In this document: positions 1 through 64,000 of the stretch, piece after piece
Position numbering within the stretch: position 1 is the stretch's first letter
Layout of the letters: each line of letters opens with the position of its first letter
Translations under genes and position numbers: made by a program
Notes under the pieces: generated by a model
Database searches by the model: none
What the model was told of the DNA's origin: nothing
Seen by the model: the letters and a program-made list of their open reading frames with translations, nothing else
DNA from: Comamonas testosteroni ATCC 11996
GTDB lineage: Bacteria; Pseudomonadota; Gammaproteobacteria; Burkholderiales; Burkholderiaceae_C
DNA: 64,000 bases
Reading direction: 5' to 3'
Assembly: GCF_000241525.1 (NCBI RefSeq)
Contig: NZ_AHIL01000038.1
Span: forward strand, 62,001 to 126,000

Positions 1-558
1 TTCGGCTTTCTGACCGACAGCATGGAATACGAGGACGGTGCAGCCGTCTCGCTCAAGGCATCCGGCCTGATCCAGCCCCGCGCCGAGGGCGAGATCGCCT
101 TCATGCTCAAGAAGGATCTGCAAGGCCCAGGGGTCACCAAGGAAGACGTGCTGGCAGCCACCGAGTGGGTAGCGCCCTGCTTCGAGATCGTCGATTCGCG
201 CATCAACGACTGGAAGATCAAGATCCAGGATACCGTGGCCGACAACGCGTCCTGCGGCGTCTTTGTCATCGGCAAGCAGCACACCGATCCTGCGTCCTTA
301 GATCTGGCCGCCGCCGCCATGCAGATGCACAAGAACGGGCAGCCCGCAGGCTCGGGCCTTGGCAGTGCCGTGCAAGGTCACCCCGCCGAAGCCGTGGCCT
401 GGCTGGCCAACACGCTTGGCGCTTTTGGCATTCCCTTCAAGGCCGGCGAGGTGATTCTTTCTGGCTCCCTCGCCCCCCTGGTGCCCGCCGCTGCAGGTGA
501 CCGCTTCGAGATGGTCATTGAGGGCATGGGCAGCTGTTCCATTCAATTCACGGAGTAA
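1..558 (+). CDS. tesE: 2-hydroxyhexa-2,4-dienoate hydratase TesE, 3' part
   Basis: The reading frame is open from base 1, so the N-terminus lies outside the window. About 185 residues are visible. They match the C-terminal part of the MhpD/XylJ/TesE hydratase family: DFGFLTDSM-like start, then E-rich metal-site segments such as AEGEIAFML and CFEIVDSRI. The enzyme adds water to 2-hydroxy-2,4-dienoates to give 4-hydroxy-2-oxo acids. In steroid degradation the substrate is the C6 dienoate released from rings A. It is followed 6 bp later by tesF and then tesG, the classical hydratase, dehydrogenase, aldolase order. The family assignment is strong; the steroid role rests on context. Confidence 0.9.
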   Translation, partial: FGFLTDSMEYEDGAAVSLKASGLIQPRAEGEIAFMLKKDLQGPGVTKEDVLAATEWVAPCFEIVDSRINDWKIKIQDTVADNASCGVFVIGKQHTDPASLDLAAAAMQMHKNGQPAGSGLGSAVQGHPAEAVAWLANTLGAFGIPFKAGEVILSGSLAPLVPAAAGDRFEMVIEGMGSCSIQFTE

Positions 559-564
559 GACACC

Positions 565-1488
565 ATGACGCAAAAGAAAATCAAGTGCGCACTGATCGGG
601 CCCGGCAATATCGGCACCGATCTGCTCATGAAACTGCAGCGCTCCCCCCTGCTGGAGCCTGTGTGGATGGTCGGTATCGACCCCGAATCCGATGGTTTGA
701 AGCGTGCCCGCGAGATGGGTATCAAGACCACGGCCGACGGTGTGGACGGCCTGCTGCCCTTTGTCAAGGAGGACGGCATCCAGATTGCCTTTGACGCCAC
801 CAGCGCCTATGTCCACGCCGAAAACAGCCGCAAGCTCAACGAGCTGGGCGTGCTGATGATCGACCTGACGCCCGCTGCCATCGGCCCCTATTGCGTTCCC
901 AGCGTGAATCTGGCCGAGAAGGTTGCAGAAAAGGCCATGAACGTGAACATGGTCACCTGCGGCGGCCAGGCCACCATCCCCATGGTGGCGGCCGTCTCGC
1001 GTGTGCAGGCCGTGAGCTACGGCGAAATCGTGGCCACGGTATCGAGCCGCTCGGTCGGCCCCGGCACGCGCAAGAACATTGACGAGTTCACGCGCACCAC
1101 CTCCGGCGCGGTCGAGAAAATTGGCGGCGCCCAAAAAGGCAAGGCCATCATCGTCATCAACCCCGCCGAGCCGCCGCTGATCATGCGCGACACCATCCAC
1201 TGCCTGACCGTAGATGCGCCAAAGAAGGAAGAGATCGAGGCCTCGGTGCAGGACATGATCAAGGAAGTGCAGAAATACGTGCCCGGCTACAAGCTGGTAA
1301 ACGGCCCCGTGATCGACGGCAACCGCGTCTCCATCTATATGGAGGTTGAAGGCCTGGGCGACTACCTGCCCAAGTACGCCGGCAATCTGGACATCATGAC
1401 CGCCGCCGCTGCGCGCACGGCCGAGATGTTTGCCGAAGAAATCCTCGCCGGCCGCTTCGAGCTGGCTGACGCCGCAGTTGCCGCCTGA
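565..1488 (+). CDS. tesF: Acylating acetaldehyde/propanal dehydrogenase TesF
   Basis: A 307-residue protein of normal length for the DmpF/BphJ family. The N-terminal NAD-binding glycine motif is [10 protein letters not shown] (about residues 11-20). The nucleophilic cysteine is Cys132 in [10 protein letters not shown]. The enzyme oxidises the aldehyde released by the aldolase to acyl-CoA with NAD+ and CoA, and in this family it forms a channelling complex with the aldolase encoded next door. Start chosen at the ATG 6 bp after tesE. In the steroid pathway the product would be propionyl-CoA or acetyl-CoA. Confidence 0.95.
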
Positions 1489-1503
1489 CAATAGGAGAAA
1501 CAC

Positions 1504-2544
1504 ATGTCCCTCAAAGGCAAGAAAATCACCGTTCACGACATGACGCTGCGTGACGGCATGCACCCCAAGCGCCACCAGATGACGCTCGCGCAGATGAAGT
1601 CCGTGGCCACGGGACTGGACGCCGCCGGCGTGCCCCTGATTGAAGTGACCCACGGCGACGGCCTGGGCGGCAGCTCGGTCAACTATGGCTTCCCCGCGCA
1701 CACCGACGAGGAATACCTGTCCACCGTCATCCCCCTGATGAAGCAGGCCAAGGTCTCGGCCCTGCTGCTGCCCGGCATCGGCACCGTCGATCACCTGAAG
1801 ATGGCCCATGAGCTGGGCGTGTCCACCATCCGCGTGGCCACCCATTGCACCGAGGCCGATGTCTCCGAGCAGCACATCGCCATGGCCCGCAAGATGGGCA
1901 TGGACACCGTGGGCTTTTTGATGATGGCCCATATGAACAGCGCAGAAGGCCTGGTCAAGCAAGCCAAGCTTATGGAAAGCTACGGCGCCAACTGCATCTA
2001 CATCACCGACTCAGCCGGCTATATGCTGCCCGATGACGTGAAGGAACGCCTCGCCGCCGTGCGCCAGGCCCTCAGTCCCGAGACCGAACTGGGCTTTCAC
2101 GGCCACCACAACCTGGCCATGGGTATCGCCAACTCGCTGGCCGCCATCGAAGTCGGAGCCAACCGCATTGATGCCGCTGCCGCAGGTCTGGGCGCCGGTG
2201 CCGGCAACACACCCATGGAGGTGCTGGTCGCCGTGTGTGCGCGCATGGGCATTGAAACCGGCGTGGACGTGTTCAAGATCCAGGACGTGGCCGAAGATCT
2301 GGTCGTACCGCTGATGGACTTTCCCATCCGCATCGACCGCGACGCGCTGACCCTGGGCTATGCAGGCGTCTACGGCAGCTTCCTGCTGTTTGCCAAGCGT
2401 GCCGAAGCCAAGTATGGCATCCCCGCGCGCGAGCTGCTGCTGGAGCTGGGCCGCCGCGGCATGGTGGGCGGCCAGGAGGACATGATCGAGGACACGGCAC
2501 TGACCATGGTGCGCGAACGCCAGCAGCAGGCTGTGGCGGCCTGA
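1504..2544 (+). CDS. tesG: 4-hydroxy-2-oxovalerate/hexanoate aldolase TesG
   Basis: 346 residues, full length for the DmpG/BphI family. The HMGL-like TIM barrel carries the expected residues: Arg16, Asp17 and His20 in TLRDGMH, and the metal ligands His199 and His201 in GFHGHHN. It cleaves 4-hydroxy-2-oxo acids to pyruvate and an aldehyde that is passed to TesF. An AGGAGA ribosome site sits 7 bp upstream of the ATG, 15 bp after tesF. This is the last gene of the tes segment; a hairpin with a T-run follows. Confidence 0.95.
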
Positions 2545-2580
2545 TACGTCTGATTTCAGGCTCTCTTTGCCACTTTGATC

Positions 2581-2622
2581 GGGTTCAGCAGCTGCTTGGG
2601 GCGGCCGTTGAACCCTTTTTTT
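2581..2622 (+). terminator. Probable terminator after tesG
   Basis: GGGTTCA at 2581-2587 pairs with TGAACCC at 2609-2615, with further GC pairing in the loop, and seven T's follow. It lies 37 bp after the tesG stop, in the convergent gap to the TonB receptor gene. Confidence 0.55.
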
Positions 2623-2723
2623 ACGGCATCGACCTGAGCATCAGGCCTCTATCCATCCAGGCTGTCACCCCTGGCAGCAGCTGGGTCCAGGCCAGCCAGC
2701 CCGTGCCACAAGGCACACCTTTT

Positions 2724-4823
2724 TTAGAAGCGATAGCGCGCCACCACCTGGGCAGAGCGCGGTGCGCCCAGCAGATTGAGGTTGGGCACGCTGCCATGAC
2801 CGGCCACGATGTAGCGACGATTCAGCAGATTGTTGAGCTTGAGCTGCACATCCCAGGGGCCCATGCGGTAGTAGGCCATGGCATCCACCGTGGTGTAGCC
2901 TGGCAAAGTCACGGTATTGCCGGGATTGGCAAACCGGGCGCCGACATAGTTCAGCCCCCCGCCCAGGCCGAAGCCGTGGCCCAGTGCCTTGGTCACCCAG
3001 AAGTTGGCGCTTTGCCTGGGCGTCAGCGTGGGGCGTTTGCCCTGCACCGGCTGGCCGGAGTCGACGGCAGGCGATGTGGTCATCTCACCATCGAGGAATG
3101 CATAGCCGGCCCAGACCTGCCAGCTCGGTGCAATCTCTCCGGCAAACGTCAGCTCCAGCCCGTTGGTGCGCTGCACGCCCAGAGGCACGACGGTGTTGGT
3201 TGTGGGGTCGACGCTCTTGATATTGGTGCGCTCGAGCTTGAAAAGCGATGCCGTGACCGACGCCTTGCCGTCCGGCAGATCCCATTTGACGCCGACTTCC
3301 TGACTGGTAGTTTTCTCCGGCGCCAGCTGTGCATTGTTGGCTGCCAATGCAAAGGTTTCGCCCGACGGCTGGAAGGACTTGCTCCAAGAAGCATAGTAAG
3401 ACCAGGCAGATGATGGCTGATAGACCAGCCCGACGCGCGGGCTCCAGGCGGTGTCCGTGCGGCCCAGATCCGGCTTGCCTGGCTGGCGCTCATGCGTTTC
3501 CTGCTGGAAGCGGTCGTAACGCACACCAGCCAGAGCCTTCCATTGAGAGTTGATGCTGACCAGATCCTGCAGATACAGGCTGGCCACCTTGAAGACGCTG
3601 TGGTTGTCGGCCGCAGGTTTGCCGTTGATGCGCAGCGGCAAAGTCGGCAGCACCGGATTGAACAGCGAGACCGTCGCCACATTGGCCTGGTTGTATGACA
3701 GCAGGTCCTTGCTCTGGCGACCGAATTCGAAGCCGTACAGCAGCTGATGCTTCATCCCCGCCAGCTCAAGCTTCTGGGTCAGTTCGGTCTGGTTGAAAAA
3801 GCCGCTCTCATCACGCTGGACATTGCCCCGGGTCAGCGATGCGGTCAGGGCCTTTTCGTTGACCGAGCCCACGAGCGTGTTGTTTCTATCCAGCGAGTAA
3901 TCGTAGAAGCGCAAGGCATTGCGCAGCGACAAGCTATCGCTGATACGGTGATTCAGCGTCGCACCCAGCGATGCGACCTCGGCACGGCTGACATCCACAT
4001 CCCTGGCATTGGCCGCGCCGTAGTAGGTGCCGGGCGACACATTGACAGGTCGGCCCTGGTACGCGGGGATACCGAAGTCCGTCAGGCGGCTGTCCTTCAG
4101 ATAGTCGGCCTGCAGCAGCACGCTGGTGTCCGAGCTGGGCTTGATCAGCACCGATGCCGCAAGCGCCTTGCGATCGAGAAACTGCTGGTCGCGGTAACTG
4201 TCGGCTCGCTCGACGGCGCCAGTCAGGCGATAGGAGACCACACTGTCCTGAGGCGCGCGCGCCAGGTCGAACTCACCGCGGCGCTGGTTCCAGCGCCCCA
4301 GAGTCAAGCCCACTTCGCTGAGATTGACGCCGGGCTTCTTGGTGATGCGATTGATCAGGCCGCCAGACGAGCCGCGTCCGTACAGCACCGATGCAGGGCC
4401 CTTGAGCACTTCGATCTGCTCGATATTGGACAGATCGCGGAAGTACAGTGCGTCATCGCGCAGGCCGTCCACGAACTGGTCGGCAATCGCAGAGAAGCCG
4501 CGAATGGTGACCTGGTCGCGCTGACCGTCACCATGAGAAAATCCCACGCCGGGCACGGCCTTGAGAGCATCCTGCATGGATTGCGCGACCTGATCGCGCA
4601 GCAGGCTCTGAGGCACCACATTCACGGTTTGAGGAATATCACGCAACGGGGCCTCGATCTTGGTGGCGCTCGTTGCCGTGGGTGGGTTGTAGCCGGAATC
4701 GGGCTGACGATCGCTGCGAACCTGTACTTCGTCCAGCACCACCTCTGAAGCTTGCTGCGCCCACGCCGCGCCGGAAAAAGCCAGCCCCAATGCCGCTGCC
4801 AGCGGCGAATACCTCAATGCCAT
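2724..4823 (-). CDS. TonB-dependent siderophore-type outer-membrane receptor
   Basis: 699 residues. A signal peptide (residues 1-22, ending AAWAQ) is followed by a TonB-box-like segment (EVVLDEVQV), a plug domain (IPQTVNVVPQ, IEVLKGPASVLYG, GGLINRITKKP) and a 22-strand beta-barrel ending in the typical aromatic terminus ARYRF. This is the TonB-siderophore subfamily (Fiu/FhuE-like), which imports ferric siderophores across the outer membrane. It does not look like a SusC- or FadL-type steroid channel. A low-quality Fur-like sequence lies about 110-130 bp upstream. It is convergent to tesG and downstream of a small exported-protein gene. Confidence 0.9.
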   Translation of the reverse strand: MALRYSPLAAALGLAFSGAAWAQQASEVVLDEVQVRSDRQPDSGYNPPTATSATKIEAPLRDIPQTVNVVPQSLLRDQVAQSMQDALKAVPGVGFSHGDGQRDQVTIRGFSAIADQFVDGLRDDALYFRDLSNIEQIEVLKGPASVLYGRGSSGGLINRITKKPGVNLSEVGLTLGRWNQRRGEFDLARAPQDSVVSYRLTGAVERADSYRDQQFLDRKALAASVLIKPSSDTSVLLQADYLKDSRLTDFGIPAYQGRPVNVSPGTYYGAANARDVDVSRAEVASLGATLNHRISDSLSLRNALRFYDYSLDRNNTLVGSVNEKALTASLTRGNVQRDESGFFNQTELTQKLELAGMKHQLLYGFEFGRQSKDLLSYNQANVATVSLFNPVLPTLPLRINGKPAADNHSVFKVASLYLQDLVSINSQWKALAGVRYDRFQQETHERQPGKPDLGRTDTAWSPRVGLVYQPSSAWSYYASWSKSFQPSGETFALAANNAQLAPEKTTSQEVGVKWDLPDGKASVTASLFKLERTNIKSVDPTTNTVVPLGVQRTNGLELTFAGEIAPSWQVWAGYAFLDGEMTTSPAVDSGQPVQGKRPTLTPRQSANFWVTKALGHGFGLGGGLNYVGARFANPGNTVTLPGYTTVDAMAYYRMGPWDVQLKLNNLLNRRYIVAGHGSVPNLNLLGAPRSAQVVARYRF

Positions 4824-4930
4824 GAATGCCTCGTTATACGGAGTTGTAATTCGGCTTGGCGGGTATCGTCCGAAGCAGGGACTACGGCATCAATTGGCTA
4901 CAACCTGTGTGCTGTGCAAAAGCGTGCGCA

Positions 4931-4955
4931 TCATAATCAAGAATCAGTCTCATTT
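4931..4955 (-). promoter_or_regulatory. Possible Fur box upstream of the TonB receptor
   Basis: Read on the minus strand, the AT-rich stretch contains TGAGACTGATTCTTG and GATTATGATG, a loose match to the 7-1-7 Fur consensus. Position (about 110-130 bp before the receptor start) and receptor family make iron control plausible; the sequence match alone is weak. Confidence 0.3.
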
Positions 4956-5042
4956 ACCTGTACTTTACAGTACAGAAATCACCCAGAGATCAAAGTCGGC
5001 TAGGCAGGATGCCGCAGGATTCGAGGTCTGCCGGACTCAAAC

Positions 5043-5246
5043 TCAATAGCCCGATGCAAAAACCGCGCTCCAGGAAATCTGGGCACTGGCCAGCACGATG
5101 CCGGCGGGCAGCTTGAGCGCAGAGTCCGCCTGCGCAGCCACCGCGGCACTCTGTGGCAGATTCATGGCGGGCAGGTATAGCGCCAGCGCCGCAGCGGCCA
5201 GCGACACTGCGCGAAGTGCATTCATCCAGCGAAAAGAGGTTTTCAT
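5043..5246 (-). CDS. Small exported/membrane protein, unknown function
   Basis: 67 residues starting MKTSFRWMNALRAV, with a good GGAGAC ribosome site before the ATG at 5246. A positively charged N-terminus and a hydrophobic stretch (about residues 10-30) look like a signal peptide or single membrane anchor. The remainder is Ala/Leu-rich with no recognised domain. A CATCGTCC-type operator half (5312-5328) lies 66 bp upstream, the same distance seen before several steroid genes, so this small gene may belong to the steroid regulon. It might be co-transcribed with the receptor 220 bp downstream. Confidence 0.55.
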   Translation of the reverse strand: MKTSFRWMNALRAVSLAAAALALYLPAMNLPQSAAVAAQADSALKLPAGIVLASAQISWSAVFASGY

Positions 5247-5311
5247 GCTTGTCTCCTGTGCAGGCTCTATGGCCTTTGTGGTTTGCAGTATGGCCAGCAC
5301 GGAAAACGCAA

Positions 5312-5328
5312 CATCGTCCGTTTTGATG
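5312..5328 (-). promoter_or_regulatory. Regulon palindrome copy (one perfect half)
   Basis: On the minus strand it reads CATCA-aaac-GGACG-ATG followed by TTG. The GGACGATGTTG part is identical to the copies at 7877 and 29306. It lies 66 bp upstream of the small exported-protein gene. The second half-site is 3/5. Confidence 0.5.
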
Positions 5329-5518
5329 AGCAGGTATTTACTTAGGTGGCAACCCCAGACCGATAACCCGTTGGTGCCATCGCACAGCTTGGGCTACTGG
5401 CAAGCACAATCTTCATAATTTGATAGCTGCCATCGCTTTACAGACATAGCTATAAAGCCAATTTAGCTGATATTTTCTGCACGGCAGCAGAGAAAGCAGC
5501 CCATCTGTGTGTGGCCAC

Positions 5519-5547
5519 AAAAAAAGGGCTTTGCCTGCGCAAAGCCC
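5519..5547 (-). terminator. Terminator of the aldolase/DUF35-MaoC operon
   Basis: GGGCTTTGC at 5526-5534 pairs perfectly with GCAAAGCCC at 5539-5547 (4-base loop). On the minus strand the hairpin is followed by seven T's. It lies 52 bp beyond the stop of the DUF35-MaoC gene. Confidence 0.85.
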
Positions 5548-5598
5548 CAACCCTTGAAGAAACTGAAACACCCGCCTTCACTGGGCGGGCAGCGACGA

Positions 5599-6543
5599 TT
5601 ACATGTAGAGAATCACCAAGTCGTTGATGACTGCAGGACGGTCCTGGCCGACCACATGGATGTTGAGCTCCATCGTCGCCTGCACGCCGCTCTTGACCTG
5701 CTCCACCGCCTTGATGCGGGCCCGCGCGCGGATCTTGCAGCCAGAGGGCACCGGGGTCGGGAAGCGCAGGCGGTCCGAACCGTAGTTGACCATGTTGTTG
5801 AAGTCCACCACCTCGTAGTCCAGCGGAATCCTGAGCTGGCTGGCCAGCACCTGCACCAGGGCGCCATGGGCGATGGTGGTGCCAAACGGGCTTTTCTCAC
5901 GCGCCTGCACGGGATCAGTGTGGATCCAGTAGTCATCGCCCGAGAGCCTGGCGAACTCGTTGATGACTTCCTGGCTCACGGTGAACTCGTTGGACCAGGG
6001 GCTGTATTCCTCGGACACCAGAGACTTCATGGCCTCGATGTCCTTGACGGAGATCTTGCGCTTGACAGCGGCAGAGTGCTCCACCACGGCAACCTCGGCC
6101 TCTGCATCTGCGTCGGCCTTGATGACGCCCGGATGGCTGCCCGCATGGGCGGTAAAGCGCAGCAGGGTGACCTCGCCGGGGCGTTCGTCAAACACGGGGC
6201 GCACCTCCATGCCCACCTTGAGCGCCTCGGGAGCCACGCCGACCATGGTGGTGTTGATGCGCACTCCCTCACGGAGTTCGACCACGGCCAGGGCCTGGGG
6301 CATCTCGTCGGTGAACTCGGGCATGGTGGGAATGCGCGCCACGGTGAAGCTGTAGAGCGTGCCCTCGCCCGATACTTTGCTCCACTTCAGGGAGCGCGAT
6401 CCGCAAGTGGGGCAATGGGTGCGCGGGAAAAACAGCGAATGTCCGCGATCGCATTGCTGGATGCGCACTTCGTGGGCCTTGAGACCTTCCCAGTACGGCG
6501 CAGAAATTTCCGTGGGATGAGGCAGAGGTTTGTTCCAAGCCAT
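5599..6543 (-). CDS. DUF35 (zinc ribbon/OB-fold)-MaoC hydratase fusion
   Basis: 314 residues. The N-terminal half is DUF35: rubredoxin-like ribbon (CDRGH..CPTCGS, about 31-48) then an OB-fold with GEGTLYSFTVARIP. The first zinc knuckle lacks its second Cys (CDRGH). The C-terminal half (about 175-314) is a MaoC hot-dog domain with SGDDYWIHTDPVQA and FGTTIAHGALV, the usual hydratase D/H signature. The protein should hydrate a steroid side-chain enoyl-CoA and bind the aldolase encoded 4 bp upstream, as ChsH2 DUF35 binds Ltp2. Domain order is the reverse of ChsH2 and of the paralogue at 27515-28459. In Pseudomonas Chol1 terms it would be a Shy-type protein. Confidence 0.85.
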   Translation of the reverse strand: MAWNKPLPHPTEISAPYWEGLKAHEVRIQQCDRGHSLFFPRTHCPTCGSRSLKWSKVSGEGTLYSFTVARIPTMPEFTDEMPQALAVVELREGVRINTTMVGVAPEALKVGMEVRPVFDERPGEVTLLRFTAHAGSHPGVIKADADAEAEVAVVEHSAAVKRKISVKDIEAMKSLVSEEYSPWSNEFTVSQEVINEFARLSGDDYWIHTDPVQAREKSPFGTTIAHGALVQVLASQLRIPLDYEVVDFNNMVNYGSDRLRFPTPVPSGCKIRARARIKAVEQVKSGVQATMELNIHVVGQDRPAVINDLVILYM

Positions 6544-6547
6544 GTTT

Positions 6548-7762
6548 TTATGCTCCCCGCAGGATCAAGGCGCCCTGCTCGCTCATCACGCCACCGGTGC
6601 CGGACACATAGGCCAGGTCGTTGCGACCCAGCTGCCTGTCGCCGGCACGTCCCTGAATCTGGTGCACCGCTTCGATCACCTGGGACATGCCGCCCGCCGT
6701 GCCGGACTGGCCGAAGCTCAGCTGGCCGCCATGGGTGTTCATGGGGAAGTTGCCCTTGAAGGTGAAATCGTTGTTGCGCAGAAAGTCCATGCCCTTGCCC
6801 TTCTCGCAAAAGCCCGCGTCTTCCAGTGTCAGCATCACGGTAATCGTGTAGCAGTCATAGATCTGTGCCATATGCATGTCGCAAGGGCGCATGCCCGCCA
6901 TTTCGAAAGCCTTGGCAGAGGCCGGACCGATGGGGGTCTGGAGCATGTCGGCCATATAGGTGGGCGACTTGCTGCTCACATGCTCGCCGCAGCCGACGAT
7001 GCTGACAGGGCGGTGTCTGGTGGTTTTGGCGCGATCGGAACGGGTGACGATCATGGCGCCGCCGCCCGCAGCCGGCAGCACGATTTCCAGCACATGCAGA
7101 GGGTCGGCCACCATGCGCGAGTTCAGCACGTCATCGACGGTGATGGGCTGACCGTAGAACATGGCGTCGGGGTTGTGGCAGGCGTTGAAACGCTGGTCCA
7201 CGCAAATGCGCGCCAGAGCGGCCGCGTCGTAGCCATGGATCGCGCCATAGCGCTGGGCAATCATGGCATAGCCGGTGTTCTGCGCCATATGACCATAGGG
7301 CAGGTCCATCTCGGCCTCGGGCGCTCCAAAGCGGGTGCTGTGGCCGCCAAAGCGGCTGGCCTTCATGACTTCCTTGATGTGGTCGTCATGTTCAGAGATC
7401 GGTGCCATGCGCGACGGCAGAACGCAGACCACGGTATTGCACAGCCCCAGCTCGATCGCAGCCGCCGCACGCCAGACCATGGCCACGGAACTGGCCCCCC
7501 CCAGGTCCACGACTTCGGCAAAGTTCAGGCGCACGCCCAGGTACTCGCCAGCCATGGCCGGCACAAAGCAGCTGGCTTCATGAAAGTGCGGGGCGCTGGT
7601 GATCAGGCCGTCCACTTCTGACAGCTCCATGCCGGCGTCCTCCAGAGCCTGCAGCGTCAGGTCGGCAACCTGCTCCAGATGGAACATGCGCGGCGCCGTT
7701 GCGTACTTCTGCGGCTTGTACTGCGCGACGCCAACCAGCGCCGCTTTTCCTTGCAAACCCAT
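6548..7762 (-). CDS. Thiolase-fold side-chain aldolase (Ltp2/Sal family)
   Basis: 404 residues of the SCP-x/lipid-transfer thiolase-like family. The nucleophilic Cys of true thiolases is absent: the loop reads VDLGGASS, with Ala90 in its place, and the C-terminal GHP motif is GQSGTAGG. Known members with this pattern (Ltp2, Sal1/Sal2) do retro-aldol cleavage of beta-hydroxy steroid-CoA esters rather than thiolysis. It is translated 4 bp before the DUF35-MaoC partner. Start ATG with GGGAGAC upstream. The divergent promoter region toward 7973 carries two copies of the regulon palindrome. The exact side-chain substrate cannot be read from sequence. Confidence 0.85.
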   Translation of the reverse strand: MGLQGKAALVGVAQYKPQKYATAPRMFHLEQVADLTLQALEDAGMELSEVDGLITSAPHFHEASCFVPAMAGEYLGVRLNFAEVVDLGGASSVAMVWRAAAAIELGLCNTVVCVLPSRMAPISEHDDHIKEVMKASRFGGHSTRFGAPEAEMDLPYGHMAQNTGYAMIAQRYGAIHGYDAAALARICVDQRFNACHNPDAMFYGQPITVDDVLNSRMVADPLHVLEIVLPAAGGGAMIVTRSDRAKTTRHRPVSIVGCGEHVSSKSPTYMADMLQTPIGPASAKAFEMAGMRPCDMHMAQIYDCYTITVMLTLEDAGFCEKGKGMDFLRNNDFTFKGNFPMNTHGGQLSFGQSGTAGGMSQVIEAVHQIQGRAGDRQLGRNDLAYVSGTGGVMSEQGALILRGA

Positions 7763-7818
7763 ATGTCTCCCTTACCAAGAAAGTGTGCATTCATTGTGTA
7801 AATGAAGCAGACCGAATC

Positions 7819-7835
7819 CATCGTCTGTAGAGACT
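7819..7835 (-). promoter_or_regulatory. Regulon palindrome copy, aldolase side
   Basis: Minus strand AGTCT-ctac-AGACG-ATG followed by GATT. It lies 57 bp before the aldolase start. Left half 3/5, right half 4/5 plus the ATG extension. It is close to the copy upstream of DUF1329 (16316). Confidence 0.5.
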
Positions 7836-7876
7836 AAAAAGCCGGCCCCGTACATACCCCTAATTCTCCGGGCAAA

Positions 7877-7893
7877 CGTCCATTCGGACGATG
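7877..7893 (+). promoter_or_regulatory. Regulon palindrome copy (perfect), transporter side
   Basis: CGTCC-attc-GGACG-ATG followed by TTG, both halves perfect. It lies 80 bp upstream of the Ycf48-like gene start at 7973 and 42 bp from the second copy that faces the aldolase. A CCCCTAA element precedes it at about 7857. Confidence 0.7.
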
Positions 7894-7972
7894 TTGCAGA
7901 AGCTCCAAATCAAGAACCTGCACCCGTGTTTGCAATACATGCACAGCGTGTACGAATCAACAAGGAGACAAC

Positions 7973-8980
7973 GTGAAAACAGCCGTCGGTATAGGCGCAG
8001 CAGCATTGGTGGCCTTTGCCTCAGCGCTCGCCTTTGCACCCCGCACACCGCCCCCCCTGGCCCCCACCACCATTGGCATCGAGCGCAGTCACTTCAACAC
8101 CATCACGCAGGTGGGCGATCGTCTGCTGACCGCCGGCGCACTCGGTGAAATCCTGTACTCGGACGACAAGGGTGCTCACTGGCAGCAGGCCCAGCTCAAG
8201 GAGCAGCGTCAGGCGCTCATCGTCAGCATGGCTTTTGCTCCCGACAAGAAAACCGGCTTCGCCGTGGGTCACGAAGGCTGGATTCTGCGCACCAAGGACG
8301 GCGGAAGCACCTGGGAGGAAGTCGCTTTCTCCAAGGAGAACGGAGAGCCTCTGATGTCGATCGCGCGCCTTCCTTCGGGCGACTGGATCAGCGTCGGCGC
8401 CTTTGGCCGCGCCATCACCTCCAAGGATAACGGCCAGACCTGGGATCAATTGCCCCTGCCCTCAGAGGTGGAGGACAAGCACATGAACCGCATTGCCAGT
8501 TCCGAAGATGGCAAGAACTGGCTGATCGTGGGCGAGCGCGGCCTGGTCATCAAGTCTGACGACGCTGGCCAAAGCTGGCAGGTCGAGCCCGAGTTCTACA
8601 AAGGCTCGTTCTACAACGCCATGCCCACGCGCGACGGCGGCTGGCTGATCTATGGCATGCGCGGCAACGCCTTTGTGCAGACCGCACCGGGCGCGCAATG
8701 GATGAAGTCGACGATTCAGGCTCCGGTCTCCTTCTTTGGCCATGCCCAGGAAAAGGACGGAACCATCATCCTGGTAGGACAGGGCAGCATGCTCGGCCTG
8801 AGCAAGGACGGCGGCAAGAGCTTCAGCCTGCAACGCGCCAAGGGCCGCGCCACCCTGACCGACATCGTTCTGACCGGCCCCGACAGCGGCTGGATGTCCA
8901 GCGACTCAGGCCTGCAACCCTTTCCCCCACCACAACAAGCCAAGGCAGCCGCTCAGGCTGACCCAGGAGCGACACAATGA
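7973..8980 (+). CDS. Ycf48-like BNR-repeat exported protein
   Basis: 335 residues from a GTG start with a strong AAGGAGAC ribosome site. An N-terminal hydrophobic signal/anchor (residues 2-22) is followed by a seven-bladed propeller of the Ycf48/BNR type, with repeated GxxGxILRTxDGGxTWE-like units. Family members are named photosystem II assembly factors, but outside phototrophs they sit beside MMPL transporters in clusters for hydrophobic compounds. Its ATGA stop/start overlap with the RND gene implies a joint periplasmic-transporter unit. Function inferred as a periplasmic partner for import or export of steroid compounds. Confidence 0.8.
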   Translation: MKTAVGIGAAALVAFASALAFAPRTPPPLAPTTIGIERSHFNTITQVGDRLLTAGALGEILYSDDKGAHWQQAQLKEQRQALIVSMAFAPDKKTGFAVGHEGWILRTKDGGSTWEEVAFSKENGEPLMSIARLPSGDWISVGAFGRAITSKDNGQTWDQLPLPSEVEDKHMNRIASSEDGKNWLIVGERGLVIKSDDAGQSWQVEPEFYKGSFYNAMPTRDGGWLIYGMRGNAFVQTAPGAQWMKSTIQAPVSFFGHAQEKDGTIILVGQGSMLGLSKDGGKSFSLQRAKGRATLTDIVLTGPDSGWMSSDSGLQPFPPPQQAKAAAQADPGATQ

Positions 8981-11460
8981 CTCTGAGCGAACCCACCAGC
9001 CGGCTGGACCGGTTTATTGCATCCACAGCACGCTGGCTGATCTCGTGGAGCAAGTCCATCGTCGTGCTGACGCTGATTGCCACGGCACTACTGGCTGTCT
9101 CGGCCATGCGTACGCACCTGGATCCGGGCTTCAACAAGTTGATCCCCATGCGTCATGAGTACATGACGGCATTTCTCAAGCATGCAGCCACCTTCTCGGG
9201 CGCCAACCGCATTCTGGTGAGCGTGGAATGGAAGGGCCGGCAAGGCGATATCTATAACAAGGAATTCCTCGAAGCACTGCGTGGCGTGACGGACGAGGTC
9301 TTCTTCACCCCAGGCGTCAACCGCGGTCAGGTGTATTCGCTGTTCACACCGAACGTGAAATACATCGAGATCACCGAAGACGGCTACGTGGGCGAGGTGC
9401 TGATTCCTTCACGCTTCGAGGCCAACGAACAAGGCCTGGCCCAGGTACGCTCCAACGTGGCCAAGTCCGGTCAGATCGGCTCTCTGGTCAGCAACGACCT
9501 GAAGTCCGCCATGGTGCGCGCCGACCTGCTCGAGGTCGACCCAAAGACTGGAGAAAAACTCGACTATCACAAGGTTGCGCAGCGCCTGGAAGAGATCCGC
9601 AGCAAGTTCGAAGGCAAGGACATATCCATCCACATCATTGGTTTTTCCAAGGTACTCGGCGATGTGATGGACGGCCTGACCACCGTGATGACCTTTTTTG
9701 CCATCGCCTTTGTTATCACGGCCATCATGCTGCGCCTGTACACCAAGTCCACCAACATCACGGTGGTCGGCCTGGCAGTGGCACTGCTGCCTGTGATCTG
9801 GCTGCTGGGAATTTTGCCGCTGATCGGCTACGGCATCGACCCCATGTCGATCCTGGTTCCCTTTCTGATCTTCTCCATCGGTGTATCCCATGCCGTGCAG
9901 ATGACCGGAGCCTGGAAGCATGATGTGCGCGCCGGCCTGAGCTCCAGGCTGGCCGCCGAGAACGCGATTCGCAAGCTGGCCATTCCTGGCGCTCTGGCGC
10001 TGCTGACCAATGCTCTGGGCTTCATGGTCATCATGCTGATCGACATCCCCATCGTGCACGAGCTGGGCGTGACCGCCTGCATGGGCGTGCTGCTGATGAT
10101 CATCACCAACAAGGTGTTCCTGCCCGCAGTGCTGGCCAATTTGCGCCTGGAAAAAAAGGCCATGCAAGCCCCCTCCTCCTCCGCCAACGGCCGTAACCCC
10201 ATCTGGTGGAAACTGTCGGCACTGTCCGAAGGCAAGCCCGCAATGCTGACTCTGGTGGTGTCGCTGCTGCTGCTGGCCGCCGGCACCTACGAATCGCGCA
10301 ATCTGCTGACAGGTGACGTGGGCACGGGCGCTCCCGAGTTGCGCGCCGAGTCGCGCTACAACCGTGACAACGACACCATCATCGGCAGCTACTCCATAGG
10401 CATGGACGTGCTATCCGTCTTCGTCGAAACCTCCAACCTCGACGAAGGCTGCCTTAACTGGCAGGTGATGAACGCCGTGGAGCGCTTTGAATCGCGCATG
10501 CGCCGGGTTGACGGCGTGCAATCGGTCTCCAGCGTCTCCGGTCTGGCCAAGATCGCGGCGTCCAGCAACAACGAGGGCAACCCCCGCTGGGCAGCTCTGC
10601 AGCGCACCGAAGCCGCATTGCGTTCGGGTGCCAAGGCACTTTCTCCCGATCTGGGCCTGAACACCGAGGGCTGCAAGGTCATCAATCTGCAGGTCTTCCT
10701 CAAGGACCACGAAGGCGCCACGCTGACCCATGTCGTCAATGAAGTGCGTGGTTTCATCGCTGCAGACAAGACGCCCAACGTCAAGTTCCTGCTGGCTGGC
10801 GGCAACGCCGGCGTGGCGGTCGCGACCAACGAGGCCGTGGAACATGCCGAAGTGCAGATGCTGGGCTCCATCTTCGGCGCCATCACGCTGCTGTGCTGGC
10901 TGACCTTCCGCAGCTGGCGCGCCGTGCTGTGCATCGTCGTTCCCCTGGCCATCGTCTCCATACTCTGCAATGCCTTGATGGCCATGCTGGGCATTGGCCT
11001 GAAGGTCCCTACGCTGCCAGTCGTGGCCCTGGGCGTAGGTGTGGGTGTGGACTACGGCATCTACCTGTTCGAGAGCATGCAACACGAGCTGCGCGAGCGA
11101 GACATCACGCTGCGCGAGGCCTTCTATGAAGCCATGCGCCAACGTGGCAATGCCGCCATCTTCACAGCGCTGACCATGTCCATAGGCGTGGGCACCTGGG
11201 CTTTCTCGGCACTGAAGTTCCAGGCCGACATGGGCATCTTGCTGGCCTTCATGTTCCTGGTGAACATGCTGGGCGCGATCTTCCTGCTGCCTGCCATGGC
11301 CTACTGGCTGAATGTGGGCGCAGCGGAAGCCAGGGCACGCGTCAAGCGCCTGCAGCGGCAACCCAGACATGCCCATGCTGCAGGCAGCGCCGGCGGCATC
11401 AGCCACGCAGGCGGCATGCTCAAACCCGAACCCCAGTCATCCGTGAACGGAAAAGTGTGA
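8977..11460 (+). CDS. RND/MMPL-family transporter
   Basis: 827 residues with the RND layout: TM1 near residues 24-44, a large periplasmic domain, a five-helix MMPL block (about 225-385), a second TM (about 415-435), a second loop and a second MMPL block (about 625-790). It belongs to the hydrophobe-transporter branch (MmpL/HpnN-like), not the drug-efflux AcrB branch: no fusion-protein or outer-membrane partner genes are adjacent. It overlaps the Ycf48-like gene by 4 bp and the following SnoaL gene by 1 bp, so the three are translationally coupled. Likely role: moving steroids or acyl intermediates across the inner membrane; direction unknown. Confidence 0.85.
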   Translation: MTLSEPTSRLDRFIASTARWLISWSKSIVVLTLIATALLAVSAMRTHLDPGFNKLIPMRHEYMTAFLKHAATFSGANRILVSVEWKGRQGDIYNKEFLEALRGVTDEVFFTPGVNRGQVYSLFTPNVKYIEITEDGYVGEVLIPSRFEANEQGLAQVRSNVAKSGQIGSLVSNDLKSAMVRADLLEVDPKTGEKLDYHKVAQRLEEIRSKFEGKDISIHIIGFSKVLGDVMDGLTTVMTFFAIAFVITAIMLRLYTKSTNITVVGLAVALLPVIWLLGILPLIGYGIDPMSILVPFLIFSIGVSHAVQMTGAWKHDVRAGLSSRLAAENAIRKLAIPGALALLTNALGFMVIMLIDIPIVHELGVTACMGVLLMIITNKVFLPAVLANLRLEKKAMQAPSSSANGRNPIWWKLSALSEGKPAMLTLVVSLLLLAAGTYESRNLLTGDVGTGAPELRAESRYNRDNDTIIGSYSIGMDVLSVFVETSNLDEGCLNWQVMNAVERFESRMRRVDGVQSVSSVSGLAKIAASSNNEGNPRWAALQRTEAALRSGAKALSPDLGLNTEGCKVINLQVFLKDHEGATLTHVVNEVRGFIAADKTPNVKFLLAGGNAGVAVATNEAVEHAEVQMLGSIFGAITLLCWLTFRSWRAVLCIVVPLAIVSILCNALMAMLGIGLKVPTLPVVALGVGVGVDYGIYLFESMQHELRERDITLREAFYEAMRQRGNAAIFTALTMSIGVGTWAFSALKFQADMGILLAFMFLVNMLGAIFLLPAMAYWLNVGAAEARARVKRLQRQPRHAHAAGSAGGISHAGGMLKPEPQSSVNGKV

Positions 11461-11918
11461 TGCAGACCGCAACAAGCACGCTGGAGCAGGTTCTTCTTGA
11501 ACATGCTCTGGCCCAGACCCTGACCCGCTACGCCACGGCCTGCGACACACGCAACTGGGACTTGCTGCAGCAGGTGTTCACACCCGACTGCAGCACGGTC
11601 TACGGTGGCAGCTACATCTGCGAAGGGATCGCCAAGGTCCGCCGCATGATCAGCACCCACCTTGACGGCTGCGGCCCCACCCAGCACCTGCTGGGCAATC
11701 TGGAAGTCGATGCCAGCGACCCGCAGCGCCCGCTCAGCAGGATTCAGGTGCGCGCCGCGCATCAAGGTCTGGGCCAGCGCGGTCATCTGCGCTACGACGC
11801 CATCGGCCTCTATGAAGACGAATGGGTAAGGCTACCCGAAGGCTGGCGCATCCAGAAGCGCAGCATGACGATGCTGCTGGAGATTGGCGATCGCAGCGTG
11901 CTGCAACCCGCCGCCTGA
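11460..11918 (+). CDS. SnoaL/NTF2-fold protein, possible steroid dehydratase or isomerase
   Basis: 152 residues from the ATG at 11460, which shares a base with the RND stop (TGATG). A GTG 3 bp upstream is also possible. It is a SnoaL-like cone fold. Tyr24 and Asp29 (RYATACDTR) and His76 (TQHLLGN) resemble the Tyr-x4-Asp and His of bile-acid 7-alpha-dehydratases (BaiE, Hsh2). A fourth acidic residue expected about 23 residues after the His is not seen (Ala). So it could be a steroid dehydratase, an isomerase or a non-catalytic relative. The context of a bile-acid cluster favours the first. Confidence 0.65.
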   Translation: MQTATSTLEQVLLEHALAQTLTRYATACDTRNWDLLQQVFTPDCSTVYGGSYICEGIAKVRRMISTHLDGCGPTQHLLGNLEVDASDPQRPLSRIQVRAAHQGLGQRGHLRYDAIGLYEDEWVRLPEGWRIQKRSMTMLLEIGDRSVLQPAA

Positions 11919-11940
11919 GCTGCCACACGCCATCAATAAA

Positions 11941-11970
11941 GCCGCGCGGCCATGCTGCGCGGCTTTTTTT
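11941..11970 (+). terminator. Terminator of the Ycf48-RND-SnoaL operon
   Basis: GCCGCGC (11941-11947) pairs with GCGCGGC (11957-11963) and seven T's follow, 22 bp after the SnoaL stop. Confidence 0.9.
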
Positions 11971-12040
11971 GTTTCCGCACGACTCAATTGCTAGAAGCCT
12001 ACGGTTCATGAAAAAGAACTTCAGGCAAATTTGACACTTG

Positions 12041-12065
12041 AAAAAGGCCAGCATTTGCTGGCCTT
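12041..12065 (-). terminator. Terminator of the exported hydrolase gene
   Basis: AAGGCCAGCA (12044-12053) pairs with TGCTGGCCTT (12056-12065). On the minus strand the stem is followed by T's. It lies 22 bp beyond the hydrolase stop. Confidence 0.8.
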
Positions 12066-12087
12066 CCTGTTTCCCGCCGAGTCCTGT

Positions 12088-13191
12088 CTACTGCTCGAAC
12101 TTTACCTTGAGAAACTGCAGCAACTGCTTGCCGGCCAGACTGCGTGCTGTTTCATCGCGTCCGGCGATATAGCCGACCTTGACGCAGTCCCCCAGCGCTT
12201 TGCCGCTTTGCACCCGAATCCTGTAACGCGTCTGGCGATCGGACTGGGCCCCGGCGGGAATCAGCGGCTGGCCATTGAGGACGGGAAAGTCCTTGTCGTT
12301 GAACTCTATCGTGCAGCCGGCCAGGTAGGGACGATTCGTCATCTCGCGTGGCTTGTCGCTCTCCCAATCATGGCCGGCCCTGGCATAGACCACGGTACTG
12401 ACTTCGGAGCCCGCCTCACGCAGGATTTTTTCCTGCTGAGCACAGGCCACCAGATCATTCGATGCATCCTCCCCTGCTCTGAAGCTGAGCAAGGGCGAAC
12501 CCGTGGTCTTGCGGGACTGAAGCAGCGCATAGCAAGGCCCGTAAAAGTCCACATGCAAGGCAAAGGGCTGGATGAAAGGCGCCAGCTTGTCGCGAATGCG
12601 TGCATCCAGGCTCATGCGTGCCGCAATTCCGCCCTTGGAAAATCCCATCACCCCGATACGCCAGCCATCGATGGCGGGGTGCTTGTTCAAGGCCTTGAGT
12701 GCGGCATAGGCATCGGCCACGGCATCGAACTCGGAGGTCCCCATGATCTTGAGCGCATACGGCATGTCTTCACTGATGCCACGCGGCTTGAAGTTATCGA
12801 CCAACAGCGCAGCTATGCCGTTGTCAGCCAGCATCTGGGCCGTTTCGCTCTCGCGTCCGGGAATGGCCCCCGCGCCACCTGGCAGGACAACCATGGCCGG
12901 CACCTGCTTTTTTTCGCTGGCCCCCTTGGGCAGGTACAGCTTTCCCATACCCATGGTTGCCTCTGCCTTGGCAGGCTGGCTGAGCAGCACATCAAGGTCA
13001 TACGGGCTGCTGGACTTGAAGCGGATATCGCCCTGTGTATCACCATGCAGCTCCGTAGGAGCCATCAAGGGCGCCACCTTGGGCAAAGGAGGCAAAGCAT
13101 CGAACAGATGCTGTCCTGATGCCGCACTGCTCATCAGGCTCAGGGCTGCTGCTCCCATAGGGGCCACCCATTTTCCGGTCAGTATTTGCAT
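12088..13191 (-). CDS. Exported dienelactone-hydrolase-like alpha/beta hydrolase
   Basis: 367 residues. An N-terminal signal peptide (to about residue 26, SAASGQ) precedes an alpha/beta-hydrolase core. The nucleophile elbow GFSKGG gives the Ser; the likely acid is in RAGEDASND and the His in ARAGHDW. This is the dienelactone hydrolase/prolyl-oligopeptidase-like group. In the periplasm it could cleave an ester or conjugate before uptake. Isolated by terminators on both sides, so a monocistron on the same strand as DUF1302/DUF1329. Substrate not predictable. Confidence 0.75.
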   Translation of the reverse strand: MQILTGKWVAPMGAAALSLMSSAASGQHLFDALPPLPKVAPLMAPTELHGDTQGDIRFKSSSPYDLDVLLSQPAKAEATMGMGKLYLPKGASEKKQVPAMVVLPGGAGAIPGRESETAQMLADNGIAALLVDNFKPRGISEDMPYALKIMGTSEFDAVADAYAALKALNKHPAIDGWRIGVMGFSKGGIAARMSLDARIRDKLAPFIQPFALHVDFYGPCYALLQSRKTTGSPLLSFRAGEDASNDLVACAQQEKILREAGSEVSTVVYARAGHDWESDKPREMTNRPYLAGCTIEFNDKDFPVLNGQPLIPAGAQSDRQTRYRIRVQSGKALGDCVKVGYIAGRDETARSLAGKQLLQFLKVKFEQ

Positions 13192-13212
13192 TCGCTTGCG
13201 CCCCTTTCAAAC

Positions 13213-13240
13213 ACAAAAGCCCGGAGAGCCGGGCTTTTGT
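13213..13240. terminator. Bidirectional terminator hairpin
   Basis: ACAAAAGCCCGG (13213-13224) and CCGGGCTTTTGT (13229-13240) form a perfect 12-bp stem with AGAG loop and A/T flanks. It ends the DUF1329-DUF1302 transcript 22 bp after the DUF1302 stop. Confidence 0.9.
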
Positions 13241-13262
13241 GGTGTTGGCTCGTTGGTGTGGT

Positions 13263-14786
13263 TCAGAACGAGTACTTGGCGGTAACAGACAGTTGGTCGC
13301 GGTCGGCCAGCGGACGTGCACGCAGGGAATCGGCAGAAGGATTGCCCAGGTAGTTGATGTAGGCTACGTTGATCGAGAAATTGCTCTTGCGAACAAAAGT
13401 CGCGCCAATGCTCAACCGGCTGTCGCTCTGGCCGCCGCCGAAGGTGCCGACCAGAGAGCGGCCGCGCAGTTGCGACTGATAGCTGATGGGGATGCTCAGA
13501 TCCCAGCCTTCGAAGATGCCGGGATAGCCCAGCGTCAGGGTCGCACCGGCCACCAGGGAGTTGCGGGTCTTGAAGCTCAGGTTATCGGTAGAGCTGCCAT
13601 CGGCCACACTGATCACGCGAGAGCCGGAAATTTCGGCAGCCAGGGACATGTCGTCCGCGATACCTGTGCGTCCGATATTGAAGATACCGCCGACGTTACC
13701 CTGCACCACATCGCCACGCACCGCCACACCATTGCCGTTGAGCACTGGCGTACCCTTGCGATAGCTGGCTTCACCAAATGCAGAGAACTTTCCGAAGGTC
13801 GTGCTGACCGTCGTTCCCAGCATCTTGATGTCGTCGAAATAGCGAACCTGGTAGCCAGTCGGTATCGCGCCGTTCATGTTCACGACCAGCGAGGGAGTGC
13901 GGTCGTTGTAGTTCAGGTAGTACAGGCCGACTTCCGTCTCGTCGGTGACGCGATAGCGACCGCCGATGCCCCACTGGCCCGAGCTGCTGGGACGGATGTC
14001 ATTGCCGCGTCGCAGGCCTCGGCAGGTCGCGCCGTTGTAGACACCCAGGCAGGAGGCGCCGGGACCCAGGGCATTGCTGGTGCTGGTGTACATGCCGGGA
14101 GCAGGCAGCAGCGTCTCGTGGAAGCCGAACTGGTAGTGACCCAGCAGCGAGAGCTTGGGACTGACTTCCAGCGAAGCAGAGATCTGATCTTCCGGCAGAA
14201 GGATTTCCTTGACCTCAGCGCCAGGCGAAGCGGCCTTTGCCGCATCGCTGGGGCCCTGGGCCGCAGCGATATTGGCAAAGTACATGGACTCGCCCCAGTT
14301 CACCACCTGCTTGCCCAGACGCACCGTGGCACGGGTCTCTCCCATGTTGAAGCTGGTGTAGGCGTAGGTATCCAGAAGGCGCGAATATCCGCCGCCATAG
14401 CGCTTGGCAGCAGAGTTGAACTCGTCCACGGGACCGGCCGTGCTGATCGGACCCTTGTTGTCGTTACGCTGGTGGTAAACGTCGTCGTAGAAAGTACTGG
14501 CATTGAGCACAAAACCGCTGTCACCCTTGGACAGCTTGCTCTCCCAGACAGCGCCCAGGCGATTGGCCGTCAGCGCACCCTTCTTGAAGTTGTTGTTGCC
14601 GTCCGTGTTCAGCACCGGAGATGGGTTGTCCAGACGAACACCCAGGCCATAGCTCACGTTCAGGCGCCAGTCGAACTTCAGACCATCGCCCAGATCGACA
14701 GTCTCCCCCGCGTGCACAGCACCCATACCCAGGGACAGCAGCGCCGCCACTGCGATGGGAGTGAGTTTCTTCATATTGTTTTTCAT
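13263..14786 (-). CDS. DUF1302 outer-membrane protein
   Basis: 507 residues with a signal peptide (to about Ala30, GAVHAGE) and a long run of alternating beta segments ending in SVTAKYSF, an outer-membrane barrel terminus. DUF1302 proteins are paired with DUF1329 in many degraders of steroids, terpenes and long-chain esters. Here it follows the DUF1329 gene by 23 bp. Probably a porin-like channel for the hydrophobic substrate; this is inference from family and context. Confidence 0.85.
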   Translation of the reverse strand: MKNNMKKLTPIAVAALLSLGMGAVHAGETVDLGDGLKFDWRLNVSYGLGVRLDNPSPVLNTDGNNNFKKGALTANRLGAVWESKLSKGDSGFVLNASTFYDDVYHQRNDNKGPISTAGPVDEFNSAAKRYGGGYSRLLDTYAYTSFNMGETRATVRLGKQVVNWGESMYFANIAAAQGPSDAAKAASPGAEVKEILLPEDQISASLEVSPKLSLLGHYQFGFHETLLPAPGMYTSTSNALGPGASCLGVYNGATCRGLRRGNDIRPSSSGQWGIGGRYRVTDETEVGLYYLNYNDRTPSLVVNMNGAIPTGYQVRYFDDIKMLGTTVSTTFGKFSAFGEASYRKGTPVLNGNGVAVRGDVVQGNVGGIFNIGRTGIADDMSLAAEISGSRVISVADGSSTDNLSFKTRNSLVAGATLTLGYPGIFEGWDLSIPISYQSQLRGRSLVGTFGGGQSDSRLSIGATFVRKSNFSINVAYINYLGNPSADSLRARPLADRDQLSVTAKYSF

Positions 14787-14809
14787 GATGAGTCGCTCGT
14801 TGATAAAAC

Positions 14810-16189
14810 TTAGTTGCCCACGTTGCGTGCGGCTTCGGGCGTGAACATGGCGGGGGTCAGGTCACCCTTGTTCAGAATGGGTCCCTTAGGACGTTCCTGG
14901 AACAAGTTGTAGCCCAGGTACCCACCGGAATTGAGGTCGTGATAGAAGGAAGTTCCTGCGTGCCAGGCCTTGATATCGGGCGAGTAGTAATAGTTGATGA
15001 ACGCGTGCTGCCACAGCTGGCCACGTGTGTCATACATATCGGATGCCACGGCCTGGCCGGTATCCTCGTCAACGAACAGCACACGCTTGCCATAGACATG
15101 GCGGAAGCCTTCCTTGAGCGTGCCTTCCACGACCCAGACTCTGCGCAGCTCGTAGCGCATGAAGTCAGGGTTGGCGTGCCCCTGCTTGAGCAGGTCGGCG
15201 TACTTCACCGTGGGCTGGTGAATCTTGAAGTTGTTGGCGGGGATATACATCTCCCTCTTGCCCAGCAACTTCCAGTTGTAGCGCTCCGGCGAGCCATTGG
15301 CCAGGCGATCGGAGTCAATCGTCAGCTTGCCGCCGGTGCCAGGCATGGGCTGGTCGAAGCCGTACTCGGGCACCTGGCGCACGCGGCGTGTACCGGGGTC
15401 GTAAGACCATGCCAGACGCTTGTCCTTGGCAAAGTTCACAGGTTCAACCGTGTGGGTCACACCACCCTTTTCGCGCTCTGGAGCCAGCACACGAGTGCGG
15501 CTATAGGCCATCACACCTTCCACAGGCTTGCCAAGGCTGGAGGGCAGGTTGTCCAAGCTCAGATTGATGTTCTCCTGGCGACCCCAGGCAATGGAGCCAT
15601 CAGACATCACATTCGCCATATCGCGAACAATGTACTCGTTGTAGGCACGTGTGGGCAGCAGGTTGTTCCAGATCACTTCCAGGCCGGTCTTGGGAATCGG
15701 GAAGTTGATGGCTCCCAGGCTTCCCTTGATGCTGTTGCCGTCGGGATTTACCTCCGATTCCAGTGCGTTCTTCTTGGCAACCGCACAGACTTCATCGGTG
15801 TAGCGGAAGTCACGATGACCCTTGTAGACCTGAATCTGCATGGTCTTGGGGTACTTCTTGAACATGGCTTTCTGGCCGTCGCTGAGCTTGTCCCCGTACT
15901 TGTCAACGTTCTCAGCAGTGATCACCGCAATCGGCTTCTCATCGGCATAAATGTCCACGGGGTGCTTGCCGGTGGCTTGCACATGAGATACACCTGCGGG
16001 GGCGCCTACCCACTTGCCGGTGAACTCAGGGATCGTGCCGTCCTTGTTGCCAGCCTTGATGGCACCCACGCATGTCAATTCCTTGCCCAGCTGCTCTGCC
16101 TCGTTCGCCGGTACCTTCGCCCATACCGACGTCGCTACCATCAAACCCACTGCCGCGGCGAGTGGAGTCTTGGCTGTCACAAACTTCAT
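14810..16189 (-). CDS. DUF1329 periplasmic protein
   Basis: 459 residues with a signal peptide (to about residue 24, SVWAKV) and the DUF1329 domain throughout, a LolA/LolB-like fold thought to bind lipophilic ligands. First gene of the DUF1329-DUF1302 pair. An AGGAGAC ribosome site precedes the ATG. A degenerate regulon palindrome lies 127 bp upstream. Likely carries substrate between the outer-membrane DUF1302 barrel and the inner membrane; no direct functional evidence is visible. Confidence 0.85.
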   Translation of the reverse strand: MKFVTAKTPLAAAVGLMVATSVWAKVPANEAEQLGKELTCVGAIKAGNKDGTIPEFTGKWVGAPAGVSHVQATGKHPVDIYADEKPIAVITAENVDKYGDKLSDGQKAMFKKYPKTMQIQVYKGHRDFRYTDEVCAVAKKNALESEVNPDGNSIKGSLGAINFPIPKTGLEVIWNNLLPTRAYNEYIVRDMANVMSDGSIAWGRQENINLSLDNLPSSLGKPVEGVMAYSRTRVLAPEREKGGVTHTVEPVNFAKDKRLAWSYDPGTRRVRQVPEYGFDQPMPGTGGKLTIDSDRLANGSPERYNWKLLGKREMYIPANNFKIHQPTVKYADLLKQGHANPDFMRYELRRVWVVEGTLKEGFRHVYGKRVLFVDEDTGQAVASDMYDTRGQLWQHAFINYYYSPDIKAWHAGTSFYHDLNSGGYLGYNLFQERPKGPILNKGDLTPAMFTPEAARNVGN

Positions 16190-16315
16190 CTCTGTCTCCT
16201 AGGTTCTAGAACTTATTTTTGGCGGGTGCTACAAACGAGTTGCATTGCCTCGCATCGCCCCATTGGTTTTGCCGTTTGCAGGCAGTTGCATACTGCGTCA
16301 GCAGGCCTCTTCAAC

Positions 16316-16332
16316 CATCGTCTGAGTTGACT
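16316..16332 (-). promoter_or_regulatory. Regulon palindrome copy upstream of DUF1329
   Basis: Minus strand AGTCA-actc-AGACG-ATG followed by GTTG; 127 bp before the start. An ACCCTAG element, also seen near other copies, lies just beside it at 16340-16346. The rest of the 282-bp gap holds only the next gene's terminator. Confidence 0.45.
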
Positions 16333-16389
16333 ACTGACAGACCCTAGCGACCTAGTCCACATGGGTCACATCAAGCGCTTCCCCGAATG

Positions 16390-16426
16390 AAAAAAACCTG
16401 CTGGTGCACGAAGCAGCAGCAGGCTT
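16390..16426 (-). terminator. Terminator of the 11-gene side-chain operon
   Basis: CCTGCTG (16397-16403) pairs with CAGCAGG (16417-16423); on the minus strand seven T's follow. It lies about 45 bp beyond the last gene of the operon. Confidence 0.75.
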
Positions 16427-16471
16427 TCGGAGCGTGATCGGGAAAGTCCTAGGACCACCCGATTCCGTACA

Positions 16472-18178
16472 TCAGGTCAGCAGGTGAGCGCACTCCTTGC
16501 GAATCGATGCCTTGAGCATCTTGCCGGCGGGATTGCGAGGCAAAGGCTCCGCGCGCACAACGATTCGACTGGGAACCTTGTAGCCCGCCAGACGCTGTGC
16601 CACGAACTCGCGAAGCAGCTCGGGAGTAACCTGACTCCAGGACTTTCCAACCACCACGGCAACGACCTGCTCGCCCGTGACCTCATGTGGCATGGAAAAC
16701 ACCGCGGCCTCCTCCAGCGCCTCATGCTGCAGCAGACAGGCCTCGACCTCCGCCGCGGCAATCTTTTCTCCGCTGCGGTTGATCACGTCCTTGATGCGAT
16801 CGACGATGGTCAAAAAGCCTTCATCGTCCAGAACGCCTATGTCGCCGGTGTGGAACCATCCGCCCTGCATGGCCTTGGCGGTGGCCTCTGCATCACCGCA
16901 ATAGCGCTCCATCAGGGTCACGCCACGCAGCCAGATCTCACCGGGCTCGCCGATAGGCAAGGCTGTGCCATCCAGGTCTGCGATTCGTACCTCGATGATG
17001 GGCGACAGCACCCCCGAGCTGCGCGGATGCGCCTCGAACATGCGCCCCGAGCTGCCTGCACAGACGCCATTGGATTCAGTCAGACCAAATCCAATGCCCG
17101 ACATGCGCCCCTTGAACTTGGCCAACACCTCATCGATCAGGCGCGGGTGCAGGCCCGCTCCGCCAAAGCCCACGCCGGAGAGGTTGCCAGAGCTTTCAGG
17201 CAGCTCGAAGCCGGGCAGACCAATGAGCTGCTGCACCATGCTGGGCGCACCATTGAACTGCGTGACCTTTTCCTTGCGAATCAGCTCCACTGCCTTCTCA
17301 GGCTCCCAGCGGTGAATGAATATCAGACGGCGGCCATGGCGCAGGCTGATCAGCAGCTGCGCATGCAGGCCGCTGACATGAAACAGAGGAACTGCCGACA
17401 AGGTCGTGGGCTGCAGCTGTCGCGCCATGATGGCGGCGATGGCGTCCGGCGATGTCATGGCCGCCACTGCACCGATGAAGTCGATATTGAAGATGCCCTG
17501 GCACACTGCGCGGTGGGTGGATTCCACGCCTTTGGCACGGCTGGTGGCGCCCGATGTGAACAGAATCAGCGCAGGCTCATCGGCACTGAGCTGCGGGGAC
17601 ACGAAGCCGTCATGACCGCCTGCGATCAACTCCGCCCAGCTGATATCGCCCCCCTCGCCATCCACCACCACCGTCTTGATGGCCGTCTGCGCAATGGCCT
17701 GGCTGATGCGAGCATGGCGGTCCGCATCACAGATCAGCATCACCGGCCGGGTGTCCTCCAGATTGGCCATCAGCTCGCTGCTCAGGCCAAAGCTGTTCAA
17801 AGGCACCGGCACTGCGCCAAGCAAGGCCGTGGCAGCAAAAGCCACGGCCCATTCGGGACGGTTGCGCATGGCTATGGCCACACGGTCACCGGACTTGAGA
17901 CCGCGCTGCTTTTGCAAGCGACTGGCCAGCGCATCGGCTGCTGCAAAGAACCTGTCAAAGGTCCATCGATCCTCGCCATAGACCATGAACTCGGCCGCAC
18001 CATGAACCCGGCCGGCATCGATTACCTGTGCCAGATTCTGAAAGGCATTGCGATAGGCTGCCACGCTGCGTCCATCGGACAGCGTGACCTGCTGCACTTC
18101 AAAAGGTGCGCCCGGCGAAGTCAGCTGCGCACGAATGTTCCTGATCTTTTCACCCATGGAAACCAAGGCATCGCTCAT
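16472..18178 (-). CDS. AMP-forming acyl-CoA synthetase
   Basis: 568 residues with the ANL signatures: ATP loop LFTSGATSRAKG, GFGLTESNG, the hinge region TGDIGVLDDEG..IVDRIKD and the C-terminal catalytic Lys in NPAGKMLK. It activates a carboxylate to its CoA ester. Last gene of the minus-strand run; its start is 1 bp after the stop of the acyl-CoA dehydrogenase at 18180. As one of three ligases in the window it may act on a particular side-chain length, by analogy with FadD17/FadD19 and the steroid-CoA ligases of Pseudomonas Chol1. Specificity not readable. Confidence 0.85.
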   Translation of the reverse strand: MSDALVSMGEKIRNIRAQLTSPGAPFEVQQVTLSDGRSVAAYRNAFQNLAQVIDAGRVHGAAEFMVYGEDRWTFDRFFAAADALASRLQKQRGLKSGDRVAIAMRNRPEWAVAFAATALLGAVPVPLNSFGLSSELMANLEDTRPVMLICDADRHARISQAIAQTAIKTVVVDGEGGDISWAELIAGGHDGFVSPQLSADEPALILFTSGATSRAKGVESTHRAVCQGIFNIDFIGAVAAMTSPDAIAAIMARQLQPTTLSAVPLFHVSGLHAQLLISLRHGRRLIFIHRWEPEKAVELIRKEKVTQFNGAPSMVQQLIGLPGFELPESSGNLSGVGFGGAGLHPRLIDEVLAKFKGRMSGIGFGLTESNGVCAGSSGRMFEAHPRSSGVLSPIIEVRIADLDGTALPIGEPGEIWLRGVTLMERYCGDAEATAKAMQGGWFHTGDIGVLDDEGFLTIVDRIKDVINRSGEKIAAAEVEACLLQHEALEEAAVFSMPHEVTGEQVVAVVVGKSWSQVTPELLREFVAQRLAGYKVPSRIVVRAEPLPRNPAGKMLKASIRKECAHLLT

Positions 18179-18179
18179 C

Positions 18180-19307
18180 TCAGAAACCTTTCAATTGTGC
18201 AAAGCGGTTGCGGTGATAGCCACCGTCGCCCAGCAGGCGTTGCAAAACGCGTGCCCGCTTGAAGAACAGGCCAATATCCAGTTCATCCGTCACCCCGATG
18301 CCGCCATGCAACTGGATCGCCTCGTTGCACAGCTTCTCGCACAAGTCGGATGACTTGGCCTTGGCCGCGCTGACCAGCTCGGGCACCTTGGCCTCCAAAC
18401 CGGAATCAATGGCTTCGAAAGCTGCCAGCACACAGCTCTCCAGCAGCTCAAGCTCCACATACAGACGTGCCACACGATGCTGCAATGCCTGGAATGAGCC
18501 GATCTGCACGTCAAACTGAACGCGCTCCTTCAGATAGGTCACCGTACGATCAAACACCTCACGCAGCAGGCCCAGAGACTCGGCGGCCAGGCAGGCCCGG
18601 GCTCGGTCCAGCACTTCATCAAGCACCTGAGCAGCAGGCCGGGCCACCAACGCCATATCAGCGCTCAACTCCACCTTGTCGAACTGCACGTGGGCCATGT
18701 TGCGGCTGTCAATCATGCTCATGGGTTTGATGCTGACACCTTGCGCATCCGCTGGCACCAGCCACAGGCCGGGAGCACCTTCGCCAGATGCCGCCAGCAC
18801 CACAAAGCCATTGGCGCCCACGCCATCCATCACAAAGGCTTTTTCACCGCTCAGGCACCAGCCCGTGCCGGTCTGCTCGGCTACCGTGCTCAATCTGGCT
18901 GCAAGGTGCTGGCCGGACTTTTCATCCAGAGCCAGTGCCAGCCTGGCCTGCCCACTGGCAAGCAGGGGCAGCCACTGCGTCTGCTGAGCCGCGGAGCCGG
19001 CGCGAATCAACAGCTCAGGCGCGATCACGGCCTGGCTCAGCAGCGGCTGTGCCGACAGGTTTCGGCCGATGGCTTCAAACACGGCGCCCATGCCCAGGTA
19101 GCCCGCAGCCAGCCCATCATGCGACTCGGGCAGCACCGCCACGGGCCAGCCCATCTCCACCATCTGCAGCCATAGCTGCGTATCAAAGCCCTGTTCCACC
19201 TTGTCATCCCGCAGACGGCGCTGCTGGGCCACGGGCGCTTCCTGCGCGAGAAAGGCAACAGCGCTGTCCTTGAGCAATTCCTGCTCTTGCGACAAAAGCA
19301 TGGTCAT
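18180..19307 (-). CDS. Acyl-CoA dehydrogenase, subunit of pair 1
   Basis: 375 residues of the acyl-CoA dehydrogenase fold. It shows the FAD-contact segment RVQFDVQIGSFQALQH and the LHGGIGVTDELDIG segment but lacks the SEPGAGSDL-type substrate/FAD loop. That split matches the small subunit of heteromeric alpha2beta2 steroid dehydrogenases (ChsE4-ChsE5 and ChsE1-ChsE2). The complementary subunit is the next gene upstream at 19441. Acts in the cytosol on a steroid side-chain CoA ester. Confidence 0.85.
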   Translation of the reverse strand: MTMLLSQEQELLKDSAVAFLAQEAPVAQQRRLRDDKVEQGFDTQLWLQMVEMGWPVAVLPESHDGLAAGYLGMGAVFEAIGRNLSAQPLLSQAVIAPELLIRAGSAAQQTQWLPLLASGQARLALALDEKSGQHLAARLSTVAEQTGTGWCLSGEKAFVMDGVGANGFVVLAASGEGAPGLWLVPADAQGVSIKPMSMIDSRNMAHVQFDKVELSADMALVARPAAQVLDEVLDRARACLAAESLGLLREVFDRTVTYLKERVQFDVQIGSFQALQHRVARLYVELELLESCVLAAFEAIDSGLEAKVPELVSAAKAKSSDLCEKLCNEAIQLHGGIGVTDELDIGLFFKRARVLQRLLGDGGYHRNRFAQLKGF

Positions 19308-19370
19308 ATTCTTGTCTCCATTTCAATTCGTTATCCTCAGCCTGCGCGACCGACACGGCCCAGCTCAGAG

Positions 19371-19440
19371 ACAGCGAGCAAGGGCCCAGGCAGCCCCGTC
19401 GCCCTGCAGTGAGGCTGTCGCCGCACAGCGACTCAGGGGG
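19371..19440. repeat. Dispersed intergenic repeat, copy 1
   Basis: About 70 bp beginning ACAGCGAGCAAGGGCCC and ending GCACAGCGACTCAGGGGG. The same start and end, with high identity, recur at 47977-48102. It directly abuts the 3' end of the dehydrogenase gene at 19441, within an otherwise tight operon. Confidence 0.7.
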
Positions 19441-20637
19441 TCAAGGCAATTCCAGCACTCGCTTGGCAATGATGTTCAGTTGCACTTCCGAGCTTCCGCC
19501 TGCAATCGTGTAGCTTTTGGAGCGCAGCCATGCACGGCCTACATCGATCTCATCGGCTGTGAAGTCATCGCCGGCCTCCCAGCCAAGACCGCGCAGGCCC
19601 AGCGCCTGCTCCAGCAGTTCGTACTTGGCAACTTCCTGCTCGGTCTGCACCAGCTTCATGATGCTGGAGGGGGCAGCAACGTCCTGGCGCGCCAGAGCCT
19701 TCTCGGTCACCCGACGATGGGTCAGGGCAAAAGACTGTGCATCCATCAGCAGTCCTGCCAGCTTCTCGCGCAGCGCACCATCGCTGATCTGCCCCTGTTC
19801 GTCCACCATGTAGGGCAAAGCGGTCTTGAGTGCATCGTGCGACGGCGCGCCACCTTCCGTGAACTTGGACATGGCTGCACGCTCATGCTGGAGCAGCTTT
19901 TTAGCCAACGACCAACCTTCGCCTTCCTTGCCCACAAGCTGCCGCACAGGCACCCGCACGTCGTCAAAGAAGACCTGGCAGAAACTGGACTTGCCGCTGA
20001 TCAGCTCTATGGGCTTGACCGTGACGCCGGGACTCTTCATGTCGATCAGCAAAAAGCTGATTCCATCCTGCTTCTTGCCTTCGCTGCTGGTGCGCACCAG
20101 CGCATACATCCAGTCGCCCTTGTCTCCGTCCGAGGTCCAGATCTTGCCCCCGTTGACGATATAGGCCTCGCCCTGCTCGTCCGTCACCCGCCTGGCTGAG
20201 GTCTTGAGGCTGGCCAGATCCGAGCCGGCATTGGGCTCCGAAAATCCCTGGCACCAGCGCTGCTCGCCGCGCATCATGGGCACCAGATGCTCGAGCTTTT
20301 GCTCATGCGTCCCCACCTCCACCAGGACCGGCCCCAGCATCCACACGCCCAGGTTGTACTGGGGCTGACGACAGCCAAGACGAGCCATCTCCGTGTCCAG
20401 GATACGAGCCTCCCTGGGAGAAAGGCCACCACCGCCGTATTCACGCGGCCATGACGGTGCAAACCAGCCACGATCGCGCATGCGCTCGAACCACAGTTTC
20501 TGATCCTCATTCAGAAACTGCAGCCTGGAGCTGCCCCAGACCATCTCCTCTGAAACGATGGGCCGGCGCATGCTCGCAGGACAGTTCTCCTCCAGCCACT
20601 GCGCCACTTCTTGTTTGAATGTTTCCAGTTCCGTCAT
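19441..20637 (-). CDS. Acyl-CoA dehydrogenase, catalytic-type subunit of pair 1
   Basis: 398 residues. It carries the loop SEPNAGSDLASL, the segment GGKIWTSDGDKGD and the C-terminal GGSSEVQLNIIAKRVLELP, where the usual YEGT glutamate motif is replaced by GGSS. With the 375-residue partner downstream it would form a heterotetramer that introduces the alpha,beta double bond in a steroid acyl-CoA. A 70-bp repeat sits between the two subunit genes. Start ATG, 12 bp after the metallo-hydrolase gene. Confidence 0.85.
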   Translation of the reverse strand: MTELETFKQEVAQWLEENCPASMRRPIVSEEMVWGSSRLQFLNEDQKLWFERMRDRGWFAPSWPREYGGGGLSPREARILDTEMARLGCRQPQYNLGVWMLGPVLVEVGTHEQKLEHLVPMMRGEQRWCQGFSEPNAGSDLASLKTSARRVTDEQGEAYIVNGGKIWTSDGDKGDWMYALVRTSSEGKKQDGISFLLIDMKSPGVTVKPIELISGKSSFCQVFFDDVRVPVRQLVGKEGEGWSLAKKLLQHERAAMSKFTEGGAPSHDALKTALPYMVDEQGQISDGALREKLAGLLMDAQSFALTHRRVTEKALARQDVAAPSSIMKLVQTEQEVAKYELLEQALGLRGLGWEAGDDFTADEIDVGRAWLRSKSYTIAGGSSEVQLNIIAKRVLELP

Positions 20638-20649
20638 GGCTTCCTCACC

Positions 20650-21717
20650 TCAGGCCAACGAGAAATATGCAATCTTGCCTTCACCCGAGGTACGCAGCAG
20701 CGTTCCATCCTGGTGAAGCAGGTTCAAATGGGCTATCGTTTCCCCTAGGGCCATCAGGCGATCCACGGGGCTGCGCAGCCTGGGAAAGAGCACGGGCACC
20801 AGCTCGGCAGCCGTTGCCCGCCCCACCTGACCCAGATGTCCGGTCAGCAGTGCAAACTGCTCGGCATGGTGTTCGAGCACCTGCACCAGGCGCTCGTGCA
20901 GACCGTAGAAAACGCCCTGGTGCGATGGAAGCACCAAGGTCTCGGCCGGCAGCTCATGCAAACGATGCAGCGAATCGATCCAGAGTTTGAGCGGATTGCC
21001 CTCGGGCTCGATGGGGCTGACCATCACATTCGAGGTGATGCGCGGCAGCACCTGATCACCGGCCAGCAAAATTCCGTCTTCCTCGCAATACAGACAGGCA
21101 TGCTCGGGCGAGTGCCCCTCGCCCAGCACAATGCGCCACTGGCGCTCCCCGATCTGCAGCACCTCATCCGGACGAATGCGCTGGTAATGGCTGGGTTGCC
21201 TCGGCATGAACGGATCCTTGCGCATGGCAGTCAGCATGTCGTCCAGCTCTTGGCTGCTCACCCCGGCACGCGCATAGAACTCGCGATGCGCCTCGGGCAG
21301 AGGATCGGGCGGCGGCCCCATCAGCGAGCGCAGCATCATGAACTCCCCATAGCTCATGAGCAGCGGCACGCCAAAGCGCTCCTGCAGCCACCATGCCGCA
21401 CCCGCATGGTCGTAGTGACAGTGGGTGCAGATCACACGGGTCAGCGGCTGACCGGCCAATTTCTCCGTGAAGATCTTCTCCCACAGCTCGAAGGTGCCGG
21501 GAATTCCCAGCCCTGTATCCACCACCGCCCAACCGTCGCCGTCACGCAGCAGGTAGACATTGATGTGATCAAGAGCCATGGGCATGGGCATGCGCAGCCA
21601 CAGCAGACCGGGGACGATCTCCACATGGCTGCCATCGGATGCCGGCGGCGCAAAGGGATAACGCAGCACATCTGCGGGCTTGGCCCGTACGCGCTCCTGC
21701 GCGACGGCGCTATCCAC
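20650..21717 (-). CDS. Metallo-beta-lactamase-fold hydrolase
   Basis: 355 residues from the GTG at 21717, chosen because GAAGAGG lies 6-8 bp upstream and the GTGGATAG overlaps the ligase stop. A TTG 15 bp further upstream is possible. The zinc motif THCHYDHAG is intact, with later ligands in GEGHSPEH and a C-terminal LPSHQG segment. Glyoxalase-II-like group. Inside a CoA-ester operon it may be a thioesterase or lactonase that rescues CoA or opens a side product; this is inference. No signal peptide, so cytosolic. Confidence 0.75.
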   Translation of the reverse strand: MDSAVAQERVRAKPADVLRYPFAPPASDGSHVEIVPGLLWLRMPMPMALDHINVYLLRDGDGWAVVDTGLGIPGTFELWEKIFTEKLAGQPLTRVICTHCHYDHAGAAWWLQERFGVPLLMSYGEFMMLRSLMGPPPDPLPEAHREFYARAGVSSQELDDMLTAMRKDPFMPRQPSHYQRIRPDEVLQIGERQWRIVLGEGHSPEHACLYCEEDGILLAGDQVLPRITSNVMVSPIEPEGNPLKLWIDSLHRLHELPAETLVLPSHQGVFYGLHERLVQVLEHHAEQFALLTGHLGQVGRATAAELVPVLFPRLRSPVDRLMALGETIAHLNLLHQDGTLLRTSGEGKIAYFSLA

Positions 21718-23521
21718 GCAGAGCCTCTTCAAGCGTTGCAGCGGTCAGCGGCACATAGGTCTGCAGCTTGTCATTGCGTACAAACAGCGGGTCGCCAGTC
21801 TGAGCTCTGTCATAGCCCTGTTTTTGCAGATCCACCTTACGCAGCTTGTAGTTGCCAGTCATGTCCGGCGTATCCATCAGGCGCACGAACAACGGTGCTG
21901 CATAGCGTGGCAGGCGGGAGATAGCCAGCTCCCAGAAGGCCCCGGGGTCGAACCCGGCACCCTCATGCATCACCAGGGCTGCCATGCCTGCACGACCGCC
22001 ATGGCCGGCAACCTGCACGCCATAGACGGTAATCGCATCCAGGCCCTTGAAGTCCCCCAGCGCATCGCCGACCTCCATGGTCGATACGTTCTCGCTCTTC
22101 CAGCGGAAGGTATCGCCGATACGGTCAACAAACCAGCAGTAGCCGTCTTCGTCGCAGCGCAGCAGGTCACCCGATGTCCACCACACATCGCCCGGCTGGA
22201 AGACATTGCGCAGCAGCTTCTTTTCGGAAGCCTCCTCGCTGGTATAGCCTTCAAAGCGCCCAGCCACCACACCGGGATACTGGATGACCATGCCAATGGC
22301 TTCGCCGGGCTCGTTCACGCCTGCCAATTGCAAAAAGCCGTTTTCGTCTCGGATGTAATCGCCTTTTTCCTGGTCGTAGCGAACCAGGCGCAGATTGGTT
22401 TTTTCCCAGAAGGGAACGCGGCCGCAGGAGCCGATGCGATTGTCCAGATTGATGGTATTGGTGTTGGACTCCGTGCCTCCCCAGCCTTCATAGATCTGGA
22501 ACACGGCGCCAAAGCGTGACGTCCACTGCTGCCAGATCTCGGGCGTGAGGCCGGTTCCGGCCATCTTGCGCAAGCTGTGCTCCCGGTCCCGGTCCGTCGC
22601 GGGCGCGCTGAGCAGGAAGCGGCAGATCTCCCCCACGTACTGGCAAAAGGTAATGCCATGTGCGCGGATATCGCGCCAGAACTCGCTGCGGCTGAACTTG
22701 CGGCGCACCACGATGCGTGCACCTGCAGCCATGGCGGTTGCCGTCAGAGACATGGAAGCCGCGCCGTGGTAGAGCGGCAAAAAGCAATAGAAGCAGTCAT
22801 CCCTGGTGATCTCCCACAGCAGCTGCATGGAGTCCCCCGCCATCAGCCAGCGTGCATGGCTGATGACCGCAGCCTTGGGCAGGCCGGTGGTCCCTGAGGT
22901 GAATATGTACTGCGCCGTATCGCCGGCCACCACACCCTCGCGCCACTCCAGCGGTACGGCCGTGCCGTCCCGGCTCATGGCAAGGGCCTGCAAATCAGAG
23001 CCGAACTGCTGCAGAACTCCCGCTGCGGCGGGGCGCACTTCATCCGGCCAGTGCCAGTAGCTCAGCGCCGTGTTCAGTCCTTCAGTCTGTGCAAAGCGCT
23101 CTGCACATTCCTCGCCCACGATCACATGGCTGGCCTTGGTCACCTCCAGTGCGTGCGTCAGAGGCTTGCCCATCACATGGGTGTTGATGAAGGCCACCAC
23201 GGCACCCAGCTTGGCCACGCCAAACCAGGCAAAGAAAAAGGCCGGGCGATTCTCGATGGCCATGGCCACCACATCGCCCTTTCTCACCCCCTGCTCATGC
23301 AACGCACGTGCCACCTGATTGGCGCGCTGGTTGAATTGCGCATAGGTGTAGCGCACATCGCCTTCGGTCAGAAAGATGCGCTCGCCGAAATCTCGTGCAC
23401 AGTCCTCCAGACGATCGGCCATGGTGTAGGGCGTATCGGCCAGGTACTTGGCCGCAATGGGCGCGCGACGATCCAGCTTGAGCTGGGTCTGCTCGCGCGA
23501 CACCACAGTCGTGTCGCTCAT
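21710..23521 (-). CDS. Long-chain/steroid acyl-CoA synthetase (FadD6/FATP type)
   Basis: 603 residues from the ATG at 23521 (AAGGAGACAT upstream). ANL signatures: FTSGTTGLPKAAV, YEGWGGTES, TSGDLLRCDEDGY..VDRIGDTFRWKSENVS. The FATP-like C-terminal block LPRYAAPLFVRL..TGNYKLRKVDL is typical of very-long-chain and bile-acid CoA ligases. Likely activates a C22 or C24 steroid carboxylate ahead of the ChsE/ChsH/aldolase set encoded directly upstream. Confidence 0.85.
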   Translation of the reverse strand: MSDTTVVSREQTQLKLDRRAPIAAKYLADTPYTMADRLEDCARDFGERIFLTEGDVRYTYAQFNQRANQVARALHEQGVRKGDVVAMAIENRPAFFFAWFGVAKLGAVVAFINTHVMGKPLTHALEVTKASHVIVGEECAERFAQTEGLNTALSYWHWPDEVRPAAAGVLQQFGSDLQALAMSRDGTAVPLEWREGVVAGDTAQYIFTSGTTGLPKAAVISHARWLMAGDSMQLLWEITRDDCFYCFLPLYHGAASMSLTATAMAAGARIVVRRKFSRSEFWRDIRAHGITFCQYVGEICRFLLSAPATDRDREHSLRKMAGTGLTPEIWQQWTSRFGAVFQIYEGWGGTESNTNTINLDNRIGSCGRVPFWEKTNLRLVRYDQEKGDYIRDENGFLQLAGVNEPGEAIGMVIQYPGVVAGRFEGYTSEEASEKKLLRNVFQPGDVWWTSGDLLRCDEDGYCWFVDRIGDTFRWKSENVSTMEVGDALGDFKGLDAITVYGVQVAGHGGRAGMAALVMHEGAGFDPGAFWELAISRLPRYAAPLFVRLMDTPDMTGNYKLRKVDLQKQGYDRAQTGDPLFVRNDKLQTYVPLTAATLEEALRG

Positions 23522-23563
23522 CACATGTCTCCTTGGTATTTGTTATGTGTGAGATGTCTTCGA

Positions 23564-24745
23564 TCAGCGCTGAGGACGCGGCATGCCGAGGCCGAACTGG
23601 GCAATCAGCTCGCGCTGAATCTCGTTCGTGCCGCCACCGAAGGTGTTGATGGTGCAGGCGCGCAGCTCATACTCCAGCTCGCCCATCAGATAGGAAGCGG
23701 CCGAGCCGCCACGCACCAGAGCGCTGCTGCCCACGATGTCCATCAATTGATGCAGCACCTCGACCACGCCTTCCGAGCCATAGACCTTGGTGGCAGATGC
23801 CAGGCTCACGTCCATGGCACCAGCTTCCAGACTGGCCGCGATGCGGAAGTTGGTCAGTCGCATGGCTTCAAGGCGGGCATAGCACTGCGCCAGACTGCGC
23901 CTGACCCAGGCCTGATCGACAGCGCGACGGCCCTGCTCGTCCTTGGCCTTGGTCCATTGCAGCACCTTGACGAAGGGAGCAAACACCTTGTCCGACCAGG
24001 CCCCCAGACCCAGGCGCTCGTGGTTGAGCTGTGCAGTGATCAGCTTCCAGCCGCCATTGAGCTCGCCGATCAAACGTGCTGCCGGCACTTCAACGTTGTC
24101 GAAATACGTGGCTGCCGTGTAGTTGCCAACGGTCTGAATCAGCGTATGCGAAAAGCCCTTGTCCCTGGTATCCACCACCATGATGGAAATACCCTTGTGG
24201 CGAGCCAGTTCCTGGTTGGTACGCGCGGCCAGCCACACATAGTCGGCAGATTCGATGCCCGAAGTCCACAGCTTCTGGCCGTTGACCACGAAATGCCCGT
24301 TCTGAAGATCGCCCTTCAGCTGAGCCTGTGTCTTGAGCATGGCGAGGTCGGAGCCGGCTCCGGGTTCGGAGTAACCAATGGCGAAGATGATGTCGCCGCT
24401 GGCCATGCCCGGCAGAAACTCCTTCTTCTGCGCCTCGGTGCCATGCTCCATCAACGCGGGGCCGACGGTGCTGATGGTGACGAAAGGCAGGGGAGCTCCT
24501 GCAATATTGGCTTCCTCAAAGAAGATCAGCTGCTCGGTGGCAGACAGACCCTGGCCACCGAATTCCTTGGGCCAGCCTATGGCCAGCCAGCCGTCGCGTC
24601 CCATCTTGCGGATCAGCTCACGGTACTCGTCGCCGCCCTCGGCACCGCGCATGCGGGCCTTGAGCTCGGGCGTCATCAGCGCCTGAAAGTAGTCACGGCA
24701 CTTCAGGCGCAGCGCATGCTGCTCGGGAGTCAGGTCAATGAACAT
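23564..24745 (-). CDS. Acyl-CoA dehydrogenase, catalytic-type subunit of pair 2
   Basis: 393 residues with GYSEPGAGSDLAMLKTQ, NGQKLWTSGIESADY and C-terminal FGGGTNEIQRELIAQFGLGMP. It resembles the ChsE2/FadE29-type subunit that pairs with a degenerate partner, here the 367-residue protein at 26396. The two subunit genes are separated by the aldolase and MaoC genes. Predicted reaction: dehydrogenation of a three-carbon steroid side-chain CoA ester. Confidence 0.85.
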   Translation of the reverse strand: MFIDLTPEQHALRLKCRDYFQALMTPELKARMRGAEGGDEYRELIRKMGRDGWLAIGWPKEFGGQGLSATEQLIFFEEANIAGAPLPFVTISTVGPALMEHGTEAQKKEFLPGMASGDIIFAIGYSEPGAGSDLAMLKTQAQLKGDLQNGHFVVNGQKLWTSGIESADYVWLAARTNQELARHKGISIMVVDTRDKGFSHTLIQTVGNYTAATYFDNVEVPAARLIGELNGGWKLITAQLNHERLGLGAWSDKVFAPFVKVLQWTKAKDEQGRRAVDQAWVRRSLAQCYARLEAMRLTNFRIAASLEAGAMDVSLASATKVYGSEGVVEVLHQLMDIVGSSALVRGGSAASYLMGELEYELRACTINTFGGGTNEIQRELIAQFGLGMPRPQR

Positions 24746-24761
24746 GAATGTCTCCTTGCCA

Positions 24762-25943
24762 TCAGGCCTCGTCGCCCAGGATCAGGCCGCTGGTGGGCAC
24801 GCCGGTACCGGCAGTCACCACCATGTTGTGCACGTCCTTGACCTGGTTGACGGAGCTGCCCCGGATCTGGCGCACGGCTTCGGCAATGCCGTTCATGCCG
24901 TGGATATAGGCTTCGCCCAGCTGGCCGCCATGGGTGTTGATGGGCATGGAGCCGCCGCGCGCATGCTCGCCGGCGCGAATGAAATCCTTGGCCTCGCCGC
25001 GCTTGACGAAACCGAACTCCTCGAGCTGAGGCAGCACAAAGGGCGAAAAATGGTCATACAGCACTGCGCTTTGCACATCCTTGGGAGTCAGGCGGCTTTG
25101 CTGCCACAGCTGGCTGGCGACATGCCCCATCTCGGGCAGACCGGTGATGTCCTGGCGGTAGAACGAGGTCATGGACTGCTGACCGTCAGAGATACCCTGG
25201 GCAGCCGCCTTGATGTAGACCGGCTTGGCCTTCATCTCACGGGCACGGTCGCTCGATGTGATGACCATGGCCACGGCACCGTCGGACTCCTGACAGCAGT
25301 CCAGCAGGTGCAGCGGCTCGCAGATCCAGCGGCTGGCCTGGTGCTCCTCCAGTGTGATGGGCTTGCCGTAGAAGAACGCATTGGGATTGGTGGCGGCAAA
25401 GTCGCGCACGGCCACGGCCACACGGCCGAAGTCCTCGCTGGTCGCGCCGAAAGCATGCATATAGCGGCGCGCAAACATGCCCACCCAGGATGCCGGTGTG
25501 TGAAAGCCGTGGGGCATGTACCAGCCATAGTTCACATTGTCAAAGAATGGCGTGCTGCCAAAGCCATAGCTGCCGGTTCCAAAGCGGTACCAGCTGCGCT
25601 CATTCATGGCGCGGTAGACCACGACCGTCTTGGCAATGCCCGTGGCCACGGCCATGGCCGCATGCAGCACAGGGCCGCAGGCCGCGCCACCGCCATGCGG
25701 TACCTGCGAGAAAAAGCTCACATTGCGAGCCCCGAGCAGGCGGGCGATTTCATACTCGGGAACCTTGTCCACGGAGTACGAGGAAAAGCCGTCCACCTCC
25801 TTGGGGTCAATGCCTGCATCGCTCAGCGCAGCCAGCGTGGCCTCCATGGCCAGACGCAGCTCGGTACGGCCCGAGTTCTTGGAAAATTCTGTTGCACCCA
25901 GACCCACAATGGCGGCGCGACCGGAAATATTCATATCGTTCAC
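24762..25943 (-). CDS. Thiolase-fold side-chain aldolase, Ltp2-like (second copy)
   Basis: 393 residues from a GTG start (GGAG 8 bp upstream; the ATG 9 bp inside has no ribosome site). The nucleophile loop reads VPHGGGAACGP, so the thiolase Cys position is Ala, and the C-terminus keeps NTHGGQLGEAYIHGMNG as in Ltp2. Ltp2 cleaves the hydrated three-carbon side chain to a 17-ketosteroid and propionyl-CoA, with MaoC ChsH1-ChsH2 as partner. Both partner types are encoded directly upstream here. Corresponds in role to Sal2 of Pseudomonas Chol1. Confidence 0.88.
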   Translation of the reverse strand: MNDMNISGRAAIVGLGATEFSKNSGRTELRLAMEATLAALSDAGIDPKEVDGFSSYSVDKVPEYEIARLLGARNVSFFSQVPHGGGAACGPVLHAAMAVATGIAKTVVVYRAMNERSWYRFGTGSYGFGSTPFFDNVNYGWYMPHGFHTPASWVGMFARRYMHAFGATSEDFGRVAVAVRDFAATNPNAFFYGKPITLEEHQASRWICEPLHLLDCCQESDGAVAMVITSSDRAREMKAKPVYIKAAAQGISDGQQSMTSFYRQDITGLPEMGHVASQLWQQSRLTPKDVQSAVLYDHFSPFVLPQLEEFGFVKRGEAKDFIRAGEHARGGSMPINTHGGQLGEAYIHGMNGIAEAVRQIRGSSVNQVKDVHNMVVTAGTGVPTSGLILGDEA

Positions 25944-25966
25944 AGGAATGTCTCCGCTTGTTGTTC

Positions 25967-26383
25967 TTAGGCCAGGGCCACTTGCACAGTGCCGCTGACG
26001 TGAGAGCCCATGGAATTGCTGCCCTTGAGCGTGATCTGAACGCTGCGCGTGGCCTCGTTCTTCTCGGTCACGGAGCCCGTGAACTTCATGGTGTCGCCGG
26101 GGTAATTGGGGGCCCCCAGGCGAATCTTCAGATCCATGAGGCGCGCATCGTCGCCAGCCCAGCTCTCGACAAAGCTCTGCACCAGACCGTTGGTGGTCAG
26201 GATGTTCATGAAGATATGGGGTGAACCCAGCTCGCGTGCGGCATCACGGTCATGATGTCCGGGGAAATAGTCACGCGTGGCGATGGCGCCGCCGGCAATC
26301 AGCGGCACGGTGATGGGCACGCTGACGGGCTGCAGTTCGTCGCCCACGTTCACCGACTCGAAGCGAATAGATTGGTTTGCCAT
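25967..26383 (-). CDS. MaoC-like hydratase small subunit (ChsH1-like)
   Basis: 138 residues forming a single hot-dog domain: ATRDYFPGHHDRDAARELG, FMNILTTNGLV and a C-terminal beta segment GSHVSGTVQVALA. Length and sequence style match ChsH1. It would pair with the MaoC half of the protein at 27515 to hydrate the side-chain enoyl-CoA. Located between the aldolase and dehydrogenase genes of the same module. Confidence 0.85.
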   Translation of the reverse strand: MANQSIRFESVNVGDELQPVSVPITVPLIAGGAIATRDYFPGHHDRDAARELGSPHIFMNILTTNGLVQSFVESWAGDDARLMDLKIRLGAPNYPGDTMKFTGSVTEKNEATRSVQITLKGSNSMGSHVSGTVQVALA

Positions 26384-26395
26384 GTTGTTGTCTCC

Positions 26396-27499
26396 TTAGC
26401 GGTCTTCGGGCAGGTCGTACTTCCAGCCGAGCGTGTCGTTGTCTGCGAGCCACTGGCCCAGCGCTTGCAGGTGCTGTTCGGCACTGCCGGCCTCGGCAGC
26501 CAGTGCACGACACCAGAACATGAAGCGGTGAATGTGATAGGTCACATCCACGCCCATGCCGCCATGCACATGCTGTGCAACGCGGCCTACCTTCAGACCC
26601 AGCTCGTTGGACTGGGCGCGCACCGCGTGGGCCTGCGGCGTGCAGGGCAGGCCGGCATCCAGACGCCAGACCAGCTGGCTCAGTGCGCTGCGCTGCACCT
26701 GCATGAGGATGTAGCCGTCGGCCATCTGGCCCTGCACCAGCTGGAAAGTACCGATGGGACGGTCGAACTGCTTGCGCTCGCTCACATACTCCACGGTGCG
26801 GCGCAACTGCTCCTGCGTCACGCCCTGCTGCAGGCTGGCCAGGCAGGCGATTGCCATTTCGTTGACCCATTCCAGCGCACGACCGCCCAGCACGGCCAGC
26901 ACCGGCGTGTTGCGAAAGCTGATGTCTGCCACCGCACAGTAGTCTTCGCGCATGCCGGCCACGCGGCTGACACCATCGGCCTGCAGGCTCACCAGCACCA
27001 GCTTGATCTCATCGCCCGCCGCCGCTGCCACCAGAGCCATCTGGGCCTGCTCGCCCAGAGGCACGGCTTGCAGCTGGCCTTTGAGTCGCTCACCCTGCAA
27101 CTGAAGCGCCGGCCCGCGTGTGGCCACTGCAGCCTGCAGCGACAGAGCCAGCAGCTCGCCCTCCATGGCAGAGTGAACGACTGCGTCCTGCCCCTGGGCA
27201 AACCTGGCAATCGCGGCAGCAGCGACCTGCTGCTGCCACAGCGGAACCTGCGCCAGCGCACGGCCTTGCTGCTCCAGCACGGCCAGCATCTCGCTCATGC
27301 CCAGACCCAGGCCGCCGGCAGCTTCCGGCACCAGGATGCTGTGCAGGCCCGCAGCCACGCACTGCTGCCACAGATCCTGCATGAAAGGCTGGCCCGAGGC
27401 ATCGTGCTCGCGCAGCTTGTCGTCGGTGCAATAGTCGGCAAACAGGCTTTGCGCCATGTCTGCAAATGCACGCTGGTCTTCACTGAGTTGAAAGTCCAT
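26396..27499 (-). CDS. Acyl-CoA dehydrogenase, subunit of pair 2
   Basis: 367 residues, N-terminal MDFQLSEDQRAFADMAQ, FAD-contact segment RKQFDRPIGTFQLVQG and VHGGMGVDVTYHIHRF. It lacks the SEPGAGSD loop, which is the pattern of the degenerate subunit in alpha2beta2 steroid dehydrogenases. The partner is at 23564. Same strand, 12-15 bp from its neighbours. Confidence 0.85.
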   Translation of the reverse strand: MDFQLSEDQRAFADMAQSLFADYCTDDKLREHDASGQPFMQDLWQQCVAAGLHSILVPEAAGGLGLGMSEMLAVLEQQGRALAQVPLWQQQVAAAAIARFAQGQDAVVHSAMEGELLALSLQAAVATRGPALQLQGERLKGQLQAVPLGEQAQMALVAAAAGDEIKLVLVSLQADGVSRVAGMREDYCAVADISFRNTPVLAVLGGRALEWVNEMAIACLASLQQGVTQEQLRRTVEYVSERKQFDRPIGTFQLVQGQMADGYILMQVQRSALSQLVWRLDAGLPCTPQAHAVRAQSNELGLKVGRVAQHVHGGMGVDVTYHIHRFMFWCRALAAEAGSAEQHLQALGQWLADNDTLGWKYDLPEDR

Positions 27500-27514
27500 G
27501 ACGGTCTCCTCGCA

Positions 27515-36035: not shown

Positions 36036-38051
36036 ATGTACCCCCATCTCTTCCAGCCCATCACCATTGGCCACATCACCCTGAAGAACCGGATTCTGAT
36101 GGGCTCCATGCATACCGGGCTGGAGGATCAGGCGCAGGGTTTCGAGAAGCTGGCCCTCTTCTATACCGAGCGTGCCCGGGAAGGGCTGCAGCTCATCGTC
36201 ACCGGGGGCTTCGGCGTCAACGAGTGGGCGCTGGGCATGCCCGAGCATGCCGAGTTCTCGACGCTGTGCACGCCAGAGCAGGCGGCCCGGCACCGCCTCA
36301 TCACCGACGCCGTGCATGCCGAAGGCAGCCATATCCTCATGCAGGTGCTGCATGTGGGCCGCTACGACCACGGCAGCGGCGGCGTCTCGCCAAGCAGCGT
36401 GCTCTCCAAGCTCAGCAGCCGCAGCTCGCGTGAACTCAGCACAGCTCAGATCGAGCAGATCATTGCCGACTATGTGCGCTGCGCCCGACTGGCCCGGGAA
36501 GCCGGCTATGACGGTGTGGAGGTCATGGGCGGCGAAGGCTATCTGATCAACCAGTTTCTGGCGCCGCTGACCAACTTCCGCACCGATGAGTGGGGCGGCG
36601 ATGCCGCCGGCCGCAGCCGCTTTGCGCTGCGCATCGTGCAGGGCATACGCGCGGCCGTGCCCGAGAACTTCGTCATCAGCTTTCGCCTGTCCCTGATGGA
36701 CCTGGTCGAGCACGGCAGCCACTGGAAGGAAGTGCTTGACCTGGCCCGCCAGCTGGAAGCCGCTGGCGTGGACCTGTTCAACACCAGCGTGGGCTGGCAT
36801 GAGGCGCGCATTCCCACCATTGCCATGATGGTGCCGCGCGCCGCATTCAGCTGGGCTGCCGAGCAACTCAAGCAGGCGGTCAGCGTTCCCGTGGCGGCCA
36901 GCAACCGCATCAACACCCCCGAAGTGGCCGATGACCTGATTGCCCAGGGCCATGCCGACATGGTGGCCATGGCTCGCCCCTTCCTGGCCGACCCCGCCTT
37001 TGTGCGCAAGGCGCAGGCGGGCCAGAGCAATGCCATCAACACCTGCATTGCCTGCAACCAGTCCTGCCTGGATCGCATCTTCACGCGCCAGCAGGTCAGC
37101 TGTCTGGTCAACCCCAGAGCCTGCCGCGAATGGGAATGGCCACAGGAAAAAGCCGCAGTTCCGCGCAAGATCGCCGTGCTCGGTGCTGGACCTGCCGGAC
37201 TGGCCTGCGCGCGCGAGGCGGCCGACCGAGGCCACAAGGTGACGCTGTTCGAGCCCGGCATCCGCATCGGCGGCCAGTTCTTTCTGGCGCAGAAAGTACC
37301 CGGCAAGCAGGAGCTGGGCGAGACGCTGCGCTACTTCGAGCATGAAATCCAGCGCCTGGGCATAGAGCTGCGACTCAACACCACTCCGGACATCGACACC
37401 CTGAGCGGATTTGATCATGTGGTCGTGGCCACGGGAGTGACGCCGCGGCGCAGCGGCATCGAGGGCGAGAACAGCTCCAAGGTGGTGGACTATATCGAGG
37501 CATTGCGCAGCCCCCGCTTTGTCGGCGAACGCGTGGCCATCGTGGGCGCGGGGCCGCTGGGCTTTGACATGGCCGAGCTGCTGGCCCATCACAAGGCCGA
37601 CGACGGCAGCGTGGCTGCCTTTGACCGCGAATGGGGCATCGATCCAAAGCGCGAGCAGCGCGGCGGCATCAAGGCCAGCGAGAGGGCCGATTCGCCGCGT
37701 CAGATCTGGCTGCTTCAGCGCAGCAAGGCGGCCATGGGCAGCAGCCTGCCAACCACCACGGGCTGGATTCGCCGCACCCGGCTCAAGAACAAGAGCGCAC
37801 GCATGTTCAACGATGTGGAGTACATCCACATTGACGACAACGGCCTGCACCTGCGCATACGCGGCGAGCAGCGCTGCCTGAGCGTGGACAACATCGTGGT
37901 CTGCGCCGGCCAGGAATCACATGACCCCTGGTCATCCAGACTTCAAGCACAAAGCATTGCGCACACAGTAATTGGAGGCGCGCGCAATGCTCACAAAATT
38001 GACGCCGCACGCGCCATCGAAGAAGGGGCCGAACTCGGCCGAAAACTATAG
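36036..38051 (+). CDS. Old-Yellow-Enzyme/2,4-dienoyl-CoA-reductase-type flavoprotein
   Basis: 671 residues from the ATG at 36036 (GAGGAAACC upstream). N-terminal FMN TIM barrel (about 1-330), a 4Fe-4S cluster motif CIACNQSC-x11-C, then an FAD/NAD(P) domain with GAGPAGLACARE and a second GAGPLGFDMAE. This is the FadH/BaiCD/BaiH architecture, which reduces enone or dienoyl double bonds. In this place a delta4 or delta6 ketosteroid or bile-acid reductase is plausible. Divergent from hsdA, 15 bp before its paralogue. Confidence 0.85.
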   Translation: MYPHLFQPITIGHITLKNRILMGSMHTGLEDQAQGFEKLALFYTERAREGLQLIVTGGFGVNEWALGMPEHAEFSTLCTPEQAARHRLITDAVHAEGSHILMQVLHVGRYDHGSGGVSPSSVLSKLSSRSSRELSTAQIEQIIADYVRCARLAREAGYDGVEVMGGEGYLINQFLAPLTNFRTDEWGGDAAGRSRFALRIVQGIRAAVPENFVISFRLSLMDLVEHGSHWKEVLDLARQLEAAGVDLFNTSVGWHEARIPTIAMMVPRAAFSWAAEQLKQAVSVPVAASNRINTPEVADDLIAQGHADMVAMARPFLADPAFVRKAQAGQSNAINTCIACNQSCLDRIFTRQQVSCLVNPRACREWEWPQEKAAVPRKIAVLGAGPAGLACAREAADRGHKVTLFEPGIRIGGQFFLAQKVPGKQELGETLRYFEHEIQRLGIELRLNTTPDIDTLSGFDHVVVATGVTPRRSGIEGENSSKVVDYIEALRSPRFVGERVAIVGAGPLGFDMAELLAHHKADDGSVAAFDREWGIDPKREQRGGIKASERADSPRQIWLLQRSKAAMGSSLPTTTGWIRRTRLKNKSARMFNDVEYIHIDDNGLHLRIRGEQRCLSVDNIVVCAGQESHDPWSSRLQAQSIAHTVIGGARNAHKIDAARAIEEGAELGRKL

Positions 38052-38066
38052 GAGACAGCGAAACAA

Positions 38067-40193
38067 ATGAGCAATCCCCACGCATCAATGCTGCAGCCGG
38101 GCCGTATCGGCACCATGGAGCTGAAGAACCGCATCATCATGGCCCCCATGGGCGAGAACTACGGCGGCACCGACGGTATCTGCGGCGAACGCGCCCAGGA
38201 CTATTACGAAGAGCGTGCCAAGGGCGGCACCGGCCTCATCATCATGGGCACGGCCGCCATCTCCTGGCCCACCGGCACCAGCGAGCCGCACCAACTGGGC
38301 ATCTCCAACGACAGCTTCATCCCCGGTCTGGCCGAAGTCACGCGCCGCGTTCACTCGCACGGCGGCAAAGTCGCCATCCAGATCAATCACAGCGGCAAGG
38401 TCGCTGCCAATGACCGCACCCACGGGCGCGAGATGTGGGTGTCCTCGATTCCGCCCGACGGTCCTGTGGCCGAAGCCATGCGCACCGTCACGCCCAAGGA
38501 ATTCTCGACCTTTGTGGGGATTGGCCCCTACCCCGACCGCTACCGCGTGATGGACAAGGCCGATATTGCACAGATGGTGGAATGGTTTGCTGCGGCCGCC
38601 CTGCGCGCCAAGCAGGCCAACTTCGATGCTGTGGAAGTGCACTGCGCGCACAACTACATGATCGCCAACTTCCTCTCACCCTTTTTCAACAGCCGCAGTG
38701 ACGAATACGGCGGCAGCTATGAAAACCGCAGCCGCCTGCTGCGCGAAGTGCTGACTGCCGTGCGCGAGCGCGTGGGCGCAGACTTCCCCATCTGGGTGCG
38801 TATTGACGCCGAAGAAATGCACACGCCCGGCGGCATCACCATGGACGAGGCACTCAAGACCGCCAGGCTCTGCGAAGAGCTGGGCGTGGATGCCATCAAT
38901 GTCTCGGCCTATGCGCGTCTGCCCACAGGCTCGGCCTTCACGGATGCACCGATTCCGCAAAAGCAGAATGCTTACCGCGAATTTGCCAGCGGCATCAAAA
39001 AGGCAGTCGGCATCCCCATCATCTCGGCCGGCCGCTGGGAGCTGGATGCCGCCGCCGCCGCCATCAGCAATGGCGAGATTGACTTTGTGGCCATGGGCCG
39101 CAAGCTGCTGGCCGACCCCGACCTGGCCAACAAACTGCAAGCCAACACTGCCCTGAGCGTGCGCCCCTGCATTTATTGCTATGCCTGCGTAAGCGAGATT
39201 TTCATCAACAAGGGCATCAAGTGCGCGGTCAACGCACAGACCGGCCACGAGGCGAGCAGGACCATCACCTTTGCCGAAAAGCCCAGGCATGTACTGATCG
39301 TCGGTGGCGGCCCTTCGGGCATGGAGGCCGCCCGCGTCGCCGCCCTGCGCGGCCATCGCGTGACGCTGGTCGAGCGCAGCGACCGCCTGGGCGGCACGCT
39401 GTTCTTTGCCGCACTGGCCTATCCCGAGAACGGCCGACTGCTCGACTATCTGGTCAAGCAGATGGACCACCCCAATATTCAGGTTCGCTTTAACACCAGC
39501 GTCGATGCCAAGCTGCTCGATGAACTCAAGCCCGACGAAATTCTGGTGGGCACCGGCGCCAGGCGTGCCGCCCCCGCCATCGAAGGTGCGCAGCAAAGCC
39601 ATGTCTGGAGCGGCGACGAACTGCGCCGCCTGATGACGGGCGATCGCGCCGAGGAAATTGCCAAGGCCAAGCTGAATCTGGCCGAGCGCGCGCTGTTCAA
39701 GGCCGGCGGCATGCTCAAGGTGACGGACAGCACGACAGCGATCCAGAACCTGTCCAAGCTGTGGATGCCCCTGGGCAAGCGCGTGGTCATCATTGGTGCA
39801 GGCCTGGTCGGCCTGGAGCTGGCCGAGTTCCTGCTCGATCGCGGCCGCGAAGTCACCGTGCTGGACCCCGGCACCCACCCCGGCACCGAGCTGGCCATCG
39901 TGCGCCGCTGGCGCGTGTATGACGCCGTGAAGAGCCACGGCAAGCTGCTGATGCAGTCCACCGTCACGCGTATCGAGCGCAAGGAAGTCGTCTGGACGGA
40001 CAAGAAGGGCGAGGAATACCGCACGCCAGCCGACTCCGTGGTGCTGGCCATTGGAGCCGAGGCCGACTCCGCCGTTGCCGACCAGCTGCAATCCCTTACC
40101 CGGACTCCCGTGCGCCGCATCGGCGACTGCCAGGACCTGGGCTATATCGAGGGCGCCATGCATTCAGGCCATCAGGCCGGACGCGAAGTCTGA
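38067..40193 (+). CDS. Old-Yellow-Enzyme/BaiCD-like flavin reductase (second copy)
   Basis: 708 residues with FMN barrel (HCAHNYMIANFLSP, DEYGGSYENRS), cluster motif CIYCYAC-x11-C with shorter C-x2-C-x2-C spacing than its neighbour, and FAD/NAD domain (GGGPSGMEAARV, GAGLVGLELAE). AGGAGACAG ribosome site. Members include bile-acid 3-oxo-delta4 reductases BaiCD and BaiH. The two paralogues probably act on different double bonds or stereofaces. A strong terminator follows. Confidence 0.87.
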   Translation: MSNPHASMLQPGRIGTMELKNRIIMAPMGENYGGTDGICGERAQDYYEERAKGGTGLIIMGTAAISWPTGTSEPHQLGISNDSFIPGLAEVTRRVHSHGGKVAIQINHSGKVAANDRTHGREMWVSSIPPDGPVAEAMRTVTPKEFSTFVGIGPYPDRYRVMDKADIAQMVEWFAAAALRAKQANFDAVEVHCAHNYMIANFLSPFFNSRSDEYGGSYENRSRLLREVLTAVRERVGADFPIWVRIDAEEMHTPGGITMDEALKTARLCEELGVDAINVSAYARLPTGSAFTDAPIPQKQNAYREFASGIKKAVGIPIISAGRWELDAAAAAISNGEIDFVAMGRKLLADPDLANKLQANTALSVRPCIYCYACVSEIFINKGIKCAVNAQTGHEASRTITFAEKPRHVLIVGGGPSGMEAARVAALRGHRVTLVERSDRLGGTLFFAALAYPENGRLLDYLVKQMDHPNIQVRFNTSVDAKLLDELKPDEILVGTGARRAAPAIEGAQQSHVWSGDELRRLMTGDRAEEIAKAKLNLAERALFKAGGMLKVTDSTTAIQNLSKLWMPLGKRVVIIGAGLVGLELAEFLLDRGREVTVLDPGTHPGTELAIVRRWRVYDAVKSHGKLLMQSTVTRIERKEVVWTDKKGEEYRTPADSVVLAIGAEADSAVADQLQSLTRTPVRRIGDCQDLGYIEGAMHSGHQAGREV

Positions 40194-40212
40194 AGATACT
40201 CTTCGATAGCTG

Positions 40213-40249
40213 AAACCGCCTGCGAGCCTTGAACTCGCAGGCGGTTTTT
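40213..40249 (+). terminator. Terminator of the flavin-reductase operon
   Basis: AAACCGCCTGCGAG pairs with CTCGCAGGCGGTTT (14-bp perfect stem, 7-base loop), then T's. 20 bp after the stop. Confidence 0.95.
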
Positions 40250-40379
40250 CATTGGAGTCACAGTATTTCGGCAGAGCGGCCAATAGGCTTCATCTGGCCG
40301 GAAGCGGGTCTTCGCAACTGAAGCAAAATAGGATCGATCTTGCCTTTGACTTTTGTTTCACCAAGGATTAACTGTCCCG

Positions 40380-40964
40380 ATGCCTACGCCTGAGCGCTTC
40401 GTTGCGGATGTCCTCCAAAATATCAACAATCGTGCAATTTTTGAACGCTGGGATGATTTGAATCTTCCAGATGGCTGGCTTGTTGCAGGCTGCTTATTTC
40501 AGACAGTGTGGAATTTGCAGGCGCAACGAAATCCTGAGGACTCCATCAAAGACTACGACCTCTTCTACTTTGATCCATCGAGCACCACTGACAGTGCGGA
40601 GCAGAAAGTACAAGCACATGCCGATCGCGTTTTACGCGACCTGGGCATCAAGATTGAAGTCACGAACCAAGCTCGGGTTCACTTGTGGTACGAGTCATAT
40701 TTCGGTCGTCCATATGAAGCACTGCGTAGCTCTTGCGAGGGAATAGATCGCTTCCTGATCCCGGCTACTTGTGTGGGCCTTCGCCCAGGCAGCCTCTATG
40801 CTCCGAACAGCCTGGAGCTGATCTATGACGGAGTTTTGGCACTCAATCCATTGACCCCGCATCGTGAACTTTTCCAGCAAAAGGCAGAGTCTTACCAAGC
40901 GCGTTGGCCATGGCTGCGAATCGTTGTCCCGGTTCATCAGCCTCAGAGAATTGATGCACGCTGA
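40380..40964 (+). CDS. Nucleotidyltransferase-family protein (NTP_transf_6/DUF925)
   Basis: 194 residues from the ATG at 40380; a TTG 27 bp upstream is an alternative. The signature GCLFQTVWNLQ..SIKDYDLFYFD is typical of NTP_transf_6, a minimal nucleotidyltransferase family with unknown substrate. Base composition is visibly less GC-rich than the steroid genes, and no regulon palindrome precedes it. First gene of an accessory block. Confidence 0.8.
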   Translation: MPTPERFVADVLQNINNRAIFERWDDLNLPDGWLVAGCLFQTVWNLQAQRNPEDSIKDYDLFYFDPSSTTDSAEQKVQAHADRVLRDLGIKIEVTNQARVHLWYESYFGRPYEALRSSCEGIDRFLIPATCVGLRPGSLYAPNSLELIYDGVLALNPLTPHRELFQQKAESYQARWPWLRIVVPVHQPQRIDAR

Positions 40965-41087
40965 TGGGTGCGAGCATGTCCGCCTTGGGTCATTCCGGGA
41001 CCGTGGCCTGTCGGCCAGGAGCAGACCTTACACTGCAATGCAGGTCGTTCAATTTACTCGCTGTTCGTACTATGAAAAGTCTTTCCT

Positions 41088-41564
41088 ATGTCCAGAATTG
41101 ACGCTACAACATCCGTAGTAGTAAGAGAAGTCCAGCCACATGACTTTGAAGCGTGGCTTTCACTCTGGGATGGCTATAACGCTTTCTATGGAAGGGCCGG
41201 AGCTACCGGACTGGCGAAGGAAATAACCCAGAAAACCTGGGAGCGATTCTTTAACCCCATCGAACCTGTATTTGCGCTGGTCGCTGAAGATGCAGGAGAA
41301 GTGGTTGGTCTAGCGCATTACATATTTCACCGTAGCACTACGAGACTTGGCCCTGTCTGCTATCTGCAAGATCTTTTTACGGCCCCGAAAAAGCGTCAGC
41401 TTGGAGTTGGCAAGGCCCTCATCAGCAACGTCTACAAGCAAGCAATGCTGGCTGGCTCAAATCGCGTCTATTGGCAAACACAGTCAACCAATGAAGCCGG
41501 CCGTGCGCTCTACGACAAGTTAGCCAAACATAGCGGTTTCATCGTGTACAGCCATGAGCTTTAG
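41088..41564 (+). CDS. GNAT-family acetyltransferase
   Basis: 158 residues with a full GNAT domain: YLQDLFTAPKKRQLGVGKALI is the acetyl-CoA strand and loop, and STNEAGRALYDKLAKHSGFIVY the C-terminal signature. Low-GC like its neighbour. Substrate unknown. Confidence 0.82.
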   Translation: MSRIDATTSVVVREVQPHDFEAWLSLWDGYNAFYGRAGATGLAKEITQKTWERFFNPIEPVFALVAEDAGEVVGLAHYIFHRSTTRLGPVCYLQDLFTAPKKRQLGVGKALISNVYKQAMLAGSNRVYWQTQSTNEAGRALYDKLAKHSGFIVYSHEL

Positions 41565-41812
41565 TCTTCTGCTCCAGACGAACGAATGAGACTACGCAAA
41601 GTAGTGGCGGCTTTGGCTTGAATCGACGCTCGAGTGCAGTCTCTGCTTTCCACCGGGATGGTCTTGCCCAGTGCCTTTGGGCGAGGCCTCTGCGTCGACC
41701 TGTTCAGGGCATACATGGCCCACAACGCCCAAGCTTGAGATAGACCCAGCCTCACAAGCTGTATAAAGAAACAGTAGACTTTGGACTTGATAGCATCAGG
41801 AAAAGTCCAGAC

Positions 41813-42304
41813 ATGCCAGCAGAACTCGAACCAGAAGACGTCTCCATCTTCGAAGACCGCCTTTGGCACCACAAGGGCTGGGAAGCCCGCGTCATCAAGA
41901 ATGAAGACGACGATGGCTGGGCGGTGTCAATGACCCAAGACGGCCAAGCGGAACCCGCTCTGGTCGGCCCATGGACCATGGGGCGTGACAAGAAGAATCC
42001 CAAGCCTCTTGACGTGTCGGCCTTCAACACGCTGGTGAAAACTGCCAGCGAAGTGATACGTCGCCATGAGCAGCACCAGGCAGCGCTGTTGCACAAAGCC
42101 ATCCAGATTGAAGTTCGCGGATTGCGCGTGACGGTGGCTCTCGATATTGAGCCCGATGAGGACAATCCCACGGCGACTCTCACTGCCACCGCAGCGGACG
42201 GCAGCGAATTGGCCAAGGTACGAGTCCGACCGGCTCATAGTCTCACCCGTGCGTCCGCACAGCGCTGGGCAGACGCAGGCTACCCGCGTGAGAGCGAGGA
42301 CTGA
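41813..42304 (+). CDS. Hypothetical protein
   Basis: 163 residues, acidic at the N-terminus, no signal peptide or membrane segment. It contains WHHKGWEARVIKNEDDDGWAV and a C-terminal half that looks like a second small beta domain (IEVRGLRVTVALDIEPDED). I recognise no family. AGGAAAAG lies upstream of the ATG. Part of the accessory block; the roughly 290 bp after it show no gene. Confidence 0.6.
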   Translation: MPAELEPEDVSIFEDRLWHHKGWEARVIKNEDDDGWAVSMTQDGQAEPALVGPWTMGRDKKNPKPLDVSAFNTLVKTASEVIRRHEQHQAALLHKAIQIEVRGLRVTVALDIEPDEDNPTATLTATAADGSELAKVRVRPAHSLTRASAQRWADAGYPRESED

Positions 42305-42592
42305 ACCTGAGGACAAGACCCTTGCTCAGAATTCGGATCGGCCCTTTCTGGGCGACCAATGTCCTTAGCATGGCCTTGGCCTCGGCTGCTTGTGAAAGCT
42401 TGCTTGAGCGCTGGAAGAAAGTAATACCGGAGAAGTTGAGCACTCCATCGAGCCGACCTTGCCGGGGATGCCCGACACTCCGCAGCCCCGGCCAAGGAGT
42501 TGCATTGACCCGTTGAAGCCACCGCCATCAGCGGACATGGGACAACGGCACCAGATCTTCGGATTGCATGGGTCAGCTCGAAAATCGGCCAT

Positions 42593-43426
42593 ATGCCCAA
42601 CCTCGACCTGTTTGATATCCATCTCCAACGTTGGAGCGCGAAGGTGGCCGGCGCCCCTTTCACAACTCATACAAGTGACCTTCTACCCGTCATCCTCACA
42701 AGGAACTGGGCAGGTCTGCCTGCAATGATCAAGGTCACGCGAAACCTTGACGAGCGCATCGGCGCCAGAGTGCTTCAATGGTGGGGCGGCAATGGAGCAG
42801 CGCAAGTTTATGCCTACGACCAAGATACAGGAGCGCTGCTGATGGAGCGCGCTACCGGCTCCAGGCATTTGCTGCACATGGCCAGAAAAGGCGAAGACGA
42901 TGCAGCGACAAGCTGTATCTGCCGCACCATCGAGCAACTGCATTCAAAGAGATCCTCGGCACCACCTGAAGAGCTGCTGCCACTGGCGGATTTTTTTGAG
43001 TCACTCGCGTTGATGGCGCAGCAGGAAGGCGGCTTGATGGCCGAATGCGCAACGGTGGCAGCTGAGCTGATCAATGAGCAGCGTGAGCCTGTCGTCCTGC
43101 ATGGTGATGCGCACCACGGCAACATCCTCGACTTCGACAGGCGTGGATGGCTGGCGATAGATCCAAAGCGCGTCACAGGTGAGCGGTACTACGACTACGT
43201 GAGCGTGCTGTGCAACCCCGAGCTGGAGACCTGCACCGAGCCGGAGCGCTTCGCTCGGCAGCTTGCAGTAGTCATCAATGTCACAGGGCTGGAACGCCGG
43301 CGTTTACTCAAATGGGTGATGGCTCACGCCGCTTTGTCGGCAGCCTGGTTCCTGGAAGACGCAGAGCGCACCAGGGCCAACAGGCAACTGGCCGTTGCGC
43401 ATCTTGCGAGGCAGGCACTGGGATAA
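42593..43426 (+). CDS. APH(6)/hydroxyurea-type kinase
   Basis: 277 residues. The kinase catalytic loop VVLHGDAHHGNILDF and the metal-binding WLAIDPKRVTGE are intact, and the N-terminal WAGLPAMIKVT carries the ATP-site Lys. This is the aminoglycoside 6-phosphotransferase family (StrB-like), which phosphorylates streptomycin in known members. Many chromosomal relatives have unknown substrates, so resistance is not proven. Confidence 0.82.
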   Translation: MPNLDLFDIHLQRWSAKVAGAPFTTHTSDLLPVILTRNWAGLPAMIKVTRNLDERIGARVLQWWGGNGAAQVYAYDQDTGALLMERATGSRHLLHMARKGEDDAATSCICRTIEQLHSKRSSAPPEELLPLADFFESLALMAQQEGGLMAECATVAAELINEQREPVVLHGDAHHGNILDFDRRGWLAIDPKRVTGERYYDYVSVLCNPELETCTEPERFARQLAVVINVTGLERRRLLKWVMAHAALSAAWFLEDAERTRANRQLAVAHLARQALG

Positions 43427-43478
43427 GGCGTCCAGCTCTGCCGCCCAAAGGCCGGCTCTCGGACGGTCGGCCTCGGGC

Positions 43479-43739
43479 TCACGCGCCGGGCCGAGCGCGC
43501 AGCGCCGCGTCGAACCGGGCCAGCTCCTGCTGCAGCGTGCCTCGCTGCCTGAAGCGCAGGCCGGCGCGCTCATACCAGTTCTCGGCGTCCTCCAGATCAC
43601 CTTCCTGCAGATGCAGCAGCCCGTGCAACCAGGCTGCGAGCAGGCCGTCATGCCGCTGCACGGCATCGTGCGCGGCATTCCATTGCCCGGCCCGCATCTG
43701 CAGCGCGATGGCTTGCAGCTGCGCATTGATTTCACTCAT
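43479..43739 (-). CDS. Small helical protein, unknown
   Basis: 86 residues, helix-rich, with a TPR-like unit (LLHLQEGDLEDAENWYERAGL). No signal peptide. Transcribed together with the SnoaL gene 18 bp upstream. Function unknown. Confidence 0.6.
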   Translation of the reverse strand: MSEINAQLQAIALQMRAGQWNAAHDAVQRHDGLLAAWLHGLLHLQEGDLEDAENWYERAGLRFRQRGTLQQELARFDAALRARPGA

Positions 43740-43757
43740 GGCAGGACTCCGTTGCGC

Positions 43758-44150
43758 TCAGGCCAGCAGCGCCTGCTGCACCAGGTGGCTGTCCACATAC
43801 TGCTCCATGCTCGTGATCCTGCCCTCGTTGAGCCGGTACAGATGGGCGAAGCTCGCCGTCATCGCCTTGCCCGTCTTGCGATAGGTGCCCGAGTAGACGC
43901 CGAAGGCGGCCACGCGGTCGCCATCGGCCAGGTAGGTGTGGACCTTGGCGCTGTAGCCGTCCCACTCCGTCGCCAGCCGCTGGAACACGCCTGTGACGAT
44001 CTGCTGCGGGCCGACGTAGGTTCCTGCATAGGGAAAGCCTGCGGCCTCTGTCCAACGGGCGTCAGGCGCCAGTGCAGCCAGCAGATTCCTGCCGTTCTCC
44101 TCGGACGAGCCTTCGTAGGTCGCGCGGATGATATCCAGATTGGTAGTCAT
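43758..44150 (-). CDS. SnoaL-like/NTF2-fold protein
   Basis: 130 residues from the ATG at 44150. Typical SnoaL_2 pattern: IRATYEGSSEENGRNLLAAL, FAHLYRLNEGRI and SMEQYVDS. Members are often cyclases, isomerases or of unknown function. No catalytic assignment attempted. In the same minus-strand unit as the degenerate metallo-hydrolase. Confidence 0.75.
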   Translation of the reverse strand: MTTNLDIIRATYEGSSEENGRNLLAALAPDARWTEAAGFPYAGTYVGPQQIVTGVFQRLATEWDGYSAKVHTYLADGDRVAAFGVYSGTYRKTGKAMTASFAHLYRLNEGRITSMEQYVDSHLVQQALLA

Positions 44151-44167
44151 GGTGTGCGTCCCTGGCT

Positions 44168-45067
44168 TCAGCCCCACTTCATCTCACCCATGGCCACCTT
44201 GGCGCCGATCTGCAGCGCGGCAGCCAGGCCGGCGTCAGGATAGCGCCTGTTCATGGCGGCAATCAGCGCGTCGCCATTGGACGCCCTGGCCAACTCCTGC
44301 TCGAAGGCCAGCAGGTATTCGCGGGTGTAGTTCACTGCCGAAACGTCCAGCGCGCCATGGGCACCCAGGTGGCCCGGCACGATCACGGCCGGCTTGCGTG
44401 CGGCGATGGCTTCCAGGTTCTTTACCCAGGCGGCGCGGGAGGCCGGCGTCGGGGTATCGGCCGTCCACACATGCAACCCGGAGAAGACCAGCACGCCACC
44501 GAAGACCGCATTCAGCGAGGGAACCCACAGGTAGCGGCGGTTCTCCAGTCCTTGTGCCTTGACGATTTCGATGGTGTTGCCCTCCAGCATCAGCGCGGGG
44601 CCGTCATAGGCCTCAGGAAAGACGATGTCGGCAAGCTTCTGCGGACCGTTCTCCTTGAGCTGGGGCGCCCAGGTAGCTATCTTTTTTTGCACATTGGCGC
44701 GGATGGCGGCAATGGTGTCGGAGGCGGCCAGCACCCTGGCAGCGGGGAAGGCGGCCTTGATCGGAGCCAGGCTGAAGTAATAGTCCGGGTCGCTCTGGCT
44801 GACGTAGATGGTGGTCAGCTGCTTGCCCGATGCCTTGATGGCTTCGGCCACGGCGCGGCCATCGGGCAGGGAAAAGCCGCCGTCGATGAGAATGGCCTCG
44901 CTGTCGCCCGAGAGCAGCACGGGCGCACGGAAGAAGCCTTTGTCGCCTGCGGGAAAGTGCTTCCATTGCAGCGTGGAATGGCCGCTAACAGCTGCGGCGC
45001 AACCCGCCAGGCCTGTGACGATGCCGGCGGCGGCGGCGGTTTGAACAAAGTCTCGGCGATTCATCAT
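44168..45067 (-). CDS. Tat-exported metallo-beta-lactamase-fold protein, degenerate zinc site
   Basis: 299 residues. N-terminal NRRDFVQTAAAAG followed by a hydrophobic stretch and GLAGCAA indicates a Tat signal with a possible lipobox. The MBL fold is visible (ILIDGGFSLPDG, VPGHLGAHG), but the HxHxDH motif reads SQSDPD (YVSQSDPDYYF), so the first zinc site is lost. It may bind a different metal or act without one. First gene of a three-gene minus-strand unit. Confidence 0.75.
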   Translation of the reverse strand: MMNRRDFVQTAAAAGIVTGLAGCAAAVSGHSTLQWKHFPAGDKGFFRAPVLLSGDSEAILIDGGFSLPDGRAVAEAIKASGKQLTTIYVSQSDPDYYFSLAPIKAAFPAARVLAASDTIAAIRANVQKKIATWAPQLKENGPQKLADIVFPEAYDGPALMLEGNTIEIVKAQGLENRRYLWVPSLNAVFGGVLVFSGLHVWTADTPTPASRAAWVKNLEAIAARKPAVIVPGHLGAHGALDVSAVNYTREYLLAFEQELARASNGDALIAAMNRRYPDAGLAAALQIGAKVAMGEMKWG

Positions 45068-45117
45068 GATGGTCCTTTGGTGAATTTCAAAAATGGCGGA
45101 AGTCAGACACGCAAGGC

Positions 45118-45768
45118 TCAGCCCGCGCTGAGTTGCTCGGCAAAGGCCTGCGGATTGGAGTAGGCGGCACTGGAGTTCAGCAATCGGCGCTGGCCATTGG
45201 CCTCCAGGATGAAGCTTGGAACGCCGCGCGCGCCAAGCTGGCTCTGCAGCGCCTTTGCGCCTTCGATGCGGGCTCGATTGGCAGCCAGCAGTTCGCCATC
45301 AGAGCGCAGCAGGCTTGCAGCAGCCTGCTCCAGCCCCAGAGCCTGCAGAACTGCCATCAGCGTGTCCGGTTGCGTGATGTCCTCGCCATTGACGTAGCGG
45401 GCATGCTGAATGGCCTCAAGGGCGTCAAGCTCGCGCTCTGGAGTGCACAGACTGACAGCGCTCAGCGCCAGGGTGGCCGGGCCGCTGTCGAACAGTTGCT
45501 GGCGATCCGACAGCACATGGCTGCGGTAGCGCTCGCTGAAGCGCTGGCCCGTCAGACGCTCGATTCGCTGATCGTTGCCCCAGGCATGGGCTGCAAAGCC
45601 ATCGTCCATGAGACGTGCACCCGCGCCTGCGAAAAGGCCGCTGAGCAGCAGGCGCACCTCGACCTCAGGCGCTTTGCCCAGAGCCGCCACCGCTGCGGCG
45701 GCACCGTAGCACCAGCCGCACAGGGGGTCGAATACGTAATGCAGGGTCTTGGTCACTGAGGGCTCCAT
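45118..45768 (-). CDS. DsbA-family thioredoxin-fold protein
   Basis: 216 residues from the ATG at 45768. It begins with a thioredoxin strand and CxxC motif (FDPLCGWCYG), followed by the helical insert of the DsbA/FrnE family and a closing GVPSFILEANGQ cis-Pro segment. No signal peptide, so probably cytosolic. Divergent from a LysR regulator 67 bp away, its likely controller. Confidence 0.82.
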   Translation of the reverse strand: MEPSVTKTLHYVFDPLCGWCYGAAAAVAALGKAPEVEVRLLLSGLFAGAGARLMDDGFAAHAWGNDQRIERLTGQRFSERYRSHVLSDRQQLFDSGPATLALSAVSLCTPERELDALEAIQHARYVNGEDITQPDTLMAVLQALGLEQAAASLLRSDGELLAANRARIEGAKALQSQLGARGVPSFILEANGQRRLLNSSAAYSNPQAFAEQLSAG

Positions 45769-45835
45769 TGCTTCAATGCCCTGATCGTAGGAACAAAGCA
45801 TTGACAGAAAAAGCCTGATCGAATAGATAAACTGT

Positions 45836-46771
45836 ATGTCAATAGCAAACAATTCAGAAGAATCCATCGCCGGCAGGCTTGCCAATCTCAAGCGCCTGGC
45901 TTACTTCGCGGCCGTGGTGGAAACCGGCAGTTTCACGGCAGCCGCAGACCGGCTGGGCATTACCAAGGCCGTGGTCAGCCAGCAGGTCGCAAGGCTGGAG
46001 CATGAATTCCACACGACGCTTCTGACTCGCACCACCCGCAAGGTCGTTGCCACCGACGCAGGCCGGATCTTCTATCAACGCTGTGCATCCATCCTCAAGG
46101 AAGCGGGTGATGCTTTCGACGAACTGGGGGAAGTGGCGGCCGAGCCTTCGGGAACCTTGCGTCTGACCGCCCCGCTGGACTATGGCATCACGGCAGTGGT
46201 TCCAGCCATCACCGAGTTCACGCGGCACTACCCCCAATGCAAGGTGGACGCCGTGTTCAGCGACCAGCCGCTTGATCTGATGTCGGGGCAGGTCGAGCTG
46301 GCAATCCGCGTCGGCTGGCTTTCCCACTTGAATGTGCAGGCCCGTCAGATCGGAAGCTTCAGGCAATTGCTGGTCGCAGCTCCCTCATTGCGCCGGCAAG
46401 TGGCGCAGCTCAAACAGCCACAGCACATCAGCGAGCTACCCTTTGTCGCGAACACTGCCCTGCGTGAACCCTGCAGCTGGAGCTTCTCGCGCAGCGAGCT
46501 GGAGCGTCAGAGCGTGACGGTACACCCGGTGATCTCGCTCGATGCGACACTGGCCGTGCGCGAAGCCGTGCGTCATGGGGCAGGCTTGTCGGTACTGCCC
46601 GACTTCGCCGTTGCCGATGATTTGAAGAGCGGCACGCTGATACAGGTGCTGCCCGGGTGGTCGCTGCCATCGGGGGGCATTCATGCCGTGTTCCCGACCG
46701 CACGATTCCGACCTGCAAAGGTCAAAGCTTTCGTGGACCTGATGCAGGAGCAAATCCGCTCCAGAGCATGA
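45836..46771 (+). CDS. LysR-type transcriptional regulator
   Basis: 311 residues. DNA-binding helix FTAAADRLGITKAVVSQQV (about 33-52), substrate domain about 100-300. Probably controls the divergent DsbA-like gene. It carries no palindrome upstream. It might also act more widely, but nothing in the sequence shows that. Confidence 0.85.
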   Translation: MSIANNSEESIAGRLANLKRLAYFAAVVETGSFTAAADRLGITKAVVSQQVARLEHEFHTTLLTRTTRKVVATDAGRIFYQRCASILKEAGDAFDELGEVAAEPSGTLRLTAPLDYGITAVVPAITEFTRHYPQCKVDAVFSDQPLDLMSGQVELAIRVGWLSHLNVQARQIGSFRQLLVAAPSLRRQVAQLKQPQHISELPFVANTALREPCSWSFSRSELERQSVTVHPVISLDATLAVREAVRHGAGLSVLPDFAVADDLKSGTLIQVLPGWSLPSGGIHAVFPTARFRPAKVKAFVDLMQEQIRSRA

Positions 46772-46943
46772 CCGAGGCCGGCCCTCAGGCGACGACAAGC
46801 TGAAGCCACACCAGAGCGCCATCGCATAGCAGCCGCGTCGTCCAGGGGCAGCAGCTTGCAGACCTCGCAATTGCTCTTGACCGGAAACGCAAAGGCTCGG
46901 CTCATACTGCGGCTCGGCTCAAGCGACATCGTCAGGCGTGCAT

Positions 46944-46970
46944 AAAAAAGGGAGCCCAAGCTCCCTTTTT
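46944..46970. terminator. Bidirectional terminator
   Basis: GGGAGC (46950-46955) pairs with GCTCCC (46960-46965), flanked by six A's and five T's. It serves the SDR at 47013 on the minus strand and could also end the LysR transcript. Confidence 0.85.
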
Positions 46971-47012
46971 CTGCGCGAAGCGGTCGGCCCCGCCTGAGCG
47001 ATGCCATCAGAC

Positions 47013-47783
47013 TCAGAAGTTGGGAGCTTCCACACCTCCGTCCACCCCCAGCACTTTGCCAGTCACCCAGCTCGATGCGGGGCTGGCCAGAAACAGCGCG
47101 GCATTGGCAATGTCTTCGGGCTGGCCCATGCGTGCCATGGGTGTGGTTTTCTCCATGCGCTCCTTGCGATCCGGTGTGAGAAACGGCGCCAGTGCATCGG
47201 TCATGATGGTGCCGGGCTCGATGGCGTTGATACGTACCTTGGGACCGAAGTCCTGCGCCAGGCAGCGCGTCATCTGGTTGAGCGCGGCCTTGGCCGCACC
47301 ATAGGCGCTGAAGTACTTTTGCGAATAGCGTGCCGCCGTGGACGAGATATTGACCACGGCCCCGCCGCCCGCAGCCTCCATGGCCGCAGCAGCCTTCTGG
47401 ATCAGCGTGTATGCAGGCACCACATTGAACGCCAGCATGTCGCCCACCGCCTTGCCCGCCACCTTGCGCGGGTCGTTGGGACCGCCGCCGCCCACATTGT
47501 TGATGAGCACATTGATCTTGCCCAGCTCCTCCACGGTGCGGACGATGAGCTTGTCCAGATCTTCCTCTTTGTTCACATCGCCCTGCACGGCAATGGCACG
47601 GCGGCCCAGCGCTTCAATTTCGGCCTTGACTGCCTGCAGGTCCGCCTCGGTGCGCGCAAACAGCGCCACATCGGCGCCAGCCTTGGCCAGCGTGACAGCG
47701 CATGCACGGCCGATACCCTTGCCCGCACCGGTCACCACAGCCACCTTCCCCTCCAGCGAAAACTGGCGAAAAATCTCGTTCAT
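47013..47783 (-). CDS. Short-chain dehydrogenase/reductase
   Basis: 256 residues: TGAGKGIGRAC cofactor loop, NNVGGGG, Ser in NISSTA, YGAAK. The Arg in FARTEAD after strand 2 suggests NADP(H), as in 7-alpha-HSD/FabG-like enzymes. A degenerate palindrome lies 62-78 bp upstream. A hydroxysteroid dehydrogenase role is plausible from context only. Confidence 0.83.
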   Translation of the reverse strand: MNEIFRQFSLEGKVAVVTGAGKGIGRACAVTLAKAGADVALFARTEADLQAVKAEIEALGRRAIAVQGDVNKEEDLDKLIVRTVEELGKINVLINNVGGGGPNDPRKVAGKAVGDMLAFNVVPAYTLIQKAAAAMEAAGGGAVVNISSTAARYSQKYFSAYGAAKAALNQMTRCLAQDFGPKVRINAIEPGTIMTDALAPFLTPDRKERMEKTTPMARMGQPEDIANAALFLASPASSWVTGKVLGVDGGVEAPNF

Positions 47784-47844
47784 GTCTCTTCCTATGATTG
47801 CGTTCTGACCCGCCCATGCTCTGTACGAAACGCTTTCAGGACAT

Positions 47845-47861
47845 CAGCCAAACGGACCATG
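47845..47861 (-). promoter_or_regulatory. Degenerate regulon palindrome upstream of the SDR
   Basis: CAGCC-aaac-GGACC-ATG on the plus strand (halves 3/5 and 4/5). It is about 70 bp before the SDR start and overlaps the perfect 24-bp inverted repeat at 47855. Confidence 0.3.
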
Positions 47862-47878
47862 GGGCAAGCCCCATGGTC
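47855..47878. repeat. Perfect 24-bp inverted repeat
   Basis: GACCATGGGGC and GCCCCATGGTC separated by AA. As RNA it would give a 10-bp stem with a 4-base loop, but no T-run follows on either side, so an operator or an RNA structure is as likely as a terminator. Located between the aldehyde dehydrogenase stop and the SDR start. Confidence 0.6.
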
Positions 47879-47976
47879 AGCCCCCGCAGCTTGCGTCAAC
47901 ACGCAAAAATGGAGCCCCTGAAATGGATAGCGCTGCACCAGGGCAGAGCCGCGAATCAGACAAATTCCAGATCAGA

Positions 47977-48102
47977 CACAGCGAGTAAGGGCCTGGACGG
48001 CCCCGCTGCCCCGCAGCGAGACTGTCGTCCCTCTCCCGCGCAGCAGAGAGGGTGAAGCCGCGCGGCGGTTAGAGGCGGGGAGCCGCACAGCGACTCAAGG
48101 GG
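47977..48102. repeat. Dispersed intergenic repeat, copy 2 (longer)
   Basis: It begins ACAGCGAGTAAGGGCC and ends GCACAGCGACTCAAGGGG, as in copy 1 at 19371, but carries about 50 extra bases in the middle (CCTCTCCCGC..GCGGCGG). Its end runs into the last codons of the aldehyde dehydrogenase gene. Together with the palindrome at 47855 it fills the 311-bp gap to the SDR. Confidence 0.7.
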
Positions 48103-49519
48103 TAACTGCTGCCTGCAGCATCTGTGCAAACTGCTCGTTATAGGGCGGCAGCATGCCCCACTCTCGACGCGGGTCGTGGTTGCCGGCCTTGTAGACGGAG
48201 CGGGCATGGCTGAACTCCAGAAAACCCTCGCGGCCATGATAGTGACCCATGCCCGAAGCGCCGACGCCGCCAAATGGCGCATCCTCCAGCGCAGGATGCA
48301 TGACCACGTCATTGATGGAGACGCCGCCGGACAGCGTGTTGTCCAGCACCCAGTTCTGCTCCGTCTCGTCGCTGCCGAAGTAATACAGCGCCAGCGGGCG
48401 CTCACCGGCATTGATCGCGGCCACGGCGTCGCGGATGTTCAGGAAGCTGCGCAGCACCACGGCCGGGCCAAAGATTTCGTGCCGAGAGATTTCGGCTTCG
48501 GCTGGCGGATTGATGACCAGCGCCAGCGGCAGGCGGCGGTCTGCACCGGCTTGCGCGGCACCGACTTCCAGCACGGTCAGACCGCGCGCCTTGGCATCAT
48601 CGACATAGGCTTTCACACGTGCGTGGTGGCGCTCGTTGATCACGGGCGTCATGTCTGCGTTGCCTGTCACCGAGGGATACAGCGCCTGGTATTGCGAGGC
48701 AATGCCATCAGCCAGAGCCTGCAGGCGGGATTCATGGACCCAGACCACGTCGGGTGACACGCAAAGCTGGCCGGAGTTGAGCGACTTGCCAACGGCGATG
48801 CGCTCGGCCGCATTGGCGATGTCGGCGGAATCGCCCACCAGCACGGGGGACTTGCCACCTAGCTCCAGCGTCACGGGCACCAGGTTCCTGGCGGCGGCAG
48901 CCATGATGAGCTTGCCCACGCTGGTGGAGCCCGTGAAGACCAGATGGTTCCAGGGCTGCTCGGCAAATGCCGCAGCCACTTCGGGACCGCCCTGCACCAC
49001 GGCCAGCACCTGGGGATCAAAGCGCTTGGCCACGGCCTCGGCCAGCACCTGGGCCGTACGCGGTGCAATTTCGGAAGGTTTGAGCACGGCCCGGTTGCCC
49101 GCCGCGAACGCGCAGGCCAGCGGCGACAGCAAGGTGAACAGAGGCGCATTCCAGGTGCCGATGATGCCGATCACGCCCTTGGGCTGGTACTTAACCCAGG
49201 CCGTGGCACCAAACATGTCGAAGGGTTTGACACTGGGACGCTCGGAGTCACCCAGCCAGCCCTTGAGGTGATCGCGTGCATGCTTGAGCGAGGAAAGCGA
49301 GCCAAGAATGTCATTGGCCAGCGAGAACACGGCGGGGCGGCCACCAAAGTCTTCGCCCATGGCCTGGCACAGCGCCTCCTTGTGCTCCACCAGCATGTCG
49401 ATGACTTGCTGAATACGCTGCATGCGCACATCGGCGCTGGCTGCTGCCTCTTCGATAAAGGCCTGTTTTTGCATGTCCAGCAGCTGGCGAATGCCGATGG
49501 ACGAATTCGTCTGGGTCAT
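48095..49519 (-). CDS. Aldehyde dehydrogenase (class 3, coniferyl-aldehyde type)
   Basis: 474 residues from the ATG at 49519 (GAGGAGAC upstream). Catalytic Glu in LELGGKSP and Cys in NSGQLCVSPD; substrate pocket GIIGTWNAPLFTLLSP. It oxidises aldehydes to acids with NAD(P)+. In cholate side-chain degradation an aldehyde from the first aldolase step needs such an enzyme (Sad in Pseudomonas Chol1). Placement beside two aldolases in the window supports that role. Divergent from an MFS carrier across a palindrome copy. Confidence 0.85.
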   Translation of the reverse strand: MTQTNSSIGIRQLLDMQKQAFIEEAAASADVRMQRIQQVIDMLVEHKEALCQAMGEDFGGRPAVFSLANDILGSLSSLKHARDHLKGWLGDSERPSVKPFDMFGATAWVKYQPKGVIGIIGTWNAPLFTLLSPLACAFAAGNRAVLKPSEIAPRTAQVLAEAVAKRFDPQVLAVVQGGPEVAAAFAEQPWNHLVFTGSTSVGKLIMAAAARNLVPVTLELGGKSPVLVGDSADIANAAERIAVGKSLNSGQLCVSPDVVWVHESRLQALADGIASQYQALYPSVTGNADMTPVINERHHARVKAYVDDAKARGLTVLEVGAAQAGADRRLPLALVINPPAEAEISRHEIFGPAVVLRSFLNIRDAVAAINAGERPLALYYFGSDETEQNWVLDNTLSGGVSINDVVMHPALEDAPFGGVGASGMGHYHGREGFLEFSHARSVYKAGNHDPRREWGMLPPYNEQFAQMLQAAVTP

Positions 49520-49593
49520 TTTGTCTCCTCGATACTTCTCTTGAAAGCCATGAACGGAAGGCACATGCTCAGACCTGAGGATTTCGCGGTCGT

Positions 49594-49610
49594 CGTCCAA
49601 AAAGACGATG
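49594..49610 (+). promoter_or_regulatory. Regulon palindrome copy between aldehyde dehydrogenase and MFS gene
   Basis: CGTCC-aaaa-AGACG-ATG (5/5 and 4/5), then GCATAACCCTAGG with the same spacing as at 35947. 75 bp from the aldehyde dehydrogenase start, but only 25 bp from the annotated MFS start. Confidence 0.6.
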
Positions 49611-49634
49611 GCATAACCCTAGGCCCCTCGCACG

Positions 49635-50978
49635 ATGCAGCGCATGCACACCCATCAAACCCCGCCTCCCGCCGTCAGCTGGCGCACTCATCTCAGCCTC
49701 GCCCTGCTGGCGCTGGTCTATATTTTCTCCTTCATTGACCGACAGGTTCTGTCTATTTTGCTGGAGCCCGTCAAACAGGAATTCGGTGCCTCCGACACCG
49801 AGATGGGTTTGCTCACGGGGCTGGCCTTCGGTCTGATCTATGCCCTGCTGGGTGTGCCTGTGGGGCGTCTGGCCGACACCCGCAACCGCCGCAACATCGT
49901 GGCCCTGTGCTGCGGGATCTGGAGCCTTGCCACCGCTGCCTGCGGCATGGCCACCCAGTACTGGCACATGCTGCTGGCCCGCATGAGCGTGGCAGTGGGC
50001 GAAGCCGGCGGCATGGCGCCCTCGGTGTCCATAGTCTCGGACCTGTATCCCCCCAAGATGCGTTCGTTTGCCATCAGTCTGTTCATGATGGGCCCCAACC
50101 TGGGAACGCTGCTGGGCCTGGTCATCGGCGGCATGGTGGCCCAGCATTACGGCTGGCGCTCCGTGTTTCTCGCCTTCGGCATCCCGGGCGTAATCCTTGC
50201 GCTGCTGGTGTATTTCTTTGTCAAGGAACCGGCACGTGGCGCCTATGAGAGCATCAAGCCCGCAGCTCAAGGCAGCGCTGCGCGCGAATCCATGTTTCGC
50301 CAGGTCAGGCGTTTGCTGGGCATGGCGCCGCTGCGCAATATCTGCATCGCCTGCGGCGTGGCCGGTATTGCAGGTTATGGCTACGGTGTCTGGGCTCCGA
50401 GCTTTTTCATGCGCATTCACGGCATGAGCATCTCCCACGCTGGCCTGGTGTTCGGCCTGGCCAGCGGCCTGGGTGCCGTGTTCGGCGCCATGTTCTGCGG
50501 CTGGCTCAGCGACAGATTGACACAGCGCGACTCGCGCTGGCAGCTGCGTCTGGCCGCCATGGGCACCCTCTGCGCCGTGCCTGCAGGCGTGGCCGTGTTT
50601 TTCTGGCCCGTGTCCGACTTCTGGACGGTTGCCGGCATCAAGGTCCCCTATGCCATGGCATTTGCCCTGCTGTTCGGCTTTTTTGCGAGCTGGTTTGCCA
50701 CGCTTGCATACAGCGCCGTCAGCCAGATGGTGACTGCCGCCGAGCGCAGCGTTGCCTCGGCACTTCTCAATCTGTTCATGACCTTGCTGGGCGTGGGCCT
50801 GGGTCCGCTGGTAACGGGCATTTTGTCGGACTACTTTGCCCGGACCCACGGCTCCGAAGGCCTGCGCTGGGCACTGATGGGCGTGACCTCGCTGCTCGTC
50901 ATCACTTCGCTTTTCTTCGCGTTGGCCATCCGCCCCTATCAGCAGCGCCTGCAGCAGTTGCAGATGAATGCCGCCTGA
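49635..50978 (+). CDS. MFS transporter (Spinster-like), copy 1
   Basis: 447 residues, 12 predicted TM helices. Family motif FSFIDRQVLSILLEPVKQEF and GVPVGRLADTRNRRN between TM2 and TM3. Strongly similar in layout to the MFS proteins at 54003 and 59966. Probably a steroid or bile-acid proton symporter in the inner membrane. Heads a plus-strand unit with an SDR and a Rieske oxygenase. Confidence 0.85.
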   Translation: MQRMHTHQTPPPAVSWRTHLSLALLALVYIFSFIDRQVLSILLEPVKQEFGASDTEMGLLTGLAFGLIYALLGVPVGRLADTRNRRNIVALCCGIWSLATAACGMATQYWHMLLARMSVAVGEAGGMAPSVSIVSDLYPPKMRSFAISLFMMGPNLGTLLGLVIGGMVAQHYGWRSVFLAFGIPGVILALLVYFFVKEPARGAYESIKPAAQGSAARESMFRQVRRLLGMAPLRNICIACGVAGIAGYGYGVWAPSFFMRIHGMSISHAGLVFGLASGLGAVFGAMFCGWLSDRLTQRDSRWQLRLAAMGTLCAVPAGVAVFFWPVSDFWTVAGIKVPYAMAFALLFGFFASWFATLAYSAVSQMVTAAERSVASALLNLFMTLLGVGLGPLVTGILSDYFARTHGSEGLRWALMGVTSLLVITSLFFALAIRPYQQRLQQLQMNAA

Positions 50979-51000
50979 TCATCAAAAATTGGAGACTCTC

Positions 51001-51837
51001 ATGAGCCAGCCCGTAGTTCTCATCACCGGTGCCAGCCGCGGCATTGGCGCGGCAACTGCCGTCTACTTTGCCACCAGGGGATGGCGCGTGGCCATCACCG
51101 CGCGCACGTTGACCGAAGGCGCGCAGCTGGACAACCAGCTGCGTCTGCCAGGCGGGCAGCTGCTGTCCGGCAGTCTGGAGTCCACCGCCTGGGCCATCGA
51201 GGCAGCCGGCGGCGAGGTATTTCCGCATGTCATGGACCTGATGGACCTGACCAGCCTGGACAAGGCCGCCGACGCTGTGCTGAAACGCTTTGGCCGTGTC
51301 GATCTGCTGATCAACAACGCCGTCTACCAGAACCGCGAGATCAACCACCTGATCCCCGAGATAACGGCCGAGTCGCTGCAGCGCTCCATGCTGGGCAATG
51401 TCATCGCCCCGTTCCATCTGGCGCAGCGCCTGCTGCCGGCCATGGCGGCACAAGGCGGCGGCCGCATCATCAATGTGTGCTCGGCTGCGGGCCAGTACAA
51501 CCCGCCCGTGCCCGCCGACCAGGGTGGCTGGGGCTTTGCCTATGGAGCCTCCAAGGCCGCCATCGCGCGCCTGGCCGGCTGCATCAACACCGAATACAAG
51601 CAGCAGAATGTGCGCGCCTTCAGCGTCAACCCCGGCGTGGTGACAACCGAGGCCGTCAAGGCCACGCTGGGCGACGATGGCCTGCTGGCTCAGCGCTATG
51701 GTGCCTCTACCCCTGAAGAAATTGCTGCAGCACTGTTCTGGCTGGGCACTGAGGAAGGCGCTCTGCCACTGGCCAAGAGTTACACCATGATTGACCTGCA
51801 ACCACTTCACAAAGAGCACGTGGCTGCGAAAGCATGA
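51001..51837 (+). CDS. Short-chain dehydrogenase/reductase
   Basis: 278 residues from the ATG at 51001 (TTGGAGA upstream). Cofactor loop TGASRGIGAAT, NNAVYQ, catalytic Ser in NVCSAAG, YGASK. A longer insert (about 35-65) is unusual for the family. It follows the MFS gene by 22 bp and precedes the Rieske oxygenase, so probably oxidises a hydroxyl on the same substrate. Confidence 0.83.
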   Translation: MSQPVVLITGASRGIGAATAVYFATRGWRVAITARTLTEGAQLDNQLRLPGGQLLSGSLESTAWAIEAAGGEVFPHVMDLMDLTSLDKAADAVLKRFGRVDLLINNAVYQNREINHLIPEITAESLQRSMLGNVIAPFHLAQRLLPAMAAQGGGRIINVCSAAGQYNPPVPADQGGWGFAYGASKAAIARLAGCINTEYKQQNVRAFSVNPGVVTTEAVKATLGDDGLLAQRYGASTPEEIAAALFWLGTEEGALPLAKSYTMIDLQPLHKEHVAAKA

Positions 51838-51917
51838 ACAGCATGTAAGCGTGCGCAAACACCCAACCAAGGGCAAACCCTGTGCGGTTTGTGCCAGATC
51901 AAAGCTGCGCCTTCACT

Positions 51918-51934
51918 CGTCCAAACAGAGTATG
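51918..51934 (+). promoter_or_regulatory. Degenerate regulon site upstream of the Rieske oxygenase
   Basis: CGTCC-aaac-AGAGT-ATG; a second CGTCC-aaaa half lies 48 bp on at 51966. Left halves are perfect and the right ones poor. 62 bp from the Rieske start. Confidence 0.35.
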
Positions 51935-51995
51935 CGCGGCGACGTCGCTTGCCAGAAGATTCATCCGTCCAAAACTAAATACGGAGACCTCTGCA

Positions 51996-53105
51996 ATGGC
52001 AACCACGAAGGACTACCGCCTCGGTGAATTCACCTACCCACGTGGCTGGTTCATGATTTCCGAGGCCCAGGCGCTCGACACCCACAAGCCCGTGGCCGTG
52101 CGCTTCTTCGGCCAGGATTTCGCGCTGTACCGTGGCCGCGAAAGCGGCAAGGTCGTGCTGCTGGACGCTTACTGCCCCCATATGAAGACTCATCTGGCAG
52201 CGCCCAATACCACCAGCTATGTGGTGATCGACGGCGGCGGCAGCAATGTGGAAGGCGACGGCATTCGCTGCCCCTATCACGGCTGGCGCTTCGGCGCGGA
52301 CGGCAAGTGCGACCACATCCCCTATCACGACGGAGCCATTCCGGCCGCGGCCGCAGTCAAGAGCTGGAAGGTTGTCGAGCAGTACGGCGCCATCTGGGTC
52401 TGGTTCGATCCCGAAGGCGGTGAGCCCGACTACGATCTGCCCACTTTTGGCGACTGGCATGACGAGACCTATGTCAACGGCCAGTGGGACTACCTGGGCG
52501 AGCTGAACCAGCACCCCATGGAGGTCGTGGACAATATTGCCGACTATGGTCACCTCAGCCCCATCCACGGCTCCACCGTGGCGCGCTTCGAGAACGAGTT
52601 CAAGGGCCACAACGCCATCCAGCGCCAGTGCGGCGGTCACCGAACCCTGGTGGGCGAAGGCGGTGCCAGCGCCGATCTGCACACCGACACCTGGTACCAC
52701 GGCCCCGCCATCCTGGTCTCCAAGGTCAGCGGCATGTTCAACTCCTTCATGATGATCATGCATACCCCCATCGAGGACGGCAGGATCAAGGTCTGGCACA
52801 ACCTGCTGGTCAAGACTGCACACGGCGGCCTGCCCACCAAGGCGGACGAAATCGCGGCCAAACAGTACCAGGAAGCCAGCCGCCTGGCCTTTGCCCAGGA
52901 CTTCGAAGTCTGGTCGCAGAAAGCTCCCTGCCTGAACCCGCTGTTCATCCCCAGCGACGGCGCATTCCTCAAGGCCCGTATCTGGTACAAGCAGTTCTAC
53001 AACCCCCGCGCCAAGGCGGCCGAGTATCTGGACCAGTGCGAAGGCAGGTACATTCCTCGCGGAATGGTGGCCTATACCCAGGAAGCCGAGGAAGCGACGG
53101 CCTGA
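51996..53105 (+). CDS. Rieske non-heme iron oxygenase (KshA/Neverland-like)
   Basis: 369 residues from the ATG at 51996. Rieske ligands Cys60/His62 and Cys92/His95, with an unusually long 29-residue spacer holding a Gly/Asn-rich insert. Mononuclear iron site DNIADYGHLSPIHG (Asn180, Asp183, His186, His191). This is the branch of steroid 9-alpha-hydroxylase KshA and cholesterol-7-desaturase-like enzymes. It needs a reductase, which is not encoded nearby. Regiochemistry cannot be told from sequence. Confidence 0.85.
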   Translation: MATTKDYRLGEFTYPRGWFMISEAQALDTHKPVAVRFFGQDFALYRGRESGKVVLLDAYCPHMKTHLAAPNTTSYVVIDGGGSNVEGDGIRCPYHGWRFGADGKCDHIPYHDGAIPAAAAVKSWKVVEQYGAIWVWFDPEGGEPDYDLPTFGDWHDETYVNGQWDYLGELNQHPMEVVDNIADYGHLSPIHGSTVARFENEFKGHNAIQRQCGGHRTLVGEGGASADLHTDTWYHGPAILVSKVSGMFNSFMMIMHTPIEDGRIKVWHNLLVKTAHGGLPTKADEIAAKQYQEASRLAFAQDFEVWSQKAPCLNPLFIPSDGAFLKARIWYKQFYNPRAKAAEYLDQCEGRYIPRGMVAYTQEAEEATA

Positions 53106-53125
53106 TCCCGAGAATCTCCAAGGCC

Positions 53126-53157
53126 AAAGGCCCATGCGCTTGCATGGGCCTTTTTTT
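53126..53157 (+). terminator. Terminator of the MFS-SDR-Rieske unit
   Basis: AGGCCCATGC pairs with GCATGGGCCT and seven T's follow, about 20 bp after the Rieske stop. Confidence 0.93.
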
Positions 53158-53280
53158 GTCGGAGTGAATATCTGCTTCCAAAACCATAGCTCCAAGCGCT
53201 TTATCCCCATGAAAATTCAATACAAAACATATTGAAGTCCTTATTCATAAAGCGTGAGAAGCTACTATCTTTTCAAGTCC

Positions 53281-54006
53281 TCAAGGTCTGGCATGCGTCA
53301 CCTGCGTCAGCATGAAGACATGTTCGCCCCAGCCAAACTCGCCGTCCTGCGCACGGTCCGAGACATCGAGTGAAGCCGCTGCCGCCTGCGCCTGCTCCAC
53401 CGAGTCAAACCACCACTCGACCACATGGCGGTAGCCGTAGCCGCAAGGCGGCTGCTCATCAACGGTGTTGCAGACAATGCGGCTGGCCAGGCCAAGGGCA
53501 AGGCTTTGCCACTGCGGTGGACAAATCTCCGGCAAGGCCGCTGCACCCCGCCAGACGTCGTTGCGCTGCAAAAAGCCGATCAACATGACTTGTTGGTGCT
53601 GCGGCAAAACATCTGCGCACAGGCTGCCACGCAACACCTGCTGACGGCATAGCAGCGAGAAATTGCGCACATAGTCGGCAAACACGCGCGGCTCGTCGGG
53701 ACGCATGACGGCCAGAGTTTCCGGATCGCTCCAGATGGCCGAGCCGGCTTCGCGCTCTGCCAGCACCATGAGGTTGACGCCGTCATAGTCCGTGCTCAGG
53801 GCTGCGGCATCTGCCTGCAGATGTCGTGAGCACTGGGCCACTGCCTTGACGCGCTGGCCCACGTTGCGGCACTGACGACCCAGCGCGGAATGCTCGCGCC
53901 AGGCCTGCGCGAACTCCTCCGGGCGCAGCGCCGGGTTGCGCCGCGCCAGATAGATCATCTTCCAGACGACGCAAGAATCCTTCGCGGCCACTTCTTCCGC
54001 CTTCAT
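53281..54006 (-). CDS. EthD-domain protein
   Basis: 241 residues from the ATG at 54006, which overlaps the MFS stop by ATGA, so translation is coupled. N-terminal ferredoxin-like segment MIYLARRNPALRPEEFAQAWREH is typical of EthD proteins, and a second copy-like half (VEWWFDSVEQAQAAAASL) suggests a tandem dimeric barrel. Members degrade or bind hydrophobic compounds; exact role unknown. Confidence 0.75.
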   Translation of the reverse strand: MKAEEVAAKDSCVVWKMIYLARRNPALRPEEFAQAWREHSALGRQCRNVGQRVKAVAQCSRHLQADAAALSTDYDGVNLMVLAEREAGSAIWSDPETLAVMRPDEPRVFADYVRNFSLLCRQQVLRGSLCADVLPQHQQVMLIGFLQRNDVWRGAAALPEICPPQWQSLALGLASRIVCNTVDEQPPCGYGYRHVVEWWFDSVEQAQAAAASLDVSDRAQDGEFGWGEHVFMLTQVTHARP

Positions 54007-55319
54007 GCGGCAACTGCCACGGTGGCGTGGGCCTTGCGATAGGCGCCGGGGTAATGCTGCAGAGCACGGTAAAACGCCCATACCGCCGGCAACAGCGTGC
54101 ACATCATGATCGCCATGGCATAGCGCAAGCCTTCGCCAGGCGCAACGGCGTTGAGCACATCACTGAGCCAGCCGGCCACAATAGGCCCCACTCCGTTGCC
54201 CAGCAGGGCTCCGGCCATCAGCACCATGGCGCTGGCCGTGGCTCGCCGCTCGGTCGGCACGACCAGGCTCAAGGCAGCGTAGGTGGCCGGAGCCCACCAG
54301 GATGTGAAGAACGAATAGATCAACATGCAGGCCATGGACAGCATGAACATGTCCGAGCCCACCAGCAGATAGCCGAAACCCAGCACCATGGCCACGCTGG
54401 TGCCGATCACGGGGATGCGAATCTGCCAGCGCACATCGCTGCGCGCCAGCCGGTCCGTCAACCAGCCAGAGAACAGGCTGCCCGAGACCGAGAGCACAGC
54501 GGCCCCTGCAGAAATTGTCCCCGCCTGTTTGAGACTGAGGTCGAAACGCCGCGCAAGCAAAGCCACATTCCAGGCGCCGATCGAGATTCCCGCGATCAGG
54601 ACACAAGCAGCGCCCACGATCAAAAACCGGGTCACGGGCTCTTTCCATATCAAGGCGACGGCAGATTTGGCCTGCTGCCGGCCGTCCTGCGGCTCGGAGA
54701 TCACCTGCGCGATGGTACGAGCGGGTTCGCTGATGCTCAGGCGCAGCACCAGGGACAGGACCATGATGGCTACACCGACGATGACCATGGTCACACGCCA
54801 GCCCCACCACTCGGCAAACAACGGCCCCAGCAACAAAGCCAGCAAGGCGCCCATCGCATTGCCGACACCAAAAACGCTCATGGCACGCGAGCGCTCATGG
54901 GGCTTGTACAGATCGGCCAGGATGGACATGGACGCAGCGCCGCCACCGGCATCCCCCAATGCGGCACCGGCGCGCGATGCCGCCAATCCACCCGAACCTG
55001 TGGCCAGCGCGCCCAGCGCCGCAACGCTGCCACCAACGCCACGGCACCATGCAATCAGGCTGCGACGCTCTTGTCTATCTGCCAGTCGCCCCAGAGGAAT
55101 GCCCAGTGCCGCGAACGTCAGCGCAAAACCGAGTCCGGTGATCAGGCCGATCTGCAAGTCCGAGAAGCCGAACTCCTGCTTGATGGGCTGCAGCAGCACA
55201 GCCAGGATCTGCCGGTCCATGAAGGTCAGGGCAGACAGGGCCGTCAACAGCGCCAGCACATACACCCTTGATGGGTTCTGATGATTTTTGTTTGTCATTG
55301 TTTTCTTGGTTTTTTGCAT
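54003..55319 (-). CDS. MFS transporter (Spinster-like), copy 2
   Basis: 438 residues from the ATG at 55319; a GTG 27 bp upstream and an ATG 21 bp inside are alternatives. 12 TM helices; LTFMDRQILAVLLQPIKQEFG and GIPLGRLADRQERRS match copies 1 and 3. Coupled to the EthD gene and divergent from the amidohydrolase across a perfect palindrome. Confidence 0.83.
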   Translation of the reverse strand: MQKTKKTMTNKNHQNPSRVYVLALLTALSALTFMDRQILAVLLQPIKQEFGFSDLQIGLITGLGFALTFAALGIPLGRLADRQERRSLIAWCRGVGGSVAALGALATGSGGLAASRAGAALGDAGGGAASMSILADLYKPHERSRAMSVFGVGNAMGALLALLLGPLFAEWWGWRVTMVIVGVAIMVLSLVLRLSISEPARTIAQVISEPQDGRQQAKSAVALIWKEPVTRFLIVGAACVLIAGISIGAWNVALLARRFDLSLKQAGTISAGAAVLSVSGSLFSGWLTDRLARSDVRWQIRIPVIGTSVAMVLGFGYLLVGSDMFMLSMACMLIYSFFTSWWAPATYAALSLVVPTERRATASAMVLMAGALLGNGVGPIVAGWLSDVLNAVAPGEGLRYAMAIMMCTLLPAVWAFYRALQHYPGAYRKAHATVAVAA

Positions 55320-55482
55320 CACGTCATGGCTCTCGCCGCTGCTCACGCCTCAGCAGCGCTGTCTGCCCTCGGACGCAAGGAGCGCGGGCGCAGGTCTTTG
55401 CACACGTCTCACATCGCGGCCGCATCCATGTCCAGTTCAATGGAACGGCCTTGAGCATCGTGGTCATGAGCAGCCGCCCTCA

Positions 55483-55501
55483 CATCGTCCCAACGGACGA
55501 T
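55483..55501 (+). promoter_or_regulatory. Regulon palindrome copy (perfect, extended)
   Basis: CAT-CGTCC-caac-GGACG-AT, then TCCCTAACC. It is the longest match in the window, with both ATG-type extensions partly present. 95 bp before the amidohydrolase start and about 165 bp before the divergent MFS start. Confidence 0.7.
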
Positions 55502-55595
55502 TCCCTAACCCGGATTGGCCTTGCGTGCGGATTGCCTCTTAATGGAATGCGGCTGCGGGCTCGACCGCACGCCAGAACCTCAAGGAGACTGACAC

Positions 55596-57311
55596 ATGCA
55601 GCAATTCGACCTGCTGATCCGTAGCGGCCGCATCGTGGACGGCACCGGTGCCCCCGCTTACCGCGCAGACCTTGGCGTGCGCAACGGGCGCATCGCCGCC
55701 ATCGGCCAAGACCTGGGCACCGCCGCGCAGCAAATCGATGCCGACGGCTTGCTGGTGACGCCGGGCTTTGTGGATGTGCACACGCACTTCGACGGTCAGG
55801 CGACCTGGGATGAAAGGCTTTGGCCAAGCTCCCAGCAGGGCGTGACCACCGCAGTAATGGGCAACTGCGGCGTGGGCTTTGCCCCCTGCCGGCCCGAGGA
55901 CCGCGACACGCTGATTGCGCTCATGGAGGGCGTCGAGGACATCCCCGACACCGCGCTGCATGAAGGCCTGCCTTGGAGCTGGGAAAGCTTTCCTGAGTAT
56001 CTGCAAGCCTTGGAAGAGCAGCGCTACGACATCGATATTGCCGCGCTGCTGCCTCACGGTCCGCTGCGCGTCTATGCCATGGGAGAGCGCGCCATACGGC
56101 GCGAGCAGGCCAATGCCGAGGACATCAGAACCATGCAGGAGCTGATCAAGCAAGGCCTGGCAGCCGGAGCCGTGGGTCTGTCCACCTCGCGCACCATGGC
56201 CCACCGCTCCAAGTCGGGGGACTTCACCCCCATGTACCAGGCTGTGAGCGAGGAGCTGCTGGAGCTGGGACTCTCGCTCAAGAGCTATCCGAACAGCGTT
56301 TTCCAGATGATCTCGGACTTCGAGCACGTCGAGGACGAATTCAGCATCCTCACACGCGTCAGTCGGAACACAGGCTGCGCCGGCACGCTCACCGTGCTTC
56401 AGTATCCGCACCGCCCGCAGTTGCACCGAGAGCTGCTGCGCCATATTGAAACAGCCAATGCCGACGGGCTGCGCATCATGGGCCAGGTGCTCAACCGCCC
56501 TGTGGGCGTACTCATGGGGTTTGAATGCAGCCTGAACCCCTTTTCCAGCAAGCCCAGCTATGAAGCGCTGGCTCAGCTCAGTCCGGCAGAACGCATCAAA
56601 GAGCTGTCGCGACCAGGCACGCGCAGCGCCATCCTCGGCGAGAAGGACCGCAATCCCCACCTGTTCATGGAGTACTTCGGCCAGAACTTTGCGGGCATGT
56701 ACCCCTGGTGCGGACAAGAGCCCAACTATCTGCCGCAAGAAGGGGATTCGGTTCAGGCTCTGGCCGACGCAGCCGGCCAGCCACCGCTGGATTGGATGTA
56801 TGACTTCATGCTGGGCAATGAAGGCCAGGCCCTGGTCTATCTGCCCATGGCCAATTATCTGAACCATGACTGCAGCGCCCTGCACGAGCTGCTCGGCCAT
56901 CCCCACACCGTGCCCGCCCTGGGCGATGGCGGAGCTCATGTGGGCACCATCTGCGACGGCAGCGCAACGACCTTTCTGCTCACAGAATGGGTGCGCGAGC
57001 GCGGCCTGTTCAGCATCGAGCAGGCCGTCCATATGCTCACGCAGCGGCCGGCTTCGCTCTACGGCTTTGCCGACCGAGGAGTCCTGCAGGTCGGCAAACT
57101 GGCGGATATCAACCTCATCGACCTGCAGGCGCTCAAAATTCTGCCGCCGCACATCGCTCGCGACCTGCCTGCCGGCGGCAAGCGCTTCCTTCAAGGCGCG
57201 CAGGGCTATCGCTACACCATCAAGTCCGGCCAGATCACCTACCGCGACAGCATGGCCACCGATGCATTGCCAGGCCGCTTGCTCAAGCGCAGCGAGCACA
57301 GGGGCAGCTGA
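55596..57311 (+). CDS. N-acyl-D-amino-acid deacylase-type amidohydrolase
   Basis: 571 residues. Metal site His62/His64 in VDVHTHFDG, Cys91 in [10 protein letters not shown] as in D-aminoacylases, and the C-terminal LGDGGAHVG. The family cleaves N-acyl-D-amino acids and related amides, but many members have unknown substrates. Behind a perfect palindrome in a bile-acid region, hydrolysis of an amide conjugate is a reasonable guess; glycine and taurine conjugates are not D-amino acids, so this needs testing. Cytosolic: no signal peptide. Confidence 0.82.
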
Positions 57312-57580
57312 ACGCTGCCGGTCTCCCCATCAGGCCTCGAAGCAAGCCCGGCTCTTGAGGCCTGCGCTCATTTTTTCATCCGGACAGGAGCGCTTTCGTG
57401 CACATCCCTGCATCCAAAAACGGACCAGATCCGCCAGGCCCGCGCCGCTTGTGAGCAGCCATCCTCCCTGGCCTCCTTCGCAGAGATCAGGCGCCTCGAC
57501 CAAGTGCCTTGAGCAGATCGTGTTCACGCCATGCGGATCCCAGCGATATAGTGACCCGTCATCTTCCATGTCTGTACCCC

Positions 57581-58021
57581 ATGCATTTGCGCAAGTTCCA
57601 TACCCTGCTTCAGACGTGGCTCATGCTGCTGAGCTTTTTCGTCATGCCTTGCAGCGCGCAGGAAGCAGCAGCCTGGGATAAGCAGGTAACGGGCCGCACT
57701 TCCATCACCAGGCTGGGCACGATTGACTACGAGGTAGGCTACAGCAACGCAGGCTTTGACCATTTCTCTTCTGAAATCGTGGCCAGATGGAATGACGGAG
57801 GAGCGCAGGAGCAGACGCTGTACGAAGGCATTTACGACCGGCCGCCCGCCAAGGTCTGGGGAAACGGGCCCCATCTTTGCATTGCCATGCAGACCTGCGC
57901 GCGCTATTCGGATCGCTGCAGCCAGTATGTGATTGCACACCGCTATGACACGCAGGCCAAGGCCTTTGTGGCGCTGAAGTCCGAGAAGACTGCGCGCCGG
58001 ATCTGCGCTGCGCCACGCTGA
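57581..58021 (+). CDS. Small secreted protein, unknown function
   Basis: 146 residues from the ATG at 57581. The signal peptide (LLQTWLMLLSFFVMPCSAQ) is clear. The mature part has four cysteines near the C-terminus (CIAMQTCARYSDRCSQ), suggesting disulphides in the periplasm. No family recognised. The 269-bp gap upstream shows nothing else. Confidence 0.65.
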   Translation: MHLRKFHTLLQTWLMLLSFFVMPCSAQEAAAWDKQVTGRTSITRLGTIDYEVGYSNAGFDHFSSEIVARWNDGGAQEQTLYEGIYDRPPAKVWGNGPHLCIAMQTCARYSDRCSQYVIAHRYDTQAKAFVALKSEKTARRICAAPR

Positions 58022-58025
58022 AGAT

Positions 58026-58054
58026 AAAAAAGAAGGAGGCCGGAGCCTCCTTTA
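58026..58054. terminator. Hairpin between convergent genes
   Basis: AAGGAGGC (58034-58041) pairs with GCCTCCTT (58046-58053), with A's on the left and a short T-run. Could serve both the secreted-protein gene and the acyl-CoA ligase. Confidence 0.6.
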
Positions 58055-58121
58055 AATCCCGTCGTCAGGCGCGACGAACAGGGTATCCTCTGTGCTGTCT
58101 GTAACTGTTCTTCCTTCTGGT

Positions 58122-59747
58122 TCAGGCCGCTACGGCGCCAAGCGGCTCATGCTCCGCCGCATAGGCCTTGGCCCAGCGGTAATCCGCCTTGCCTGCCGGG
58201 CTGCGCTTGACTTCAGTGGTCAGATATACGGCGCGCGGCAGCTTGTAGCCCGACAGATTGCTGCGGCAGATCTTTTCGAACTCCTGCAGATCGAACTCAT
58301 GGCCCTGCTGCACCTGCACCACGGCCACCACCTTGCTGCCCCAGCGTTCGTCAGGAAGGCCCACGATCACCACATCCTGAACCGGCGGGTAGCGGCGCGC
58401 GGTTTCCTCCACCTCTTCGGGGTAGACCTTCTCGCCTCCTGTGTTGATGCACTGCGAGCCACGACCCAGCACCACATATTCGCCCGTGGTGTCGATGCGG
58501 GCCCTGTCCCCTGTCAACACCCAGCGGCTGCCCTCGACCATCACAAAGGTCTCGGCCGTTTTCTTGGGATCTCCGTAATAGCCCAGGGGCATGTGACCAC
58601 GGCGCGAAAGAATGCCTTCCTCCCCTGGCTGATTCAGGATGCGCAGATCTTCGGAGATCACGCTGAGGTCAGGACGCGGCGAGATGCGTATAAAGCCTTC
58701 GCCCTCGGGCGTTTTCTCCCCTCCGCCCAAGACACCGGATTCGGAGCTGGCCATGCCGTTGTTGAGCACCAGATGAGGCACCTGCACCAGCAGCCGCTCC
58801 TGCAGATGACGCGAAAACACGGCACCGCCGTTGCCGAAGATCATCAGTGACTTGAGAGGCCAGCGCCCGGGGTTGTTCTCCAGCGTCTGGATGATGGGCA
58901 AGGCCATGGCATCGCCAACCACGGCCATCACATTGATCTGGTGATGCTCGATCAGATCCAGCATGTGCACGGGATCAAAGTTCTTGCGATCGTTCACATA
59001 GACCGGATGCCCGGAAAACAGGCTGATCAGGGTGGCCCACATGGCTGCGCCATGCATGAGCGGGGCCGCCGCCAGATAGGCCAGCGCCGGACCGTTGGGC
59101 ACCAGTTGGAGCAGCTCCTCCGGCCGTTCGATGGGAGGCCGGCGGAAGTAATAGCCGCCACCGCCCAAGGCCCCCATGAACAGGGATTTATGTGGCCACA
59201 TCACGCCTTTGGGCAGCCCCGTGGTGCCGCCGGTGCAGAGCATGAAGATATCGTCATCGCTGCGCTCGGCGTCCGTGAGCTCCCGGGCGCCTTCGGCCAG
59301 CACCGACTCGTAGGGCTGAACGCTTCTGGGCAGGCCATCGCGCACAGTGCCAACCCGCAGCGCCAGGCGCAGCGTGGGCACCCGGGGCATGACTTCCAGC
59401 ACCGACGCATCGAAGTCCGCGCCATAGACCAGGCCGCGCAGATCCAGGCTGTTGAACAGTCCCTGAAGCTCATCGGCCACATAGCGGTAGTTCACGTTCA
59501 CGGGCACGGCACCGATCTTGCTGCAGGCGAAAAAGGCCTCCAGATACTCGGCGCAGTTGTAGAGCTGGATGCCGACGTTGTCGCCCCGCCCGATGCCACG
59601 CGCACGCAGCGCATTGCCCAGCTGATTGGCTCGCTCATCGAGCTGCTTGAAGCTGAGCTTCTGGTCGCCGCAACCGAAGGCCGTGCGATCAGGTACGGCC
59701 TGTACCACCAGCTCGAAAATATCTGCCAAATTGAAGGTCCGCTTCAT
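58122..59747 (-). CDS. Acyl-CoA synthetase, FadD3/FadD19-like
   Basis: 541 residues. ANL signatures CTGGTTGLPKGV, FGNGGAVFS, GDRARIDTTGEYVVLGRGSQCINTGGEK and the C-terminal Lys in RSPAGKADY. The wide, glycine-rich substrate region GALGGGGYYF is typical of the steroid-CoA ligase branch FadD3/FadD19. Likely activates a steroid side chain or a ring-derived carboxylate. Palindrome half-site 86 bp upstream. Confidence 0.85.
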   Translation of the reverse strand: MKRTFNLADIFELVVQAVPDRTAFGCGDQKLSFKQLDERANQLGNALRARGIGRGDNVGIQLYNCAEYLEAFFACSKIGAVPVNVNYRYVADELQGLFNSLDLRGLVYGADFDASVLEVMPRVPTLRLALRVGTVRDGLPRSVQPYESVLAEGARELTDAERSDDDIFMLCTGGTTGLPKGVMWPHKSLFMGALGGGGYYFRRPPIERPEELLQLVPNGPALAYLAAAPLMHGAAMWATLISLFSGHPVYVNDRKNFDPVHMLDLIEHHQINVMAVVGDAMALPIIQTLENNPGRWPLKSLMIFGNGGAVFSRHLQERLLVQVPHLVLNNGMASSESGVLGGGEKTPEGEGFIRISPRPDLSVISEDLRILNQPGEEGILSRRGHMPLGYYGDPKKTAETFVMVEGSRWVLTGDRARIDTTGEYVVLGRGSQCINTGGEKVYPEEVEETARRYPPVQDVVIVGLPDERWGSKVVAVVQVQQGHEFDLQEFEKICRSNLSGYKLPRAVYLTTEVKRSPAGKADYRWAKAYAAEHEPLGAVAA

Positions 59748-59832
59748 CTTCCTGTCTCCGTCTGTCCTTGAGTTGTTCTGAATTCACTGCGTCTGCAATC
59801 GCTCTCATGCTCGGCGGCTGGCCTGCGGCATC

Positions 59833-59849
59833 CATCGTCCGCTTGAACT
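59833..59849 (-). promoter_or_regulatory. Regulon site copy upstream of acyl-CoA synthetase
   Basis: Minus strand AGTTC-aagc-GGACG-ATG then GATG. Right half perfect, left 2-3/5. 86 bp before the ligase start. ACCCTAG occurs 78 bp further on at 59918-59924. Confidence 0.45.
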
Positions 59850-59965
59850 GGGGACAGACCCTTGGTCACTGGCGCGCCAATGCTCTGACTAAACGGCATG
59901 TGCTGCCAAGAGCGCCAACCCTAGTGCGTATGCCTTCCGGCTGGCAGCAGGCAAAGCGCTGCCGC

Positions 59966-61324
59966 TCAAGCCGTCTTTCCTGCTGCCAGCTGCGCCGCGT
60001 AGTGCCTGATGACCCAGACATAGATTCCCACCGCCAGCAGATAGAACGTCAGCATGCAGACCAGCGCCCAGCGCAGCGACTCCTGCCCGTAACCGGCAGT
60101 GAAGGCGTCGCTGAGCAGTCCCACCGCCAAAGGCCCCAGCCCGCCGCCGACAGCCGTCAGCAGCAGGTTGTAGATGGACAGCGAGGTCGCCAGGCGATGC
60201 GCTGCGATCACATTGGTCAGTGCCGCAAAGACCGGCGCCGCCCAGAAGCTGGAGAAGATGGCAAACAGGCCATAGAAGGCCACGGCGTGGGGAATCTGCA
60301 GCCCCGCAAGCTGCCAGGTCTGGGGCGAGGTGTTGAGATAGAAGGCCAGCCCCAGCGGCACCGAGATCAGCGTGCCCAGAATCGGCATGCCCACCTGCCA
60401 GCGCTTGTCGCGCCTGGCCATGAGATCCGTCAGCCAGCCGCTGAGCAAAGCACCAGCGATGGCTGCAGGCCCGCCGATAAAGCCCATGATGGCGCCAGCA
60501 TCCTTGAGCTGAAGACCATGGGAGCGCACCAGAAACGCCGTGTTCCACATGCCGATCGCGTAACCCGCGAACGCCATCAGCATGCTGGCCAGCCCCAGGC
60601 CCACAAACGCCTTGTTGCGCACCAGGGCTGACATTACCTCGCTGAACTTCTCGGTTGCTGCCTGCACCACGGCACGACCTTCCTGCGCGCCACGCAAGGG
60701 CTCACGGCAAGTCAAGCGCAGCATCAAAGCGATCAGCACGCCGGGCACAGACAGCCACAGAAAGGCCGCACGCCAACCATGGTGCTGGGCAATCCAGGCT
60801 CCCACGCCCAGGCCCACCAGCGAGCCCAGATGCGGACCCAGGCTGAACACGCTCATGGCCCGGCTGCGCTGCTCGGGCGGGTAGACGTCTGCGATCATGG
60901 TGGTCGATGCGGCCGTGCTGCCCGCCTCTCCCACAGCCACGCCCACACGAGCAGCCGTCAGGCTCCAGAAGCCCACCGCCATGCCGCAAAGACCCGTGGC
61001 AACGCTCCAGCCGGCGCAGCACCAGGCGATCAGGTTGCGGCGGTTGGTACGATCGGCAAAGCGGCCAAAAGGGACGGCCAGAATGCTGTAGAACAGAGCA
61101 AAGGCCAGACCCGTGAGCAAGCCCATGGCGCTGTCCGAAACCCCCATCTCCTGCTTGATGGGCTGAATCAGCACCCCCATGATCTGGCGGTCGATCATGC
61201 TCACTCCATAGACGAGCAGCAGCACCAGCAGCAGATAGTGACGACGCCAGCCCGTCACATTGCTCGCCGACATCACCCTGGCCGAAGCGGCTTGCGGCAC
61301 TCGGGCCGCAGCAGATGCACTCAT
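59966..61324 (-). CDS. MFS transporter (Spinster-like), copy 3
   Basis: 452 residues from the ATG at 61324. 12 TM helices with GVSMIDRQIMGVLIQPIKQEMG and AVPFGRFADRTNRRN. Follows the fused dehydrogenase gene by 103 bp on the same strand. Together with copies 1 and 2 it gives the region three parallel carriers, perhaps for different bile acids or pathway intermediates. Confidence 0.85.
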   Translation of the reverse strand: MSASAAARVPQAASARVMSASNVTGWRRHYLLLVLLLVYGVSMIDRQIMGVLIQPIKQEMGVSDSAMGLLTGLAFALFYSILAVPFGRFADRTNRRNLIAWCCAGWSVATGLCGMAVGFWSLTAARVGVAVGEAGSTAASTTMIADVYPPEQRSRAMSVFSLGPHLGSLVGLGVGAWIAQHHGWRAAFLWLSVPGVLIALMLRLTCREPLRGAQEGRAVVQAATEKFSEVMSALVRNKAFVGLGLASMLMAFAGYAIGMWNTAFLVRSHGLQLKDAGAIMGFIGGPAAIAGALLSGWLTDLMARRDKRWQVGMPILGTLISVPLGLAFYLNTSPQTWQLAGLQIPHAVAFYGLFAIFSSFWAAPVFAALTNVIAAHRLATSLSIYNLLLTAVGGGLGPLAVGLLSDAFTAGYGQESLRWALVCMLTFYLLAVGIYVWVIRHYAAQLAAGKTA

Positions 61325-61427
61325 TTCCTGTCTCCTGAAAAACGTGATCTCCGCCACGTGGATTGAATGGAGCCTTGCATTCCCGGTAAAAAGGCCGCGG
61401 CACTTTGCGGTGTGCCGCGCCAAGTCA

Positions 61428-63839
61428 CTAGGCAAGCAGTTCGCAGAAGGGAAGGTCCTTGTCCGCACGAGGCTCTGCGGCCAGCCCCAGCACGCGCTCG
61501 CCAATGCTGTTGAGCACCACCTCGTCGGTACCGCCCGCAATGCGCATGCCGGCAGAGCCGAACCACAGGCGCTCGACCATGGCAAAGCGCTCGCCAAGTT
61601 CGCTGGCGGCCAGCACGCCGCGCTCGCCCAGCAGGTCGATGGCGAAGTAGCTGAAGGACTGCAGCGCGGCAGCGGCCACGTTCTTGGCGCCGCTCATTTC
61701 GGGGCCGGGCTGGCGGCCCTTGCTCAGCGCCGTCAGCGCGCGGCACTGCAGCAGCCATAGCGCCTGCTCCTTCAGATAGAGGTCGGCCCAGCGCTCGCGC
61801 AGGCGACCGTCCTGCAGCGCCGGCCTGCCGTCAAACCGATGATCGGCCAGCAGGCCCGCCGTGGTGCGCCACAGCTCGGCGGGCATCACGCCGCCGATGG
61901 CCAGGCGCTCTGCCATCAAGCCTGTCAGCGTGACCTTCCAGCCACCGCCCAGCTTGCCCACCATCTGACTATCGGGCACGAACACGTCCTCGAAGAAGAC
62001 TTCGTTGAACTCGGACTCGCCCCCTGCCTGGCGAATCGGGCGCACGGTAATGCCCGGCGAGCGCATATCGAGGAAGAAGGTGGTCAAGCCTTCAAACTTG
62101 CTCGCCTGCGGATTGGTCCTTGCCAGCACCAGACCAAACTGGGCAAACTGCGCCAGCGACGTCCAGACCTTCTGCCCGTTGACGATCCATCCCTCGCGGC
62201 CATCGGTCGCGCGCTCGGCACGTGTGCGCACCATGCCCAGATCGGAGCCGGCACCCGGCTCGCTCAACAGCTGGCACCAAAGGTTTTTTCCGCTCAGTGC
62301 CGGGGCCACATGCTGGCCCAGCACTTCGGGGCTGGCATGTGCCATCACCGATGGCAGCACCATGCCCAGGCTCACATTGAACATGCCCGTGGGCACCTTG
62401 ACCTTGCCCTCTTCCTGGCGCCAGATCAGCTCCTGCATGGGTGTGCCGCCCCGGCCCCCCAGCATCTTGGGCCAGGTAATCGCGCCAAAACCCGCTGCAG
62501 CCTTCTTGCCCTGCCAGAGCCGGGCTGCCTCCATGCGCTGCTCGGCAGTCATGTCACGACCGAAGTAGTCGTCGGCACTGGCCTTGGGCTCGGCATTGGC
62601 CTGCAGCCAGGCGCGGCATTCGGCGCGGAAGGCGGCCTCTTCGGGCGTGTCTTCAAAGTCCATGGACTGGCGCTCAGCCGCGGCCAAGCTCTGCCCAATC
62701 GTCTCTTTCGCAGGAGCAAGCAACCGCTTTTGCAACTCGACCGCCACCTGCTCGCGCCAGGCGTGGATACTGCCCAGCTCCACGGCCTGCTGGCGCGCAC
62801 GGCGGTAGAACAGATGGCAATCCAGCTCCCATGTATAGCCCATGCCGCCGTGGGTGTGCAGGTTTTCCTGCGCCGCGTCCGACAGCGCCTGAGTGCTGCT
62901 CACGCGAGCTGCGGCGGCTGCGCCGGGCAGCTCGGGCACACCATCAGCCAGCGTCATGTCTGCCGTCAGTGCCCAGGCCCCGTAGTAGCAATGCGCACGG
63001 GCCAGCTGGTTGTTGGTGTAGAGATTGGCCAGCTTGTGCTTGATGCCCTGATAGGACCCAATGGGACGGCCAAAGGCCTTGCGCTCCCTGGCGTAGCTGC
63101 AGGCCATCTCCAGTGCGGCGTCAGCTGCTCCCAGCTGTTCAAAGGCCAGCATCACGGCCGCGCGATTGCGCACGCGCGCCAGCACTTGAGCCGCGCTGCC
63201 GGCCCCGTCAAGTTGCTCGGCCGCCGTGCCGTCAAAGCGCAACAAGGCATAGGGCTTGGAAGGATCCAGCGTCTTGAGCTTCTTGCGCTGCACCGAGCCG
63301 TCACACCTGAAGGCCACCAGCACATCCGCTCCCGTCGCATTGCGCGCCAGCGCCACACCCCATTGCGCGGCCATGCCGTCGGCCACCAACGGACATTCCC
63401 CCTTCAAGGTCTTGCCGTCAAACAGGGGCAGAGCGGATGGCGGCTCCTGCCCGTCCGTCGGCGCTGCCAGGCAGCCAATGCTTCCGCCCGAAACCGGCAG
63501 CAGCCATTGCTGGCGTTGTGCAGACCGATCCTGTGTAGATAGCAGGACTGCCTGCACCGCCAGATACATGGTCGATGCCAGAGGCACAGGACTGAGCTGG
63601 CGGCCCACTTCCTCGGCCACCACGCACATTTCCATGGAACCAAGGCCTATGCCGCCGCAGTCCTCGGGCAGCATCAGGCTGGTCACCCCCAGCTGGGCCA
63701 TGCCGCTCCATACGTCCTGAGCATGATGCCCCTCGCCCTCGAGCAAGGCACGCGCCTGCGTCAACGGCGATTCCCTGGTCAGGAATTTTCGTATTTCGTT
63801 GCGCAAGGCGTTCTGGTCGTCACTGAAATCGAAGTTCAT
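61428..63839 (-). CDS. Tandem (fused) acyl-CoA dehydrogenase, FadE34/ChsE3 architecture
   Basis: 803 residues from the ATG at 63839 (GGAGAC upstream). First domain (about 1-390) has RKAFGRPIGSYQGIKH and HTHGGMGYTWELDCH but no SEPGAGSD loop. Second domain (about 400-803) has LLSEPGAGSDLGMVRT, NGQKVWTSLAQFA and GGTDEVVLNSIGERVLGL. The order joins a degenerate and a catalytic subunit in one chain, as in mycobacterial FadE34, which acts on the five-carbon side chain of cholesterol and cholate. The YEGT glutamate is replaced by GGT. Confidence 0.88.
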   Translation of the reverse strand: MNFDFSDDQNALRNEIRKFLTRESPLTQARALLEGEGHHAQDVWSGMAQLGVTSLMLPEDCGGIGLGSMEMCVVAEEVGRQLSPVPLASTMYLAVQAVLLSTQDRSAQRQQWLLPVSGGSIGCLAAPTDGQEPPSALPLFDGKTLKGECPLVADGMAAQWGVALARNATGADVLVAFRCDGSVQRKKLKTLDPSKPYALLRFDGTAAEQLDGAGSAAQVLARVRNRAAVMLAFEQLGAADAALEMACSYARERKAFGRPIGSYQGIKHKLANLYTNNQLARAHCYYGAWALTADMTLADGVPELPGAAAAARVSSTQALSDAAQENLHTHGGMGYTWELDCHLFYRRARQQAVELGSIHAWREQVAVELQKRLLAPAKETIGQSLAAAERQSMDFEDTPEEAAFRAECRAWLQANAEPKASADDYFGRDMTAEQRMEAARLWQGKKAAAGFGAITWPKMLGGRGGTPMQELIWRQEEGKVKVPTGMFNVSLGMVLPSVMAHASPEVLGQHVAPALSGKNLWCQLLSEPGAGSDLGMVRTRAERATDGREGWIVNGQKVWTSLAQFAQFGLVLARTNPQASKFEGLTTFFLDMRSPGITVRPIRQAGGESEFNEVFFEDVFVPDSQMVGKLGGGWKVTLTGLMAERLAIGGVMPAELWRTTAGLLADHRFDGRPALQDGRLRERWADLYLKEQALWLLQCRALTALSKGRQPGPEMSGAKNVAAAALQSFSYFAIDLLGERGVLAASELGERFAMVERLWFGSAGMRIAGGTDEVVLNSIGERVLGLAAEPRADKDLPFCELLA

Positions 63840-63868
63840 CTTTTTGTCTCCACCCATTCTTCCAAAGC

Positions 63869-64000
63869 TCAAACCACGGCGGCGGCAGGTACGACATCCG
63901 GTAGCACCGCAGCCACATTCCACCGCCTTGCAGCGGGAGGTTCCAGGCCCAGCACCAGATCTGCGCCCTTGTCGCCAATCACCACCGATGCAGCATTCGT
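63869..64000 (-). CDS. 3' end of an unidentified gene running off the window
   Basis: The minus-strand frame is open from base 64000 to a TGA at 63869-63871, giving 43 C-terminal residues (SVVIGDKGADLVLGLEPP..). The stop lies 30 bp before the dehydrogenase start, so it is probably the next gene of the same operon. The fragment is too short to name a family. Confidence 0.6.
   Translation of the reverse strand, partial: TNAASVVIGDKGADLVLGLEPPAARRWNVAAVLPDVVPAAAVV

Follow-up and report, generated by a model that had tools for sequence, protein, structure and literature searches.

A 20-bp dyad as the predicted TesR operator at steroid degradation promoters of Comamonas testosteroni ATCC 11996

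Promoters of the steroid degradation cluster of Comamonas testosteroni ATCC 11996 carry an imperfect 20-bp dyad, the box, which very probably is the operator of TesR (TeiR) and, judging from its sequence context, would serve that protein as a class II activator site. The box consists of a distal half, (C/A)TCGTCC or TTAGTCY, four spacer bases (N4), and then GGACGATG; boxes with TTAGTC as the distal half form a second class. An initial annotation of the window (the whole stretch of 64,000 nucleotides analyzed here) had described a 17-bp palindrome followed by ATG. The observation itself is confirmed, with exact copies of CGTCCN4GGACG at 7877, 29306 and 55486, a copy with one mismatch at 49594, and weaker copies at 5312, 7819, 16316, 35947, 47845, 51918 and 59833. 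However, the actual element is asymmetric and 20 bp long, and the trailing ATG fails at 55486, where ATT comes next. A perfect 8-4-8 palindrome was dropped because the distal half is degenerate. The word AGGG or CTAGGG seemed to lie upstream of many Comamonas boxes, but AGGG has no preferred position in loci outside the training set and is therefore no part of the box.

Taken alone, enrichment of the core in the window is modest: 61 matches with at most two mismatches versus 39.5 +/- 6.5 in shuffles, none of 100 of which reached 61. The exact core occurs six times in the 5.41-Mb genome, three times inside the window (binomial P 3.2e-5) and three times outside it, within long open frames of coding-like composition. 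Scored as CATCGTCC-N4-GGACGATG with a cut-off of at least 13 of 16 positions, the window holds six matches, five of them in intergenic steroid promoters and one (16822) inside a gene. EM without a seed motif, applied to 44 stretches of promoter DNA from C26:42-166 kb, returned CaTCgTCCAAacaGAcGATg with a log-likelihood of 113 (50 starts) versus 82-90 in three shuffled sets (25 starts); at width 28 an RBS-like element, GGAGACAA, came out instead of the dyad.

Table 1. Boxes in the window, with -10-like hexamers, scores, adjoining genes and supporting genomes (G handles)
Box	Position	Strand	-10-like hexamer	Score	Genes	Boxed orthologs or gene pairs
GCTCATCAAAACGGACGATG	5312..5331	-	at offset 19, one base closer	21.0 (20-mer); just 4.5 (48-position)	5' of small ORF 5043-5300	
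TTTAGTCTCTACAGACGATG	7819..7838	-	CACAAT 7793-7798	37.2	7762->5599 (thiolase-like; ChsH2/MaoC-like)	
AAACGTCCATTCGGACGATG	7874..7893	+	GAACCT 7914-7919 (weak)	34.9	7973->11918 (BNR-repeat protein, MMPL exporter, SnoaL-like)	
AGTAGTCAACTCAGACGATG	16316..16335	-	CAGTAT 16290-16295	28.8	16189->12088 (DUF1329, DUF1302, DLH hydrolase)	supporting orthologs in G128, G178
ATACGTCCAAAAGGACGATG (near-symmetric)	29303..29322	both	GACCAT 29343-29348 (+); TAAATT 29277-29282 (-)	33.1 (+); 19.1 (-)	enoyl-CoA hydratase 29378+ (+); 11-gene run 29293->16472 (-)	same gene pair in G128, G178, G595
CTACATGCAAACGGACGATG	35944..35963	both	TACCGT 35984-35989 (+); TTTGAT 35918-35923 (-)	18.3 (+); weak on -: 14.1 (20-mer), <6 (48-position matrix)	35988+ reductases (+); hsdA-like SDR and KSI-like genes (-)	
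CATGGTCCGTTTGGCTGATG	47842..47861	-	GAGCAT 47816-47821	24.5	SDR 47013-47783	G128, G131, G178, G231
CGTCGTCCAAAAAGACGATG	49591..49610	both	GAGCAT 49565-49570 (-); CACGAT 49631-49636 (+)	31.0, 29.7	divergent: aldehyde dehydrogenase (-); MFS/SDR (+)	same gene pair in G128, G131, G231
ACTCGTCCAAACAGAGTATG	51915..51934	+	GAAGAT 51955-51960	20.0	kshA	G018, G128, G131, G231
AATCGTCCGTTGGGACGATG	55483..55502	-	CACGAT 55457-55462	36.4 (-); 11.9 (+)	MFS/EthD run 55346->53281	
CCCAGTTCAAGCGGACGATG	59833..59852	-	GAGCAT 59807-59812	25.0	CoA ligase 58122-59747	G004, G128, G131

The boxes of the window (Table 1) were said to stand usually 55-130 bp before the start, which is roughly right; several longest-ORF starts appear too early, and the true start of kshA (51882-53105) probably lies downstream of its box, a site outside the training set. 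On the + side of box 55483, facing an amidohydrolase gene, no -10-like hexamer occupies the expected position. Each of the five divergent regions (near 35.95, 49.6 and 55.4 kb, and at 7763-7972 and 29294-29377) does hold a box. A sixth divergent pair, 30870-/31745+, lacks one; in a related strain its genes show little or no induction. In the accessory block at 40.3-46.8 kb, matches with two mismatches fall within called genes, and the 48-position matrix gives the three promoters scored there -7.0, -10.8 and -17.7.

The genome scan that the annotation had called for used a 48-position promoter model whose training set came in part from these window sites, and the top matches of the scan are mostly steroid-contig sites. 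At E <=10 it gave 27 matches, of which the first 13 comprise 12 steroid-contig sites and one beside a TesR paralog; three of the remaining 14 are on the steroid contig and 11 elsewhere, the latter from E 0.0985 on. Whole-genome searches with the model score only part of the candidates and miss sites such as the box at C15:18760. Control loci of the same genome (0.108 Mb, several picked for holding core copies) contained four matches scoring at least 10. At E 0.1, 135 of the 299 family genomes had at least one match, and G561, a TesR-less genome of another family, had five at E 0.3; single matches therefore mean little.

A -10-like hexamer lies 20 bp 3' of the box, with a score above 0 in 19 of the 22 site-orientations of this genome. 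Over 104 site-orientations of this genome and its relatives (39 target groups; G094 and G142b rows removed beforehand), the mean at offset 20 was -0.27, and the best of 300 shuffles came to -3.2. Among 118 sites in 58 TesR loci outside the model, 74 had the hexamer at offset 20, 18 at 19 and 22 at 21, with 0-5 at each of nine other offsets counted. The distance from box to -10-like hexamer is thus nearly constant; a shifting distance to the start of transcription was the result that the annotation had said would speak against it. Reckoned from these hexamers, a -10 at the offset-20 peak would put the dyad centre near -42.5, a position typical of class II activator sites, and would lay the outer ATG over the -35 hexamer. 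This placement bears on whether the dyad is instead the operator of a TetR- or GntR-like repressor, released by a steroid intermediate as with KstR in actinobacteria. The dyad is short with a 4-bp gap, and C. testosteroni is described as having repressors that each act on one steroid gene (PMC6678751). However, near-rigid placement 20 bp before the -10 is activator geometry, whereas a repressor site would tolerate shifts, and neither family was represented among 40 window proteins scanned (a subset of the window genes); we consider such a repressor very unlikely.

Boxes also accompany TesR across genomes. Orthologs of TesR (E 1e-40) occur in 11 of the 299 family genomes, this one included, and each of these has 5-17 model matches, versus at least five in just 4 of the other 288, a result that is partly circular because the training sites, from this genome and relatives, were chosen for a -10 with its A and T in place, and only G094 (5 matches) among the 11 is untrained. 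In three TesR genomes from other families of the class, 8 of 9, 18 of 19 and 9 of 10 matches lie within 60 kb of TesR-like genes. Around 80 TesR loci (at least 46% identity; Comamonas, Diaphorobacter, Rhodoferax, Massilia, Thauera, Aromatoleum, Zoogloea, Marinobacterium, Pseudomonas and others), 217 matches scoring at least 12 were found in 70 loci, versus 3 in the mirror control, and 53 of 58 untrained loci had a box versus 2 of 58 in their mirror control. The tesB boxes of this genome and G595 differ at one of 20 bases, and in Marinobacterium, where TesR is 46-47% identical, boxes precede the same genes. The moderate enrichment of the short core (61 versus 39.5) might suggest chance or coding-bias palindromes chosen by eye, but seedless recovery, conservation across genera and the -10 spacing all contradict this, no mirror or shuffled control run reached the real counts, and the likelihood of such an origin is negligible.

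The association has limits. Six of the nine phylum genomes with TesR-like genes that were searched belong to other classes, and in these, matches do not cluster near TesR-like genes (G329 0/6, G592 1/6, G624 0/2, G550 0/7, G445 0/2; G405 has no model match at all), so that a clustering of boxes near TesR-like genes, the mark of a TesR-box regulon, is not seen in those genomes. Apart from such exceptions, a GerE-HTH regulator gene co-occurs with the sites. Among regions taken from 10 genomes with no TesR match at 1e-40, six relatives have similar dyads in acyl-CoA clusters beside a protein of ~900 aa, which is LAL-type, with MalT/GerE domains, in the two examined; the core is therefore not exclusive to TesR. 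In G122, G129 and G250, also TesR-less, there are one or two sites outside such a context.

The initial annotation proposed that one operator unites uptake, side-chain and ring genes in a common regulon, with TesR/TeiR as a candidate reader, and this interpretation is supported, as it fits the spacing, co-occurrence and scan tests. It held the regulator not to be evident here, which is true of the window, but tesR lies in the same cluster ~10 kb beyond (C26:135693-136946). TesR has a LuxR/GerE HTH (GerE 27.5 bits, cut-off 23.5) and a weak PAS-like match, the domain search matched no autoinducer domain, and the recognition-helix core NTARAHLR is invariant in nine aligned TesR proteins. Another LuxR/GerE-type regulator could nevertheless be the main reader, for example one of the TesR paralogs on C15 and C9, as all three TesR-like proteins of this genome share the NTARAHLRSIFSKTG recognition helix (in the HTH comparison, several other rows of which were unusable because of a wrong reading frame) and the boxes of TesR-less genomes adjoin the ~900-aa protein. 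Against this, TesR is the copy within the steroid cluster, here and in relatives, and a teiR deletion mutant reportedly cannot use testosterone (PMC6895838). A LAL-type reader was sought in this genome and no gene of that kind was found, the longest open frame among 21 GerE matches being 481 aa; a 949-aa candidate near the cluster end is aconitase. We regard another main reader of this type as quite unlikely. The C15 box is directed at the TesR paralog there and recurs upstream of its G128 counterpart; around the C9 paralog, 20 kb contain one weak site (10.0); and in G116 a box beside a 40%-identical TesR-like gene faces the divergent gene, not the TesR-like one. Nor does a LysR-controlled regulon fit: in the examined stretches of relatives neither cluster LysR had a best match above 45%, and neither tracks the sites. 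The XRE protein at the cluster end is ScfR-like, with an ortholog in G128 only, and a gene printed as a response regulator encodes a GGDEF protein.

Published steroid induction broadly matches the boxes. In RNA-seq of another strain with testosterone, to which genes were mapped by order and description and in which ~2000 transcripts rise per condition, 41 of 43 box-operon genes were up at least 16-fold (log2FC >=4), versus 14 of the other 27 genes tested (Fisher P 2.6e-5). The test covers 70 of the 93 rows of GM3846-3938 (GM3881-3883, 3893 and GM3920-3938 left out), with the starts of four genes set by hand; the two failures are GM3888-3889, which the 160-bp operon rule wrongly attached to a box operon. 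Among the genes strongly induced outside box operons, those of the operon from 59823+ to tesG are preceded by just a weak site (6.1), and GM3907-3911 and GM3913 by no site passing the rule. In that strain, then, genes downstream of boxes are induced by the signal, not repressed.

The predicted geometry of the box is that of the lux box and of CRP class II sites, dyads of ~20 bp centred near -42 over a missing -35, although the sequence is unlike theirs. EL222, a light-regulated activator with a PAS/LOV domain, shares with TesR a LuxR-type HTH but differs in half-site spacing and signal. Its half-site motif, RGNCY (PMC10521638), is fitted fully by AGTCY and at four of five places by CGTCC. The two proteins are similar in the HTH only, and weakly (8a5r, E 0.19); other LuxR-HTH chains, such as VraR and ComA, score better. 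The word TCAAAGCCCA, presumably that of the RepA/hsdA operator, adjoins the 35944 box at 35919-35928, upstream of the hsdA-like gene, but that operator is gene-specific and its word is not the box. The KstR/KstR2 motif of actinobacteria also differs from the box. KstR and KstR2 govern a cluster-wide steroid regulon (PMC8399759, PMC6678751) as TetR-type repressors, in contrast to the activator geometry found here. TesR/TeiR itself is described as a positive LuxR-type regulator required to induce most steroid genes (PMC6678751, PMC6895838, PMC8399759). Published work portrays TeiR as a polar membrane kinase, and we found no printed operator in the open-licence literature searched. For the product of the tesR gene in this cluster we propose instead a DNA site, together with the geometry of its promoters and the regulon that they form. 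The hydropathy plot of TesR has a single borderline window (1.65), and thus no clear membrane segment.

We hypothesize that a TesR dimer would bind the 20-bp dyad near -42.5 and recruit RNA polymerase in the manner of class II activators. The dyad and its conservation, its near-rigid spacing, its co-occurrence with TesR and the broad agreement with published induction are what we observe; the operons, binding by TesR itself as a dimer, and the polymerase contact are what we infer. Target promoters would have a recognizable -10 (NANNAT) and little -35. Their promoter-proximal outer ATG would stand in for the -35 TTG, with a spacer of 17 bp, and this would account for ATG being kept on the proximal side and decayed on the other. 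A near-symmetric dyad with a -10 on either side may drive two divergent operons, while one-way promoters may retain a degenerate distal half (TTAGTC). One box heads the run SDR-ORF-thiolase-tesR, an operon ending in tesR, and may confer positive autoregulation. More broadly, one rigid grammar (a LuxR-HTH dyad at -42.5, ATG doubling as -35, 20 bp to the -10, partly bidirectional) might govern the aerobic breakdown of steroids in genera of both beta- and gammaproteobacteria, common to TesR and LAL-type regulators, with TesR a direct DNA-binding activator and not a membrane kinase acting via others; this we offer tentatively, our doubts slightly outweighing our confidence.

A review describes regulatory mechanisms in bile-acid degraders as largely unknown (PMC8399759), and a printed statement confines tesR-like genes to C. 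testosteroni strains (PMC6895838), which the 80 loci from many genera contradict. A box with exact geometry turns a known activator gene into a directly testable model of how proteobacteria regulate steroid and bile-acid degradation, supplies defined parts for steroid biosensors, and predicts regulons in many environmental genomes.

The box is a real, conserved operator. A sequence search of the window (C26:62001-126000), which is part of a steroid mega-cluster in a genome of 5.41 Mb in 63 contigs, found all of the motif copies listed in the initial annotation in their places. Enrichment of the short core with up to two mismatches is only moderate (61 matches in the window versus 39.5 in shuffles), and exact copies of the core are concentrated, with three of the genome's six falling in the window. 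The dyad was also recovered by a seedless motif search of 44 promoter segments from C26:42-166 kb, C26 being the contig that carries the window. The dyad of the 17-bp palindrome and ATG first described stands, and the element as a whole is better described as a 20-mer with a variable distal half. Read toward the served gene, it consists of (C/A)TCGTCC or TTAGTCY, then N4, then GGACGATG. Of the 14 own sites, 13 have the closing A, 12 the T and 14 the G; for the mirror bases the counts are 11, 6 and 4. Several Comamonas promoters (16316, 49591, 59833 and C26:139646) have the word (C)TAGGG or AAGGG a few bases past the distal half; it has no favoured position in other genera.

A 48-position promoter model was built from 46 promoters selected for having the -10 A and T, so the -10 columns of the model are no evidence in themselves. 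Scanning the genome with it at E up to 10 gave 27 matches, of which 15 lie in the C26 cluster, one at C15:15280 on a second contig, and 11 elsewhere. In agreement with the common steroid regulon proposed initially, the 13 best matches are all cluster or paralog sites, on some of which the model was trained, and the best off-cluster match ranks behind them at E 0.0985. Within the window, steroid promoters, most of them training sites, take the first 12 places among site-orientations (10 dyads, scores of at least 18.3); next in score are 55483 on its + side (11.9) and a site within a gene (9.0).

Boxes outside the window (C26, C15: contigs of the same genome) and genes induced outside box-headed operons (GM: gene rows of strain JLU460ET)
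Feature	Location	Remark
Box	C26:59666	upstream of 58371-59567, first gene of the tesH/tesI-side run
Box	C26:139646	heads the run that ends in tesR
Box	C26:155305	heads the tesB run
Box	C26:158863	
Box	C15:15279	
Box	C15:18760	directed at TesR paralog, 85 bp off
Induced genes	five genes, 59823+ to tesG	weak site, 6.1
Induced genes	GM3857	box 5312, -10 one base nearer
Induced genes	KSI and hsdA	box 35944, weak toward these genes
Induced genes	GM3907-3911	290 bp below box-headed GM3912
Induced genes	GM3913	

When a -10 matrix was slid downstream of the boxes of this genome and its relatives (104 site-orientations in 39 target groups, after the rows of G094 and G142b were dropped), a single sharp peak appeared at offset 20, with a mean of -0.27 where the best of 300 shuffles gave -3.2. 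The 22 own site-orientations alone average 1.19 there, 19 of them above 0, and -2.14 at the next best offset. In 58 TesR loci unused for the model, 118 sites were picked by a matrix built on 14 own sites and containing no -10 information; the hexamer's A and T fall at offset 20 for 74 of these sites, at 19 for 18 and at 21 for 22, and at the nine other offsets counted for 0 to 5 each. If the -10 occupies -12 to -7, the dyad is centred at about -42.5, and with a 17-bp spacer the box ATG would coincide with the first three bases of the -35 hexamer. The case for activation comes from this position more than from the palindrome; from geometry and induction together we infer class II activation by the reader of the box. 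The longest-ORF starts at 49635, 35988 and 51882 coincide with part of the box or of the -10-like word; each was probably called too early.

For strain JLU460ET, published RNA-seq covers the cluster gene by gene (PMC10637631). We mapped its genes to our cluster by order and description, counting as a box operon any run headed by a box scoring at least 9 under a 160-bp joining rule. In these operons 41 of 43 genes show a 3-h testosterone log2 change of at least 4 (PMC10637631 data); the two that fail are accessory genes pulled in by the 160-bp rule. Outside them, 14 of 27 genes also reach this level in the same data. Kept out of the count were 18 rows, GM3920-3937, which include the box-headed tesB run and rise by 5.88 or more. 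A box heads the tesR run, and tesR is induced as this predicts (log2 4.88 in JLU460ET). Values for both LysR genes and for those accessory genes that were mapped run from no change to 1.40. No copy of the motif had been noticed in the accessory block, and indeed 40353-46771 has no box, nor is there clear steroid induction of it in the related strain. It encodes a nucleotidyltransferase, an APH(6)-like aminoglycoside/hydroxyurea kinase and a protein that matches the metallo-beta-lactamase superfamily, and it also contains a LysR gene; third-position GC is low (0.51) in the first two genes. At 35919-35928, close to the 35944 box, lies TCAAAGCCCA, a known hsdA operator half, so that two control systems may meet at this promoter.

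TesR (P0001), 99% identical to TesR of C. testosteroni JL40, has a GerE HTH at 353-406 and a weak PAS match at 220-253. Orthologs at E 1e-40 occur in 11 of 299 family genomes, including our own, and all 11 have 5-17 model matches, versus at least five in 4 of the 288 others; single matches are common (135 of 299 genomes have one or more at E 0.1). Training sites came from ten of the 11; G094, the untrained one, has five matches. Among the four exceptions, G104 (76% complete) carries steroid orthologs under perfect dyads and no TesR at E 1e-8; its assembly may be without the contig bearing tesR. In the other three, and in G253, G264 and G138 with fewer matches, the boxes lie in acyl-CoA clusters beside a protein of ~900 aa, an LAL-type LuxR in both cases examined (loci L070:7955-10681 (-) and L078:11849-14611 (-)). 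The TesR-less relatives G069, G175, G253, G114, G264 and G138 have similar dyads, many of them with a -10-like word ~20 bp off, which mark a regulon distinct from that of TesR though related to it.

Of the 80 named TesR loci, 70 have a match of at least 12 (217 matches), versus three loci and three matches in reversed sequence; for the 58 untrained loci the figures are 53 versus two, and three of the five boxless ones are shorter than 6 kb. Beyond the family but within the class, matches gather within 60 kb of TesR-like genes in G595 (8 of 9), G359 (18 of 19) and G615 (9 of 10). In G595, one box precedes a tesB ortholog (61%) and another separates the enoyl-CoA hydratase gene from its SDR neighbour, just as at window 29303. 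Six other-class genomes show no such clustering (G329 0/6, G592 1/6, G624 0/2, G550 0/7, G445 0/2; G405 has no match), the box of G116 is directed away from its TesR-like gene, and both facts slightly lower our confidence in TesR. The 20 kb retrieved around the gene of a third TesR-like protein of our genome (59% identical; C9:66001-86000, L062) contain no good box. As for other regulators, the cluster LysR genes are absent from the fetched stretches of relatives, as is the XRE gene beyond G128; the relatives having been selected for TesR, this counts against those genes alone. TesR/TeiR, initially named as one candidate, is the best-supported reader and most likely the actual one.

Reviews (PMC6678751, PMC8399759) describe TesR/TeiR as a positive regulator and a polar membrane kinase; its hydropathy profile has one borderline window (1.65). 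Our data favour TesR as a direct DNA-binding activator, with which a kinase role may be compatible. The 80 named loci speak against the confinement of tesR-like genes to C. testosteroni, as stated in PMC6895838. No printed TesR operator turned up in the literature searched. What is new is an operator, and a regulon, for an already known kind of regulator.
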